In this document: positions 1-64,000 of the stretch, piece after piece | How positions within the stretch are numbered: the first letter of the stretch is position 1 | Layout: the number at the start of each line of letters is the position of its first letter | DNA from: Crambe crambe | Lineage: Eukaryota > Porifera > Demospongiae > Poecilosclerida > Crambeidae | Length of the DNA stretch: 64,000 bases | Reading direction: 5' to 3' | Assembly: GCA_963924555.1 (NCBI GenBank) | Contig: OZ004584.1 | Location: 8,563,753 to 8,627,752, forward strand | Notes under the pieces: model-generated | Seen by the model: the letters and a program-made list of their open reading frames with translations, nothing else | Told to the model about the DNA's origin: nothing | Database searches by the model: none | Position numbers and translations under genes: made by a program

Positions 1-8
1 TATAATCC

Positions 9-399
9 AGGGGGGTCGGACAAGCTTTTCACGAAATTGGCTCGCAAAGCTTTGCAAGAATAGATGCGTAGTAATTAACCTGATGTTTGATAGGCTGTTT
101 CTCCAGCTTTAAGCGTTTGTAGATCATTTCCCCTGGGCACAAGCAAGATCTAGTAAGCTAGTTGCTAGAAAGCAAACCAGTTTTAGCAATTAACCTTTTT
201 CTGAATCTCCAAAATAGGATGGGGTGGATTGGGTTCAGTCGATTTTCAGAAATCTACCTGTTAGATCTATCTACAGTCCAATTCAAGTTCATTCAAAGCG
301 TACACATCTCGAGGAATAGCAACTTCAAAAAATGTATTGAAATTCTATGTGAATAAAAAGTGCCTACTCAGCAATAATTGACCTTGTCCGACCCCCGGT
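9..399. mobile_element. hAT-like MITE with 8-bp target duplication
   Basis: Inverted ends read GGGGGTCGGACAAG at the left and CTTGTCCGACCCCC at the right. The element is flanked by a perfect 8-bp direct repeat TATAATCC at 1-8 and 400-407. The paralogous sequence near 28786-28793 has a single TATAATCC and no insert, so it serves as an empty site. No transposase is visible in 391 bp; the small open frame at 162-356 has no family resemblance. The 8-bp duplication points to a hAT source. Confidence 0.8.
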
Positions 400-777
400 T
401 ATAATCCTCACTGCTTGGTTACATTATGTTGTGCATTATTTAGAATATCAGTCATTGAATAAGGTCCATTAACAGTATTATGAGTTGGTTAATTATCCCT
501 GAGGAAATCATGCTAAACTCACTCAGTTTGTTAGGTGATGCTGGGAACACTGCATTGCCATTGGGTCCATGGATCCCTGTGAAAACCATAACAACAATAC
601 ATCATGTAGTTGTTAAGTTAGGAAGAACTTACAGAAGAAACCAAACATCATAGTGGAGAAAATCAGTAGAGTCATCAGCATTAAGCATACACATATTCTT
701 GACCAATACCAGGACTTGTCTGTGGGTGAACAAAATCATAGTATCTGATGGATTATCTGGTTTCATAACAAGAGTTC
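400..777 (-). other. 3' flank of unit 1 (last-exon-like sequence, probably untranslated)
   Basis: This holds the unit 1 version of the family's last exon (around 545-575, ending in TAA) and the preceding intron with its GTAAGT donor at 627-632. Because the tail exon of unit 1 already meets a TAA at 778-780, this part would be untranslated. The same block recurs downstream of unit 4 (about 28800-29000). I see no other gene here. Confidence 0.5.
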
Positions 778-1193
778 TTATTGAGAGCTAAGGGGCAAGA
801 CTGTGATCACCATGGAGGGGGGTTTCCCAATGATAACTATTGAATGTTCTGGGATTGTTCCTGATGCAGTCTGAGTTTTAATGACTATAGGAACCCAACA
901 CAGACCGAGTGGTTTCTAACACACAACTAAGTAAACTGAGTACAAAAATATTCCTTCAAAAAGGTCATGAAGGGATGGCCTTAAATCTAGCTGGGTTGTG
1001 TTAAATACTGCGACTTCATATGAAAAAAGTCTCACAATTACCATAAACTTATTAATCAAATAAAAATAATTATGACGGGGAAGTCCCTAATTGATTGGCT
1101 GCTGGGAGTGGAGTAACATGAAAGTGGAGGTCATAACATTAAGAGCAGGAAGAAGTACCATGTTGTTAGTGGACATTCACAATGTGTGGTTAC

Positions 1194-1458
1194 CTGATTG
1201 AGGTCCTCTCATATGTCCTCCACCATCAGTGCTAGGAATACAGTGGGTGTGGTTAGAGGTAGAAGCCTCACTCGTACCCAAAGATGTCCTAGGTGTCTTG
1301 GCAACAGCTGTAGGAGATGATCACCACTAGATACACACAATACCAAGGTCATCTTAATTTCTCACATTTCTTGCTAGAAGTACAGTGGGTGTGGCTAGAG
1401 GTAGAAGCCTCACTAATACTCAAAGATGTCTTGGGTGTCTTGGACGTGCTGGCAACAT
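1194..1458 (-). CDS. Duplicated Ser/Thr-rich linker exons of unit 1 (1458-1366 and 1307-1194)
   Basis: Units 2, 3, 4 and 6 have one low-complexity linker exon after DD2, rich in Ser, Thr and Lys (VASTSKT...). Unit 1 has two tandem copies. The first ends at a GTGAGA donor copied from the DD2 exon (AAGAAAT followed by GTGAGA); the second ends at GTAACC. Both are phase 1 at each side (93 and 114 nt), so the duplication keeps the frame. The linker is probably unstructured and separates DD2 from the tail. Confidence 0.55.
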
Positions 1459-1516
1459 CTGTAGGAGATGATCACCACTAGATACATGCAATATCAAAGT
1501 CATCTTAAATTCTCAC

Positions 1517-2044
1517 ATTTCTTCCTCAACACTTCACAGATGGCCTCAGCAGACTGAGTGTGTCCAGCCTTCACACACACCTCCAGCAAGTTCCCATAGG
1601 TGGCAGCAAGGCCATGCCTCTCCTTGCACCTCTTCAGTACCTCTCGTCTATATTGTCCAAAAAGATCAGTAATTCACACTGGACTCTCAGTTAGAGGGGG
1701 AGATTTGTCCTTATGCAAGGGGAGGGGGAAGAGATATTAAAAGGTATTGTGAAATGTTTTCTTGGGCCCTACTAACTTTAGGGGGTATCTTAGGCTTCCA
1801 TTACCAATTCTGCTTTAATCTCACCTCTGCAGTGCAGGTTCATTCTGATACTTCTTCTTGATGTCACTAATGTCAGTGGCAGTCAGTCCCAGAGGAACAG
1901 AGAGCTTCTCCTCCCAGTCCAGTGAGTGGTCTGCTATCTCATTCAGGTCCCTGTCCACACCCTCATGGCCACAGTCCAACTGCAACTCCAAGTGGGGGCG
2001 TGCATCCACTGGGAGACGCGAGAGGTAGGATTGGTAATCTGGTC
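1517..2044 (-). CDS. Death domain DD2 of unit 1, two exons (2044-1825, 1647-1517)
   Basis: The first exon starts after an ACAG acceptor and ends at GTGAG within DIKKKYQNEPALQ; the second completes the fold with the ATYGNLLEVCVKAG and AEAICEVLR helices. The pattern (LNEIA..L..WEEKL...LGLTATDI...I, then a Lys/Arg-rich helix and LLEVC...G) is a standard Death domain of about 90 residues. The split codon AG|A is phase 2. Death domains pair with other Death domains in signalling complexes; the partner is unknown. The exons are intact even though the gene has an upstream stop. Confidence 0.8.
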
Positions 2045-2105
2045 CTGTGACATGTAGTTGCAATGTGGAGTGGATCCATGGAGGACAGGGACTACTCACA
2101 CTAAC

Positions 2106-2160
2106 CTGAGGGGAGAACTGGGTCAGGTCCATTCACACCACTTCCATCTCCAGTCATGGG
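2106..2160 (-). CDS. Small Gly/Pro linker exon joining COR to DD2, unit 1
   Basis: A 55-nt exon between acceptor TGTAG and donor GTTAGT, phase 0 in and 1 out, encoding a PMTGDGSG...LPS linker. Identical copies sit after COR in units 2, 3 and 6, and its 5' half is fused to another exon in unit 4. Confidence 0.6.
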
Positions 2161-2291
2161 CTACAGTAGTACAATGTGAACTGAAGTCATGCACATTGCA
2201 TATATTAAGGGATATTAATACACTACTCTATATAATGCACACCATACCATATGCACACTTCAGGGCAAGGTACTTGCTACAGTTTACTTAC

Positions 2292-4651
2292 CTTTCCAAA
2301 CCAAACCAAATGTTGGCTCTGCATTTTCACTGGTTTACGATTTTCAGGATTCCTGAGGCAGTCCATTATGCGAGGATGAGTCTCTTCACTGTCCACAACG
2401 CATAAGTGGTCTCTTCCAGGGTGAGAGGGACACTCGAAGGAGAGTTGGTAGCTCACAGAAAAGGCATAGTTCATACGAGAGGTGACTGTCTTTAGTGTAC
2501 GCTCAACAATCACTCGAATGGCATGACACACCTCATGTGCTGGGGTCTCGGCAAATGTTTCTCTCTTGATGGATACCTCGTAGTACTTTGGTTGGGAGAT
2601 GAGGGTGATGGTGTCACGATCAGATCCAAATCGAAACTGCACTCGGTTCTTCTTGATGCCTTCTTCGATCAACTTGAGTGAGCTCTGCCCAACTAAGTTG
2701 GCAATGGTGGCAGGAAAGATCCCAAGGGGTACAAACCCACATTCGTATCGAATCAAGAGAGAGGCAGGAAGGAGTTGGTTGGAATCTATCCTTTGGGAAT
2801 CACTCAGTTCTTCACTGCTCACATTCTCAAGGATGCAGGGCATCAGGTAGACCTTTGAACTCTGTGAAGGGTCGGACTGGACTATGGGAGCTATGATGTT
2901 GAGGTGCTCCAGCAGCTTCACCAGTTGGAGTAAGGGAATGTGATCTTTCTTGATGGCCGCCAAAGAATCTTGCAACTCTTTCACTTCAAAGTACTTGATG
3001 TCTTCAGCACGTTCTCTAGGACTTTTTCCTTTCGTCCAGATATGACGATGTTCATGAAGTGCTGCTGCTATGTCTTTGAAGGGGATGAAGTCCAAACGTT
3101 CGTCTCTTGTTTCTTGCTCCTTTAAAGCTTCCTTCACATCTTTAAATGAAAACTGTCCAGTTTTCCGGAATTTTTCCCGAGCTGCCCTCTTCACTTTGCC
3201 GAATTTGAAAGTGTTGACGATCATGTTGGTCACACTGTCGAATACGATTTGTACGTCACAAATGACAGTGTCTTCCAGCTCAGGAACGTCAGGGAAGTAC
3301 ATCAAGACTCCAGCGTAGTGGTGCAGGAACCACAAGGCCACTTTAGTCTCCTTTGGGGACATGCCAAACTGCCAAGCTAGTTCCATGCAGTACTCCAGGC
3401 TCAGCATTCTCACCACTTGTTTGCGAAGACAGAGACTGAACATGAGCCAAGCTGCTGGAATGGGGATCTTCTTGAAGTGGTGCCGAATGCGATCCTGAAG
3501 GAATTTGCGAATGGAATCCACCTCTTCCTTACCTCCTGTCTTGTTGTCGACTGCAAGGACCAACTGATCCTCCTCGGCAAACTCGACGAGACCTTCTTTA
3601 TAGAAGCTAGTATTCGTGATGGTACTTTTCAGCTCATCGTCGAATTTCTTGATTTCTTCTTTGCTCACCTTGTCTTTGTGAGTAGCAACTATGAATGCTA
3701 CTGAATTGGATGATGGCTGAACCAACTTGGCTGCTGGATTGAGGTCAGAGATGTCTCCACCTAAAGTGTTATCAGGACTAGAGCGACAGCAAGCAACGGC
3801 AGACAGGGCTTGGAGTATCATCTCCTCCACGGTGTACGTCGATTCCACCGGTATGGTGGACTCACCTGTCGATGGATCCAGGTACGATATGCTATAGCGA
3901 CTCTTGAGATCGTCGATGAGTTTGCAGAAGATCAGGTACAGGGAAGGACCCATTACGAGAGCTGGTAGCATGTCCATGAACTCTGGCTGACCTCCAGTGT
4001 CTTCCATCTTGACGAGAGCAGTGTATTTGAGTGTATACTTGATCACCTCTCAATCCTTGGAAGCCATTGCCTTCGTCAACATGTCGTTCATGTCAAATGC
4101 AAAGTTGATATCGGCTGGACCGTTATAAGCTGATTCTTCCTGCTGGGGCTCAACCTCTACTGGTGGCTCCGACTCCTCTGCATCTTCCACAGGGGTGTTT
4201 GGTTGAGTAGAGCCGGCACTTGTGCTTGCAGAATCGGACCGAGACTGGGTCTCCATTGCCTGAGGTGGTGGGCCCTCTGGCGTGATTAAGAGTGATCTAT
4301 CCACTGATGGTTCAGATGCTACAACGGAATTTGTTTCATAGAAGAACTGGAGGAGCATGCGTGCTTCGTCTGAAAGACCTTGGAGAGATGACCAATTCTC
4401 TGCAGATATCACAGCAGTACTGCTAGAGAGACTTCTAATGATGACTTGTCTGGATTCGACCGTTCCTGTGCTAGGCTGCTCTGCCTCTCTAGCTGAGCTG
4501 ATGTCTACGATCTCTCCCGTCAGGCGGTGACGCATCGAAGTCTTTCCCAAACGAGGAGCACCAACAAAGAGGAACTTGAGGAAATACATGTCTAAAGACC
4601 CTCGTGTGGCAAGAATCTGTCGGTAGGCAGCAATGTAACCTCCAGTGGGAC
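2292..4651 (-). pseudogene. Roc-COR GTPase exon of unit 1 (type A), interrupted by TGA
   Basis: One 2360-nt exon from acceptor TTGTCAG to donor GTAAGT. Roc side: P-loop GAPRLGKT about residue 31-38, switch DTGGQPE about 215, G4-like THKDK about 324. COR side: WFLHHYAGVLMYFP near 444, then GFVPLG and GIKKNRVQFRFG. TGA at 4050-4052 replaces the Trp of the SKDW motif by a single G-to-A change on the coding strand, separating the P-loop from the rest. Everything after it stays open to 2292. The change therefore looks recent. Confidence 0.88.
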
Positions 4652-4787
4652 CTGACAAATAGAATATAGTCATCATTAATATTAATATGTCAATGACATG
4701 CTCCTGACCCTTAGCAACCTTGATTGATTCAGAAGAAGTGGGCAAAACAAAGTGGTCTATTTAGGATATGAATTATCAGCTACTCAC

Positions 4788-5084
4788 CAGAGAGGTAGTC
4801 CTCAATCTGCACACTCAGTTCTTTCAGCTCAAGTTTTTTCAATATACCGAACAATGACATCCAGGTTGGAGGAAGACGACTCTTTCCTGGAGATTCCCAT
4901 TGGCTGATCACAATTTCAACAGCTTGAGTAGGATCAGACACAAGATGATGCTCCAAAGTGATCCCAGCAGCTTGTATCAGTTCAGTGTGGACCTTTGCCA
5001 GTGACGTGACCACCTGGATTCCTACTCCCTCCAGTCTAGAGAGAGCACTCATGCTGAAGTGACTCTCGGGGTTGAATGGGGTCA
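4788..5084 (-). CDS. Death-like domain DD1 of unit 1
   Basis: A 297-nt exon, phase 1 at both sides, between acceptor TTCCCAG and donor GTGAGT. It encodes about 99 residues beginning VTPFNPES and ending LSVQIEDYLSG. The C-terminal half (W.SL..IL..LEL.EL...IEDYL) matches the last helices of Death domains in invertebrate adaptor proteins; the N-terminal half is divergent, so the call rests on the second half. Confidence 0.6.
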
Positions 5085-5216
5085 CTGGGAATGGGATAAA
5101 TCACAAAGCAGTTAAATTGGGACCTCCAGAGTATTTAAGAATTGACCATTTTTATCTTGTGATACTATTACATCATCATGATATAATCAATTATTTGGGC
5201 AAAATTCAGTAGTCAC

Positions 5217-6086
5217 CTTTCAATGATGCCTTGAAAACCATGTTACTATAGCCAAATGCACCATACCCCCCTAACACCACCAATTCTCCTGTGGGGAGGA
5301 CAATAGTAGAAGTTTTACTTAACTTTTTAGACAAATTCCCCACATGTAACCAGGAGAGGGTGTGGGGGGAGTAGGCACAGATCTCAGAGGAATAGTAACC
5401 ACTAAGCCCTCCAGTAGATATCAGCTGATTTGCAAATGATGAAGGAGAGGAATGTTGTAGATGAGTCTGTAACTCACTCCACAAAACACTGGAGTGCGAC
5501 ATTTCTTGAGTATAGTTTTCATTAAGGAGTGACTCCAACTTGCAGTGAAATACTAAGCGACCCTGTCTCCGGCCACCCATCAAATACAGTCTTCCTTTAT
5601 GGAGAGTGGATTTCAAACAACTGCATGCTTTAGGTAGAGGTTGAACAGACGACCACTCATTGTCTTTGAATATCTCCACTACATTCACACTCTCTTCACT
5701 TGCTTGACCACCTGATACCACCAAACATTCGGGACTTCCAGTGTTCAATGCTGATGAATAATAACGACTAGTTGGCATTGGTGGCAGTGATGGTTGCCAG
5801 TTCATTCCTCCTTTAAGTGTCCATAGTTTATTTGTAGCCATATCAGTATCAGGTTCCATTCCACCAACAAGCACCACCTGAGAGTGGTAGGTGGTGAGGC
5901 CATAATAACGGGTGGGTGTGGTCACTTGTGACCATGAGTTCAAATCAGTGGAGGAGATAAACAGTAAGGCACTACTTTTCCATGATGATGTGTACCCTCC
6001 TATATATATCTTGTCCTGCAGTAGCACACATTGGGCATCACGCATACCCACTAGTAGTGGAGTGCACTTTGCCCAGTCAAGTGAGG
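5217..6086 (-). CDS. Kelch propeller exon of unit 1
   Basis: Open from about 6108 to donor GTGACT at 5211-5216; I place the acceptor at CCCCTAG (start 6086), an alternative being the ACAG at 6109. About 290 residues hold five to six kelch repeats, seen as recurring hydrophobic stretches ending in a GG doublet (LVGG, VSGG, LMGG, STGG, VLGG), each followed by a conserved W or Y. Kelch propellers bind protein or other ligands through loops on one face. The loops after the GG doublets differ from the other units. Confidence 0.85.
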
Positions 6087-6108
6087 CTAGGGGGTGGAGG
6101 ATGTCAAC

Positions 6109-6449
6109 CTGTAGAGATATAGTAGAGAATAGTTACCTTGCACACATGCACAACCTCATTTATTTTTTTGAATATCATTAAATTAGAGCATTCCAAAGTG
6201 TGTCAGAGCTTGCTAAGTAGTGAATCTGCCACTATGTATCTTCAGCACAGTTCCTCAAGTGTGCACTAAACATTTAGTGCACATAAAAAGTGTGCTTTAA
6301 AGCACTCTATTCAGAGGATCTGATTGGTCAAAAGTCATGTGACCAGCACTAATACTCTCTTTCTGCCATCCAAAGCGTGTATTTAAAATGGTACATGGTC
6401 AAAAATTTTCTGGTGCACTACAGTGAGCTACAGGGAACAAGTGGAGATA
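6109..6449. other. Unit-specific sequence replacing the usual 5' region of the kelch gene
   Basis: In units 2-5 the kelch exon is preceded, across a 28-50 nt intron, by a conserved CCCCCTGTTGTGCA exon-like segment. Unit 1 keeps the donor-side GTGTGCAAG (around 6140-6150) and then diverges completely. I see no gene in this AT-rich stretch. Confidence 0.5.
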
Positions 6450-6982
6450 GCCTCGTACCCAGGCCCACTTTTTTCGCGGGGCAGTGGAAAAGCAAAGGGC
6501 CTGGTATAAGTTGCATGCACATGCGCTCCATCCCCCGGATTCGCTATACTTTCAGGCACGTCCGTTATACAAATCGTAATAAACATTACATCATCGTAAT
6601 CTGAGTCAGCATGCAGTGCAGCTCTATAGCTAGCTAGATAGGGACTGTTCTGTCGTTTTGCTCTTTCTGCACTAGATTCAACTCACTCCAGCGTTCTGTG
6701 CAAGCTGTTTATGAAAGAATACCAACTGGTTAGTCTTAATAAGTCTTGGCTTGAGAGGGACAGTGCTGTTCTTGTGTGTTAGTTTATTTCACTGATGTGG
6801 ATAAGGTCTGGAGCCAGATCTTGCTAGCTAGCTTTAAGCTGATTGAATGCGTGCGTGCTACATTCGTTTTTATGATTATATTATGAAATTTTACGTATTA
6901 TTTCATGCGCATGTGCATGCAACTTATACCAGGCCCTTCGCTTTTCCACTGCCCCGCGAAAAAAATAGGCCTGGGTACGAGG
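6450..6982. mobile_element. Inverted-repeat element (about 75-bp ends, hAT-like MITE)
   Basis: Left end CCTCGTACCCAGGCC and right end GGCCTGGGTACGAGG extend as near-perfect inverted repeats for about 75 bp, including a GCGGGGCAGTGGAAAAG segment. Flanks TGGAGATA (6442-6449) and TGGAGGTA (6983-6990) match 7 of 8 bases, which would be an 8-bp target duplication. No transposase frame. A truncated copy with the same interior and right end lies at about 56620-57003. Confidence 0.75.
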
Positions 6983-7005
6983 TGGAGGTACTCTCTTGCC
7001 CCTTC

Positions 7006-7159
7006 TCCAGTGATGGACACTCCAAATAAAGCACACCTCTCTGTAAGGACACTTGTTGCTGTCCCACCATAGTACTTTGTGTATTGAATGACCTCTGAAT
7101 AAAGGTCACCTCTCTTTAAAGGACAATTTCAACTTGTCTGTTATTTGGAGACTCCACTG
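7006..7159. mobile_element. Mariner-like MITE remnant, unit 1 copy
   Basis: The right part of the CAGTGGA...TCCACTG element found at the same place in units 2-5. The first ~20 bp, including the left end, are missing here, as CTTCTCCAGTG runs directly into TGGACACTCC. Confidence 0.65.
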
Positions 7160-9799
7160 TATGTTGGAGGTACAAGGTAGAGGAGAAATTGTACTAGTTT
7201 ACATGTTAGGAGGTGGTTAAGTGTTTGCTTTCATAATTATTGCAACTAGTTGATTGTAAGGACTTATAATGCTGTTAGTTATCCTGTTCTTTGCAAGGGA
7301 GAAAACAAGCCTATAGCAATAGCAGTGTACTTTCATCATCTTAGACCCCTCCATCTGTTTATAAGCCATGTGTACAAAAAAACAGTTTTATGAAGGACAT
7401 AAGGTGGAGTATGAGAGAGATAAAAGGGATTCTACATAACTGATGGAGAGAGCTTATGGTAGACAACCACACCCCTCTTGCATGACACACCCCATAATGA
7501 TCACTTAAATAAATGTTAGCAGCATCAGTTATGTTCCAGTCCATCTGTGACTGATCTTGATCTGGTCAAACTTAAAACCGCACTCGACCCTTTGCCTCCA
7601 TTCATGACACAATGTCCTACCAGCCCTACCACTAGACATGGGGCTAATACGCTGGCATGGAATAATAGGGATTCACTGGCATAGCAACATAAGAGGCTAA
7701 ACAGAATAAAACAAAATATACAGGCTGCAGTCATTGCTTAATTGCAAAATTACATCTTAAATGCTACGCACAGTTCTAATGTACTCTTTCAGGACATTTT
7801 CATATAATTATTGTTAATGTTGAGAATAATGGACTAGCATAATTTGAGCATAATAGGCACTCCCTGGCATCAGGCATAATGCTGGCAAATAGTAAGTAGA
7901 GTTCCTATGCATGCAGTGCAGACAATCCTTCAAAGGTCAAGATAACTATTAATGCTCCAAAACTTCCTTTTGCAGCTCTGAAAAGTACTACTGTCTTGGA
8001 ATGTGCATTATCAATCTTAACCAGATCAATGCTTATAAAGTTATCACTCCTACTCCAACACAACTGCCACTGACTAGTCATGTGTACAATTTGTGACTTA
8101 CTGACTCATAAAAATTAATCTACATACAATTAATGGACTTCTTGACTTTGTTTTTCAATATAACTTGAGCATAATTTCGAGCATGATTGGTAGCTTTTTC
8201 AGGAATTGCTCAAAGCATAATAGGTAAAAAAGCAAGCCTATTTCAGATTACCACTTACTATAGACCTGCCAATCAAGTCCTCCAAAACATCCCCACACCC
8301 ACACACATTCCCACCAAGTGCGTGTGCTGTGTGTGCCCCTAGTCCTGCAACCACACCTATCTAAACATCCTGGATCCAACCCTGATTCTTGCTGCTTCAT
8401 CAGATACAAGGATATCATTCCCCTGTAATTTAGTTACATGAAAACTCCATACCTCTTCCATCAAACTTCAAGTTCCTCTTAGAATGAGCCAGCTCAGAGA
8501 CTAACACTAGTCTGCATCTGATGAACTATGTATGGGTGGACCACTTCCGCAAGGTGATGCTGTGCTGAGGAACCTGAAATGCAATACAGAGGCTTTCACA
8601 AAATTTGCCAACAGGTGCAGAATTAGATTTGTGCTCACTAAAAATAAATTAAGACCATTGCATTTGTATGATAGATTATTTTGGCTGATCTAGTGACATG
8701 TTATTTCCAGCCCCACACTCTCTCCTACCCAAAGATACAATTTGAAGGCTTCATACCATGGAGAAAATGTATCTCTTACCATGACATACAGGTGAATAGG
8801 ACCCCCACCCTACTCCACAGATCCCACAATCACATAGATGTCCAAATACACACTCTCTCTGGATGGCAGCAAGATAATATTAAACCACTGTCAACTACAC
8901 CATAAACTTATTAATCAAATCAAAATAATTATGATGGGGAAGTCCCTAATTGATTGACTGCTGGGAGTGGAGTGACATGAGAGTGGAGGTCATAATATTA
9001 AGAGCAGAAAGAAGTACCACTATGTTGTTAGTGGACATTCACAATGTGTGGTTACCTGATTGAGGTCCTCTCATGTGTCCTCCACCATCAGTGCTAGGAG
9101 TACAGTGGGTGTGGCTAGAGGTAGAAGCCTCACTCGTACTCAGTGTCCTATTTATTAAAAGTGATGTCATAATGATTCATGGCTAGACATGTGACATTAC
9201 AATGATAGTGTTCAAACTGACAATCCACAGTACTTGCATTTTATTAGTGATAATGGTCCTTTTTCAGTACAGAATGCAAATGCTCTCAGTCTGACACTTC
9301 ATGGTCTTGAAAAATGAGCTATTATGCTTCACACTTCAATTTCTACTTCATAAATATTTTACACTACACAGTAAGGACATCCCAAATCTATTGGTTGTTT
9401 CATGGATGACTCAGCTGGAATAATAAGGTAGGAGGTGGGCATGAAAAGGAAAAGAATATTATTTTATACCAACAACTATCATAAAATTCTATTACTTTAA
9501 TTTTCATTCCAGTTACACTAAAATAGTTTTCTGTCAACAACATTTCTACTGCCTTTGAGCACTGTACCATTAGGCCAAGCAGAGAAGCTGCTGGTTTTAA
9601 ATACAATGTGCCATGTGCTGTTTTTTCTTCTCATTTTTCTTATGTTTTTAATCAAGTGAAAATAATATTTCCACATTTTTCAAATTGAATCATGAAATTT
9701 TGGGTAGGTAGGGCCCGAGAAATGACTAATCTACTCTACTTACTTACCCGAGCAGGCCTTTTAAAAAAAAGCTCTGTTCTTCTCAGTGGGAAGAACCCT
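7160..9799. other. Intergenic block between units 2 and 1, with a deletion junction near 8898
   Basis: No convincing gene. It contains spacer repeats shared with 37500-38760 and 57100-58670, including a CA-rich tract near 8300 and an exon-like block at 8400-8580 (stops in all frames). At about 8898 the sequence jumps from the equivalent of 58671 to that of 59580; roughly 900 bp with the promoter-like site and tail exons is absent. The part 9150-9700 matches 41840-42180 and 59840-60360. Confidence 0.6.
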
Positions 9800-10089
9800 T
9801 TAGTCCATCACGAACCCTTCTCTATGTATACACACTTGAACAGCTCCTGATTGGTGAGGTGCATGGACCCACTTCCTCGGGTCTTCCCTATCCCTCCTCT
9901 CCCGTACCACTCCAGCAAAACCTGAAGATGGAGAGAGAAATGAGATTTAATCACATGATAATACTCCATCAAAACTGTCATCTTCTATGTACAACAGAAT
10001 GAACAGTATCCACTTTCACTATGTGCGTAAAGACTTACCTATTGTAGCAAAATTAATGGTTGCACTTTCTAGTTCCAAGGACTTAATCA
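9800..10089 (-). CDS. C-terminal exons of unit 2 (10089-10039, 9921-9800)
   Basis: After DD3 a phase-1 exon of 51 nt (VIKSLELESATINFATI) runs to donor GTAAGT, then an exon from acceptor CTTCAG to TAA at 9800-9802. Frames and phases fit, but unit 6 reads the equivalent last exon in another frame (HLTNQELFKC...), so the true reading of this tail is uncertain. No domain recognised. Confidence 0.35.
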
Positions 10090-13000
10090 CTTATTCATGG
10101 TTGCTACAGGAGACAGACATCAGTAAACTACCCAGTAAACTAGCTAGTATAACACCTTACCTCTTGGGTGTGCTGTGGCTATCCTTTTGAACATTCCTCC
10201 ATCAAGCTTCCTAACACCAGCTGCTAGTTGCCGCCAACTCGGTTTGCCATATTTGGCAGTGTTGTAATTCTGCTTCAACCACTCAGTAATGGCGTCAAAC
10301 AGGCACCTGCTACAATTTCCAGAGTTATTCCTGCGAATGACCTCAATGGCACTGGTCTTCAGTCTGAGGTAAGTAGCAAGGGTGTCCCAACTGGCCGCCA
10401 AGTCCTCCACTTCATCCATCACATCTGCTGTGTCTTCAGGATCTATTATCAATGCAACATTGATTCATTGTAAGTTTGAGGGAGATCTGATGACTCACCT
10501 AGTTCAGAATCATCTATCATTTCAAGAACTTGTTTCCACTCAGTTCCACTGACCTGATTCAAAATATTACACCCTTCACTAGTAAAAATCAAATGGCAAC
10601 TGAGAGATTAACTCACATGTTGTCCAGCACTTGATGGGGAAGTCCCTAATTGATTGGTTGCTGGGAATGGAGTAACATGACAGTGGAGACCTTATGAGAA
10701 GAAAGAAGTAACATGTTGCAAGTGAACATTCATGATGTGTGGTCATCATGAACACTTGGAGACTCACTGGATTGAGGTGCTGATTGAGGTCCTCTCATAA
10801 GTCCTCCACCATCAGTGCTAGGGGAACAGTGGGTGTGGCTAGAGGTAGAAGCCTCACTAATAATCAAAGATGTCTTGGGTGTCTTGGATGTGCTGGCAAC
10901 ATCTGTAGGAGATGATCACCACTAGATACATGCAATATCAAGGTCATCTTAATTCCTCACATTTCTTCCTCAACACTTCACAGATGGCCTCAGCAGATTG
11001 AGTGTGTCCAGCCTTCACACACACCTCCAGCAAGTTCCCATAAGTGGTTGCAAGGCCACACCTCTCCTTCCACCTCCTCAGTGCCTCTCGTCTATTGGTC
11101 AAACAGATCAGTGATTCATGCTGGACTCTCAGTTAGGGGTTGACACATGAACCATTTCAAGTATTTGCAAAGTAATTCAAGGCCAAATGGTGAAAGTTCA
11201 ACATTACACATGGATATGTGGTCACAGGTGTATAGTCACTGGAGAAAGAGTGACCTTGAAAGCATGAAGAACACTGTGAAGTGACAATGTGTACAAAACC
11301 AAGATCACATTTTTTCTTTGTTTAGTTGGTGGGAGGGAATAAATAGAATCCTAATTAACCTCCTCTCAAAATAGTTGATCCCCACCCCAAAAAGAGGCAA
11401 TACCCAGGCCTCACCTCTGCAGTGCAGGTTCATTCTGATACTTCTTCTTGATGTCACTAATGTCAGTGGCAGTCAGTCCCAGAGAAACAGAGAGCTTCTC
11501 CTCCCAGTCCAGTGAGTGGTCCGCTACCTCATTCAGGTCCCTGTCCACTCTCCCCTGGTCCCAGTCCAACTTCAGCTCCAAGTGGGGGCGTGCATCCACT
11601 GGGAGACGTGAGAGGTAGGATTGGTAATCTGGTCCTGTGACATGTAGTTACAGTGTAGAGTGGATCCATGGAGGACAATGGGACTCACACTAACCTGAGG
11701 GGAGAACTGGGTCAGGTCCATTCACACCACTTCCATCTCCAGTCATGGGCTACAGTAGTACAATGAGATGAATAAGTGATACAATATGATCAACCCCTTA
11801 CCTCTCCAAACCACACTAAGTGCTTCTCCTTCATTTCCACAGGCCGAGGATCTTTCATGTCCAACAGACAGTGCATTAGGTGAGGAGAGGTCTCCCCACT
11901 CTTCACGATGCACAGATGGTCCATCTCAGGGTGAGTGGGACACTTGAAGGACACGTTGTGCTCCATGCAGGAAGCATAGTTTGTTCTTGAGGTGACCGTT
12001 TGAAGAGAAGACTCTACGATCTTTCGTACTTCGACACAAACCTCATGCAGTGGGGTTTTAGCGCTCCAAAGTCGAGTGATTCGTACTTCGTAGTGTTTTG
12101 GTTGGGAGATGAGGGTGACCACATCAGCATCACATCCATAACGAAACTGGACTCGATTCTTCTTGATTCCTCGTTGGATCAAGGTAAATGAGCTGTGACC
12201 GACGAGGTTGGCTGTTGCAGCTGGAAAGATGCCAAGTGGTACGAAACCACACTTGTATCGGATCAGGACAGAAACTGACAAGAGAGGGTTTGAGTCATGT
12301 CCTTGCAATGTGTCCAGTTCTTCACTTGTTGCATTCTGAAGGACACAAGGCATCAGATAAGTGACCTCTAAACTCTTGGTAGATGAGGTCTGAGAAGAAC
12401 TGCAGGGATGGGACTGAGTGATGGGAGCTATGATGTTGAGGTGTTCCAACAACTTCACCAGTTGTTCCAGGGGTATGTAGTCTCCTGAAACACCAATGAG
12501 ACTTTTTCTGGTGTCCTCCAGGGAGAACTGTCCCGTTTCCTTGAATCTCTCAGAGGCAGCTATGCCCATTCGACCGAACTTAAATGCATTGATGATCAGA
12601 TTGGTCACGCTATCGAAAACAATTTGAATGTTACAAATGACTGTTTCCTTTAACTCAGGTAGGTTGGGGAAGTACATCAGGACTCCGGCATGGTGGTGGA
12701 GGAACCACAGAGCTGTCTTTGTATCAGCAGCTGTCATGCCAAGCCTCTCAGCAAGTTGCAGGCAACTCTGCAGACTGGCTATTCTCTTGTCCCTCTTTCG
12801 CAGGCAGAGACTCAGCATCAGCCATGCAGCTGGGATGCGAAGCTTCTTGAAGTGCTTCTGCAAACCTTTCTCCAGAAAGGTACGAATATCTCTGACTTCA
12901 TCTGCTCCCCCTGTCATGTTGTCTATGGGGAGTACCATCCTGCCTTCTGAGGAGAACTGGACCAGATCGTCCCTGAAGAAATCGGTAGATCGAATCGTAT

Positions 13001-15526
13001 GTTGTAATTTTTGATCTAATTTGTCAATCTCCTCTTCAGACACTTTATCTTTATGTGTCCCGATTATGTATGCAACAGATTTGGAAGAAGAAGCTAAAAG
13101 CTCGTCCAATTTGGGATCAGAGGTTCCTTCGTTACTCTCTTGTGAGCTGTACGACTTGAAGCAAGCAATACTGGCTAGAACTGAGAGAAGGACTTCTTCC
13201 ACAGTATAGGTGGACTCGACCGGCAAGGTGGACTCACCTGATGGACTGAGGAAGGAGATAGTGTAACTTTTCTTGAGGTCATCGATCAACTTACAAAATA
13301 AAAGGTAAAGGCCAGGACCGATGGTGAGTGCTGGGAGCATGTCCATCAACTCGGGATGACCCCCTGTGTCTTCCATGTTAAGTAGTGCTGCGTCTTTGAA
13401 GAGCTGCTTCATATGACTCCATTTTTTGGCACTCATGGCATTACGGAACAAGTCAGCCATTTCATCCACGTCAGAGAGTAGAGTACCACTACCTCTAGGT
13501 CTTGCCATTGGTGGAGCAGGGTCGGATAAAAGTTCAAACTTTATCTCAGAAGTAAGTACCTCTGGTGACTTAAGATTGGTGTTAGAAAGCTTGGTCCTAT
13601 GTACTTCTTGAGTAGAAGGTGTTCCATCATGAATGGTGGACCCATCACTCACACTTTCTTCATTGGAGTTGATGCTGGACGTTTTCTGTTCAAAAATCTG
13701 CTGATAGAAGTACTGCAGGAACATGTGTGCCTCATCTGTGAGGTTTTCGGCTGCTAACCAATCTGTTCGTGTCACCATGGCTGCAGTGCAGGAGAGGTTC
13801 CTGATGATCACTCGTCCTGACTCAACTGCACCCGTACTAGGCTGCTCTGGCTCTCCAGCTGAAGCGATGTCTGTGATCTCTCCAGTCAGGCGGCGTCGGG
13901 TCGTTGTCTTTCCCAAACGAGGACCTCCAACGAAAGCCATTTTGACAAAGAGCATTTCTATGGATTCTTGTGTGGCAAGAATTCGGCGGTACGCATTCAA
14001 ATATTCAGATTTGCCTGAGAGGATAAGAGAGTTCAGTTTCTAACAAAGACTCAAACATAGTAGCTATTCCAAAAAGACTAAATTTTTTTGAGGATGGTGT
14101 ATAAGCTACCACATAGAGATAGGATATTGTCTCCCCCACGACTTTTCTAGATGAAGGTCTGGGAATTGGATGATACCTACACAATACACCTTTGTGTGAA
14201 ATCTCTACTCACCAGAGAGGTAGTCCTCAATCTGCACACTCAGTTCTTTCAGTTCAAGTTTCTTCAATACATCGAACAGTGACGTCCAGGTTGGAGGAAG
14301 ACGACTCTTTCCTGGAGATTCCCACTGGCTGATAACACCTTCAACAGCTTTAGCACGATCAGACGGAAGTTGATGCCAGATAGTCTCATTCGAAGTAATT
14401 CCAACTGCTCTTATCAATTCAGTGTGGACCTTTGCCAGTGACGTGACCACCTGGATTCCTACTCCCTCCAGTCTAGAGAGAGCACTCATGCTGAAGTGAC
14501 TCTCGGGGTTGAATGGGGTCACTGGGAATGGGATAAATTACAAAGCAGTTAAATTGGGACCTCCAGAGTATTTAAGAATTGTTGGGATGGACCATTTTGA
14601 TCTTGTGATACTATTACATCATCATGACATAATCAATTATTTGGGCAGAATTCAGTAGTCACCTTTCAATGATACCTTGAACACCCTGTTAATCAATCCA
14701 CCTCTCATTCCCCCTAACACGGCCAATTCTCCTTTGGGGAGGACAATAGTAGCAGTGCTACTCAACTCTATAGGCAAATTCCCAATATGTAACCAGGAGA
14801 GGGTGTGGGGGGAGTAGACATAGATCTCAGAGGAAGAGCCAGTACTAAACAATCCTCCAGTAGATATCAGCTGATTTGCAAATGATGAAGGAGAGGAACG
14901 TTTGAGATGGATCTGTAACTCACTCCACAAACCACTGGAGTGTGACATTTCTTCTTCATTAAGGAGTGACTCCAACTTGCAGTGAAACACTGAGCGACCC
15001 TGTTCATAGCCACCCATCAAATACAGTCTTCCTTTATGGAGAGTGGATTTCAAATGACTGCATGCTTTAGGTAGAGGTTGAACAGACGACCACTCATTGT
15101 CTTTGAGTATCTCCACTACATTCAAACAAGACCCTATATTTGCTTCACCACCTGATACCACCAAACATTCGGGACTTCCAGTGTTCAATGCTGATGAATA
15201 ATAACGACTAGTTGGCATTGGTGGCAGTGATGGTTGCCAGTTCGTTCCTCCTTTAAGTGTCCATAGTTTATTTGTAGTCATACGAGTATCAAGTTCTATT
15301 CCACCAACAAGCACCACCTGAGAGTGGTAGGTGGTGAGGCCATAATAACGGGTGGGTGTGGTCACTTGTGACCATGAGTTCAAATCAGTGGAGGAGATAA
15401 ACAGTGAGGCATCACTTTCCCATGATGGTGTGTACCCTCCTATATATATCTTGTCCTGCAGTAGCACACATTGGGCATCATACATATCCACTGGTAGTCG
15501 AGTGCACTCTGCCCAGTCAAGTGAGG
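9800..15526 (-). CDS. Unit 2: kelch-DD-Roc-COR-DD-DD gene
   Basis: Inferred exons: 15526-14663 kelch, 14521-14213 DD1, 14014-11802 Roc-COR (type B), 11749-11695 linker, 11634-11415 and 11091-10961 DD2, 10902-10768 Ser/Thr linker, 10660-10617, 10553-10499, 10442-10161 DD3, 10089-10039, 9921-9800 ending TAA. All junctions agree in phase and the sum is 1493 codons including the stop, which is strong support that DD2 and DD3 belong to one transcript. The first coding exon is uncertain: the segment that reads ATGTCAAAG in units 3 and 5 reads ATATCAAAG here (15605-15613), so the start may lie elsewhere. Role inferred: a cytoplasmic sensor/scaffold with a kelch ligand surface, a Roc GTPase switch and Death modules for assembly. 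Confidence 0.75.
10161..10442 (-). CDS. Death domain DD3 of unit 2
   Basis: A 282-nt exon, phase 1 on both sides, from acceptor AATAG to donor GTAAGG. Features: SWDTLATYLRL at the start, a CLFDAITEWL helix, GKPSWRQLAAGVRKLDGG, then a final FKRIATAH helix. This is the common invertebrate Death-domain pattern with the GxPSW signature. The same exon, nearly unchanged, occurs in units 4, 5 and 6 but not in 1 or 3. Confidence 0.85.
10499..10660 (-). CDS. Two linker exons between DD2 and DD3, unit 2 (10660-10617, 10553-10499)
   Basis: First 44 nt, phase 1 to 0 (TNQLGTSPSSAGQH); second 55 nt, phase 0 to 1 (SGTEWKQVLEMIDDSEL). Both have good GT..AG borders and the phases join the Ser/Thr linker to DD3. 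The second exon is the part that becomes fused to other exons in units 4 and 5. Confidence 0.55.
10768..10902 (-). CDS. Ser/Thr-rich linker exon of unit 2
   Basis: A 135-nt exon after a 58-nt intron, rich in Ser, Thr, Lys and His, ending in GPQSAPQS. It is longer than in units 1, 3 and 4 because it runs past the GTAACC donor used there to a downstream GTGAGT. Probably a flexible tether. Confidence 0.5.
10961..11634 (-). CDS. Death domain DD2 of unit 2 (11634-11415, 11091-10961)
   Basis: Same two-exon layout as unit 1, with phase 2 at the internal junction. The second exon reads RREALRRWKERCGLATTYG, including the Trp expected in the fourth helix of Death domains, which unit 1 has changed to Cys. 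The domain looks intact. Confidence 0.82.
11695..11749 (-). CDS. Small Gly/Pro linker exon, unit 2
   Basis: 55 nt, phase 0 to 1, acceptor TGTAG and donor GTTAGT, joining COR to DD2 as in unit 1. Confidence 0.6.
11802..14014 (-). CDS. Roc-COR GTPase exon of unit 2 (type B)
   Basis: A 2213-nt exon (about 737 residues) from acceptor CTCTCAG to donor GTAAGG. Motifs: P-loop GGPRLGKTT, switch DTGGHPELMD, VESTYTVEEV, GTHKDK, then COR with WFLHHHAGVLMYFP, CGFVPLG and GIKKNRVQFRYG. His replaces the Gln of DTGGQ; the corresponding Gln is often functionally important in Ras-like GTPases, so hydrolysis may be altered. Type B lacks a ~60-residue insert (KEQETRDE... to ...ELQD) that type A has between the COR halves. 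Long Ser/Thr-rich acidic loop between P-loop and switch. Confidence 0.9.
14213..14521 (-). CDS. Death-like domain DD1 of unit 2
   Basis: 309 nt, four codons longer than the other copies, with a divergent middle (SNETIWHQLPSDRAKA) but the same start (TPFNPES) and end (LSVQIEDYLSG). Phase 1 at both sides. Weak Death-domain resemblance in the second half. Confidence 0.6.
14663..15526 (-). CDS. Kelch propeller exon of unit 2
   Basis: 864 nt, the shortest kelch exon in the array. The framework is the same as in the other units, but loops after GG read EANIGSCLN, LFSTGSSS and MRGGLIN where the others differ. The fourth region lacks the ENYTQ codons between LLNE and EMSHS. Acceptor CCCCCTAG, donor GTGACT. 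Confidence 0.87.
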
Positions 15527-15576
15527 CTAGGGGGTGGAGGATGTTAACCTGTAGAGGTATAGTAGAGAATAGTTAC

Positions 15577-15613
15577 CTTGCACACATGCACAACAGGGGG
15601 TCGTCTTTGATAT
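15577..15613 (-). CDS. Candidate first coding exon of unit 2 (start codon altered)
   Basis: 37 nt before a GTAACT donor. In units 3, 4 and 5 the segment begins ATG and would encode MSKTTPCCACVQ, joining the kelch exon through a ~50-nt intron in phase 1. Here the ATG is ATA. Either translation starts elsewhere, or unit 2 has lost this start. Confidence 0.3.
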
Positions 15614-15806
15614 AATGGAAGGACAGAATAGAGGGCCTGCACATGGAGGTGTGTCACATAAAAGGGGTGTGGTTGTCTGCCATCTTAGACAGCAGAGAAT
15701 GTATAGACTCATTGCAGTTTCAGTAACATTATTGGACTTGTCTGTATATTACCAGCACACAACCACCATGTTGGAGGTAGTCTCCTGCCCCTTCTCCATG
15801 AGACTA

Positions 15807-15972
15807 CAGTGGAACCTCCCAATAATGGACACTCCAAATAAAGCACACCTCTCTGTAAAGGACACTTGTTGCTGTCCCACCATAGTACTTTGTGTATTAA
15901 ATGACCTCTGAATAAAGGTCACCTCTCTATAAAGGACAATTTCAACTTGTCTGTTATTTGGAGACTCCACTG
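15807..15972. mobile_element. Mariner-like MITE, unit 2 copy
   Basis: Ends CAGTGGAACCTCC and GGAGACTCCACTG, flanked by TA on both sides (805-806 and 973-974 of this stretch), as expected for Tc1/mariner-derived elements. The same insertion is present in units 1, 3, 4 and 5 at the same relative place, so it was copied with the array. Confidence 0.75.
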
Positions 15973-16598
15973 TATGTTGGAGGTACAAGGTAGAGGAGAA
16001 ATTGTACTAGTTGACATGTTAGGAGGTGGTTAAGTGTTTGTTTTCATAATTATTGCAACTAGTTGATTGTAAGAACTTATAATGCTGTTAGTTATCTGTT
16101 CTTTGCAAGGGAGAAAACAAGTCTATAGCAATAGCAGTGTGCTTTCATCATCTTAGACCCACCCCTCTATCTGTCTACAAGCCATGTGTACTTGTGTGGA
16201 AAAAGCTGGAATATGAGAGATAAAGGTAATTCTTATTAACTGATGAAGAGAAAAGTACATGGCGGACAACCATGCCCCTTTTATATGACACACCCCCTGC
16301 TCCTTGCACAGGCTCTCCATTCTTCAGGGCTGGATCCAGGGATGGTTGCAATCCTTCTTTTATTCCCAAGCTAGGCCTGTAGCTAAAATGGTGGATGTAG
16401 TGCCCCAGAATTTTTGACCACGCCCACTTAGCCTAGCCATGTCCATTTTTAATTGATAATTAATCTCGTGTTTCTGTTTGCCCTCAAAATTGTGTGCTGC
16501 ATTAGCTACAGCTACACTCAATCTCCAAGAGACATCTTTGAAGTGATGTTGGGCATGGTCACAGGTGTGATTGTTAAAGGGAATAACAGTTAGTATGG

Positions 16599-16911
16599 CA
16601 GGGGTGGCACAACAGGTGCTGCTGATACGACTTTTGCTGTACCACTTTTATAAACTGGTTAGGAAGAACCATACCAGTTCTACAGTGCATGGACTACAGG
16701 CTTGCTATGTTAATTGGAAAATGCACAAGACATTAATATCACTTACACACCCTCACTAAAGCTATGACAGTTCGTTTCATGTAAGAATAACAGACACAAC
16801 ATTTTGGAAATTTATTTTCTTTCCCTTTCACTAAAAAGTATTAAAATTAAGATGGAATAATCATACTGAGGCTAGAGGTGCACCACATTTCAAGTGGTTG
16901 TGCCACCCCTG
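16599..16911. mobile_element. Inverted-repeat element with CAGGGGTGGCACAAC ends, unit 2
   Basis: Left CAGGGGTGGCACAAC, right GTTGTGCCACCCCTG, 313 bp. The corresponding place in unit 4 (around 37284) is uninterrupted, TTAGTATGCACT, giving an empty site; TATG is the likely repeated target. The CAGGGGTG start is typical of hAT relatives, although the target repeat looks shorter than 8 bp. Confidence 0.75.
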
Positions 16912-18122
16912 TATGCACTAATGTGTGACCAAAGTAGCTACAGTACGTTGGAATTTTGGGTAATGATCACCAAAATAATGCTCATCCAGCATGACCACCA
17001 TGAGGTCAGACGCACTCACTCTAAGGTCAGAGTTCAAACATGCACACCATAAAGCTCAAGCATTGAAATTTTAGTTGGCTGATCTAGTGAGCTCCAACCA
17101 AGGATACAATTTGGAGGGGGTGGGACCCTCCATACCATGGAGAAAATTCACTAGGGTAAAATGGGGTAATTCTGGTCACTCTTCAGGACTGCTTAGTCCA
17201 TCGAAATGCAGAAGTTAAGCTTTTTCTCAGACAGCACCACAGTAATTCCAAAAAGAGAGAGTGCAGGTTGAAATAATGTAGAATTTAAAAAAATTTAAAG
17301 TTTGCAGCAAATAAATTGCAAATTCATGGGAGTCAGCTCATCTATTTTGCAGTTAAAGTTGTATAAAAGATTTATGAAGTCGAATTATTATTCATTATTC
17401 TGTGCTAGTCCTCACTCTCAGAAGCATTCTATGCAAGCTGTTATGAAAGAAGTGATTTGTTTGTGTCGCTACCAACTGGTTAGTTGCTATCAAATTATCA
17501 TGTCTTACCTTTTGTTTTTGACCATAAGCTTGGCTTGAGAGGGATACATTACACACTTTACAATAATAGTCATCAGTCCCACAAATAATGAACTAAGTTA
17601 TTTTCACTACCTCTTCGATAACCTAGCTCTATACTTACTAGAGACCTGCCCATCAAGCTAACATGGGTCCAACAAAAAATCCCACACCCACACCATATAC
17701 ATGCACACACACACACTCCCCACCAAGTGCATGTGCTGTGTGTGCCCCTAGTCCTGGAACCACACCTATCTAAACATCCTGGATCCAACCCTGATTCTTG
17801 CTGCTTCATCAGATACAAGGATATCATTCCCCTGTAAATTAGCTAACATGAAAACTACATACCTCCTCCATCACACTTCCAGTTCCTCTTAGAATGAGCC
17901 AACTCTGAGACTAACACCAGTGTGCATCTGCTGAACTATGTATGGGTGGACCACTTCCACAAGGTGATGCAGTGCTGAGGAATCTGGAATGCAATACAGA
18001 GGTTTTCAGGTTGGTTGACACTGCAGAAATAAATTTGTGCTCACTAAAATTAAGACCATTGCATTTGTATGACAGATTATTTTGACTGATCTAGTGACAT
18101 ATTATTTACAGCTCACACTCTC
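16912..18122. other. Spacer between units 3 and 2, no gene seen
   Basis: Contains blocks repeated in other spacers: one around 17040-17290 shared with 27240-27530 and 56270-56560, and an exon-like block around 17640-18000 shared with 8260-8580, 38360-38710 and 58030-58370 (splice-like borders, stops in all frames). It could be untranslated leader of unit 2, but this is inference. Confidence 0.5.
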
Positions 18123-18354
18123 CAGGCCTGTAGCCTGTAGCCAGCAGGTGGCTCAGTGGGCTTGAGCCTCCCTCCCCACCCCCCCCCCCTTTTGATTTAT
18201 GAAATAATTATAGCATAAGAATAGTAGCTAAGGAATTTGCTTCATGTGCTCAAGAAATTATTGATCAGCACAGTGGTCAGCATGTGGAGTGCTAGTGATG
18301 GATATAATGCGTGAACACCATGACCTTCACCTTCATCCTGACATTCTAATCAAT

Positions 18355-18491
18355 ATTTCATCTGTTATAAATGAATTGCTAATGTTGATTCAACTTTTCA
18401 GGAGTCGTTGAGTCAATAATCATGGACAATCTACTCAATGATTCCTGGAAAGTTGAATCAACATTATCAATTCATCTATCACAGATGAAAT
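18355..18491. repeat. Long imperfect palindrome (foldback)
   Basis: The left arm ATTTCATCTGTTATAAATGA and the right arm ending TCATCTATCACAGATGAAAT pair over about 60 bp each side of a short centre. It would form a long hairpin. No coding content. Confidence 0.75.
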
Positions 18492-19371
18492 ATAGCTAAT
18501 GCAAGACCTTAACACTATTCATGTTCAGTTGACACGAGCACTAGTCATTTGAGGATTCTGACATTCCATTAGTTCCTCGAGACCAGAAACATTTCCAGAC
18601 CAAACCCATCAACTACATGCAGGCATCATACACACTCTCTTGAGGGTTTCATGGTGAGCACTTAGGGTACTTGGACCTTTAGAATTTAGGTTGTAGGTGA
18701 GCATGCATGCTCAGTTTACCCAAGGTCATCATGTACGATGTTAGTGCAATGGAATGTGCTCTCAATCCAGTTCCCAGTATCACACCAGGGTTTCATCTAC
18801 TGTGGGGGGAGGGGGTTCCCCCCCCCCCCCCCCCCCAAAAACAAAAACAAAAAAAACAAAAAAACACATTTTTTAAAAATGTCGTTTATATGTAACTACA
18901 AAAAAGTTAGCAAGAGGTTGTTTAGAAACACTTGGGTCCTCATCTGAGACGTCACCGGAACTAGGCCTAGGCCTAGGCCTTCTGATAACAAATCTGTCCA
19001 TGATGGTTAAGCTCATGTGTGTCTTAACCAGACCACAGCTACTTAATGATCAGGCTTAAGATGGTTTAGTTCATGCATTGCAAGGTTTCATAGGATTTCC
19101 TCACCCAAGAAAGAATCTCCCTTAGTATTGGCATTTGCTAAAATGGTTGGAGAATTACCCAATAATGAATCCTCCAAAAACAAGTTAAATTTTCTTTTGC
19201 ATTCCACGCAAGAGGGGGCACATCCCCCCTTGCCATGGCCTATGGCCACGCGATCCCCCCAAGGTGAAATTCCTAGATGAAACCCACTATTATCACAACT
19301 AGAGCTATAGAGGTTGACCACAGTAAAACTGCTACGTATGCCTGACCAGTTATAACCTACATGATACCTAG

Positions 19372-19456
19372 TCTTGCGAGCCAGACATATTGCATGCCAG
19401 ATGTATTTTCTCCTTCCCCTCCCCCTTCTTCTGCAATACGTCTGGCTCGCGAGACT
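19372..19456. mobile_element. Short inverted-repeat element
   Basis: Ends TCTTGCGAGCCAGACATATTGCA and the inverse around TGCAATACGTCTGGCTCGCGAGA pair over about 24 bp with a few mismatches; the interior is a pyrimidine tract. About 85 bp in all. Confidence 0.6.
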
Positions 19457-20159
19457 ACATGTACATGATACCATAGCTACAATGATATGATGCATAAAAA
19501 ACCGAGAGGTTGATCATTAATTGCAAGCTTGTCAACACCACCCTTGGAGAATGAAAATGTGTAGCTGACAGACTTAATAAGCTATTAAATTTGTTTAGAA
19601 ATTTATTCTGGCTTGTGATCTCCCTTGGGCCAAGGGTTGTTTGGGAACTGCCTCATGTCAAGAAATGCAGCTGTTTGCAAAACATCAGTGCATGGGTGTG
19701 CTTTAGGGTGTGGTTAAGCAAAAGTGAACATGGCCATGGAAATATTTTCCCCCACACAAGTGCATGGATATCCTTCAGCCACCCCTTTTCTAAAATCCTG
19801 GCTACAGCCCTGCAGTCTCTCTTACCAAAAGATACAATTTGGAGGGGGAAGGACCCTCCTTACCATGTAGGAAATTCACTATCACAAATGTATATCTTAC
19901 CATGACCTTACAGATGAATAGGACCCCTACCCTAAGTCCAACTATTCTACAGATCCCTAGATATCCAAATACTCATGGAAGTAGCAACATTAGAGTGATT
20001 CATCATTTAGAGAGGCACTTTAGGCATTGGCACAGTTAACAGACCAGTTTCACAGCTAGTAAATTTTAGCCAGCTAGCTTTTATTCATACCTTCTCCAGT
20101 CCCTCCATCAATTTCTTCGATCAGCACTCCCGAAGGCGACCCGCCCTTCTTTTCCACTC

Positions 20160-20195
20160 ACTATTTATCACGTGATACTTTGAGCATGCGCATTG
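20160..20195. promoter_or_regulatory. Promoter-like TCACGTGA plus GCATGCGC pair
   Basis: TCACGTGA (E-box palindrome, 20168-20175) lies nine bases from GCATGCGC (20184-20191), which resembles the NRF1 core. The same pair at the same spacing recurs at 28240-28273, 39973-39996 and 58882-58905, each between the end of one unit and the kelch exon of the next on the minus strand. Each is followed on the minus strand by an exon-like end GGAGAAG with a GTATGG or GTATGA donor. It probably starts unit 2 transcripts, about 4.6 kb upstream. Confidence 0.4.
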
Positions 20196-20285
20196 AAAAT
20201 ACATTGTACTTTGACCTTTCTAGAGAAGTAGAGCAATTACATTAGAGGCAATTGCTACCAACAAAATAGGAACTATAGTTCACTT

Positions 20286-20609
20286 TTAAGATTGAAGTCT
20301 TTCTCTGCATTGCTGTTGGGTCCATGCATCCCTGTGAGAATCATAACAACAACATAACAATACATCATGTAGTTAAGTTAGGAAGAACTTACAGAAGAAA
20401 CCAAACATCATAGTGGAGAAAATCAGTAGAGTCATCAACATTAAGCATACACACCAATACCAGGACTTGTCTGTAGGTGAACAAAATCATAGTATCTGAT
20501 GGATTATCTGGTTTCATTACAAGAGTTCTTATTGAGAGCGAGAGGGGTTTCCCAATGATAACTATTGAATGTTCTGGGATTGTTCCTGGTGCAGTCTGAG
20601 TTTTAATGA
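20286..20609 (-). CDS. C-terminal tail exons of unit 3 (20609-20393, 20331-20286)
   Basis: From acceptor CTATAG, 217 nt encode VIKTQTAPGTIPEHSIVIIG... to ...STDFLHYDVWFLL, splicing in phase 2 to a last exon DAWTQQQCRERLQS and TAA. Only unit 3 keeps the whole tail open. In units 1 and 4 a longer version meets an early stop. No known domain recognised; the hydrophobic stretch is too short and broken for a confident membrane segment. Confidence 0.5.
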
Positions 20610-23600
20610 CTATAGGAACCCAACACAAGCACAAACATAAATATTGACTGTAGCTATACTTGCACTTACCCCCACTAGGGAGTGGACCAAGTGGTTTCTA
20701 ACACACAACTAAGTTAACTGAGTACAAAAATATTCTTTCTAAATATCTAAATAAAAAGGTTATGAAGGGATGGCCTTAAATCTAGCTGGGTTGTGTTAAA
20801 TACTGCAACTTCATATGAAAACAAGTCCCACAATTACCATAAACTTATTAATCAAATCAAAATAATTATGATGGGGAAGTCCCTAATTGATTGATTGCTG
20901 GGAGTGGAATGACATGAGAGTGGAGGTCATAATATTAAGAGCAGAAAGAAGTACCACTATGTTGTTAGTGGACATTCACAATGTGTGGTTACCTGATTGA
21001 GGTCCTCTCATATGTCCTCCACCATCAGTGCTAGAGGAAAAGTAGGTGTGGCTAGAGGTAGCCTCACTTGTACTCAAAGATTTCCTGGATGTCTTGGACG
21101 TGCTGGCAACATCTGTAGGAGATGATCACCACTAAATACATGCAATATCAAGGTCATCTTAATTCCTCACATTTCTTCCTCAACACTTCACAGATGGCCT
21201 CAGCAGACTGAGTGTGTCCAGCCTTCACACACACCTCCAGCAAGTTCCCGTAGGTGGCTGCAAGGCCATGACTCTCCTTCCACCTCTTCAGTGCCTCTCG
21301 TCTATTGGTCAAACAGATCAATGATTCACACTGGACTCTCAGTTAGAGGGGGAGATTTGTCCTCATGCAAGGGGGGGGGGGGAAGGAGAGACGTTAAATG
21401 GTATCACTGTTTCTCAGGTGAAATGTTTGTTGGGACGTATCTAAACATTGGAAGAATATCTCTTCCCCCACCATAATAACCACTTTGATGGGAAGCCAGA
21501 ACACCAAGTGCTCTAACCTCACCTCTGCAGTGCAGGTTCATTCTGATACTTCTTCTTGATGTCACTAATGTCAGTGGCAGTCAGTCCCAGAGGAACAGAG
21601 AGCTTCTCCTCCCAGTCCAGTGAGTGGTCCGCTATCTCATTCAGGTCCCTGTCCACTCCCCCATGGCCCCAGTCCAACTGCCATTTCAAGTGGGGACGTG
21701 CATCCACTGGGAGATGTGAGAGGTAGGATTGGTAATCTGGTCCTGTGACATGTAGTTACAGTGTAGAGTGGATCCATGGAGGACAATGGGACTCACACTA
21801 ACCTGAGGGGAGAACTGGGTCAGGTCCATTCACACCACTTCCATCTCCAGTCATGGGCTACAGTAGTACAATGTGAACTAAAGTCATATATACACACACT
21901 CTACTCTATATAAAGCACACCATGACTTCAGGGCTACATTTCGCTTACCTTTCCAAACCACACTAAATGCTGACTTTGCATATAAACTGGCTCAGGATTT
22001 TCGGGATCTTTAAGGCAAACCATGATGTGAGGAGAAGTCTCTCCACTGTCCACAACGCACAAGTGGTCTCTTCCAGGGTGAGAAGGACACTCAAAGGAGA
22101 GTTGGTAGCTCACAGAAAAGGCATAGTTCATACGAGAGGTGACTGTCTTCAGTGAACACTCAATGATCTCTCTGATGGCATGACACACCTCATGTGTTGG
22201 GGTCTTGGTGATCGGTAGTCTCTTGATGGATACCTCGTAGTACTTTGGTTGGGAGATGAGGGTGATGGTGTCGTAATCAGCTCCAAATCGAAACTGCACT
22301 CGGTTCTTCTTGATACCCTTTTCAATCAACTTGAGTGAGTTCTGCCCGACTAAGTTGGCAATGGTGGCAGGAAAGACCCCAAGGGGTACAAAACCACATT
22401 TGTATCGAATCAAGAGAGAGGCAGGAAGGAGTTGGTTGGAATCATTTTTTCGAAAGTCACACAGTTCTTCACCGCTCACATTCTCAAGGATGCAAGGCAT
22501 CAGGTAGACCTTTGAACTCTGTGAAGGATCGGACTGGACTATGGGAGCTATGATGTTAAGATGCTCCAACAGCTTCACCAGTTGGAGTAAGGGAATGTGA
22601 TCTTTCTTGATGGCCGCCAAAACGTCTTGCAACTCTTTCACTTCAAAGTACTGGAAGTCTTCTTCACGTTCTTCAGGACTTTTTCCTTTCGTCCAGATAT
22701 GACGATGTTCATAAAGTGCTGCTGCTATGTCTTTGAAGGGGATGAAGTCCAAACGTTCGTCTCTTGTTTCTTGTTCCTTTAAAGCTTCCTTCACATCTTC
22801 AAATGAAAACTGTCCAGTTTTCCGGAATTTTTCCTGAGCTGCCCTCTTCACTTTGCCATATTTGAATGTGTTGACAATCATGTTGGTCACACTGTCGAAT
22901 ACGATTTGTACGTCACAAATGACAGTCTCTTCCAGCTCAGGAACGTCAGGGAAGTACATCAAGACTCCAGCGTAGTGGTGCAGGAACCACAAGGCCACTT
23001 TAGTTTCCTTTGGGGACATGCCAAACTGCCAAGCTAGTTCCATGCAGTACTCCAGGCTCAGCATTCTCAGCACTTGTTTGCGAAGACAGAGACTGAACAT
23101 GAGCCAAGCTGCTGGAATGGGGATCTTCTTGAAGTGGTGCCGAATGCGATCCTGAAGGAATTTGCGAATGGAATCCACCTCTTCCTTACCTCCTGTCTTG
23201 TTGTCGACTGCAAGGACCAACTGATCCTTCTCGGCAAACTCAACGAGACCTTCTTTATAGAAGCTAGTATTAGTGATGGTACTTTTCAGCTCATCGTCGA
23301 ATTTCTTGATCTCTTCTTTGCTCACCTTGTCTTTGTGAGTAGCGACTATGAAAGCTACTGAATTGGATGATGGCTGAACCAACTTGGCTGCTGGATTGAG
23401 GTCAGAGATGTCTCCACCTAAAGTGTTATCAGGACAAGTACGACAGCAAGCAACGGCAGACAGGGCTTGGAGTATCATCTCCTCCACGGTGTACGTCGAT
23501 TCCACCGGTATGGTGGACTCACCTGTCGATGGATCCAGGTACGATATGCTATAGCGACTCTTGAGATCGTCGATGAGTTTGCAGAAGATCAGGTACAGGG

Positions 23601-25782
23601 AAGGACCCATTACGAGAGCTGGTAGCATGTCCATGAACTCTGGCTGACCTCCAGTGTCTTCCATCTTGATGAGAGCAGTGTATTTGAGTGTATACTTGAT
23701 CACCTCCCAATCCTTGGAAGCCATTGCCTTCGTCAACATGTCGTTCATGTCGAATGCAAAGTTGATATCGGCTGGACTGTTATAAGCTGATTCTTCCTGT
23801 TGGGGCTCAACCTCTACTGGTGGCTCTGATTCCTCTGCATCTTCCATGGGGATGATTGATTGAGTGGAGCCGACACTCGTGCTTGCAGAATTGAACCTAG
23901 ACTGGGTCTCCATTGCCTGAGGTGGTGGGCCCTCTGGCGTGATTAAGAGTGATCTATCCACTGATGGTTCAGATGCTATAACGGAGTTTGTTTCATAGAA
24001 AAACTGGAGGAGCATGCGTGCTTCGTCTGAAAGACCTTGGAGAGATGACCAATTCTCTGCAGATATCACAGCAGTACTGCTAGAGAGACTTCTAATGATG
24101 ACTTGTCTGGATTCGACCGTTCCCGTGCTAGGCTGCTCTGCCTCTCCAGCTGAGCTGATGTCTGCGATCTCTCCTGTCAGGCGGCGACGCATCGAAGTCT
24201 TTCCCAAACGAGGAGCACCAACAAAGAGGAACTTGAGGAAATACATGTCTAAAGACCCTCGTGTGGCAAGAATCTGTCGGTAGGCAGCAATGTAACCTCC
24301 AGTGAGACCTGACCAATAGAAAATAGTCATCATTAATATTAATATGTTCATCACATGCTGCAACCTCCCAACCCTTAGCAACCTTGATTGACTCAGAGGA
24401 AGTGGGCAGACCATAGTGGTCTATTTTGGACATAAATTATCAGCCATGGTTTAATCTCCACTCACCAGAGAGGTAGTCCTCAATCTGCACACTCAGTTCT
24501 TTCAGCTCAAGTTTTTTCAATATACCGAACAGTGACGTCCAGGTTGGAGGAAGACGACTCTTTCCTGGAGATTCCCATTGGTTGATCACAATTTCAACAG
24601 CTTCAGCAGGATCAGACACAAGTCGATGCTCCAAAGTGATCCCAGCAGCTTGTATCAGCTCAGTGTGGACCTTTGCCAGTGACGTGACCACCTGGATTCC
24701 TACTCCCTCCAGTCTAGAGAGAGCAGTCATGCTGAATTGACTCTCGGGGTTGAATGGGGTCACTGGGAATGGGATAAATTACAAAGCAGTTAAATTGGGA
24801 CCTCCAGAGTATTTAAGAATTGTTGGGATGGACCATTTTGATCTTGTGATACTATTACATCATCATGACATAATCAATTATTTGGGCAGAATTCAGTAGT
24901 CACCTTTCAATGATGCCTTGAACACCCAGTTACAATATCCAGATGCATTCGATTCCCCTAACACAACCAATTCTCCTGTGGGGAGGACAATAGTAGAAGT
25001 GCAATCCAACTCTATAGGCAAATCCCCCATGTGTAACCAGGAGAGTGTGTGGGGGGAGTAGGCACAGATCTCAGAGGAACGGGCACCATTACTAATAAGA
25101 CCTCCAGTAGATATCAGCTGATTTGCAAATGATGAAGGAGAGGAATATTTGAGGTGAATCTGTAACTCACTCCACAAACCACTGGAGTCTGACATTTCTT
25201 GAGTATAGTAATCATTAAGGAATGACTCCAACTTGCAGTGAAATACTGAGGGACCCTGTCCCCAGCCACCCATCAAATACAGTCTTCCTTTATGGAGAGT
25301 GGATTTCAAATGACTGCATGCTTTAGGTAGAGGTTGAACAGACGACCACTCATTGTCTTTGAGTATCTCCACTACATTCACAAGAGTCTCTCCACTATCT
25401 GCACCACCTGATACCACTAAACATTCGGGACTTCCAGTGTTCAATGCTGATGATGCACAACGACTAGTTGGCATTGGTGGCAGTGATGGTTGCCAGTTCG
25501 TTCCTCCTTTAAGTGTCCATAGTTTATTTGTAGCCATATCAGTATCAGGTTCCCTTCCACCAACAAGCACCACCTGAGAGTGGTAGGTGGTGAGGCCATA
25601 ATAACTGGTGGGTGTGGTCACTTGTGACCATGAGTTCAAATCAGTGGAGGAGATAAACAGTGAGGCATCACTTTCCAGTGATGGTGTGTACCCTCCTACA
25701 TATATATTGTCCTGCAGTAGCACACATTGGGCATCCCACATACGCACTGGTAGTGGAGTGCACTCTGCCCAGTCAAGTGAGG
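20286..25782 (-). CDS. Unit 3: kelch-DD-Roc-COR-DD gene, apparently intact
   Basis: Inferred exons: 25782-24904 kelch, 24762-24466 DD1, 24308-21949 Roc-COR (type A), 21857-21803 linker, 21742-21523 and 21301-21171 DD2, 21112-20993 Ser/Thr linker, 20609-20393 and 20331-20286 tail ending TAA. Phases agree throughout and sum to 1441 codons with stop. This is the cleanest model of the DD2-only form. Only the 5' end is doubtful: the candidate first exon (25861-25833) has ATG but lacks eight bases found in units 4 and 5, which would shift its frame. Confidence 0.8.
20993..21112 (-). CDS. Ser/Thr-rich linker exon of unit 3
   Basis: 120 nt, phase 1 both sides, with acceptor CTACAG and donor GTAACC. 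Low-complexity SKTSRKSLSTSEATSS type sequence. Confidence 0.5.
21171..21742 (-). CDS. Death domain DD2 of unit 3 (21742-21523, 21301-21171)
   Basis: Same layout as units 1 and 2. The first exon holds LNEIADHSLDWEEKL and LGLTATDISDIKKK; the second RREALKRWKE and AATYGNLLEVCVKAG. Helices and core Trp residues are all present, so it should fold. Confidence 0.83.
21803..21857 (-). CDS. Small Gly/Pro linker exon, unit 3
   Basis: 55 nt, phase 0 to 1, identical in layout to units 1 and 2. Confidence 0.6.
21949..24308 (-). CDS. Roc-COR GTPase exon of unit 3 (type A)
   Basis: 2360 nt, about 786 residues, open throughout, from acceptor TTGGTCAG to donor GTAAGC. P-loop GAPRLGKTS (residues 31-39), switch DTGGQPEFMD about 215, ATHKDKVS about 323, COR motif FLHHYAGVLMYFP about 444, and the type A insert KEQETRDERL before the second COR half. 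The upstream in-frame ATG at 24414 lies in the intron and is not needed: the splice from DD1 fits in phase 1. Roc-COR proteins usually dimerise through COR and switch with GTP/GDP binding. Confidence 0.92.
24466..24762 (-). CDS. Death-like domain DD1 of unit 3
   Basis: 297 nt, phase 1 on both sides, near-identical to units 1, 4 and 5. It begins TPFNPES and ends LSVQIEDYLSG. It links the kelch propeller to the GTPase. Confidence 0.6.
24904..25782 (-). CDS. Kelch propeller exon of unit 3
   Basis: 879 nt. Loops after GG differ from neighbours: YTPSLESDA, ADSGETLVN, WGQGPS, LISNGARSS; the last blade has GES in place of GGY. The framework (DLNSWSQVTTPT, YGLTTYHSQ, NWQPSLPPMPTSR) is unchanged. Acceptor CCCCCTAG, donor GTGACT. 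Confidence 0.88.
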
Positions 25783-25832
25783 CTAGGGGGTGGAGGATGT
25801 CAACCTGTAGAGGTATAGTAGAGAATAGTTAC

Positions 25833-25861
25833 CTTGCACAACAGGGGGTCGTCTTTGACAT
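25833..25861 (-). CDS. Candidate first coding exon of unit 3 (8-bp deletion)
   Basis: Begins ATG and ends at GTAACT like units 4 and 5 but is 29 rather than 37 nt, having lost ATGTGTGC between two GCA repeats. That leaves phase 2 against a phase-1 acceptor. Either this exon is not coding or unit 3 is disabled at its start. Confidence 0.25.
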
Positions 25862-26054
25862 AATGGAGGGACAGAATAGAGGGCCTGCACATGGAGGTGT
25901 GTCACATATAAGGGGCGTGGTTGTCTGCCATCTTAGAGAGCAGAGAATGTATAGACTCATTGCAGTTTCAGTAACATTATTGGACTTGTCTGTATATTAC
26001 CAGCACACAACCACCATGTTGGAGGTAGTCTCCTGCCCCTTCTCTATGAGACTA

Positions 26055-26217
26055 CAGTGGACCTCCCAATAAATGGACACTCCAAATAAAGCACACCTCT
26101 CTGTGAAGGACACTTGCTGTCCCACCATAGTACTTTGTGTATTAAATGACCTCTGAATAAAGGTCACCTCTCTATAAAGGACAATTTCAACTTGTCTGTT
26201 ATTTGGAGACTCCACTG
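26055..26217. mobile_element. Mariner-like MITE, unit 3 copy
   Basis: CAGTGGACCTCC to GGAGACTCCACTG with TA flanks; three bases shorter than the unit 2 copy. Confidence 0.75.
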
Positions 26218-26790
26218 TATGTTGGAGGTACAAGGTAGAGGAGAAATTGTACTAGTTTACATGTTAGGAGGTGGTTAAGTGTTTGTTTTCATAATTATTG
26301 CAACTAGTTGATTGTAAGAACTTATAATGCTGTTAGTTATCCTGTTCTTTGCAAGGGAGAAAACAAGTCTATAGCAATAGCAGTGTCATCTTAGATTCAC
26401 CCCTCTATCTGTCTAAAAGCCATGTGTGAAAAAGCTGGAGAATTTTAAGCATAACTGATGAGAGAGAAGTACACTGTACATGGCGGACAACCATGCCCCT
26501 TTTACATGACACACCCCCTGATCCTCTCCATTCTTCAGGGCTGGGATCCAGGGACCTTGTTCCCAAGCTAGGCCTGTAGCTAAAATGGTGCACTGTATGT
26601 AGTGCCCCAGAAATTTTGACTACGCCCACTTAGCCCAGCCATGTCCATTTATGATTAATCTGTTTCTGTTTGCCCTCAAAATTGTGTGCTGCATTAGCTA
26701 CAGCTACACTCAATCTCCAAGAGACATCTTTGAAGTGATGTTGGGCATGGTCACAGGTGTGATTGTTAAAGGGAATAAGAGTTAGTATGG

Positions 26791-27113
26791 CAGGGGTGGC
26801 ACAACAGGTGCTGCTGATACGACTTTTGCTGTACAACTTTTATAAACTGGTCAGGAAAAACCATACCAGTTCTACAGTGCATGGACTACAGGCTTGCTAT
26901 GTTAATTGGAAAATGCACAAGACATTAATATCACTTACACACCCTCACTAAAGCTATGACAGTTCGTTTCATGTAAGAATAACAGACACAACATTTTTGG
27001 AAACTTATTTTTCTTTCCCTTTCACTAAAAAGTATTAAAATTAAGATGAAATAATCATACTGAGTTTTTAAGGCTAGAGGTGCACCACATTTCAAGTGGT
27101 TGTGCCACCCCTG
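26791..27113. mobile_element. CAGGGGTGGCACAAC element, unit 3 copy
   Basis: Same ends and flanks as the copy at 16599-16911; 323 bp. Absent from unit 4. Confidence 0.75.
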
Positions 27114-28239
27114 TATGCACTAATGTGTGGTCAAAGTACAGTACGTTGGAATTTTGGGTAATGATCACCAAAATAATGCTCATCCAGCATGACCACCATG
27201 TGAGGTCAGACTCACTCACTCTAAGGTCAGAGTTCAAACATGCACACCATAAAGCTCAAGCATTGAAATTTTAGTTGGCTATCTAGTGAGCTCTAACCAA
27301 GGATACAATTTGGAGGGGGTGGGACCCTCCATACCACGGAGAAAATTCACTAGGGTAAAATGGGGTAATTCTGGTCACTCTTCATGACTGCTATTGTTTA
27401 GTCCATCGAAATCCAGAAGTTAAGCTTTTTCTCAGACAGCACCACAGTAATACAATTTATCCTCCAAAAAGATAGAGTGCAGGTTGAAATAATGTAGAAT
27501 TAAAAACAATTTAAAGTGTGCAGCTAATATATTGACAAGATCAAATTTATGGGGTAATTCCAGTCGGCTTACAGTTAAAACTGTATAAAAGATTTATGAG
27601 GTTGAATTATTATTTGCACCTGTTCAGTTGTAACTAAGTTCTATCAACCATTTGCAATGATTTAGATGATGAATTCATGTCAATTCCTGGCCTCTTTGCC
27701 CAGAACCTTGAGAGTTACTTCTCTGACAGTTCCAGACAAAGGTTAAAACCTAATACTTGCAAAATATTTATTCACACACAATCGGTAAGGGGTCTGGTTT
27801 GAGACTAGTCTACTTACTAGGTCCTAGTGGCAATATTTCCTGTGTCTGATCTTTAGCTACAAACTAAGTGTAGTTAATATAAAATTCTGAAGTCTTGACT
27901 AGTGAATAGGACCCCTACCCTGAGTCCAACTATTCTATAGATCCCATAGATGTCAAATACACACTCTCTTTGGATGGCAGCAAGATAATGTTAAATACAT
28001 ATATGTACATGAAAGTAGTTAGTCTCGCCTAGCCTTTCCTTTTTGTCTGCCTAGGCTAGCATCATGTGATGCTTTAGAGTGATTCTTGCACTTAGGCATT
28101 GGCACAATCAACAGACCAGTTTAACAACTAGTAAATTTAGCTAGCTAGCTTTTATCCATACCTTCCCCTGTCCCTCCATCAGATTCTTCCTCGATCTTTC
28201 ATTATAACTCCAGATTGCTTCTTTCCCATCAACCAAATA
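27114..28239. other. Spacer between units 4 and 3, no gene seen
   Basis: Shares 27240-27600 with the other spacers, then spacer sequence with a short CTAGCTAG run near 28140. No frame with family resemblance. Confidence 0.5.
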
Positions 28240-28273
28240 TCACGTGATCATAAGGACTACTTTGAGCATGCGC
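28240..28273. promoter_or_regulatory. Promoter-like TCACGTGA plus GCATGCGC pair
   Basis: TCACGTGA at 28240-28247 and GCATGCGC at 28266-28273, with ten extra bases between them compared with the other three sites. Position suggests it serves unit 3 (kelch exon at 25782). Confidence 0.4.
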
Positions 28274-28351
28274 ATTGAAAAAAGATAGATTGTACTTTGA
28301 CCTTTCTACTGTGTGGGGGTAGTGCAATTACAGAGGCAACAGAATAGGAAA

Positions 28352-28690
28352 CTATAGTTCACTTTTACGATTGCAGTCTTTCTCGCTCCACTTCATGTCT
28401 TTGATGAGCTCGTGATAATCAGCTTTCTCCAAGCAGCTAATGAATGTTTGCAGCAACACTGGCTGCAATCCTTTGCCTTTTATCCATTGGATGAACACTT
28501 CATTCAATACGTTGACTACCGTTGATCTGTCCTTCTTTATGATTTTCATCTTGTCACCTGTATCATCTTCCAAGAGGCATATAACAAATTTCTCGTAGTC
28601 GGCCATTGCTGAAGCAAAGTCTATGGCTTTTCCAGTACATGTGGGGAAGTGTCTGAGATCAAATAATTTCGGCTTGCCATCTGCAGTCAT
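28352..28690 (-). CDS. Isolated Death-domain exon
   Basis: 112 codons from ATG at 28690, or from acceptor CTGCAG with DGKPKLFDLRHF, to TAG. The core (YEKFVICLLEDDTGDKMKII, FIQWIKGKG.QPVLLQTFISCLEK..YHELIKDM) is a divergent Death domain. Its last 11 codons (EKDFNRKSEL in related sequence) match the untranslated end of the family's tails at 20281-20310, 41101-41130 and 58985-59020, so this looks like a Death exon captured or retained only here. It could be the first exon of a short DD protein or an extra 3' exon of unit 4; I cannot tell which. Confidence 0.55.
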   Translation of the reverse strand: MTADGKPKLFDLRHFPTCTGKAIDFASAMADYEKFVICLLEDDTGDKMKIIKKDRSTVVNVLNEVFIQWIKGKGLQPVLLQTFISCLEKADYHELIKDMKWSEKDCNRKSEL

Positions 28691-29205
28691 TTGAATAAGA
28701 GCTATGAATATATGATGTCAGACCAAAGCAAATCTTGATCAGACATTTGACCTTTTGACCCGGTAAATGGCCTATGGCAGACTGTTATAATCCTCACCGC
28801 TAGAATGGGTTGCATGGATACAAAATGTTGTGCATTATTTAGAATTTCAGTCATTGAATAAGGTCCATATGAGTTGGTTAATTGGGTTACTGTATCCCTA
28901 AGGAAATCATGCTAAACTCACTCAGTTTGTTAGGTGATGCTGGGAACACTGCATTGCCATTGGGTCCATGGATCCCTGTGAAAACCATAACAACAATACA
29001 TCATGTAGTTGTTAAGTTAGGAAGAACTTACAGAAGAAACCAAACATCATAGTGGAGAAAATCAGTAGAGTCATCAGCATTAAGCATACACATTTTCTTG
29101 ACCGATACCAGGACTTGTCTGTGGGTGAATAAAATCATAGTATCTGATGGATTATCTGGTTTCATAACAAGAGTTCTTATTGAGGGCTAAGGGGCAAGAC
29201 TGTGA

Positions 29206-29282
29206 TCACCATGGAGGGGGTTTCCCTATGATAAATATTGAATGTTCTGGGATTGTTGCTGGTGCAGTCTGAGTTTTAATGA
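29206..29282 (-). CDS. C-terminal tail exon of unit 4 (early stop)
   Basis: Starts VIKTQTAPATIPEHS like unit 3 but carries a longer C-run and CATGGTGATC insert, and meets TGA at 29206-29208 after GKPPPW. The protein would end here; the remaining V-exon sequence and last exon (to ~28950) become untranslated. Confidence 0.45.
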
Positions 29283-32200
29283 CTATAGGAACCCAACACA
29301 AGCACAAACATAAATATTGACTGCAGCTATAATTGCACTCACCCCCACTAGGGAGTGGACCAAGTGGTTTCTAACACACAACTAAGTAAACTGAGTACAA
29401 AAATATTCCTTCTAAATATCAAAATAAAAAGGTTATGAAGGGATGGCCTTAAATCTAGCTGGGTTGTGTTAATACTGCAACTTCATATGAAAACAAGTCC
29501 CACAATTACCATAAACTTATTAATCAAATCAAAATAATTATGATGGGGAAGTCCCTAATTGATTGGCTGCTGGGAGTGGAGTGACATGAGAGTGGAGGTC
29601 ATAATATTAAGAGCAGAAAGAAGTACCACTATGTTGTTAGTGGACATTCACAATGTGTGGTTACCTGATTGAGGTCCTCTCATATGTCCTCCACCATCAG
29701 TGCTAGGGGAACAGTGGGTGTGACTGGAGGTAGAAGCCTCAATTGTATTCAAAGATGTCTTGGACGTGCTGGCAACATCTGTAGGAGATGATCACCACTA
29801 GATACATGCAATATCAAGGTCATCTTAATTCCTCACATTTCCTCAACACTTCACAGATGGCCTCAGCAGACTGAGTGTGTCCAGCCTTCACACACACTTC
29901 TAGCAAGTTCCCATAGGTGGCTGCAAGGCCACGCCTCTCCTTCCACCTCTTCAGTGCCTCTCGTCTATTGGTCAAACAGATCAGTGATTCACATTGGACT
30001 CTCAGTTAGAGGGGGAGATTTGTCCTCATGCAAGGGGAGGGGGAGGGGAGAGACGTTAAATGGTATCCTTATTTCTCAGGTGAAAATTTAATGTTTGTTG
30101 GCATCTATCTGAGATATCTCTTCCCCCACCATAATAACCACTTCCATGAGAACACTCACCTCTGCAGTTGAGGTTTATTCTGATGCATGGTCTTGATGTC
30201 ACTAATGTCAGTGGCAGTCAGTCCCAGAGGAACAGAGAGCTTCTCCTCCCAGTCCAGTGAGTGGTCTGCTATCTCATTCAGGTCCCTGTCCACTCCCCCA
30301 TGGCCCCAGTCCAACTGCCGCTCCAAATGGGGGTGTGCATCCACTGGCAGACATGAGAGGTAGGATTGATAATCTGGTCCTGTGACATGTAGTTGCTGTG
30401 TGGAGTGTGGTGGAGCCTTAAGTGTGGAAGGTGTATCAGCTCCTCCATTATCTAGAGTATGGCATATGCCATTAATAACACAGAAATTAAAAGGCTTACC
30501 TCTAACACTAATATTGAAGCTGAGTTCTTGGTCCAGTCCTTCCACTATCAATTTAATAGAGTTTGAACGTTCATTTGCTAGATCAGGACCAGTTGGAAGA
30601 TATTGCACTGTACATCTTGGAGGATAATCAGGACACTGTGAAACTTCCCAACCTAACTCTTCAGGTATATGAATGTTTCTCTTCAAGATCTATAAGCAGG
30701 AGAGAAGAATTATTGGATGTGTGCCTTGCATAGATGGCTACATAATAAACAGACTGACCTTAGCAGGTTCTTTGTGAAATCTAATTTCCCATCCGTTTGT
30801 TTGGTCTACAGAAAGAATGATTTCATCTGATGTCAGCCGAGTGGTGGCTGTGGTCACTTCCCATTCCCCTTTCATCACAGTTTTATCACAATGCTATGTG
30901 CACAAAGATGGAGGGAAATATGTTAGTAGCCCACAAAAGTATCCAGTTATTCTGTAATGCAAGAACCTGCTATACTTCATCCTCACTTACCTCTGTGTAT
31001 ATGGCATGGTATAGACAAGTACAGAATACTGATAAGTTTTGAGATAAACTTTTGTATAATCTTGCAGAGTAATAGAAATTGTTCGCTGAAAAAATCATTA
31101 AAGGAGGTGAAAGTAGCAACTATAAAAGCACATCATATTTACCTTCGGATGTAGTAGACCTTTTTCTTTTAGCTGCTCGTATTAAACAAAAATGTGATAG
31201 TTTGATTTCTCCCACGTGGTTCGCTGTTTTGAACACCCCCTTGGCCCCCTTTATTTCCTTGAAGACAAACACTGGATGAGACTCCCTGTATTTAGGAGTG
31301 AATCTGGCTGAGAGGAACACCATGTCATCACAGTCCTCCTCACTCTCCAGACTGGCATAATGATGGATCTTGACTGTTACAGCTTTCTGAAATTTCACTC
31401 TCCTGCTGGGTTGGATCGAGTAAGCTGGACTAGCTGGCTCATAATCCTCAGGTAACTCAAATGGTCCACTCAAGCAGGTACGGACAGTTACTATAAGAGA
31501 TTCTTTGAACTTTGAATCATCATCAGGGATGAGCAACTCTATTCCAGTGCCTTTGAGACTAACTTCTCTTTTGAATGTAATTTCTTCTTGTACGATTGGT
31601 TCCTGATGAAATACTATCCCATGGCTTTGGCTTGGACTGGACTCTGAGACATTTTCTGCACACAATCAATAGTCAAGCACATGCATAGACTTCAGCATCC
31701 ACTCCCACTCACCATGAAATCCACTCTTTAGTCTTGGCAAATAGGAGACCAGCTCACTGAGTGTTGCTACAAGTTAGAGAAATAAATTGAGACACTGAAG
31801 AGTGTGTTTCAAAACAGTGGAGTTGACAAATCTGATTTAGGAGGACATCAGTAAACTACCCAGTAAACTAGCTAGTATAACACCTTACCTCTTAGGTGTG
31901 CTGTGGCTATCCTTTTGAACATTCCTCCATCAAGCTTCCTAACACCAGCTGCTAGTTGCCTCCAACTCGGTTTGCCATATTTGGCAGTGTTGTAATTCTG
32001 CTTCAACCACTCGGTAATGACGTCGAACAGGCACCTGCTACAATTTCCAGAGTTATTCCTGCGGATGACCTCAATGGCACTGGTCTTCAGTCTGAGGTAA
32101 GTAGCAAGGGTGTCCCAACTGGCCCCCAAGTCCTCCACTTCATCCATCACATCTGCTATGTCTTCAGGATCTATTATCAATGCAACATTGACTCATTGTA

Positions 32201-35200
32201 AGTTTGAGGGAGATCTGATGACTCACCTAGTTCAGAATCATCTATCATTTCAAGAACTTGATCCAATTCAGTTCCATCTCCAGTCATGGGCTACAGTAGT
32301 ACAATGAGATGAATAAGTGATGCAATATGATCAACCACTTACCTCTCCAAACCACACTAAGTGCTTCTCCTTCATTTCCACAGGCTGAGGATCTTTCATG
32401 TCCAACAGACAGTGCATTAGGTGAGGAGAGGTCTCCCCGCTCTTCACGATGCACAGATGGTCCATCTCAGGGTGAGTGGGACACTTGAAGGACACGTTGT
32501 GTTCCATGCAAGAAGCATAGTTTGTTCTTGAGGTGACCGTTTGAAGAGTAGACTCTACGATCTTTCGTACTTCGACACAAACCTCGTGCAGTGGGGTTTT
32601 AGCGCTCGAAAGTCGAGTGATTCGTACTTCATAGTATTTAGGTCGGGAGATGAGAGTGACCACATCAGCATCACATCCATAACGAAACTGGACTCGATTC
32701 TTCTTGATTCCTTGTTGGATCAAGGTAAGTGAGCTGTGGCCGACGAGGTTGGCTGTTGCAGCTGGGAAGATGCCAAGTGGTACGAAACCACACTTGTATC
32801 GGATCAGGACAGAAACTGACAAGAGAGGGTTTGAGTCATGTCCTTGAAATGTGTCCAGTTCTTCACTTGTTGCATTCTGAAGGACACAAGGCATCAGATA
32901 GGTCACCTCTGAACTCTTGGTAGACGAGGTCTGAGAAGAATTGCAGGGATGGGACTGAGTGATGGGAGCTATGATGTTGAGGTGTTCCAGCAACTTCACC
33001 AGTTGCTCCAGGGGTATGTAGTCTCCTGAAACACCAACGAGACTTCTTCTGATGTCCTCTAGGGAGAACTGTCCCGTTTCCTTGAATCTCTCAGAGGCTG
33101 CCACACCCATTCGACCAAACTTAAATGCATTGATGATCAGATTGGTCACGCTATCGAATACGATTTGAATGTTACAAATGACTGTTTCCTTTAACTCAGG
33201 TAGGTTGGGGAAGTACATCAGGACTCCGGCATGATGGTGGAGGAACCACAGAGCTGTCTTTGTATCAGCAGCTGTCATGCCAAGCCTCTCAGCAAGTTGC
33301 AGGCAACTCTGCAGACTGGCTATTCTCTTGTCTCTCTTTCGCAGCCAGAGACTCAGCATCAGCCATGCAGCTGGGATGCGAAGCTTCTTGAAGTGCTTCT
33401 GCAAACCTTTCTCCAGAAAGGTATGAATCTCTCTGACTTCATCCGCTCCCCCCGTCATGTTGTCTATGGGGAGTACCATCCTGCCTTCAGAGGAAAACTG
33501 AACCAGATCGTCCCTGAAAAAATCGGTAGATCGAATCGTATGTTGTAATTTTTCATCGAATCTGTCGATCTCCTCTTCAGACACTTTATCTTTATGTGTC
33601 CCGATTATGTATGCAACAGATTTGGAAGAAGCTAAAAGCTCGTCCAATTTGGAATCAGAGGCTTCTTCGTTACTCTCTTGTGAGCTGTACGACTTGAAGC
33701 AAGCAATACTGGATAGAGCTGAGAGAAGGACTTCTTCCACAGTATAGGTGGACTCGACCGGCAAGGTGGACTCACCTGATGGACTGAGGAAGGAGATAGT
33801 GTAACTTTTCTGGAGGTCATCGATCAACTTACAAAATAAAAGGTAAAGGCCAGGACCGATGGTGAGTGCTGGGAGCATGTCCATCAGCTCGGGATGGCCC
33901 CCTGTGTCTTCCATGTTCAGTAGTGCTGCATCCTTGAAGAACTGCTTCATATGACTCCAATTCCTGGCACTCATGGCATTATGAAATAAGTCGGCCATTT
34001 CATCCACGTCAGAGAGTAGATTCACTGTTGGAGATGACTGAGGTTCAAGATGAGGTTCTTTCATACGGGGAGGTCCATCAGATTCCATTCCTGAAAGATG
34101 GGTGTTGGAAAGTTCGGTCCTATGTACTTCTTGAGTAGGTGTTTCATCCTGAATGGTGGACCCATCACTCACACTTTCTTCATTGGAGTTGATGCTGGAC
34201 GTTTTCTGTTGGAAAATCTGCTGATAGAAGAACTGCAGGAACATGTGTGCCTCGTCTGTGAGGTTTTTAGCTGCTAACCAATCTGTTTGTGTCACCATGG
34301 CTGTAGTGCAGGAGAGGTTCCTGATCATCACTCGTCCTGACTCAACTGCACCCGTACTAGGCTGCTCTGCCTCTCCAGCTGAATCGATGTCTGTGATCTC
34401 TCCAGTCAGGCGGCGATAAGTCGTTGTCTTTCCCAAACGAGGACCTCCAACAAAAGCCATTTTGACAAAGAGCATTTCTATGGATTCTTTTGTGGCAAGG
34501 ATTCGGCGGTACGCATTCAAATACCCTAAGATAATAAGAGAAATACATTCTAAGACAGATGTGTGGGATAAGAGAGTTCAGCTTAATTCTAGACAGATTT
34601 GTATGAGAAGAGTACAGATCTTTTAAATAATGCACACCTGGCTAATCACACAACTGTTACAGTTAGGACTTTAGAGTGTCTGAAAGTGCCTGATTTATTC
34701 CACCAACTGAACCTTAACTTTAGGAGGTTTAGTCAACTTATCTCTAATAGCATTTTTAAAAGGGGGGTGGGGGATTTGCCTCCCCCTGGAACCTGCTATG
34801 TGATTTATAGGTGTCAAACACAGTAAAGAGTGTATTCCAAAGAGTTTTTTGAGGATGGTGCATAAGCTAGCACATTAAGATAGGATATTGTCTCACCCAC
34901 TACTTTTCTAGATGAAGGTCTGGGAATTGGATGATACCTACACAATAGGCCTTTGTATGAAATCTCCACTCACCAGTGAGGTAGTCCTCAATCTGCACAC
35001 TCAGTTCTTTCAGCTCAAGTTTTTTCAATATACCGAACAGTGACGTCCATGTTGGAGGAAGACGACTCTTTCCTGGAGATTCCCATTGGCTGATCACAAT
35101 TTCAACAGCTTGAGCAGGATCAGACAGAAGTTGATGCTCCAAAGTGATCCCAGCTGCTTGTATCAGTTCAGTGTAGACCTTTGCTAGTGACGTGACAGCC

Positions 35201-36274
35201 TGGATTCCTACTCCTTCCAGTCTAGAGAGAGCACTCATGCTGAATTGACTCTCTGGGTTGAATGGGGTCACTGGGAATGGGATAAATTACAAAGAGTTAA
35301 ATTGGGACCTCCAGAGTATTTTGGGATGGACCATTTTGATCTTGTGATACTATTACATCATCATGACATAATCAATTATTTGGACAGAATTCAGTAGTCA
35401 CCTTTCAATGATGCCTTGAACACCCTGTTACTATAGCCAAATGCACCATACCCCCCTAACACCACCAATTCTCCTGTGGGGAGGACAATAGTAGCAGTGC
35501 CACGTAACTCTATAGGCAAATCCCCCACATGTAACCAGGAGAGGGTGTGGGGGGAGTAGGCACAGATCTCAGAGGAAAGGGCACCATTAATAAGACCTCC
35601 ATTAGATATCAGCTGATTTGCAAATGATGAAGGAGAGGAATTTTGAAGGTAAATCTGTAGCTCACTCCACAAACCACTGGAGTGTGACATTTCTTGAGTA
35701 TAGTTTTCATTAAGGAGTGACTCCAACTTGCAGTGAAATACTGAACGACCCTGTTCATAGCCACCAATCAAATACAGTCTTCCTTTATGGAGAGTGGATT
35801 TCAAACAATAACATGATTTAGGTAGAGGTTGAACAGACGACCACTCATTGTCTTTGAGTATCTCCACTACATTCACATAAGACCCTCCACTTGCTCTACC
35901 ACCTGATACCACCAAACATTCGGGACTTCCAGTGTTCAATGCTGACGATTTATAACGTCTAGTTGGCATTGGTGGCAGTGATGGTTGCCAGTTCGTTCCT
36001 CCTTTAAGTGTCCATAGTTTATTTGTAGCCATATCAGTATCAGGTTCCCTTCCACCAACAAGCACCACCTGAGAGTGGTAGGTGGTGAGGCCATAATAAT
36101 AAGTGGGTGTGGTTACTTGTGACCATGAGTTCAAATCAGTGGAGGAGATAAACAGAGACAGAGAGGGATCATTTGATGATGTGGCTGTTACATATATCTT
36201 GTCCTGCAGTAGCACACATTCGGCATTCAATACACCTGCTGGTAGTGGAGTGCACTCTGCCCAGTCAAGTGAGG
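29206..36274 (-). CDS. Unit 4: kelch-DD-Roc-COR-DD-ZU5-UPA-DD gene
   Basis: Inferred exons: 36274-35402 kelch, 35270-34974 DD1, 34525-32343 Roc-COR (type B), 32290-32227 fused linker, 32170-31889 DD3, 31766-31713, 31655-31143 ZU5, 31085-30991, 30893-30759 and 30689-30500 UPA, 30379-30160 and 29964-29837 DD2, 29778-29665 linker, 29282-29206 tail ending TGA. All 13 junctions agree in phase; the sum is 1741 codons with stop. The ZU5-UPA-Death order is that of UNC5, PIDD1 and ankyrins, here attached to a kelch/Roc-COR protein. In PIDD1 ZU5-UPA takes part in autoprocessing and in holding the Death domain; a similar control is possible but unproven. Confidence 0.82.
29665..29778 (-). CDS. Ser/Thr-rich linker exon of unit 4
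   Basis: 114 nt, phase 1 both sides, open. It lacks one repeat of the TSKT motif compared with unit 3. Confidence 0.5.
29837..30379 (-). CDS. Death domain DD2 of unit 4 (30379-30160, 29964-29837)
   Basis: Same fold as in the other units, with changes DIKTMHQNKPQLQ at the end of the first exon and a clean 3-nt deletion near the end of the second. It follows UPA directly in phase 1, so UPA and DD2 are one continuous chain. Confidence 0.83.
30500..31085 (-). CDS. UPA domain of unit 4, three exons (31085-30991, 30893-30759, 30689-30500)
   Basis: The first exon has FYYSARLY...LSVFCTCLYHA, the beta-strand pair that opens UPA domains; the second GEWEVTTATTRLTSDEII and GWEIRFHKEP; the third IPEELGWEVSQCPDYPPRCTV and LDQELSFNISVRG. 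Borders are GT..AG, phases 1-0, 0-0, 0-1. UPA is conserved in UNC5, PIDD and ankyrin, where it lies between ZU5 and Death, as here. No catalytic residues can be assigned by eye. Confidence 0.75.
31143..31655 (-). CDS. ZU5 domain exon of unit 4
   Basis: 513 nt, phase 1 both sides. Core: VSLKGTGIELLIPDDDSKF (first strands), CLSGPFELPEDYEPASPAY, VKFQKAVTVKIHHYASL, EEDCDDMVFLSA and GEIKLSHFCL. These are the typical strands of invertebrate ZU5 domains next to Death domains. I did not find a clear autoproteolytic HFS triad as in PIDD1; HFC near the end is the closest. It occurs once in this window. Confidence 0.85.
31713..31766 (-). CDS. Small exon between DD3 and ZU5, unit 4
   Basis: 54 nt, phase 1 both sides, from acceptor TTGTAG to donor GTGAGT, encoding ATLSELVSYLPRLKSGFH. 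It links DD3 to ZU5. Confidence 0.6.
31889..32170 (-). CDS. Death domain DD3 of unit 4
   Basis: 282 nt, almost identical to DD3 of units 2, 5 and 6 (SWDTLATYLRL, GKPSWRQLAAGVRKLDGG) with LGAS for LAAS. Here it lies between COR and ZU5 rather than at the C-terminus. Confidence 0.85.
32227..32290 (-). CDS. Fused linker exon of unit 4
   Basis: 64 nt, phase 0 to 1. The 5' part (PMTGDG) matches the post-COR linker of units 1-3; the 3' part (GTELDQVLEMIDDSEL) matches the exon before DD3 in unit 2. The fusion point is at GATGGAA and keeps the frame, removing DD2 and its linkers from this position. Confidence 0.7.
32343..34525 (-). CDS. Roc-COR GTPase exon of unit 4 (type B)
   Basis: 2183 nt, about 727 residues, open. 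P-loop GGPRLGKTT, switch DTGGHPELMD, GTHKDKVS, COR FLHHHAGVLMYFP. Close to unit 2 but ten residues shorter in the acidic loop between P-loop and switch, where the two differ in a block around TVNLLSDVDE. It shares the Gln-to-His change in the switch motif. Confidence 0.92.
34526..34973. other. Long intron between DD1 and Roc-COR of unit 4
   Basis: About 450 bp, longer than the matching type A introns (about 140-160 bp); unit 2 has a shorter related version (14015-14212). It holds a short inserted stretch ending in a poly-G run near 34765. No gene. Confidence 0.5.
34974..35270 (-). CDS. Death-like domain DD1 of unit 4
   Basis: 297 nt, phase 1 both sides. Close to units 1, 3 and 5 although the GTPase that follows is type B. 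Ends IEDYLTG rather than IEDYLSG. Confidence 0.6.
35402..36274 (-). CDS. Kelch propeller exon of unit 4
   Basis: 873 nt. The first blade is unusual: VTATSSNDPSLS replaces the GGYT...SDAS loop, so the first GG doublet is lost. Other loops read RASGGSYVN, YEQGRS and LINGALSS. The last blade is nearly the same as in unit 1 (YGAFGYSN), suggesting exchange between copies. Confidence 0.88.
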
Positions 36275-36324
36275 CTAGGGGGTGGAGGATGTCAACCTGT
36301 AGAGGTATAGTAGAGAATAGTTAC

Positions 36325-36361
36325 CTTGCACACATGCACAACAGGGGGTCGTCTTGGACAT
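36325..36361 (-). CDS. Candidate first coding exon of unit 4
   Basis: 37 nt from ATG (MSKTTPCCACVQ) to donor GTAACT. With a 50-nt intron ending CCCCCTAG it joins the kelch exon in phase 1 (giving ASLDWAECTPLP). Short, and its ATG is not conserved in every unit, so only tentative. Confidence 0.35.
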
Positions 36362-36545
36362 AATGGAGGGACAGAATAGAGGGCCTGCACATGGAGGTGT
36401 GTCGCGTAAAAGGAGCGTGGTTGTCTGCCATCTTAGAATGTATAGACTCATTGCAGTTTCAGTAACATTATTGGACTTGTCTGTATATTACCAGCACACA
36501 ACCACCATGTTGGAGGTAGTCTCCTGCCCCTTCTCCATGAAACTA

Positions 36546-36711
36546 CAGTGGAACCTCCCAATAATGGACACTCCAAATAAAGCACACCTCTCTGTAAAGG
36601 ACACTTGTTGCTGTCCCACCATAGTACTTTGTGTATTGAATGACCTCTGAATAAAGGTCACCTCTCTATAAAGGACAATTTCAACTTGTCTGTTATTTGG
36701 AGACTCCACTG
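36546..36711. mobile_element. Mariner-like MITE, unit 4 copy
   Basis: CAGTGGAACCTCC to GGAGACTCCACTG, TA on both sides, 166 bp. Confidence 0.75.
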
Positions 36712-38834
36712 TATGTTGGAGGTACAAGGTAGAGGAGAAATTGTACTAGTTTACATGTTAGGAGGTGGTTAAGTGTTTGTTTTCATAATTATTGCAACTA
36801 GTTGATTGTAAGAACTTATAATGCTGTTAGTTGTCCTGTTGTTTGCAAGGGAGAAAACAAGTCTATAGCAATAGAAGTGTGCTTTCATCATCTTAGACCC
36901 ATGCACCCCTCTATCTGTCTACAAGTCCTGTGTACTTCTGTGGAAAAAACAGTTATGAAGGCCATAAGCTGGAGTATGAGAGGGATAAAGGTAAGTGCTG
37001 AGGATTCTTACAAACATAACTGATGGAGAGAGCTTATGGTGGACAACCACACCCTTCTTGCATGACATACCCCCTGATCCTGAGGCCCTCTCCCCATTTT
37101 CTTCCCAAGCTAGGCCTGTAGCTAAAATTTAATGGTGCACTGTATGTCGTGACCAACCATGTCCACTTAACCTCTTGCTTTATGCTTTTGTATGCCCTCA
37201 AAATTGTACAATCTCTAAGAGACATCTTTGAAGTGTCATGTGCATGGTCACAGATGTGATTGTTAAAGGAAATAACAGTTAGTATGCACTGAGTTATCTA
37301 ATGTGTGACCTTGAAAGTTCACAGTGCAATGTACAGTGCAATACAGATGTGTCATGTATACTAGATAGGCTTTGGCACATTATGCTGGCATGATTTTGGG
37401 GGTAGGTTCTAGCCTCATAATTATGATTAATAGGTAATGATCACTTCAATAGTACTCGTGACTAGTTTTAAATTTTAGCATGTTCCAGCCCATCTGTGAC
37501 TGATCTTGATCTGGTCCAACTTAACATCCTAGATAAGTTACTTACCCTGTACATGATTAACTGTCATGTCTAATGATGTCATGTTCCTCTAAATAAGTAT
37601 TATACCACACCCTCAAACACCCGACCCTTTATCTCCATTCATGCAGGTAATCCCACAATGCCCTACCAGTCCTACCACTAGACATGGGGCTAATATGCTG
37701 GCATGGAATAATAGGGATTCACTGGAATAGCAACACAAGAGGCTAAATAAACAGAATAATAGACTGCAGTCATTGTTACAGCTACTACAATCTTGCTCCC
37801 TTGCCTACACATGCCATGGGTGTTCTGGAGTGCTAGCATTCCATTCTTTTTTGCATCCTTTTTGGGGATCAGCAAGAAAACTGTTTGCAAAATTAATCTT
37901 ATATGCTACGCATAGTTCTAATGTACTCTTTCTGGACATTTTGATATAATATTGTTAATATTGAGAATAATAGGCTACCATGTAAAGAATAACAGGTCAG
38001 AAAAAAAGAGAGCATTTTAGCTCCATGCCTAATCATGAGGTATACAAGTGGCTAGTCTCATCACTATGAATTTCATCTCAGATAAGGAGATAGTGTGTTA
38101 ATGATATACATCATTTGGGTCGATCTATAATGCCAATAATCATTGTCATCATGACTTTCTTATTTGCTATGGTAACTTCCAAACAAACAAATCTGATGCT
38201 ATAGCAATACAAACACTCTTCAGACGAACAAATAACTTGAGCATATTGAGGAACTGGTTCTGGGGGGATGAGGACAATAATTAGAAAACTTGTGGATCCA
38301 ATGGGTCATAGAACTGTACATAGAGTTCATCACACAATGCCCTACCACTTACTACAGACCTGCCAATCTAGCTAACATGGGTCCTCCAAAAAATCCCCAC
38401 ACCCACACCACACACACACACACACTCCCCATCAAGTGCGTGTGCTGTGTGTGCCCCTAGTCCTGCAACCACACCTATCTAAACATCCTGGATCCAACCC
38501 TGTTGCTTCATCAGATACAAGGATATCATTCCCCTGTAAATTAGCTACATGAAAACTACATACCTCCTCCATCACACTTCCAGTTTGTCTCAGAATGAAC
38601 CGGCTCCGAGACTAACACCAGTGTGCATCTGCTGAACTATGTATGGGTGGACCACTTCCACAAGGTGATGCAGTGCTGTGGAATCTGGAATGCAATACAG
38701 AGGTTTTCAGGTTGGTTGACACTGCAGAAATAAATTCGTGCTCACTAAAATTAAGACCATTGCATTTATATGACAGATTATTTTGACTGATCTAGTGACA
38801 TGTTATTTCCAGTTTCACACTCTCTCCTACCCAA
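36712..38834. other. Spacer between units 5 and 4, no gene seen
   Basis: Holds the empty site for the CAGGGGTGGCACAAC element (37280-37290), sequence shared with 57100-57600, and the exon-like block at 38380-38700 with a CA repeat. No coding frame recognised. Confidence 0.5.
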
Positions 38835-39583
38835 TAGTGGTCAGGGAGGTCAGGCATTGGCTGGACCAATAATTGTGACATCCGTGGGTGTATTATACTA
38901 TAATAATTATTGGCATTCCCATGTTAATTAGAGGTGCAATTATGCATGATGTTATGAAAAATGTATCACATAACCTACAATGTGCAATAGTCACCTCATC
39001 ATAGCAGCTGTATTTTTTCTAGCAACATAATGGCAAGTTTTAGTTCTTGTACTCTCCACATCAAAGTTTTACCTTTCCAAAGCATTCTTTGGAAAGAAAT
39101 CTATCACTTATAGGTCACTTCAATCATCCTGCTTCCAACAGTGGCATGATGTAGCAAATGACTTGGTATATTGCCATATTATTTGTGTGAAGAGTTTAAA
39201 GCAAAAGTAGATGAGGATTTCTCAGAGAGATCGTTTAGTGCCCTTCATAGGGTGAACAATTATTTGAGAAGCACTGTGAGCCAGACTACCTTATGGTATT
39301 GCATGTCCATGAGGAACACACAGATAAACTCAAGCTAAAGGATGTAGCCGATGAGACTCTGAACACAGGCGGAATATTAATTTTTTGGAAAGCAACAATA
39401 ATGATATTGTTTTGATTTTAGCTGTGTACTGATTAATATCCCTCTCATACAATCTAGGAGGAACAAAATTTCAAAAAATTTCCTACCCCAGACCCCCTAG
39501 AAGGTGCACTTTGTGCACAATATATTGTCACAAATCCTCTAATAAGGCCTGGCCTGACCATTCAAAAATTGCTTCCTCCGGGC
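38835..39583 (+). mobile_element. hAT transposon relic
   Basis: The 750-bp insert carries 8-bp flanks CTACCCAA (38827-38834) and CTGCCCAA (39584-39591), 7 of 8 identical, at a place where other spacers read CCTACCCAAAGATAC. Near the ends are TGGTCAGGGAGG and its approximate inverse GGCCTGACCA. Inside, at about 39201-39373, is a hAT transposase C-terminus on the plus strand. Confidence 0.65.
39201..39373 (+). pseudogene. hAT transposase C-terminal fragment, frameshifted
   Basis: One frame reads ERSFSALHRVNNYLRSTVSQ; about 25 codons on, another frame reads HEEHTDKLKLKDVADE. Together these match the C-terminal dimerisation region of hAT transposases (a RSFS.L.R...YLRSTM.Q core followed by LL.VH...TD.LDL). 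The frame change near 39305 and the lack of upstream domains mark it as dead. Confidence 0.65.
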
Positions 39584-39972
39584 CTGCCCAAGGATACGAT
39601 TTGGAGGGGAAGGGACCCTTCATACCATGCAGAAAATTCATTGTCACAATGTATATCTTACAGATGGATAGGACCCCCTAAGTCCAACTATTCTACAGAT
39701 CCCACAATCACATAGATGTACAAATATATACACTCTCTGGACGGCAGCAAGATATTCTGTGAACTATATACATGGAAGAGTAGCAGCATCATGTAATGCT
39801 TTAGAGTGATTCATCATTAATTTTAGAGGGCATTAGCACAGTCAACAGACCAGTTTCATAGCTAGTAAAATTTGGCCTTATCCATACCTTCTCCTGTCCC
39901 TCCATCAGATTCTTCCTCGATCTTTTCAGACTCCAGAAGGCGACCCGCCCTTCTTTTCCACCCACCCAAGTA

Positions 39973-39996
39973 TCACGTGATACTTTGAGCATGCGC
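39973..39996. promoter_or_regulatory. Promoter-like TCACGTGA plus GCATGCGC pair
   Basis: TCACGTGA at 39973-39980 and GCATGCGC at 39989-39996. On the minus strand an open stretch starting MRMLKVSRDTWVGG continues to donor GTATGG (exon end 39888). Other copies have stops in this stretch, so it is more likely leader than coding. Probably the promoter of unit 4. Confidence 0.4.
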
Positions 39997-40080
39997 ATTA
40001 AGAAAGACAGATTGTACTTTGACCTTTCTAAAGATTTACATTCGCAGCTAATCAATATGCAATGCACCGGCCGGAAGTCC

Positions 40081-41089
40081 ATTGCCGTAATAGTAATACA
40101 ATGTTAATTTTCTGAGAATACAAACAGTATCCGGAAAATTACTGCAAACTCAGCATAAATTACCATAAAAGTATGGCAGCTGTTTTAGTGTGAGTTGAGG
40201 CCCTATTCTACAAAAGATGGTAAACATGCATCGAAAGATATTCAAGCACATAGAAGGCTTCTTCAAGAAGGTAATGATGCATGCTTATGAAGTAGCTAGT
40301 TGTAGTATCATTAGACTTCCTGAAGCTGAGAGTGCACCTAGTCCAAGTGTACAGGAAAGTAACAGTGGAGAGAGTGGTCAAATTCCATTTCTCCATGAAT
40401 TAGGAATTTGATTTTTTGTGAATTGTAAGATGTATCATTCCTGCCTGTAAATTTTGTTTTGTTCTGAGAATTTTCTTGTGTATTTAATGTGATGCAAATT
40501 CCTACTTTTTTCATAAAATTACTTCCAATAGTGTCATTTCATTGCAAGACCCCAAGAAGACATTTCCCCCCCATGGAAAGAGTACTACAACATTTGATCT
40601 TTCCTGAGCCTAGATTCATGTGATATATTTCTACAGACTCAACTATTTGGTGAACAGCTGACATATACTAACACAGTATGGCAGCAAAGAAGTCAGAAAT
40701 TGTGTTTGATCAATGCATGCACACACTTTATTGGAACATGTTTGATTTTTGATATAAGATAATATATACCATAAACATCTATTGAGTCAATGCATGTCTT
40801 ATACTGAAGAGGAGAAATGGTTTTTGACCGCAATTAGTATTTTTATCAGCCATGATTTCATGCACTGAGAATTTATTTAAAAAGGTCTAGTAAAGTATTA
40901 TTTATCAAGAGGAGGGTGAAGAAGTCATTAAAGTTTCATATAAGAAGTTTTCAGAAGTCATGATAGCCATAAGTGGAGAGTAACCAGCACACCTGCTTCC
41001 TCTTTCTTTTCTTTTTTTTCATTAAAATTGTGCCCATTACGTCACTTCCGGTTTATTATTAAAAATTGACGGTGGCGATTCGACTGTAA
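40081..41089. other. Sequence without recognised gene
   Basis: AT-rich, unique in the window. A 64-codon plus-strand frame at 40217-40411 resembles nothing I know and is not supported. A pyrimidine tract lies near 41010. Confidence 0.4.
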
Positions 41090-42183
41090 TAGGAACTATA
41101 GTTCACTTTTACGATTGAAGTCTTTCTCTGCATTGCTGTTGGGTCCATGGATCCTGTGAAAATAATAACAACAACAATACATCATGACATTGTAGTTGTT
41201 AAGTTAGGAAGAACTTACAGAAGAAACCAAACATCATAGTAAATCAGTAGAGCCATCAGCATTAAGCATACACATTTTCTTGACCAATACCAGGACTTGT
41301 CTGTGGGTGAACCTGATGGATTATCTGGTTTCATAACAAGAGTTCTTATTGAGAGCAAAGGGGCAAGACTGTGATCACCATGGAGGGGGGTTTCCCTATG
41401 ATAAATATTGAATGTTCTGGGATTGTTGCTGGTGCAGTCCTAGGGAGTGGTTTCTACTACACAACTAATTAAACTGAGACTGAGGACAAAAATATTCCTT
41501 CTATAAAAAGGTTATGAAGGGATGGCCTTAAATCTAGCTGGGTTGTGTTAAATACTGCAACTTCATATGAAAACAAGTCCCACAATTACCATAAACTTAT
41601 TAATCAAAATTATGATGGGGAAGTCCCTAATTGATTGGCTGCTGGGAGTGGAGTAACATGAGAGTGGAGATCATAATATTAAGAGCAGAAAGAAGTACCA
41701 CTATGTTGTTAGTGGACATTCACAATGTGTGGTTACCTGATTGAGGTCCTCTCATATGTCCTCCACCATCAGTGCTAGGAGTACAGTGGGTGTGGCTAGA
41801 GGTAGAAGCCTCACTCGTACTCAAAGTGTCCTGTTATTAAAAGTGATGTCATAATATTGTGATTGGTCATTGCTAGTCATGTGACATTATAGTGTTCAAA
41901 CTGCCAATCCACAGTACTTGCATTAGTGATAATGGTCCTTTTTCAGTACAGAATGCAAATGCTCTCAGTCTGACACTTCATGGTCTTGAAAAATGAGCTA
42001 TTATGCTCCACACTTTAATTTCTACTTCATAAATATTTTACACTACACAGTGAGGACATCCCAAATCTATTGGTTGTTTCTCGGACGGCACAACTAAAAC
42101 AATAAGGTAGGAGGTGGGCATGAAAAGGAAAAGAATCTATGAATATTATTATTTTATACCAACAACTATCATTAAAATTATAT
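41090..42183 (-). pseudogene. Orphan tail exons of a lost unit
   Basis: A degraded copy of the family 3' end: last-exon sequence near 41100-41155, tail-exon sequence near 41220-41440 with deletions, and linker-like sequence (ending GTAACC donor) near 41735-41825. No Death or GTPase exons follow; after 41830 it runs into sequence shared with 9150-9500 and 59840-60150. It marks a unit that was lost or a recombination point. Confidence 0.55.
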
Positions 42184-42237
42184 ATAAAGGACAATTTCAA
42201 CTTGTCTGTTATTTGGAGACTCCACTGTATGTTGGAG
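42184..42237. mobile_element. Right end of the mariner-like MITE (truncated)
   Basis: AAAGGACAATTTCAACTTG to GGAGACTCCACTG, joined to unrelated sequence on the left; followed to about 42420 by the sequence that flanks the intact copies. A rearrangement breakpoint. Confidence 0.6.
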
Positions 42238-42419
42238 GTACAAGGTAGAGGAGAAATTGTACTAGTTTACATGTTAGGAGGTGGTTAAGTGTTTGTTTTC
42301 ATAATTATTGCAACTAGTTGATTGTAAGAACTTATAATGCTGTTAGTTATCTGTTCTTTGCAAGGGAGAAAACAAGCCTATAGCAATAGCAGTGTACTTT
42401 CTTCATCATCTTAGATCCA

Positions 42420-43508
42420 CCCCTCTAGTCATAGGTGTAGTGCTGGGTCAGGCAGGTCAGATTGATATAAGCCAACACATCTTTCACATCCTGATGGTCT
42501 TGTATGGTCCATTAATGTGGTTTACATTACTTCAGTCCTAGTGAATTAGTGTACCGACACCTCCCAGATTCTTCATACCACTCAGGTTACAGGTATCATG
42601 GGGGAGAGCCTGACTAGTGAGACTATTTGTCTGACCAATGCACAAAATACTGCTATACCTCTGTAGTGTGTGACAGTTTTATGAATGGCACATTAATGTG
42701 GAATATGAGAGGAATAAAGGAGGATAGCATAACTGATGGAGAGATAAGTTCATGGTGGACAACCATGCCCCTTACAAGCAATCATTCAAGCATAGCACTG
42801 GCAAGTTGTCAGAAGAAAGAGATATTTCTCTCAGTAGCAGAGGCTACAGTTTTGACAATGGCATTACTAGTAATTCTTCTTTGGTGGATCTTTCACAAGA
42901 ATGGTCGCCGTTTATGTGACATGCCCCCTGCTCCTCGTGCAGGTTCTCCATTCTTCACGTACTGTGAGATGGCGAATTTTTAACCCTTGAGACAGACGCT
43001 AGCACAAGTAGATGACAGGCTTGGGTAAACTGAGCTTACTGAGAGCTTAGTCTTGGGTACAAGGCTTATTGAGAGCTTAGTGCTAATAAATGAAGTAATG
43101 CCTCTTGCTGAATATATCTGTTGTCAGCTTTAGCAAGGGTCAAGGGTCACATTCCTTGGACTGTAGTGCCACCAGATCAAACCAGGACTTACTTCTGGAG
43201 CCCACCCTTTGTCGGCTGTGGATGGACCTTCAGTTGAAGTCTACCCTTGAAAAAGTGTTAGTGAGAATAGGGAAGTGCTCAGTGTTGTTGAGGAGAGACT
43301 TGTGATTGATGTGCATTTGACCAGCATGTGAAGTTTGTAGTGGTACAAGATGAAGCTGCTACAAATGTTAAAGGAACTGCTACAAACATTCAAGATGGTT
43401 TCTCAGAGGATTGAATTTACCAGAAAGCTTGAAATTGACAGCCACTTATTATCTCATTGTTGTAGGAGAGTATAATTCATTCTAGTGCAGTCTTGGATCT
43501 TGTCAACT
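42420..43508. other. Sequence without supported gene
   Basis: A 118-codon plus-strand frame (42627-42983) contains a hydrophobic stretch LTMALLVILLWWIF but overlaps spacer repeats also found near 16200-16300; I do not accept it as a gene. A repeated GAGAGCTTAGT(C/G)(T/C)T motif lies near 43040-43080. Confidence 0.35.
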
Positions 43509-43943
43509 AGTCTGGCCCAGCTTTTCTTTTTTGGGGGGAGGGGGAAGAAAAGTGGTCTGGGAGCTCTAGCATCAACTACTTGTGATGCCCGAGTTTTCTC
43601 TCAAATAAACGTGTGTTGAATAATTTTCCGAAGCCAGTCAGTAGAATTGTGAACACATTGCCCTTATAAATCGCTGATACAACTTCCAGCTGTTCAGGCT
43701 TCAGGCCAGATATTCCTAGCTCTTCAAGCACAGCTCTCAGTGACTTTTCCATAGTTCTGGAATGAATTGTGGGTGTGTCTCGCCAACATTATACTACTTC
43801 ACGTGACTGAATAGAGCAATCTGATTGGCATGCAACTATAGTTGCGTGCACGGGCATTGCAAGTAGTTGATGCTAGAGCCACCAGACCATTTTTCTTCCC
43901 CCTCCTCCCAAAACAAGAAAAGCTGGGCTGGTGACACCAGACT
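43509..43943. mobile_element. Inverted-repeat element of about 435 bp
   Basis: Left arm AGTCTGGCCCAGCTTTTCTT, a G-rich tract, then CTCTAGCATCAACTACTTG; right arm CAAGTAGTTGATGCTAGAG, a C-rich tract and AAGCTGGGCTGGTGACACCAGACT. Arms are about 80 bp. Unrelated to the other elements in the window. Confidence 0.7.
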
Positions 43944-44345
43944 ACTTGTCCACCTCCCATCTGCCACTGTTTACCCATCTATGTTCATGCAAGGTGGAAT
44001 GTAATTTACTGCCCACACACACATCCAGGAAGTTAAGTTTGGATGGCCTCATCTAGTACAAGTCATACCTTCTCCTGTCCCTCCATCAGACTCTCAGTAG
44101 TGGAGTGCACTCTGCCCAGTCAAGTAAGGCAAGGGGGTGGAGCCTGTAGAAGTACAGCGAAAATAGTTATCTGGCTTGCACACATTCACAGCAGGGGGCC
44201 TTGGAAACTGCTTTATCAGGAGATCACAAACGCAAATCCCTCTGTAAAGACCTCGCAAGGTATCTTAGCTATATTGATCCACGCTCTCCATCTACCTGTC
44301 CCTAGATAGTCTCATCAATATCACATCCGATCAAATTCCTCTAGC

Positions 44346-44485
44346 TCTTCCGCCGATCTCTTCCTAGTTTCGTAACCACTTCCCCGTTTCCAGTCCGGAA
44401 CTGGACCAGGTGAGCGTGGATGAACCTGCCAGGAATAAACTTGATTCGGATCCAAATATCCTCACAAGTTTTGATGATAAAAAGG
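44346..44485 (+). pseudogene. Partial duplicate of the SLC2A first-exon region
   Basis: Repeats the GCTCTTCCGC..TTTCGTAACCACTTCC leader (also at 45349-45387) joined directly to CCAGTCCGGAACTGGACCAG and the exon 1 coding end down to GATGATAAAAAGGTTAGCAG. The ATG part is missing. Confidence 0.6.
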
Positions 44486-45663
44486 TTAGCAGTTAGTTCA
44501 TGTTCATTAAAGTCTATTCGCGTTCACCTTGACCTTCTTATATCCGCGATAACTTGCTCAATTCTTGACCAATTTCAAAATTTCAAACACCAGCAGCTAG
44601 CTAATTATCTGAGATTTATGATGATGCTTTTTATAAGGATTCATTCCTTACCAGTAAGAAGTTAGCTGTATGTCCCATAAGCAAAGTATGGAGCTGCCAT
44701 TCACACAAGGAATGTAGTGCGCGCGCATTGCGCGCGATAGAGCAACAACAATGGCTGCCAGGTGCTACTGATTCTCGAGTAAGTTAGCTAGCTTACGCGA
44801 GTAACTGCTGGTTAAAACTAAGAAATATGAATTATAGAATAGTTCAGCTAACTAGAAAACTGAATCACGGAATCTTTTAGCTAACTAGATCGATAGAATC
44901 AATGAGAAGTCACATTATCAAGTTTAACTACAATATTCGAATCACTGCTAAACTTTCCGGCAGTTTAGCTTATACAGAACATACAGAATAATCATTGCTA
45001 AACCCTCCAGGAGTTGCTGGGATCAGGAAAGGAAGGAGCAGGCTTGAGATGTCAGCTGAACCACCCTACCTCTCTGGGGATTGTCCAGTAGAAGACAGGG
45101 CAGAGGTCCAGGGAGAGTCATGGCAGGCATGAAAGAAAGTCACGCAAGAACGAGAAAAGAAACGAGAAAAGAACTTGATAACACGTGGCTTGGCTCCAAT
45201 TACCCGCGCATACCTCTAGCTAGCTCTAGCCATAACTATGTGGCTAATTGGATTAACACGCGTTCTTACGTAAGCTTACTATACCACAGCTACTTCCGGG
45301 GCCAAGGTGAACGCGAATAGACTTTAGTTACTCAGAGCACTAGTAGAGAGCTCTTCCGCTGATCTCTTCCTAGTTTCGTAACCACTTCCGCCAGGCACTC
45401 CGATCTGACAATTACAATAATTGGTTGGTCAGGTCGGGAAAAGGGTCGTCACCAACAAAGATAACCACGTGACTTGACGCCCACGCACTAGACAAGCTCT
45501 GCCTTGCTAGGAAGATATGGCTACTGAACAGCAGTCAGAGAAATCTCCACTGATTGGCTCGCCCGTTTTCAGTCCGGAACTGGACCAGGTGAGCATGGAT
45601 GAACCTGCCAGGAATAAACTTGATTCGGATCCAAATATCCTCACAAGTTTTGATGATAAAAAG

Positions 45664-45848
45664 GTTAGCAGTGTTCCGCCAGGCACTCTGGTTGGTCAGG
45701 TCGGGAAAAGGGTCGTCACCAACAAAGATAACCACGTGACTTGACGCCCACGCACTAGACAAGCTCTGCCTTGCTAGGAAGATATGGCTACTGAACAGCA
45801 GTCAGAGAAATCTCCACTGATTGGCTCGCCCGTTTCCAGTCCGGAACT
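45664..45848 (+). repeat. Second copy of the SLC2A promoter/exon-1 segment
   Basis: 45670-45848 repeats 45388-45576: the CACGTGACTTGACGCCCACGC leader, the ATG at 45783 and the MATEQQSEKSPLIGSPV codons, ending GGAACTAG then GTAACA. A tandem duplication of the 5' end; the phase of this copy does not fit the next exon, whereas the first copy does. Confidence 0.7.
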
Positions 45849-46023
45849 AGGTAACAAAAGAGAGGGTGTCATAATGTGATGATGTGCTGCTGTAATGTGA
45901 TGGTGAGTGAGTCAGCCTTGACTTGACTAATATGTGAATAGTTTTGTTACCTAGGTGATACGAGACTCCTTTGCCAATAACTCCTTTAGTGAGCCAGCAA
46001 TGACCGTTGCTGTGTCGATATAT

Positions 46024-46085
46024 GCCATTGGTGGAATGATAGGAGCTCTTGCAGCTGGCATAGTAGCAGACTGGATTGGCAGGTC

Positions 46086-46144
<59 letters not shown>

Positions 46145-46215
46145 GTCATATATGCCATTGGTGGAATGATAGGAGCTCTTGCAGCTGGCATAGTAGCAGA
46201 CTGGATTGGCAGGTC

Positions 46216-46252
<37 letters not shown>

Positions 46253-46323
46253 GTCATATATGCCATTGGTGGAATGATAGGAGCTCTTGCAGCTAGCATA
46301 GTAGCAGACTGGATTGGCAGGTC

Positions 46324-46373
<50 letters not shown>
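46024..46373 (+). repeat. Triplicated SLC2A exon segment separated by GA microsatellites
   Basis: ATTGGTGGAATGATAGGAGC through GGCAGGTCAGGAGAG occurs three times (near 46027, 46157 and 46267), each followed by a pure GA run (about 46088-46140, 46218-46249, 46326-46373). Every copy keeps the coding end WIG and the GTCAGG donor. The second and third lack the 5' half of the exon and an acceptor. Confidence 0.85.
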
Positions 46374-46376
<3 letters not shown>

Positions 46377-48123
46377 GTCATGTGACTGACAACCTGACCA
46401 TCTATTCAATTATCTTGTTCTTATTCTCCACCACTATATATTCTTACCATGGTCTCTATATAGACAGGTTCCATCATGACATACTTTTCTCTCTTTTTTC
46501 TCCTCCTAGAAAGTACACAATGCTGTTGAACAACACTGTGATCATTGCTGGTGTCATATTTGAGTCCTTTGCTTTCCATCCAGCCATGTTCATCATTGGA
46601 CGCATCCTGGTCGGCATCAACTCAGGTAATGGTTGCTAAGGGTAACAAGAGGGTAGCATTACATTATATGAAGATAATGTTCCTGAGATATTGTATCCCC
46701 TCCAAATCCCCTCCTCAGGGATCAACACAGTCATCGTTCCTATGTACATCTCAGAGATATCTCCAGTGAATCTGAGAGGATCCATAGGAGTCTGTCATCA
46801 AATGGCCATTGTCTCCACTCCCAGATCCTAGGAATAAAAGCAGTCAGTATTTAATGCTACCTTTAGGTCATGTGATGGTCATAGCCTCGATGCTACTTCT
46901 GTCATGTGATATATATAACCTTGTGCTCAGTCTTACGATACCTTCCCTATGCTAACTCTGTCATGTGGTAGACATGCATATAACTGTCATGCATGTCATG
47001 TGATGCACCTTTCATTGTCATGTGGGATCCTTATCATGTGATACACCATGTGACTATTATGTGATTTTGAACCTGTGCAGATTCTTGGCAGACCGGATTC
47101 AGAGTTTTATGGTTGGAGGATTTTATTTGCCCTATAACTCTCATATTCTCTGCCTTCCAGTTGGCACTGTTACCATGGTTACCACAGAGCCCTAAATATC
47201 TGTTCGTCAAATGCAAAAAAGTAGAAGCAGCTATCCATGGTGAGTGAATCCAAATGCTAAAAACGAAATTGTGATTGGCATAATTCTAGCTCTGAAGCGC
47301 TTGAGAGGAAATGCTGATATCAACCAGGAGCTACAGCTAATGAGAGTGAGTCTAGTGATCATGTGACCTGCTATTAATGTCACATGACTGTAATGATATA
47401 GGATGAATTGAAGGATCTTGAGCGTCCAAGAGGTCACACTGATTCAGTTTTTCAAGATTCCTCACTTGTTTCGAGCTTTGTGCATAAGTAACATGCTGCA
47501 CTTGTCACAACAGCTGAGTGGCATCAATGGAGGATAGTTTCTTGTGGTGGATACCCTTTACCAGATGTTTCTGCATACCCACAGCTCCTGTATTATAGTA
47601 ATAACATCTTCCAAGCAGCGTCTCCTCATGATGTTGATATAGCAACAGTTGTGTCGATCTGTAGGTGTGGTCCTTGTCATAGTAACATTCATAACAGTAA
47701 GTTAGTTTCATGTTGTTTGACCAATCTGACCTTAGACCCCTGCAGGTCTTCCTAGTCCATGGAGTTGCTAGGGCGACGCACACTCATGTTGTATGGGTTA
47801 GGAGGCATGACCATCTCTTTTACCGTCCTCGCCAGTATGTTCTGCTTCCAGGTAAGGTAACCATGGACTTGGCCCAGGTAATATGGAATCATCCTTCAGT
47901 TTAAACACAGATTTCCTCTTCATTTGTGATTGATTACAGGGGGCATCCCTTGGTTGATGGTGTCAGAGCTCTTCATGCAAGAGGCATGCAGTAACCATAG
48001 CAACCATAGTGAATTGGATGGCTAATTTTGCTGTGGGATTCTTCTTTCCTTTCATACTGGTAAATTTCAAAACGTTTTGAGCTACTGATCAAATGTCAAG
48101 AATTACTTGGACCTGATCAATAG

Positions 48124-48230
48124 TTACCTTTTAATGATGCCTTGAATGTCCTTTCACTCCATATAGAGATACATTCAACCCCCGAGACTACCAATTCTCC
48201 TGTGGGGAGGACAATACTACCAGTCCCTCA
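48124..48230 (-). pseudogene. Fragment of a kelch exon 3' end
   Basis: Matches the last ~100 bases of the family's kelch exons (CCAATTCTCCTGTGGGGAGG and CTTTTAATGATGCCTTGAA), including the donor region. It sits between the SLC2A and dynamitin relics, a trace of recombination with the array. Confidence 0.7.
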
Positions 48231-48467
48231 AATAGCTGGATGGTGTCAGTTCTGCATTAATAGGATGTTACAAAGTGTTCACACGAAGTCTACACACCTC
48301 TCAAAAGTAAGTAATTACCTATGGATCATGGGGGTGTGGTTTCCTGTCATGTGATCTAGCTGATAGTTCAGCTCTTAGGAAGCCTTCCCTACTGTATGTA
48401 CTACTGATTGTAGTGGGTGTGGTTTCCTGTCATGTGATCCTTCTGGATGAAAGTATATTTTATTCAG

Positions 48468-49439
48468 TTGAGTGAAGTGGAGAAGAGATTGGTCCAGTTA
48501 GAGTCACTAGTGGGTGATGAGGAACAGACAGTGGTAAGTTATTACAACTGACAGAAGCAGCTTCTACACATTACACTTCTCCCCACATAGTCTTCAGTCA
48601 CTGGAGGCCTCAACAGTAAAGAGAAGAGTCTTTCTGTGAGTCACATGACTTTAATTCAACATCACAAGGTCTCAATTCTTTTCACCTTCAGTCGGCATTG
48701 TTGAACTTCCAGGGTCGAGTGGCTCTTCTGGGTCCTGACCACATAACATCCATCAGTGCCCAACCACAGGTCAGTCAGTTACAACTTTTCTTATAAATGT
48801 GTCCATCCCTGCTACGTAAGTCCAAGGCAGACACACTGGAATCTCCATGTGTTGTATCCTTCTTTTCTTCTTTCAGGGACTGCTGTCTCTCTTGGAGCAG
48901 AAGAAAGCACAAAAACTAAAGACCCAGAGAAGTCTGCACGAGTAAGCACAAATATTAAATGTCTCCATGATTCAGAGAATGACAAGTCCTTTATTTCACT
49001 GTCTGTTTTTAGGTTTCTGAAGCACTGGAGACAGTCGGTCGCTTGGCCAGTGTAGCCCCTCTGATTCCAGATCTCGTGGAACGTCTCCACGCCCTGAAGG
49101 ACCTGCACGAGAGGGCTGCCCAGTTTGCTGGGTCAGTGGCATACATCTCTGACAGTCAAGACCAGCTCTCCAAGCAAACCACGGACTACTCAGTCAGGTC
49201 TGTTACAGATCTAGCACTTAGAATGGGTATGGTCCTCTTCAAAGCAAGATATGAGGACTGCATGTCTGACCAAATGGAAGCTTTTGTTTTTGTTCATTTA
49301 ACTGTGCAGATAATAATGCATTCTCATTTCCTGCCCATCCCATCAGGTACAACTGTCACTTCAAAAGAACATATCCACACTTCATTCCAAGTTTCAAGAT
49401 CTTGGATCCAGAATGGAATCATTACAGACTAAGTCTTAA
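48468..49439 (+). pseudogene. DCTN2: Dynactin subunit 2 (dynamitin), C-terminal half
   Basis: Exons: 48468-48533 (LSEVEKRLVQLESLVGDE), 48591-48635, 48692-48769 (SALLNFQGRVALLG), about 48878-48940, 49013-49193 (LETVGRLASVAPLIPDLVERL, LHERAAQFAG), and 49348-49439 (VQLSLQKNISTLHSKFQDL, TAA). The order and motifs fit the coiled-coil C-terminal half of dynamitin, which forms the dynactin shoulder. The N-terminal half is absent and replaced by the SLC2A relic. In the exon at 48878 the first part is best read in one frame and the rest in another, suggesting a small frameshift near an A-run. Probably dead. Confidence 0.7.
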
Positions 49440-49612
49440 TTATCTTGTGCAGTATACATAGGAACTCATTGGGAAATGAAATATTAATGATGTAATTGTG
49501 CATTAAAAATAATAAGAAAATTAGTTCTTTTGTAATCCATCCATTAAGAGTTTTGAAGTCCTAAAGGATAGAATGAAGAGTATCCACTTTCACTATGTGC
49601 ATAAAGACTTAC

Positions 49613-52600
49613 CTATTGTAGCAAATTTAATGGTTGCACTTTCTAGTTCCAAGGACTTGATCACTTATTCATGGTTGCTACAGGAGACAGAGATCAGTAA
49701 ACTACCCAGTAAATTAGCTAGTATAACACCTTACCTCTTGGGTGTGCTGTGGCTATCCTTTTGAACATTCCTCCATCAAGCTTCCTAACACCAGCTGCTA
49801 GTTGCCTCCAACTCGGTTTGCCATATTTGGCAGTGTTGTAATTCTGCTTCAGCCACTCGGTAATGACGTCGAACAGGCACCTGCTACAATTTCCAGAGTT
49901 ATTCCTGCGGATGACCTCAATGGAACTGGTCTTCAGTCTGAGGTAAGTAGCAAGGGTGTCCCAACTGGCCGCCAAGTCCTCCACTTCATCCATCACATCT
50001 GTTATGTCTTCAGGATCTATTATCAATGCAACATTGACTCATTGTAAGTTTGAGGGAGATCTGATGACTCACCTAGTTCAGAATCATCTATCGTTTCAAG
50101 AACTTGTTTCCACTCGGTTCCATTGGTTGCTGGGAGTGGAGTAACATGAGAGTGGAGACCTAGAAATAATTAAGAATGAAATTATGTTGCAAGGAGACAA
50201 GGAATTGTTTGCACTACCAGTACTGACCAGACTGAGGTGAGACAGGTCCACTTGTACCCTCTCCACTACTATCAGTCAGAGGCTATAATGAAGGGAAGAA
50301 ATAATATGCAATCTTGTTTACCAGTTATAACACGAGACTCATTATATTGTAACGTCTTCTAAAGGATTATCTTGGTCACTTTAGACTATATATCATGCTC
50401 ACTAAGGTTCTCTACTCTATATAATGCACACCAAATCATTACGTCACGACTTCAGGGCAAGGTACTTGCTACAATTTACTTACCTTTCCAAACCAAACCA
50501 AATGCTGACTTTGCATATAAACAGGTTCAGGTTCTCTGGGATTCTTGAGGCAGTCCATTATGTAAGGAGAAGTCTCTTCACTGTCCACAACGCACAAGTG
50601 GTCTCTTCCAGGGTGGGAGGGACATTCAAAGGAGAGTTGGTAGCTCACAGAAAAGGCATAGTTCATACGAGAGGTGACTGTCTTCAGTGTATGCTCAATG
50701 ATCTCTCTGATGGCATGACACACCTCGTGTGTTGGGGTCTTGGTGATCGGTAGTCTCTTGATGGATACCTCGTAGTACTTTGGTTGGGAGATGAGGGTGA
50801 TGGTGTCACGATCAGCTCCGAATCGAAACTGCACTCGGTTCTTCTTGATGCCTTCCTTGATCAACTTGAGTTTGTGTGAGCTCTGCCCAACTAAGTTGGC
50901 AATGGTGGCAGGAAAGACCCCAAGGGGTACAAAACCACATTCGTATCGAATCAAGAGAGAGGCAGGAAGGAGTTGGGAATCATTATTTCGAAAGTCATTC
51001 AGTTCTTCGCTGCTCACATTCTCAAGGATGCAGGGCATCAGGTAGACCTTTGAACTCTGTGAAGGGTCGGACTGGACTATGGGAGCTATGATGTTGAGAT
51101 GTTCCAGCAGCTTCACCAGTTGGAGTAAGGGAATGTGATCTTTCTTGATGGCCGCCAAAGCATCTTGCAACTCTTTCACTTCAAAGTACTTGATGTCTTC
51201 AGCACGTTCTTCAAAACTTTTTCCTTTCGTCCAGATATGACGATGTTCATGAAGTGCTGCTGCTATGTCTTTGAAGGGGATGAAGTCCAAACGTTCGTCT
51301 CTCGTTTCTTGCTCCTTTAAAGCTTCCTTCACATCTTCAAATGAAAACTGTCCAGTTTTCTGGAATTTTTCCTGAGCTGCCCTCTTCACTTTGCCATATT
51401 TGAATGTGTTGACAATCATGTTGGTCACACTGTCGAATACGATTTGTACGTCACAAATGACAGTGTCTTTCAGCTCAGGAACGTCAGGGAAGTACATCAA
51501 GACTCCAGCGTAGTGGTGCAAGAACCACAAGGCCACTTTAGTCTCCTTTGTGGACATGCCAAACTGCCAAGCTAGTTCCATGCAGTACTCCAGGCTCAGC
51601 ATTCTCACCACTTGTTTGCGAAGACAGAGACTGAACATGAGCCAAGCTGCTGGAATGGGGATCTTCTTGAAGTGGTGCCGAATGCGATCCTGAAGGAATT
51701 TGCGAATGGAATCCACCTCTTCCTTACCTCCTGTCTTGTTGTCGACTGCAAGGACCAACTGATCCTTCTCGGCAAACTCAACGAGACCTTCTTTATAGAA
51801 GCTAGTATTCGTGATGGTACTTTTCAGCTCATCGTCAAATTTCTTGATCTCTTCTTTGCTCACCTTGTCTTTGTGAGTAGCAACTATGAAAGCTACTGAA
51901 TTGGATGATGGCTGAACCAACTTGGCTGCTGGATTGAGGTCAGAGTCTCCATCTAAAGTGTTATCAGGACAAGTGCGACAGCAAGCAACGGCAGACAGGG
52001 CTTGGAGTATCATCTCCTCCACGGTGTATGTCGATTCCACTGGTATGGTGGACTCACCTGTCGATGGATCCAGGTACGATATGCTATAGCGACTCTTGAG
52101 ATCGTCGATAAGTTTGCAGAAGATCAGGTACAGGGAAGGACCCATTACGAGAGCTGGTAGCATGTCCATGAACTCTGGCTGACCTCCAGTGTCTTCCATC
52201 TTGATGAGAGCAGTGTATTTGAGTGTATACTTGATCACCTCCCAATCCTTGGAAGCCATTGCCTTCGTCAACATGTCGTTCATGTCGAATGCAAAGTTGA
52301 TATCGGCTGGACCGTTATAAACTGATTCTTCCTGCTGGGGCTCAACCTCTACTGGTGGCTCTGACTCCTCTGCATCTTCCACGGGGACGATTGATTGAGT
52401 AGAACTGACACTCGTGCTTGCAGAATTGAACCTAGACCGGGTCTCCATTGCCTGAGGTGGTGGGCCCTCTGGCGTGATTAAGAGTGATCTATCCACTGAT
52501 GGTTCAGATGCTACAACGGAGTTCGTTTCAAAGAAGAACTGGAGGAGCATGCGTGCTTCGTCTGAAAGACCTTGGAGAGATGACCAATTCTCTGCAGATA

Positions 52601-54320
52601 TCACAGCAGTACTGCTAGAGAGACTTCTAATGATGACTTGTCTGGATTCGACCGTTCCCGTGCTAGGCTGCTCTGCCTCTCTAGCTGAGCTGATGTCTGC
52701 GATCTCTCCTGTCAGGCGGCGACGCATCGAAGTCTTTCCCAAACGAGGAGCACCAACAAAGAGGAACTTGAGGAAATACATGTCTAAAGACCCTCGTGTG
52801 GCAAGAATCTGTCGGTAGGCAGCAATGTAACCTCCAGTGGGACCTGACCAATAGAAAATAGTCATCATTAATATTAATATGTCCATCACATGGTACAACC
52901 TCCCGACCCTTAGAAACCTTGATTGATTCAGAGGAAGTGGGCAGACCATAGTGGTCTACTTTGAATATAAATTATCAGCCATGGTTTAATCTCCACTCAC
53001 CAGAGAGATAGTCCTCAATCTGTACACTCAGTTCATTCAGCTCAAGTATTTTCAATATACCAAACAATGATGTCCAGGTTGGAGGAAGACGACTCTTTCC
53101 TGGAGATTTCCATTGGCTGATCACAATTTCAACAGCTTGAGCAGGATCAGACACAAGACGATGCTCCAAAGTGATCCCAGCAGCTTGTATCAGTTCAGTG
53201 TGGACCTTTGCCAGTGACGTGACCACCTGGATTCCTACTCCCTCCAGTCTAGAGAGAGCACTCACGCTGAATTGACTCTCGGGGTTGAATGGAGTCACTG
53301 GGAATGGGATAAATTACAAAGCAGTTAAATCGGGACCTCCAGAGTATTTAAGAATTGTTGGGATGGACCATTTTGATCTTGTGATACTATTACATCATCA
53401 AGACATAATCAATTATTTGGGCAGAATTCAGTAGTCACCTTTCAATGATGCCTTGAATACCCTGTTACTCCAATCTCCAGAAGCACTGAACCCCCCTAAC
53501 ACCACCAATTCTCCTGTGGGGAGGACGATAGTAGCAGTGGTATCCAATTCTATAGGCAAATTCCCCACATGTAACCAGGAGAGGGTGTGAGGGGAGTAGG
53601 CACAGATCTCAGAGGAACGGGCATAACCAAGACATCCTCCAGTAGATATCAGCTGATTTGCAAATGATGAAGGAGAAGACCTTTCAAGATGAATCTGTAA
53701 CTCACTCCACAAACCACTGGAGTGTGATATTTCTTGAGTATAGTCTTCATTAAGGAGTGACTCCAACTTGCAGTGAAATACTGAGAGACCCTGTCCCAAG
53801 CCACCCATCAAATACAGTCTTCCTTTATGGAGAGTGGATTTCAAACAATAACATGCTTTAGGTAGAGGTTGAACAGACGACCACTCATTGTCTTTGAGTA
53901 TCTCCACTACATTCACTCTTTCCCTTCCACTATCTGCACCACCTGATACCACCAAACATTCGGGATTTCCAGTGTTCAATGCTGATGAATAATAACGACT
54001 AGTTGGCATTGGTGACAGTGATGGTTGCCAGTTTGTTCCTCCTTTAAGTGTCCATAGTTTATTTGTAATCATATCAGTATCAGGTTCTTCTCCACCAACA
54101 AGCACCACCTGAGAGTGGTAGGTGGTGAGGCCATAATAACGGGTGGGTGTGGTCACTTGTGACCATGAGTTCAAATCAGTGGAGGAGATAAACAGTGAGG
54201 CATCACTTTCCAGTGATGATGTGTACCCTCCTCCTAAATATATCGTGTTCTGCAGTAGCACACATTGGGCAATTCTCATAAGCTTTGGTAGTGGAGTGCA
54301 CTCTGCCCAGTCAAGTGAGG
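49613..54320 (-). CDS. Unit 5: kelch-DD-Roc-COR-DD gene, DD3-only form, 3' end incomplete
   Basis: Inferred exons: 54320-53439 kelch, 53297-53001 DD1, 52843-50484 Roc-COR (type A), 50282-50228 linker, 50129-50073 fused exon, 50016-49735 DD3, 49663-49613 tail. All phases agree through the 51-nt tail exon (phase 1 out). The final exon seen in units 2 and 6 is missing: the dynamitin relic begins within 200 bp. Translation would run on or use an unseen exon. The domain part is open, so a protein may still be made. Confidence 0.75.
49735..50016 (-). CDS. Death domain DD3 of unit 5
   Basis: 282 nt, phase 1 both sides, with SWDTLATYLRLKTSSIEVI and GKPSWRQL. It is the only Death domain after COR in this unit. 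Confidence 0.85.
50073..50129 (-). CDS. Fused linker exon of unit 5
   Basis: 57 nt, phase 1 both sides. Its first eight bases (CAACCAAT, after the CTCCCAG acceptor) come from the TNQLGT exon of unit 2 and the rest (GTEWKQVLETIDDSEL) from the exon before DD3. The fusion is in frame and drops DD2 from the gene. Confidence 0.65.
50228..50282 (-). CDS. Unit 5 version of the post-COR linker exon
   Basis: 55 nt, phase 0 to 1, encoding PLTDSSGEGTSGPVSPQS. Same length and phase as the PMTGDGSG exon of other units but only weakly similar, with a GTCAGT donor. Confidence 0.5.
50484..52843 (-). CDS. Roc-COR GTPase exon of unit 5 (type A)
   Basis: 2360 nt, about 786 residues, open. P-loop GAPRLGKTS, DTGGQPEFMD, ATHKDKVS, FLHHYAGVLMYFP. 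Small in-frame differences from unit 3 (DGDSDLN with one codon fewer; an added Lys-Leu in HKLKLIKEG) balance so the length is the same. Confidence 0.92.
53001..53297 (-). CDS. Death-like domain DD1 of unit 5
   Basis: 297 nt, phase 1 both sides, with ILKILELNELSVQIEDYLSG at the end. An internal Met of other copies is Val here, which also shows that this exon is not a translation start. Confidence 0.6.
53439..54320 (-). CDS. Kelch propeller exon of unit 5
   Basis: 882 nt, the longest copy. Variable loops: GGGYTSSLESDA (one extra Gly), ADSGRERVN, LGQGLS, CLGYARSS, FSASGDWSN. Framework as in the other units. Confidence 0.88.
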
Positions 54321-54367
54321 CTAGGGGGTGGAGGATGTCAACCTGTAGAGGTATAGTAGAGAATACC

Positions 54368-54775
54368 GTATGGGTAGATATTTTCGAGGAATTAAAATTT
54401 CGTGAATATCAATACCGAGTTAGATTATAAAAATTTCGAGGATTTTAATTTCGCTTCGCATGCACTGCAATATATCGCTCGCGCGCAGTGTAAAGCATAT
54501 GTGGTGCACCGGTGATCGTGAGCAGCTGGAAGAATGACCAGTTTTAGTTACCCTTCAATGGTTAGGGAATTTCACGTCTATAGGAAGCTTCATATGGCGA
54601 AGTTCTGCTGTTCTGGAAGCAAAGTTCTGAAGCGAAGATGTAGAGAGCCATCTGGAAAGATCGAGGTCAAGTACTCCGTAATGACTAATTAATAGGTTAT
54701 TGAATGTTAAAAATTTCGTGAAATACAAAGTGACCGCGAAAACCACAAAATTAAAATCCCTCAAAAATATCTACC
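54368..54775. mobile_element. MITE inserted in the 5' intron of unit 5
   Basis: Inverted ends GGTAGATATTTTCGAGGAAT and the inverse of ATCCCTCAAAAATATCTACC. Units 2-4 read GAGAATAGTTACCTTGC without the insert. The right end of the element supplies GTAGAT next to GTGTGCAAG, so it replaces the usual GTAACT donor. No coding content; CpG-rich near 54475. Confidence 0.75.
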
Positions 54776-54811
54776 TTGCACACATGCACAACAGGGGGCC
54801 GTCTTTGACAT
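54775..54811 (-). CDS. Candidate first coding exon of unit 5
   Basis: 37 nt from ATG as in unit 4 (MSKTAPCCACVQ), now followed by a GTAGAT donor made by the MITE and a ~450-nt intron to the kelch exon. Tentative. Confidence 0.3.
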
Positions 54812-55004
54812 AATGGAGGGACAGAATAGAGGGCCTGTACATGGAGGTGTGTCACATAAAAGGGGCGTGGTTGTCTGCCATCTTAGACAGCAGAGAATGT
54901 ATAGACTCATTGCAGTTTCAGTAACATTATTGGACTTGTCTGTATATTACCAGCACACAACCACCATGTTGGAGGTAGTCTCCTGCCCCTTCTCCATGAG
55001 ACTA

Positions 55005-55170
55005 CAGTGGAACCTCCCAATAATGGACACTCCAAATAAAGCACACCTCTCTATAAAGGACATTTGTTGCTGTCCCACCATAGTACTTTGTGTATTAAAT
55101 GACCTCTGAATAAAGGTCACCTCTCTATAAATGACAATTTCAACTTGTCTGTTATTTGGAGACTCCACTG
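55005..55170. mobile_element. Mariner-like MITE, unit 5 copy
   Basis: CAGTGGAACCTCC to GGAGACTCCACTG with TA flanks, 166 bp. Confidence 0.75.
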
Positions 55171-55799
55171 TATGTTGGAGGTACAAGGTAGAGAAGAAGT
55201 TGTACTAGTTTACATGTTAGGAGGTGGTTAAGTGTTTGTTTTCATAATTATTGCAACTAGTTGATTGTAAGAACTTATAATGCTGTTAGTTATCCTGTTC
55301 TTTGCAAGGGAGAAAACAAGCCTATAGCAATAGAAGTGTGCTTTCATCATCTTAGACCCACCCCCCTATCTATCTACACGCCATGTGTACTTGTGTGGAA
55401 AAAGCTGGAATATGAGAGAGATAAAGGTAATTCTTATTAACTGATGAAGAGATTAGTACATGGCGGAAAACCATGCCCCTTTTATATGACACACCCCCTG
55501 CTCCTTGCACAGGCTCTCCATTCTTCAGAGCTGGATCCAGGGATGGTTGCAATCCTTCTTTTATTCCCAAGCTAGGCCTGTAGCTAAAATGGTGCATGTA
55601 GTGCCCCAGAATTTTTGACCACACCCACTTAGCCTAGCCATGTCCATTTTCACTTGATACTTAATCTCGTGTTTCTGTTTGCCCTCAAAATTGTGTGTTG
55701 CATTAGCTACAGCTACACTCAATCTCCAAGAGACATCTTTGAAGTGATGTTGGGCATGGTCACAGGTGTGATTGTTAAAGGGAATAACAGTTAGTATGG

Positions 55800-56120
55800 C
55801 AGGGGTGGCACAACAGGTGCTGCTGATACGACTTTTGCTGTACAACTTTTATAAACTGGTCAGGAAAAACCATACCAGTTCTACAGTGCATGGACTACAG
55901 GCTTGCTATGTTAATTGGAAAATGCACAACACATTAATATCACTTACACACCCTCACTAAAGCTATGACAGTTCGTTTCATGTAAGAATAACAGACACAA
56001 CATTTTGGAAATTTATTTTTTTCCCCTTTCTTTAAAAAGTATTAAAATTAAGATGAAATAATCATACTGAGTTTTTAAGGCTAGAGGCGCACCACATTTC
56101 AAGTGGTTGTGCCACCCCTG
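55800..56120. mobile_element. CAGGGGTGGCACAAC element, unit 5 copy
   Basis: Same ends and flanks as in units 2 and 3, 321 bp. Confidence 0.75.
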
Positions 56121-56619
56121 TATGCACTAATGTGTGGCCAAAGTAGCTACAGTACGTTGGAATTTTGGGTAATGATCACCAAATAATGCTCATCCAGCAT
56201 GACCATCATGAGGTCAAGACTAACTCATTCTAAGGTCAGAGTTCAAACATGCACACCATAAAGCTCAAGCATTGAAATTTTAGTTGGCTGATCTAGTGAG
56301 CTCCACACTCTCTCCTACCAAGGATACAATTTGGAGGGGGTGGGACCCTCCATACCATGGAAAAAATTCACTAGGGTAATTCTGGTCACTCGTCATGACT
56401 GCTATTGTTTAGTCCATCGAAATGCTGAGGTTAAGCTTTTTCTCAGACAGCATCACAGTAATTCCAAAAAAATAGAGTGCAGGTTGAAATAATGTAGAAT
56501 TAAAAATAATTTAAAGTGTGCAGCTAATAAATTGATAAAAATCAAATTCATGGGGTAATTCCAGTTAGCTCATCTATTTTGCAGTTAAAGCTGTATAAAA
56601 GATTATAAAGTCAAATTAT

Positions 56620-57003
56620 TATTCATTATTCTGTGCTAGTCCTCACTCTCAGAAGCATTCTATGCAAGCTGTTTATGAAAGTGATTTGTTTGTGCCGCTA
56701 CCAACTGATTAGTTGCTGCTATCAAAGTAAGTATCATGTCTTACCTTTTGTTTTTGACCATAAGCTTGGCTTGAGAAGGATAGTGCTGTTCTTGTTGTGT
56801 CTCACTTTATTTCACTGATATGGATAAGGTCTGGAGCCAGATCTAGCTAGCTAGCTTTAAGCTGATTGAATGTGCGCGTGCTACATCATTCATCATGCAC
56901 GAAATTTTACGTATTATTTTGCGTCTAATTAAGTGCATGCGCATGCAACTGATACCAGGCCCTTCACTTTTCCACCGCCCCGCGAAAAAAACCGGGCACG
57001 AGG
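56620..57003. mobile_element. Truncated copy of the 6450-6982 inverted-repeat element
   Basis: Carries the same interior (GGATAAGGTCTGGAGCCAGATC, TTTAAGCTGATTGAATG) and the right end TACCAGGCCCTTC to GGGCACGAGG. The left end is missing. Confidence 0.6.
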
Positions 57004-58881
57004 CTAAAGTATGAGAGATAAAGGTAAGTGTAGAGGATTCTTATACAAACATAACTGATGGAGAGAGCTTATGGTGGATAACCACACCTACTCGTGACTA
57101 GTTTTGAATTATAGCAGCATCAGTTATGTTCCAGTCCATCTGTGACTGATCTTGATCTGGTCCAACTTAACATCCTAGATAAGTTACTTACCCTATACTT
57201 AATTAACTGTGATGTCTAATGATGTCATGTTCCTATAAGTAATTATTCTACCACACCCCCAAGCACCCAACCCTTTGTCTCCATTCATGCAAGTGATCAC
57301 ACGATGCCCTACCAGTCCTACCACTAGTCATGGGGCTAATATGCTGGCATGGAATAATTAAATAGGGATTCACTGGAATAGCAACACAAGAGGCTAAATA
57401 AACAGAATAAACAGAATAATAGAATGCAGTCTGCTAACTATAACCTTGCTCCCTTGTCTACACATGCCATGGGTGTCTAGCATTCCATTCTGAGTGAGTT
57501 TTTTAAGCATCCTTTTGGGGATCAGCAAAAAAACTGTTTGCAAAATTACATCTTAAATGCTACGCACAGTTCTAATGTACTCTTTCAGGACATTTTCATA
57601 TAATTATTGTTAATGTTGAGCATAATAGGCACTCCCTGGCATCAGGCATAATGCTGGCAAAATGGTAAGTAGAGTTCCTACGCATGCAGTGCAGGCAATC
57701 CTTCAAAGGTCAGGATAACTATTAATGCTCCAAAACTTCCTTTTGCAGCTCTGAAAAGTACTACTGTCTTGGAATGTGCATTATCAATCTTAACCAGATC
57801 AATCCTTATAAAGTTATCACTCCTACTCCAACACAACTGCCACTGACTAGTCATGTGTACAATTTGTGACTTACTGACTCATAAAAATTAATCTACATAC
57901 AATTAATGGACTTCTTGACTTTGTTTTTCAATATAACTTGAGCATAATTTCGAGCATGATTGGTAGCTTTTTCAGGAATTGCTCAAAGCATAATAGGTAA
58001 AAAAGCAAGTCTATTTCAGATTACCACTTACTACAGACCTGCCAATCAAGTCCTCCAAAACATCCCCACACCCACACACATTCCCACCAAGTGCGTGTGC
58101 TGTGTGTGCCCCTAGTCCTGCAACCACACCTATCTAAACATCCTGGATCCAACCCTGATTCTTGCTGCTTCATCAGATACAAGGATATCATCCCCCTGTA
58201 ATTTAGTTACATGAAAACTCCATACCTCTTCCATCAAACTTCAAGTTCCTCTTAGAATGAGCCAGCTCAGAGACTAACACTAGTCTGCATCTGATGAACT
58301 ATGTATGGGTGGACCACTTCCGCAAGGTGATGCTGTGCTGAGGAACCTGAAATGCAATACAGAGGTTTTCACAAAATTTGCCAACAGGTGCAGAATTAGA
58401 TTTGTGCTCACTAAAAATAAATTAAGACCATTGCATTTGTATGATAGATTATTTTGGCTGATCTAATGACATGTTATTTCCAGCCCCACACTCTCTCCTA
58501 CCCAAAGATACAATTTGGAGGCTTCATACCATGGAGAAAATGTATCTCTTACCATGACATACAGGTGAATAGGACCCCCACCCTACTCCACAGATTCCAC
58601 AATCACATAGATGTCCAAATACACACTCTCTCTGGATGGCAGCAAGATAATATTAAACCACTGTCAACTACATACATGGAAGTAGCAGCATCATGTGATG
58701 CTTTAGAGTGATCCATCACTTAGGGAGGCACTTTAGGCATTGGTAGTTAACAAATCAGTTTCACAGATAGTAAATCTAGCCCGCTAGCTTTCATCCATAC
58801 CTTCTCCTGTCCCTCCATCAGATTCTTCCTCGATCTTTCATTCCAGAAGGCGACCTACCCTTGTATTCCACCAACTATTTA
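57004..58881. other. Spacer between units 6 and 5, no gene seen
   Basis: Near-identical to 7500-8898 upstream of unit 1 for long stretches, including the exon-like block at 58150-58370. It is the intact reference for the deletion in front of unit 1. Confidence 0.55.
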
Positions 58882-58905
58882 TCACGTGATACTTTGAGCA
58901 TGCGC
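58882..58905. promoter_or_regulatory. Promoter-like TCACGTGA plus GCATGCGC pair
   Basis: TCACGTGA at 58882-58889 and GCATGCGC at 58898-58905, with the GGAGAAG/GTATGG exon-like end downstream on the minus strand. Presumed promoter of unit 5. Confidence 0.4.
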
Positions 58906-58984
58906 ATTGAAAAATACATTGTACTTTGACATTTTTTTAGAGAGCTAGAGGTATTGCAATTGCTACCAACAAAATAGGAACTAT

Positions 58985-59830
58985 AGTTCACTTTTACAAT
59001 TGAAGTCTTTCTCTGCATTGCTGTTGGGTCCATGGATCCTGTGAAAATCATAACAACAACATAACAATACATCATGTAGTTGTTAAGTTAGGAAGAACTT
59101 ACAGAAGAAACCAAATATCATAGTGGAGAAAATCAGTAGAGTCATCAGCATTAAGCATACATATTTCCTTGATCAATACCAGGACTTGTCTGTGGGTGAA
59201 CAAAATCATAGTATCTGATGGATTATCTGGTTTCATAACAAGAGTTCTTATTGAGAGCAAAGGGGCAAGACTGTGATCACCATGGAGGGGGTTTCCCTAT
59301 GATAAATATTGAATGTTCTGGGATTGTTTCTGGTGCAGTCTGAGTTTTAATGACTATAGGAACCCAACACAAGCACAAACATAAATATTGACTGTAGCTA
59401 TAATTGCACTCACCCCCACTAGGGAGTGGACCAAGTGGTTTCTAACACACAACTAAGTTAACTGAGTACAAAAATATTCCTTCTAAATATCTAAATAAAA
59501 AGGTTATGAAGGGATGGCCTTAAATCTAGCTGGGTTGTGTTAAATACTGCAACTTCATATGAAAACAAGTCCCACAATTACCATAAACTTATTAATCTAA
59601 TCAAAATAATTATGATGGGGAAGTCCCTAATTGATTGGCTGCTGGGAGTGGAGTAACATGAGAGTGGAGATCATAATATTAAGAGCAGAAAGAAGTACCA
59701 CTATGTTGTTAGTGGACATTCACAATGTGTGGTTACCTGATTGAGGTCCTCTCATATGTCCTCCACCATCAGTGCTAGGAGTACAATGGGTGTGGCTAGA
59801 GGTAGAAGCCTCACTCGTACTCAAAGTGTC
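58985..59830 (-). pseudogene. Second tail copy downstream of unit 6
   Basis: Last-exon (near 58997-59040), tail-exon (59100-59350) and linker-like (59750-59825) sequences in family order. They follow the DD3 and C-terminal exons of unit 6, so the gene could splice into them, but the tail exon carries the same early stop region as unit 4. More likely a leftover from the DD2-only form. Confidence 0.45.
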
Positions 59831-60466
59831 CTATAGGACCAGTTATTAAAAGTGATGTCATAATATTGTGATTGGTCATTGCTAGACATGTGACATTACA
59901 ATTATAGTGTTCGAACTGACAATCCACAGTACTTGCATTAGTGATAATGGTCCTTTTTCAGTACAGAATGCAAATGCTCTCAGTCTGACACTTCATGGTC
60001 TTGAAAAATGAGCTATTATGCTCCACACTTCCATTTCTACTTCATAAATATTTTACACTACACAATGAGGACATCCCAAATCTATTGGTTGTTTCTAAGG
60101 CAACTCAGCTGGAACAATAAGGTAGGAGGTGGGCATGAAAAGGAAAAGATACTATCATTAAATTTTCTAGCACTGTAGCAGTTACACTAAAATAGTTGTG
60201 AAGAACAATTCTAACGCCTTTGAGCACTGTACCATTAGGCCAAGCAAAGAAAGCTGCTGGTTTTAAATAAAATGTATCATGTGCTGAAAAATTGAGATTT
60301 TTTCTTAGGTTTTTAATCAAGTGGAAATATTTCAACATTTTTCAAATTGAATCATGAAATTTTGGGTAGGTAGGACCTGAAAAACGACTAATCTACTCTA
60401 CTTACTTACCCAAGCAGGCCAAAAAACAGCTCTGTTCTCCTCAGTGGGAAGGACCCTCTTAGTCCA
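59831..60466. other. Sequence between unit 6 C-terminal exon and tail copy
   Basis: Matches 9160-9790 after unit 2. No gene seen. Confidence 0.5.
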
Positions 60467-60730
60467 TCACACACCCTTCTCTATGAATACACACTTGAAC
60501 AGCTCCTGATTAGTGAGGTGGACACACTTCATCTGGGTCTCCCTTATCCCTCCTCCCCCATGCTCACCTGAAGATGAAGAGAGAAATGAGATTTAATCAC
60601 ATGATAATCCTCCGTCGAACATCTTCTATGTACAACAGAATGAAGAGTATCCACTTTCACTATGTGCATAAAGACTTACCTATTGTAGCAAAATTAATGG
60701 TTGCACTTTCTAGTTCCAAGGACTTGATCA
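60467..60730 (-). CDS. C-terminal exons of unit 6 (60730-60680, 60567-60467)
   Basis: As in unit 2, a 51-nt phase-1 exon, then an exon from CTTCAG ending TGA, reading HLTNQELFKCVFIEKGV. Unit 2 has the same sequence in a different frame relative to its splice. Low certainty. Confidence 0.35.
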
Positions 60731-60805
60731 CTTATTCATGGTTGCTGCATGCAGGAGACAGACATCAGTAAACTACTCAGTAAACTAGCTAGTATAACAC
60801 CTTAC

Positions 60806-61087
60806 CTCTTGGGTGTGCTGTGGCTATCCTTTTGAACATTCCTCCATCAAGCTTCCTAACACCAGCTGCTAGTTGCCTCCAACTCGGTTTGCCATATTTG
60901 GCAGTGTTGTAATTCTGCTTCAACCACTCGGTAATGACGTCGAACAGGCACCTGCTACAATTTCCAGAGTTATTCCTGCGGATGACCTCAATGGCACTGG
61001 TCTTCAGTCTGAGGTAAGTAGCAAGGGTGTCCCAACTGGCCGCCAAGTCCTCCACTTCATCCATCACATCTGCTATGTCTTCAGGAT
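60806..61087 (-). CDS. Death domain DD3 of unit 6
   Basis: 282 nt, phase 1 both sides, intact; identical in pattern to units 2, 4 and 5. Confidence 0.83.
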
Positions 61088-61143
61088 CTATTATCAATGC
61101 AACATTGACTCATTGTAAGTTTGAGGGAGATCTGATGACTCAC

Positions 61144-61544
61144 CTAGTTCAGAATCATCTATCGTTTCAAGAACTTGTTTCCACTCAGTTCCACTGACCT
61201 GATAGAAATATAATCCCTTCACTAGTAAAAATCAAAGGGCAACTGAGAGATTAACTGACATGTTGTCCAGCACTTGATGGGGAAGTCCCTAATTGATTGG
61301 TTACTGGGAGTGGAGTAACATGACAGTGGAGACCATATGAGAAGAAAGAAGTGACATGTTACATTGGACATTCATGATGTGTGGTCATCATGACCACTTA
61401 GAGACTCACCGGATTGAGGTGCTGATTGAGGTCCTCTCATATGTCCTCCACCATCAGTGTTAGGGGAACAGTGGGTGTTGCTAGAGGTAGAAGCCTCACT
61501 CGTACTCAAAGATGTCTTGGATGTCTTGGACGTGCTGGCAACAT
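61144..61544 (-). CDS. Linker exons of unit 6 (61544-61410, 61303-61260, 61198-61144)
   Basis: Same three exons and phases as unit 2 (135, 44 and 55 nt). Donors are GTGAGT, GTCAGT and GTGAGT. Ser/Thr-rich, then VTNQLGTSPSSAGQH and SGTEWKQVLETIDDSEL. Confidence 0.5.
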
Positions 61545-61602
61545 CTGTAGGAGATGATCACCACTAGATACATGCAATATCAAGGTCATCTTAATTCCTC
61601 AC

Positions 61603-62303
61603 ATTTCATCCTCAACACTTCACAGATGGCCTCAGCAGACTGAGTGTGTCCAGCCTTCACACACACCTCCAGCAAATTCCCATAGGTGGCTGCAAGGCCA
61701 CACCTCTCCTTCCACCTCCTCAGTGCCTCTCGTCTATAGGTCAAACAGATCAGTGATTCATGCTGGACTCTCAGTTGGGGGGTTAACACATATAAGCCAT
61801 AAAAGCTTATCATTTCAAGTGTTTGCAAAGTAAGTCAAGGCTAAATGGTGAAAGTCCAACGTTACACATGGATATGTGGTCACAGGTGTAGAGTCACTGG
61901 AGAAAGAGTGATCTTGAAAGCATAAAGAACATGTGAAGTGACAATGTGTACAAAACCAAGACCACATTTTTTTTCTTTGTTTGTTTGGTGGGAGGGAATA
62001 AATAGAATCCTAATTAATACACAAATTAAACCTCTCAAAATAGTTGATCCCCACCCCAAAAAGAGGCAATATCCAGGTCTCACCTCTGCAGTGCAGGTTC
62101 ATTCTGATACTTCTTCTTGATGTCACTAATGTCAGTGGCAGTCAGTCCCAGAGGAACAGAGAGCTTCACCTCCCAGTCCAGTGAGTGGTCCGCTATCTCA
62201 TTCAGGTCCCTGTCAACTCCTCCATGGTCCAAGTCCAACTGCCACTCCAAGAGGGGGCGTGCATTCATTGGGAGACGTGAGAGGTAGGATTGGTAATCTG
62301 GTC
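61603..62303 (-). CDS. Death domain DD2 of unit 6 (62303-62084, 61733-61603)
   Basis: Both exons open with normal borders. RREALRRWKERCGLAATYG and LLEVCVKAG are present. Confidence 0.8.
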
Positions 62304-62554
62304 CTGTGGCATGTAGTTACAGTGTAGAGTGGATCCATGGAGGACAATGGGACTCACACTAACCTGAGGGGAGAACTGGGTCAGGTCCATTCACACCACT
62401 TCCATCTCCAGTCATGGGTTACAGTAGTACAATGTGAACTAAAGTCATGCACATTGCATATATTAAGGGACATTAATACACTACTCTATATAATACACAC
62501 CATACCATACCATATGCACACTTCAGGGCAAGTTACTTGCTACAATTTACTTAC

Positions 62555-64000
62555 CTTTCCAAACCAAACCAAATGCTGACTTTGCATTTTCACTGGTTTA
62601 GTCCACAACGCACAAGTGGTCTCTTCCAGGGTGAGAGAGACATTCAAAGGAGAGTTGGTAGCTCACAGAAAAGGCGTAGTTCATGCGAGAGGTGACTGTC
62701 TTCAGTGTACGCTCAATGATCTCTCGGATGGCACTACACACCTCGTGTGTTGGGGTCTTGGTGATCGGTAGTCTCTTGATGGATACCTCGTAGTACTTTG
62801 GTTGGGAGATGAGGGTGATGGTGTCGTAATCAGTTCCAAATCGAAACTGCACTCGGTTCTTCTTGATGCCTTCTTCAATCAACTTGAGTTTGAGTGAGTT
62901 CTGCCCGACTAAGTTGGCAATGGTGGCAGGAAAGACCCCAAGGGGTACAAAACCACATTCGTATCGAATCAAGAGAGAGGCAGGAAGGAGTAGGTCGGAA
63001 TCATTATTTCGAAAGTCACTCAGTTCTTCACTGCTCACATTCTCAAGGATGCAGGGCATCAGGTAGACCTTTGAACTCTGTGAAGGGTCGGACTGGACTA
63101 TGGGAGCTATGATGTTGAGGTGCTCCAGCAGCTTCACCAGTTGGAGTAAGGGAATGTGATCTTTCTTGATGGCCGCCAAAGAATCTTGCAACTCTTTCAC
63201 TTCAAAGTACTTGATGTCTTCAGCACGTTCTCTAGGACTTTTTCCTTTTGTCCAGATATGACGATACTTGAAAAGTGCTGCTGCTATGTCTTTGAAGGGG
63301 ATGAAGTCCAAACGTTCGTCTCTTGTTTCTTGCTCCTTTAAAGCTTCCTTCACATCTTCAAATGAAAACTGTCCAGTTTTCCGGAATTTTTCCCGAGCTG
63401 CCCTCTTCACTTTGCCGAATTTGAAAGTGTTGACAATCATGTTGGTCACACTGTCGAATACGATTTGTACGTCACAAATGACAGTGTCTTCCAGCTCAGG
63501 AACGTCAGGGAAGTACATCAAGACTCCAGCGTAGTGGTGCAGGAACCACAAGGCCACTTTAGTTTCCTTTGGGGACATGCCAAACTGCCAAGCTAGTTCC
63601 ATGCAGTACTCCAGGCTCAGCATTCTCACCACTTGTTTGCGAAGACAGAGACTGAACACGAGCCAAGCTGCTGGAATGGGGATCTTCTTGAAGTGGTGCC
63701 GAATGTGATCCTGAAGGAATTTGCGAATGGAATCCACCTCTTCCTTACCTCCTGTCTTGTTGTCGACTGCAAGGACTAACTGATCCTCCTCGGCAAACTC
63801 GACGAGACCTTCTTTATAGAAGCTAGTATTCGTGATGGTACTTTTCAGCTCATCATCAAATTTCTTGATCTCTTCTTTGTTCACCTTGTCTTTGTGAGTA
63901 GCAACTATGAATGCTACTGAATTGGATGATGGCTGAACCAACTTGGCTGCTGGATTGAGGTCAGAGATGTCTTCACCTAAAGTGTTATCAGGACTAGAGC
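62555..64000 (-). pseudogene. COR part of unit 6 (type A), partial, 53-bp deletion
   Basis: Open from the window edge (THKDKVN near 63890, FLHHYAGVLMYFP near 63530, GFVPLGVFP near 62940) to HLCVVD and TAA at 62598-62600. Compared with unit 1, 53 bases after GTGGAC are missing, removing the last ~18 residues in frame and shifting what remains to the donor at 62549-62554. Confidence 0.85.

What the first reader, a model, noticed from the sequence alone, without database searches (positions are those of the whole stretch)
5217..54320. Kelch propellers that differ almost only in their loops: a candidate diversifying recognition surface
Five kelch exons (5217-6086, 14663-15526, 24904-25782, 35402-36274, 53439-54320) share nearly unchanged framework strands, yet differ in short clusters at fixed places. 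After VVSGG the units read QASEESVN, EANIGSCLN, ADSGETLVN, RASGGSYVN, ADSGRERVN. After (S/N)GG they read LSGYYSS, LFSTGSSS, LISNGARSS, LINGALSS, CLGYARSS. In the last blade they read YGAFGYSNM, MRGGLINR, SNASGYCNW, YGAFGYSNR, FSASGDWSNR. After L(M/I)GG they read RRQGRL, YEQGRS, WGQGPS, YEQGRS, LGQGLS. Exon lengths (870, 864, 879, 873, 882) differ only by multiples of three. Loops after the GG doublet lie at one face of kelch propellers and often bind ligands. This is what diversifying selection on a receptor surface would look like, inside proteins that also carry Death domains and a GTPase.
Basis: partly seen in the sequence, partly recalled or inferred. Interest (0 to 1): 0.95.

Follow-up and report, generated by a model that had tools for sequence, protein, structure and literature searches.

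The report
Sponge kelch receptors with diversifying faces
A sponge genome carries a cluster of near-identical receptor-like genes whose kelch propeller is conserved except for the ring of loops where such propellers normally grip other molecules, and that ring shows strong selection for change, as expected of a family of recognition receptors.

Summary
Confirmed and widened. AlphaFold gives a confident six-bladed kelch propeller (pLDDT 93.9). With columns classed by its secondary structure, the BC and DA loops, which form the ligand pocket of Keap1 and KLHL12, have dN/dS 2.54 (codon bootstrap 1.8-3.6) and the rest 0.63. M8 beats M8a by 2dlnL 551 with one tree per blade; 37 of 45 selected columns are BC/DA. 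Controls are far weaker: Death1 exon 21.8, Roc-COR N-part 12.1. Linkage within the exon decays to background by about 50-100 bp, and conversion tracts are detected. Kelch exons do not detectably track their Roc-COR backbones. A family on a contig not from this genome varies at the same loop columns (rho 0.68). Another kelch family here (C5) does not show the pattern. Best reading: kelch-headed Death/Roc-COR receptors with a diversifying ligand face and a conversion-homogenised frame, working like fungal HET-D/E. Ligand, signalling and splicing are inferred; no transcripts were available.

The parts
24904..25804 (-). kelch exon of gene 3 (reference for the structure model), acceptor ctctacag|GTTGAC, donor TTGAAAG|gtgact, phases 0 and 1
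53439..54342 (-). kelch exon of gene 5
35402..36296 (-). kelch exon of gene 4
14663..15548 (-). kelch exon of gene 2; identical over 885 nt to a copy about 149 kb away (L028)
5217..6108 (-). kelch exon of gene 1
24466..24762 (-). helical 'Death1' exon of gene 3 (Death-like by eye only; no Pfam family at E<=1)
53001..53297 (-). Death1 exon of gene 5
34974..35270 (-). Death1 exon of gene 4
14213..14521 (-). Death1 exon of gene 2
4788..5084 (-). Death1 exon of gene 1
21937..24308 (-). Roc-COR exon of gene 3 (type A)
50472..52840 (-). Roc-COR exon of gene 5 (type A)
32337..34528 (-). Roc-COR exon of gene 4 (type C; 49.6% identical to type A over 805 columns)
11799..14005 (-). Roc-COR exon of gene 2 (type B; 49.5% identical to type A)
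2280..4648 (-). Roc-COR exon of gene 1 (type A), with an in-frame TGA at about 4050-4052 where genes 3 and 5 have TGG
62601..63998 (-). part of the Roc-COR exon of the next gene (its kelch exon, L012, lies beyond the window)
31890..32168 (-). Death domain after Roc-COR in gene 4 (PF00531, 26.6 bits, cut-off 22.6)
31123..31665 (-). ZU5 exon region of gene 4 (PF00791, 23.4 bits, cut-off 21)
29832..30395 (-). Death domain over two exons in gene 4 (PF00531, 41.6 bits)
   Evidence: exons read by eye
29031..29118 (-). short exon with a hydrophobic stretch, possible membrane helix (by eye, untested)

Best explanation
Each gene codes for a receptor-like protein with an N-terminal six-bladed kelch propeller, followed by a helical exon, a Roc-COR GTPase region, Death domains and ZU5. 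The propeller is the recognition head. About 45 positions on the BC and DA loop face, spread over all six blades, are under diversifying selection. Short-tract gene conversion and unequal exchange among tandem copies keep the framework uniform, mix the loops of different blades, and pass kelch heads between backbones that differ by about half their residues. Binding of a ligand to the face would trigger the Roc-COR switch and Death/ZU5 assembly, giving a cell-death or defence response. Shown: the fold by confident prediction, the face-specific selection, the erosion of linkage, the lack of detectable tracking of backbone type. Inferred: splicing of kelch to the rest, binding by the face, the signalling, and non-self (microbe or allogeneic cell) as ligand.
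For: 30 open close copies. Model pLDDT 93.9, pTM 0.91; nearest solved folds are kelch domains, several with bound peptide or protein (KLHL12, KLHDC10, LZTR1, Keap1). BC+DA dN/dS 2.54, rest 0.63, opposite AB+CD face 0.79; whole exon 1.32 against 0.55 for the next exon, pN 0.094 against 0.035 differences per site in the intron between them. M8 against M8a 2dlnL 551 with per-blade trees; 45 columns at PP>0.95: BC 27, DA 10, A 4, C 2, B 1, CD 1. Selected columns are rich in Tyr (11% against 2%) and Arg (10% against 1.4%); 28 of 28 copies have distinct faces, differing on average at 30.6 of 45 columns. r2 falls from 0.110 under 15 bp to 0.034 at 50-100 bp (6 of 1000 permutations as extreme); fragment test z 11.7, 0 of 500 shuffles. 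Nearest kelch neighbour has another backbone type in 12 of 25; type changes on the kelch tree 8 against 9.3 shuffled, P 0.17. The C13 kinase-kelch family has face dN/dS 1.67 (1.13-2.56), rest 0.49. A separately expanded family on another contig varies at the same loop columns: rho 0.68 within BC+DA, 0.13 outside.
Against: Synonymous divergence at the face is somewhat raised (1.41 times). Strand A as a class also has dN/dS 2.23 and CD 1.03, so the face boundary is not sharp; I set class borders from DSSP after having seen variability printed beside it. Controls are not null: Death1 2dlnL 21.8 (6.0 in type A), Roc-COR N-part 12.1. Family C12 face interval spans 1 (0.84-1.58) and C5 shows no excess (0.69; 0.46-1.03). 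Allelic differences in four gene pairs are not enriched in BC+DA (5 of 15 after leaving out two that look like start-codon artefacts; the face holds 113 of 321 columns), though 7 of 15 fall at PP>0.95 columns (2.1 expected). Kelch-to-Death1 splicing rests on splice sites and phase; the unspliced frame ends in a stop four codons on. Three kinds of upstream sequence precede the exon, so the first exon is uncertain. Gene 1 has a nonsense codon in Roc-COR. Site models were home-made, and several fits stopped at the evaluation limit.
Confidence: 0.72

Rival explanations
1. Relaxed constraint: loops vary because they are tolerant, and framework strands are constrained.
For: Loops of propellers are generally more variable (recalled). 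Family C5 has face dN/dS 0.69 against 0.41 elsewhere, which fits mere tolerance.
Against: Relaxation cannot take dN/dS above 1; here 2.54 with lower bound 1.8, 2.25 (1.37-4.02) even more than two columns away from gaps. The equally exposed AB and CD turns stay at 0.79 together. pN of the whole exon exceeds intron divergence about 2.7-fold.
Confidence: 0.05
2. A mutational mechanism (hotspot, targeted hypermutation, or biased gene conversion) puts changes into the loops, with or without selection.
For: pS at the face is raised 1.41-fold; Ser codons at the face are AGY in 156 of 293 against 111 of 829 elsewhere, as in antibody CDRs (the CDR comparison is recalled).
Against: A mutational process would raise synonymous and non-synonymous changes alike; pN rises 5.2-fold. 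In selected codons the third position has 2.0 nucleotide states on average, the first and second 3.2 and 3.0. GC at the face is 42.5% against 47.1% elsewhere, so no GC-biased conversion. The Ser bias is weak per column (8 AGY-major, 5 TCN-major at the face; 5 and 26 elsewhere), and the Death1 exon is itself 163 AGY to 169 TCN.
Confidence: 0.1
3. Allorecognition rather than microbe sensing: the face tells self from other individuals, as HET-D/E do in fungi.
For: Mechanistic parallel with HET-D/E (passages). Seven kelch proteins from other contigs, presumably the alternate haplotype, have no counterpart at 90% identity or more among the 30 primary copies, four of them on one 626,771-bp contig.
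Against: Four gene pairs that look allelic are 96.4-99.0% identical, less diverse than expected of a classical allorecognition locus. Expansion to 30 copies and to kinase-kelch families also fits microbe sensing.
Confidence: 0.3
4. Intracellular adaptor with diverse endogenous partners, for example substrate receptors of a ubiquitin ligase.
For: BC/DA faces of human kelch domains bind degrons.
Against: No BTB, F-box or similar partner domain was found in the exons scanned; the context is Death, ZU5 and Roc-COR. Endogenous partners would not be expected to drive dN/dS well above 1 in 30 tandem copies.
Confidence: 0.07

Closest known systems
Fungal HET-D/HET-E (NWD) allorecognition receptors, Podospora anserina (PMC1805685, passages read)
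   Same: Beta-propeller recognition domain in a gene family; concerted evolution of propeller sequence within and between genes; few surface positions under diversifying selection; propeller sequence does not follow the signalling-domain phylogeny.
   Different: There WD40 repeats with NACHT and four selected positions per repeat, whole repeats being shuffled; here kelch blades in one exon, exchanged with loops in register, on Roc-COR/Death/ZU5, in an animal, with about 45 selected columns.
Amphioxus DED/TRADD-N proteins with WD40 propellers (PMC8195603, section 10 read)
   Same: Animal, death-fold adaptors, expanded family, propellers described as variable through recombination.
   Different: WD40 with varying repeat number; no site-level selection analysis in the section read; kelch does not occur in that text (0 occurrences).
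NLR repertoires of sponges (PMC12909245, passages read)
   Same: Large intracellular receptor expansions with Death domains in demosponges.
   Different: NACHT plus LRR; kelch and Roco have 0 occurrences in that text.
Roco proteins (LRRK2, DAPK1, MASL1; PMC6320773, passages read)
   Same: Central Roc-COR; some family members carry kelch or WD40 propellers and Death domains.
   Different: Not described in the passages read as tandem, diversifying receptor families.
Keap1 and KLHL kelch domains (PMC4668279, PMC7333892, passages read)
   Same: Six-bladed kelch with a ligand pocket made of DA and BC loops.
   Different: Single conserved genes with BTB/BACK partners (recalled), not tandem arrays with a diversifying face.

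Membership tests
Kelch beta-propeller | Kelch motif matches above curated cut-off | tested here: met
   Kelch_6 49-74 bits against cut-off 25.3 in 5 of 5 window exons
Kelch beta-propeller | Six-bladed propeller fold | tested here: met
   Model pLDDT 93.9, pTM 0.91; all listed top-50 Foldseek hits are kelch propellers, TM 0.60-0.76
Roco (Roc-COR) protein | COR domain | tested here: met
   COR-A below Pfam cut-off (26 of 35.3 bits); the only 4 PDB fold matches at E<=0.001 are Roco structures
Roco (Roc-COR) protein | Roc GTPase domain | tested here: inconclusive
   Roc 14.1 bits, cut-off 27; that half of the model is mostly below pLDDT 50; P-loop GAPRLGKTS, DTGGQ and THKD read by eye, motif meaning recalled
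Death-fold signalling protein | Death domain | tested here: met
   PF00531 26.6 and 41.6 bits in gene 4, cut-off 22.6; the Death1 exon had no match
ZU5 module (PIDD/UNC5-like) | ZU5 domain | tested here: met
   23.4 bits, cut-off 21; UPA not shown
HET-D/E-type diversifying propeller receptor | Diversifying selection at propeller surface positions | tested here: met
HET-D/E-type diversifying propeller receptor | Concerted evolution of the propeller across diverged backbones | tested here: met
   the tree test has few tips (25)
HET-D/E-type diversifying propeller receptor | WD40 repeats with NACHT | tested here: not met
   Kelch and Roc-COR instead; no WD40 or NACHT match in the exons scanned. 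So not a member, only alike in working
NLR | NACHT domain plus LRR | tested here: not met
   No such match in the exons scanned; not every exon was scanned
Non-self receptor (function) | Binding of a non-self ligand and triggered response | not testable with these tools
   needs experiment

The most novel reading that the evidence does not exclude
Sponges evolved a kelch-based recognition system in which a single-exon propeller head, with a ring of about 45 diversifying loop positions over six blades, is kept uniform in its frame and recombined loop by loop and head by backbone through gene conversion, and serves several output chassis (Death/ZU5/Roc-COR, kinase-coiled coil). It would be an animal counterpart of fungal HET-D/E and could include the long-sought intracellular allorecognition or microbe-specificity receptors of sponges, with repertoires that differ between haplotypes of one individual.
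Probability: 0.35. Interest if true: 0.95.

Novelty: new variant of a known kind. Interest (0 to 1): 0.85.

Why it matters
How sponges tell self from non-self and symbionts from food at the receptor level is largely open. This gives a concrete, mapped candidate: a kelch head with a defined set of variable columns, about 30 copies in one genome, and the same columns variable in a family on another contig. It would show that animals, like fungi, have recruited a beta-propeller face as a hypervariable recognition surface, and it predicts which residues to swap to change specificity.

Tried and rejected
Rejected: relaxed constraint, mutational hotspot alone, GC-biased conversion and alignment artefact (see rivals). 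AGY serine bias as a mark of targeted mutation: striking in total, weak per column, and the Death1 exon has it too. Face enrichment of allelic differences: not seen (5 of 15).

Led nowhere: literature searches for hypervariable or positively selected kelch receptors in sponges or invertebrates (listings) gave none among the listed rows; most subscription journals are not held. A count of all Roc-COR exons in the genome did not complete. The Roc-COR structure model is weak (pLDDT 55.6).

Dropped rows: L028 and L035 as near-duplicates of L029 and L034 (0 of 885 and 1 of 912 nt different); the 68% copy with a TGA was not fetched; in the other families L057, L059, L064, L068, L075, L079, L087 were left out as near-copies or outliers. 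L033, L037 and L038 were left out of the backbone-type tests. The contig groups were chosen by me from the 120 listed proteins.
Full report
WHAT IS THERE. The window is C6:8563753-8627752 of a 143.1-Mb genome. Its contig lengths (C5 9.494, C6 9.083, C12 7.625, C13 7.569, C16 7.061, C17 6.799, C20 6.341, C21 5.671 Mb) agree with eight chromosome lengths printed for the demosponge Crambe crambe, odCraCram1.1 (9.49, 9.08, 7.63, 7.57, 7.06, 6.8, 6.34, 5.67 Mb; passages of PMC12166358). The total (143.14 against 143.20 Mb) and the sequence number (119 against 124) are close but not the same, so the identification is an inference. The paper also says that contigs of the second haplotype were deposited.

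The five kelch exons lie on the minus strand and match Pfam kelch families. A search of the genome with one of them scored 134 of 227 candidates; 30 close copies have no stop, at 77-86% identity to the query (besides itself), and a 31st at 68% has a TGA. Of the 30, 24 lie in C6:8.39-8.68 Mb, one at C6:8.17 Mb, four at C6:3.16-3.30 Mb and one on C12. More distant kelch exons are spread over many contigs.

GENE MODEL. In gene 3 the order on the minus strand is kelch exon, a helical exon (called Death1 here), and the Roc-COR exon; in gene 4 the Roc-COR exon is followed by Death, ZU5, further exons, a second Death domain, a hydrophobic stretch and a last helical exon. Splice sites and phases agree in all five window copies, but the frame of the kelch exon, if not spliced, ends in a stop four codons on, and no transcript was available. 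The start of the gene is uncertain: three different kinds of sequence precede the kelch exon among the 30 copies. Gene 1 has TGA where genes 3 and 5 have TGG in the Roc-COR exon.

STRUCTURE AND CLASSES. AlphaFold on an alignment of 82 sequences gave pLDDT 93.9 and pTM 0.91. Foldseek's listed top 50 are kelch propellers (natural and designed), among them KLHL12 with peptides, LZTR1 with RAS and Keap1. I classed alignment columns from DSSP as strands A-D and loops AB, BC, CD, DA; the borders were set after seeing DSSP and variability side by side, so they are not blind. In Keap1 the substrate pocket is formed by DA and BC loops (passage), and in KLHL12 likewise (passage).

SELECTION. Nei-Gojobori over all pairs of 28 distinct copies: whole exon dN/dS 1.32, Death1 exon 0.55; the intron between them differs by 0.035 per site, kelch pN is 0.094. 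BC+DA: pS 0.091, pN 0.210, dN/dS 2.54 (codon bootstrap 1.82-3.60). All other columns: 0.064, 0.041, 0.63 (0.41-0.93). AB+CD 0.79, strands together 0.60, but strand A alone 2.23 and CD alone 1.03. Gap-free columns only: 2.42 (1.60-3.69) against 0.59; more than two columns from gaps: 2.25 (1.37-4.02) against 0.59.

Site models in my own implementation (F3x4, five beta classes, FastTree topologies with one scale factor; several fits stopped at the evaluation limit): with a separate tree for each of six blade segments M8 -5911.0, M8a -6186.4, M7 -6187.2, with 20% of columns at omega 6.7; with one tree M8 -6636.5, M8a -7064.1. Columns at PP>0.95: 45, of which BC 27, DA 10, A 4, C 2, B 1, CD 1 (Fisher p 3e-12). 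Every blade contributes BC columns. Controls: Death1, 28 copies, 2dlnL 21.8; Death1, 15 type-A copies, 6.0; Roc-COR N-part, 15 type-A copies, 12.1; kelch in the same 15, 386. The controls are thus not free of signal, but more than an order of magnitude below kelch.

EXCHANGE. Among 47 biallelic sites r2 is 0.110 below 15 bp, 0.062 at 15-50, 0.034 at 50-100 and 0.028-0.049 beyond; 6 of 1000 permutations give as strong a decay; four-gamete conflicts are found in 37-59% of site pairs by distance class. A GENECONV-like fragment test gives z 11.7 (0 of 500 shuffles); 2 of 378 pairs exceed the global threshold on all polymorphic sites and 3 on non-singletons, with tracts of 270-426 bp. Distances between loops of different blades are nearly uncorrelated for most pairs, with some correlation among the first loops (up to 0.41). 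BC loops have 20-26 distinct versions among 28 copies.

BACKBONES. Behind the kelch exons lie Roc-COR sequences of several types: A in 15 of 30, C 6, B 4, D 2, E 1, 2 not assigned. B, C and D are 41-50% identical to type A over the compared parts, while the kelch exons remain 77-86% alike. The nearest kelch neighbour has another type in 12 of 25 typed copies, and type needs 8 changes on the kelch tree against 9.3 shuffled (P 0.17). Some copies combine a Death1 exon of one kind with a Roc-COR of another (for example L013, L010, L023).

OTHER FAMILIES. C13 kelch exons (13 of 15 used), which follow a protein kinase and a coiled-coil-like stretch (one locus checked): face 1.67 (1.13-2.56), rest 0.49. 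C12 (13 of 16), after a kinase in one locus checked: 1.15 (0.84-1.58), rest 0.37. C5 (8 of 10), with an SH2 domain near one copy: 0.69 (0.46-1.03), rest 0.41. So the pattern is strong in C6, clear in C13, suggestive in C12 and absent in C5. A contig of 977,563 bp in the protein database carries 12 kelch proteins, 82% alike, 42-44% identical to ours; no such cluster is among the scored matches in this genome, so it is probably another species (name unknown). Its BC and DA p-distances are 0.456 and 0.226, ours 0.455 and 0.233. The C6 copies form one side of a branch with full SH-aLRT support against it, and column variability correlates within BC+DA (rho 0.68, n 95) but hardly outside (0.13). 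The same loop columns have thus been diversified after separate expansions.

HAPLOTYPES. The protein database holds proteins equal to most of the 30 copies and others that look like second-haplotype versions: four at 96.4-99.0% identity to a primary copy, and seven (P0012, P0016, P0023, P0026, P0029, P0031, P0035) with none at 90% or more, four of these on one contig. Of 15 allelic differences (two start-codon artefacts left out) 5 are in BC+DA, no more than its share of columns, and 7 at PP>0.95 columns where 2.1 are expected, besides one BC indel. Numbers are small.

BACKBONE IDENTITY. Roc and COR-A are below Pfam cut-offs. The Roc-COR model is confident only in the COR half (pLDDT 55.6 overall); the only four PDB matches at E<=0.001 are Roco proteins. 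A protein search found 573 Roc-COR relatives at E<=0.001, of which the best 120 were listed, often several per contig.

HOW IT PROBABLY WORKS. The kelch face meets the variable partner; frame strands and the opposite face keep fold and signalling contacts. Duplication supplies copies, conversion keeps them alignable and mixes loops, selection keeps new faces. Binding would switch the Roc-COR unit and gather Death/ZU5 partners. The last step is by analogy with Roco and ZU5-Death proteins (recalled) and untested. Whether the partner is a microbe or another sponge is open; C. crambe biology would allow both (recalled).

COMPARISON. Paoletti and colleagues (PMC1805685, passages read) describe the same combination, concerted evolution plus positive selection on the propeller face, in fungal HET-D/E with WD40 and NACHT. 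Kaur and colleagues (PMC8195603, section 10 read) note variable WD40 propellers in amphioxus TRADD-N proteins. Two papers name kelch genes among those whose expression changes in sponges with microbes or niche (passages, PMC6208332, PMC11000336). The listings showed no paper on kelch as a diversifying receptor head; this covers open-licence PubMed Central only.

Noticed in passing
window 14663-15548 and C6:8429270-8430130 (L028); also L034 and L035: Two pairs of kelch exons far apart in the cluster are identical or nearly so (0 of 885 and 1 of 912 nt), suggesting very recent duplication or conversion.
   Followed up: partly
window about 4050-4052: In-frame TGA in the Roc-COR exon of gene 1 where genes 3 and 5 have TGG; its kelch exon is intact.
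   Followed up: partly
L009-L038, just upstream of the kelch exon: Three unrelated kinds of sequence precede the same kelch exon, beginning about 25 bp upstream, so promoters or first exons seem to have been exchanged as well.
   Followed up: no
face columns of the kelch exons: Serine codons are AGY in 156 of 293 at the face and 111 of 829 elsewhere, as recalled for antibody CDRs; weak per column and seen in the Death1 exon too.
   Followed up: partly
L089, L091 (C12, C13): Kinase plus coiled-coil-like genes with a C-terminal kelch exon, in tandem clusters, with a milder version of the same face pattern.
   Followed up: partly
P0012, P0016, P0023, P0035 on one 626,771-bp contig: Kelch genes with no close counterpart in the primary assembly, presumably the other haplotype: gene content may differ between haplotypes.
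   Followed up: partly
window 46067-46636: Plus-strand frame matching a sugar transporter (Sugar_tr 34.4 bits), with Arg-Glu runs (RERERE) between its parts, between receptor genes.
   Followed up: no
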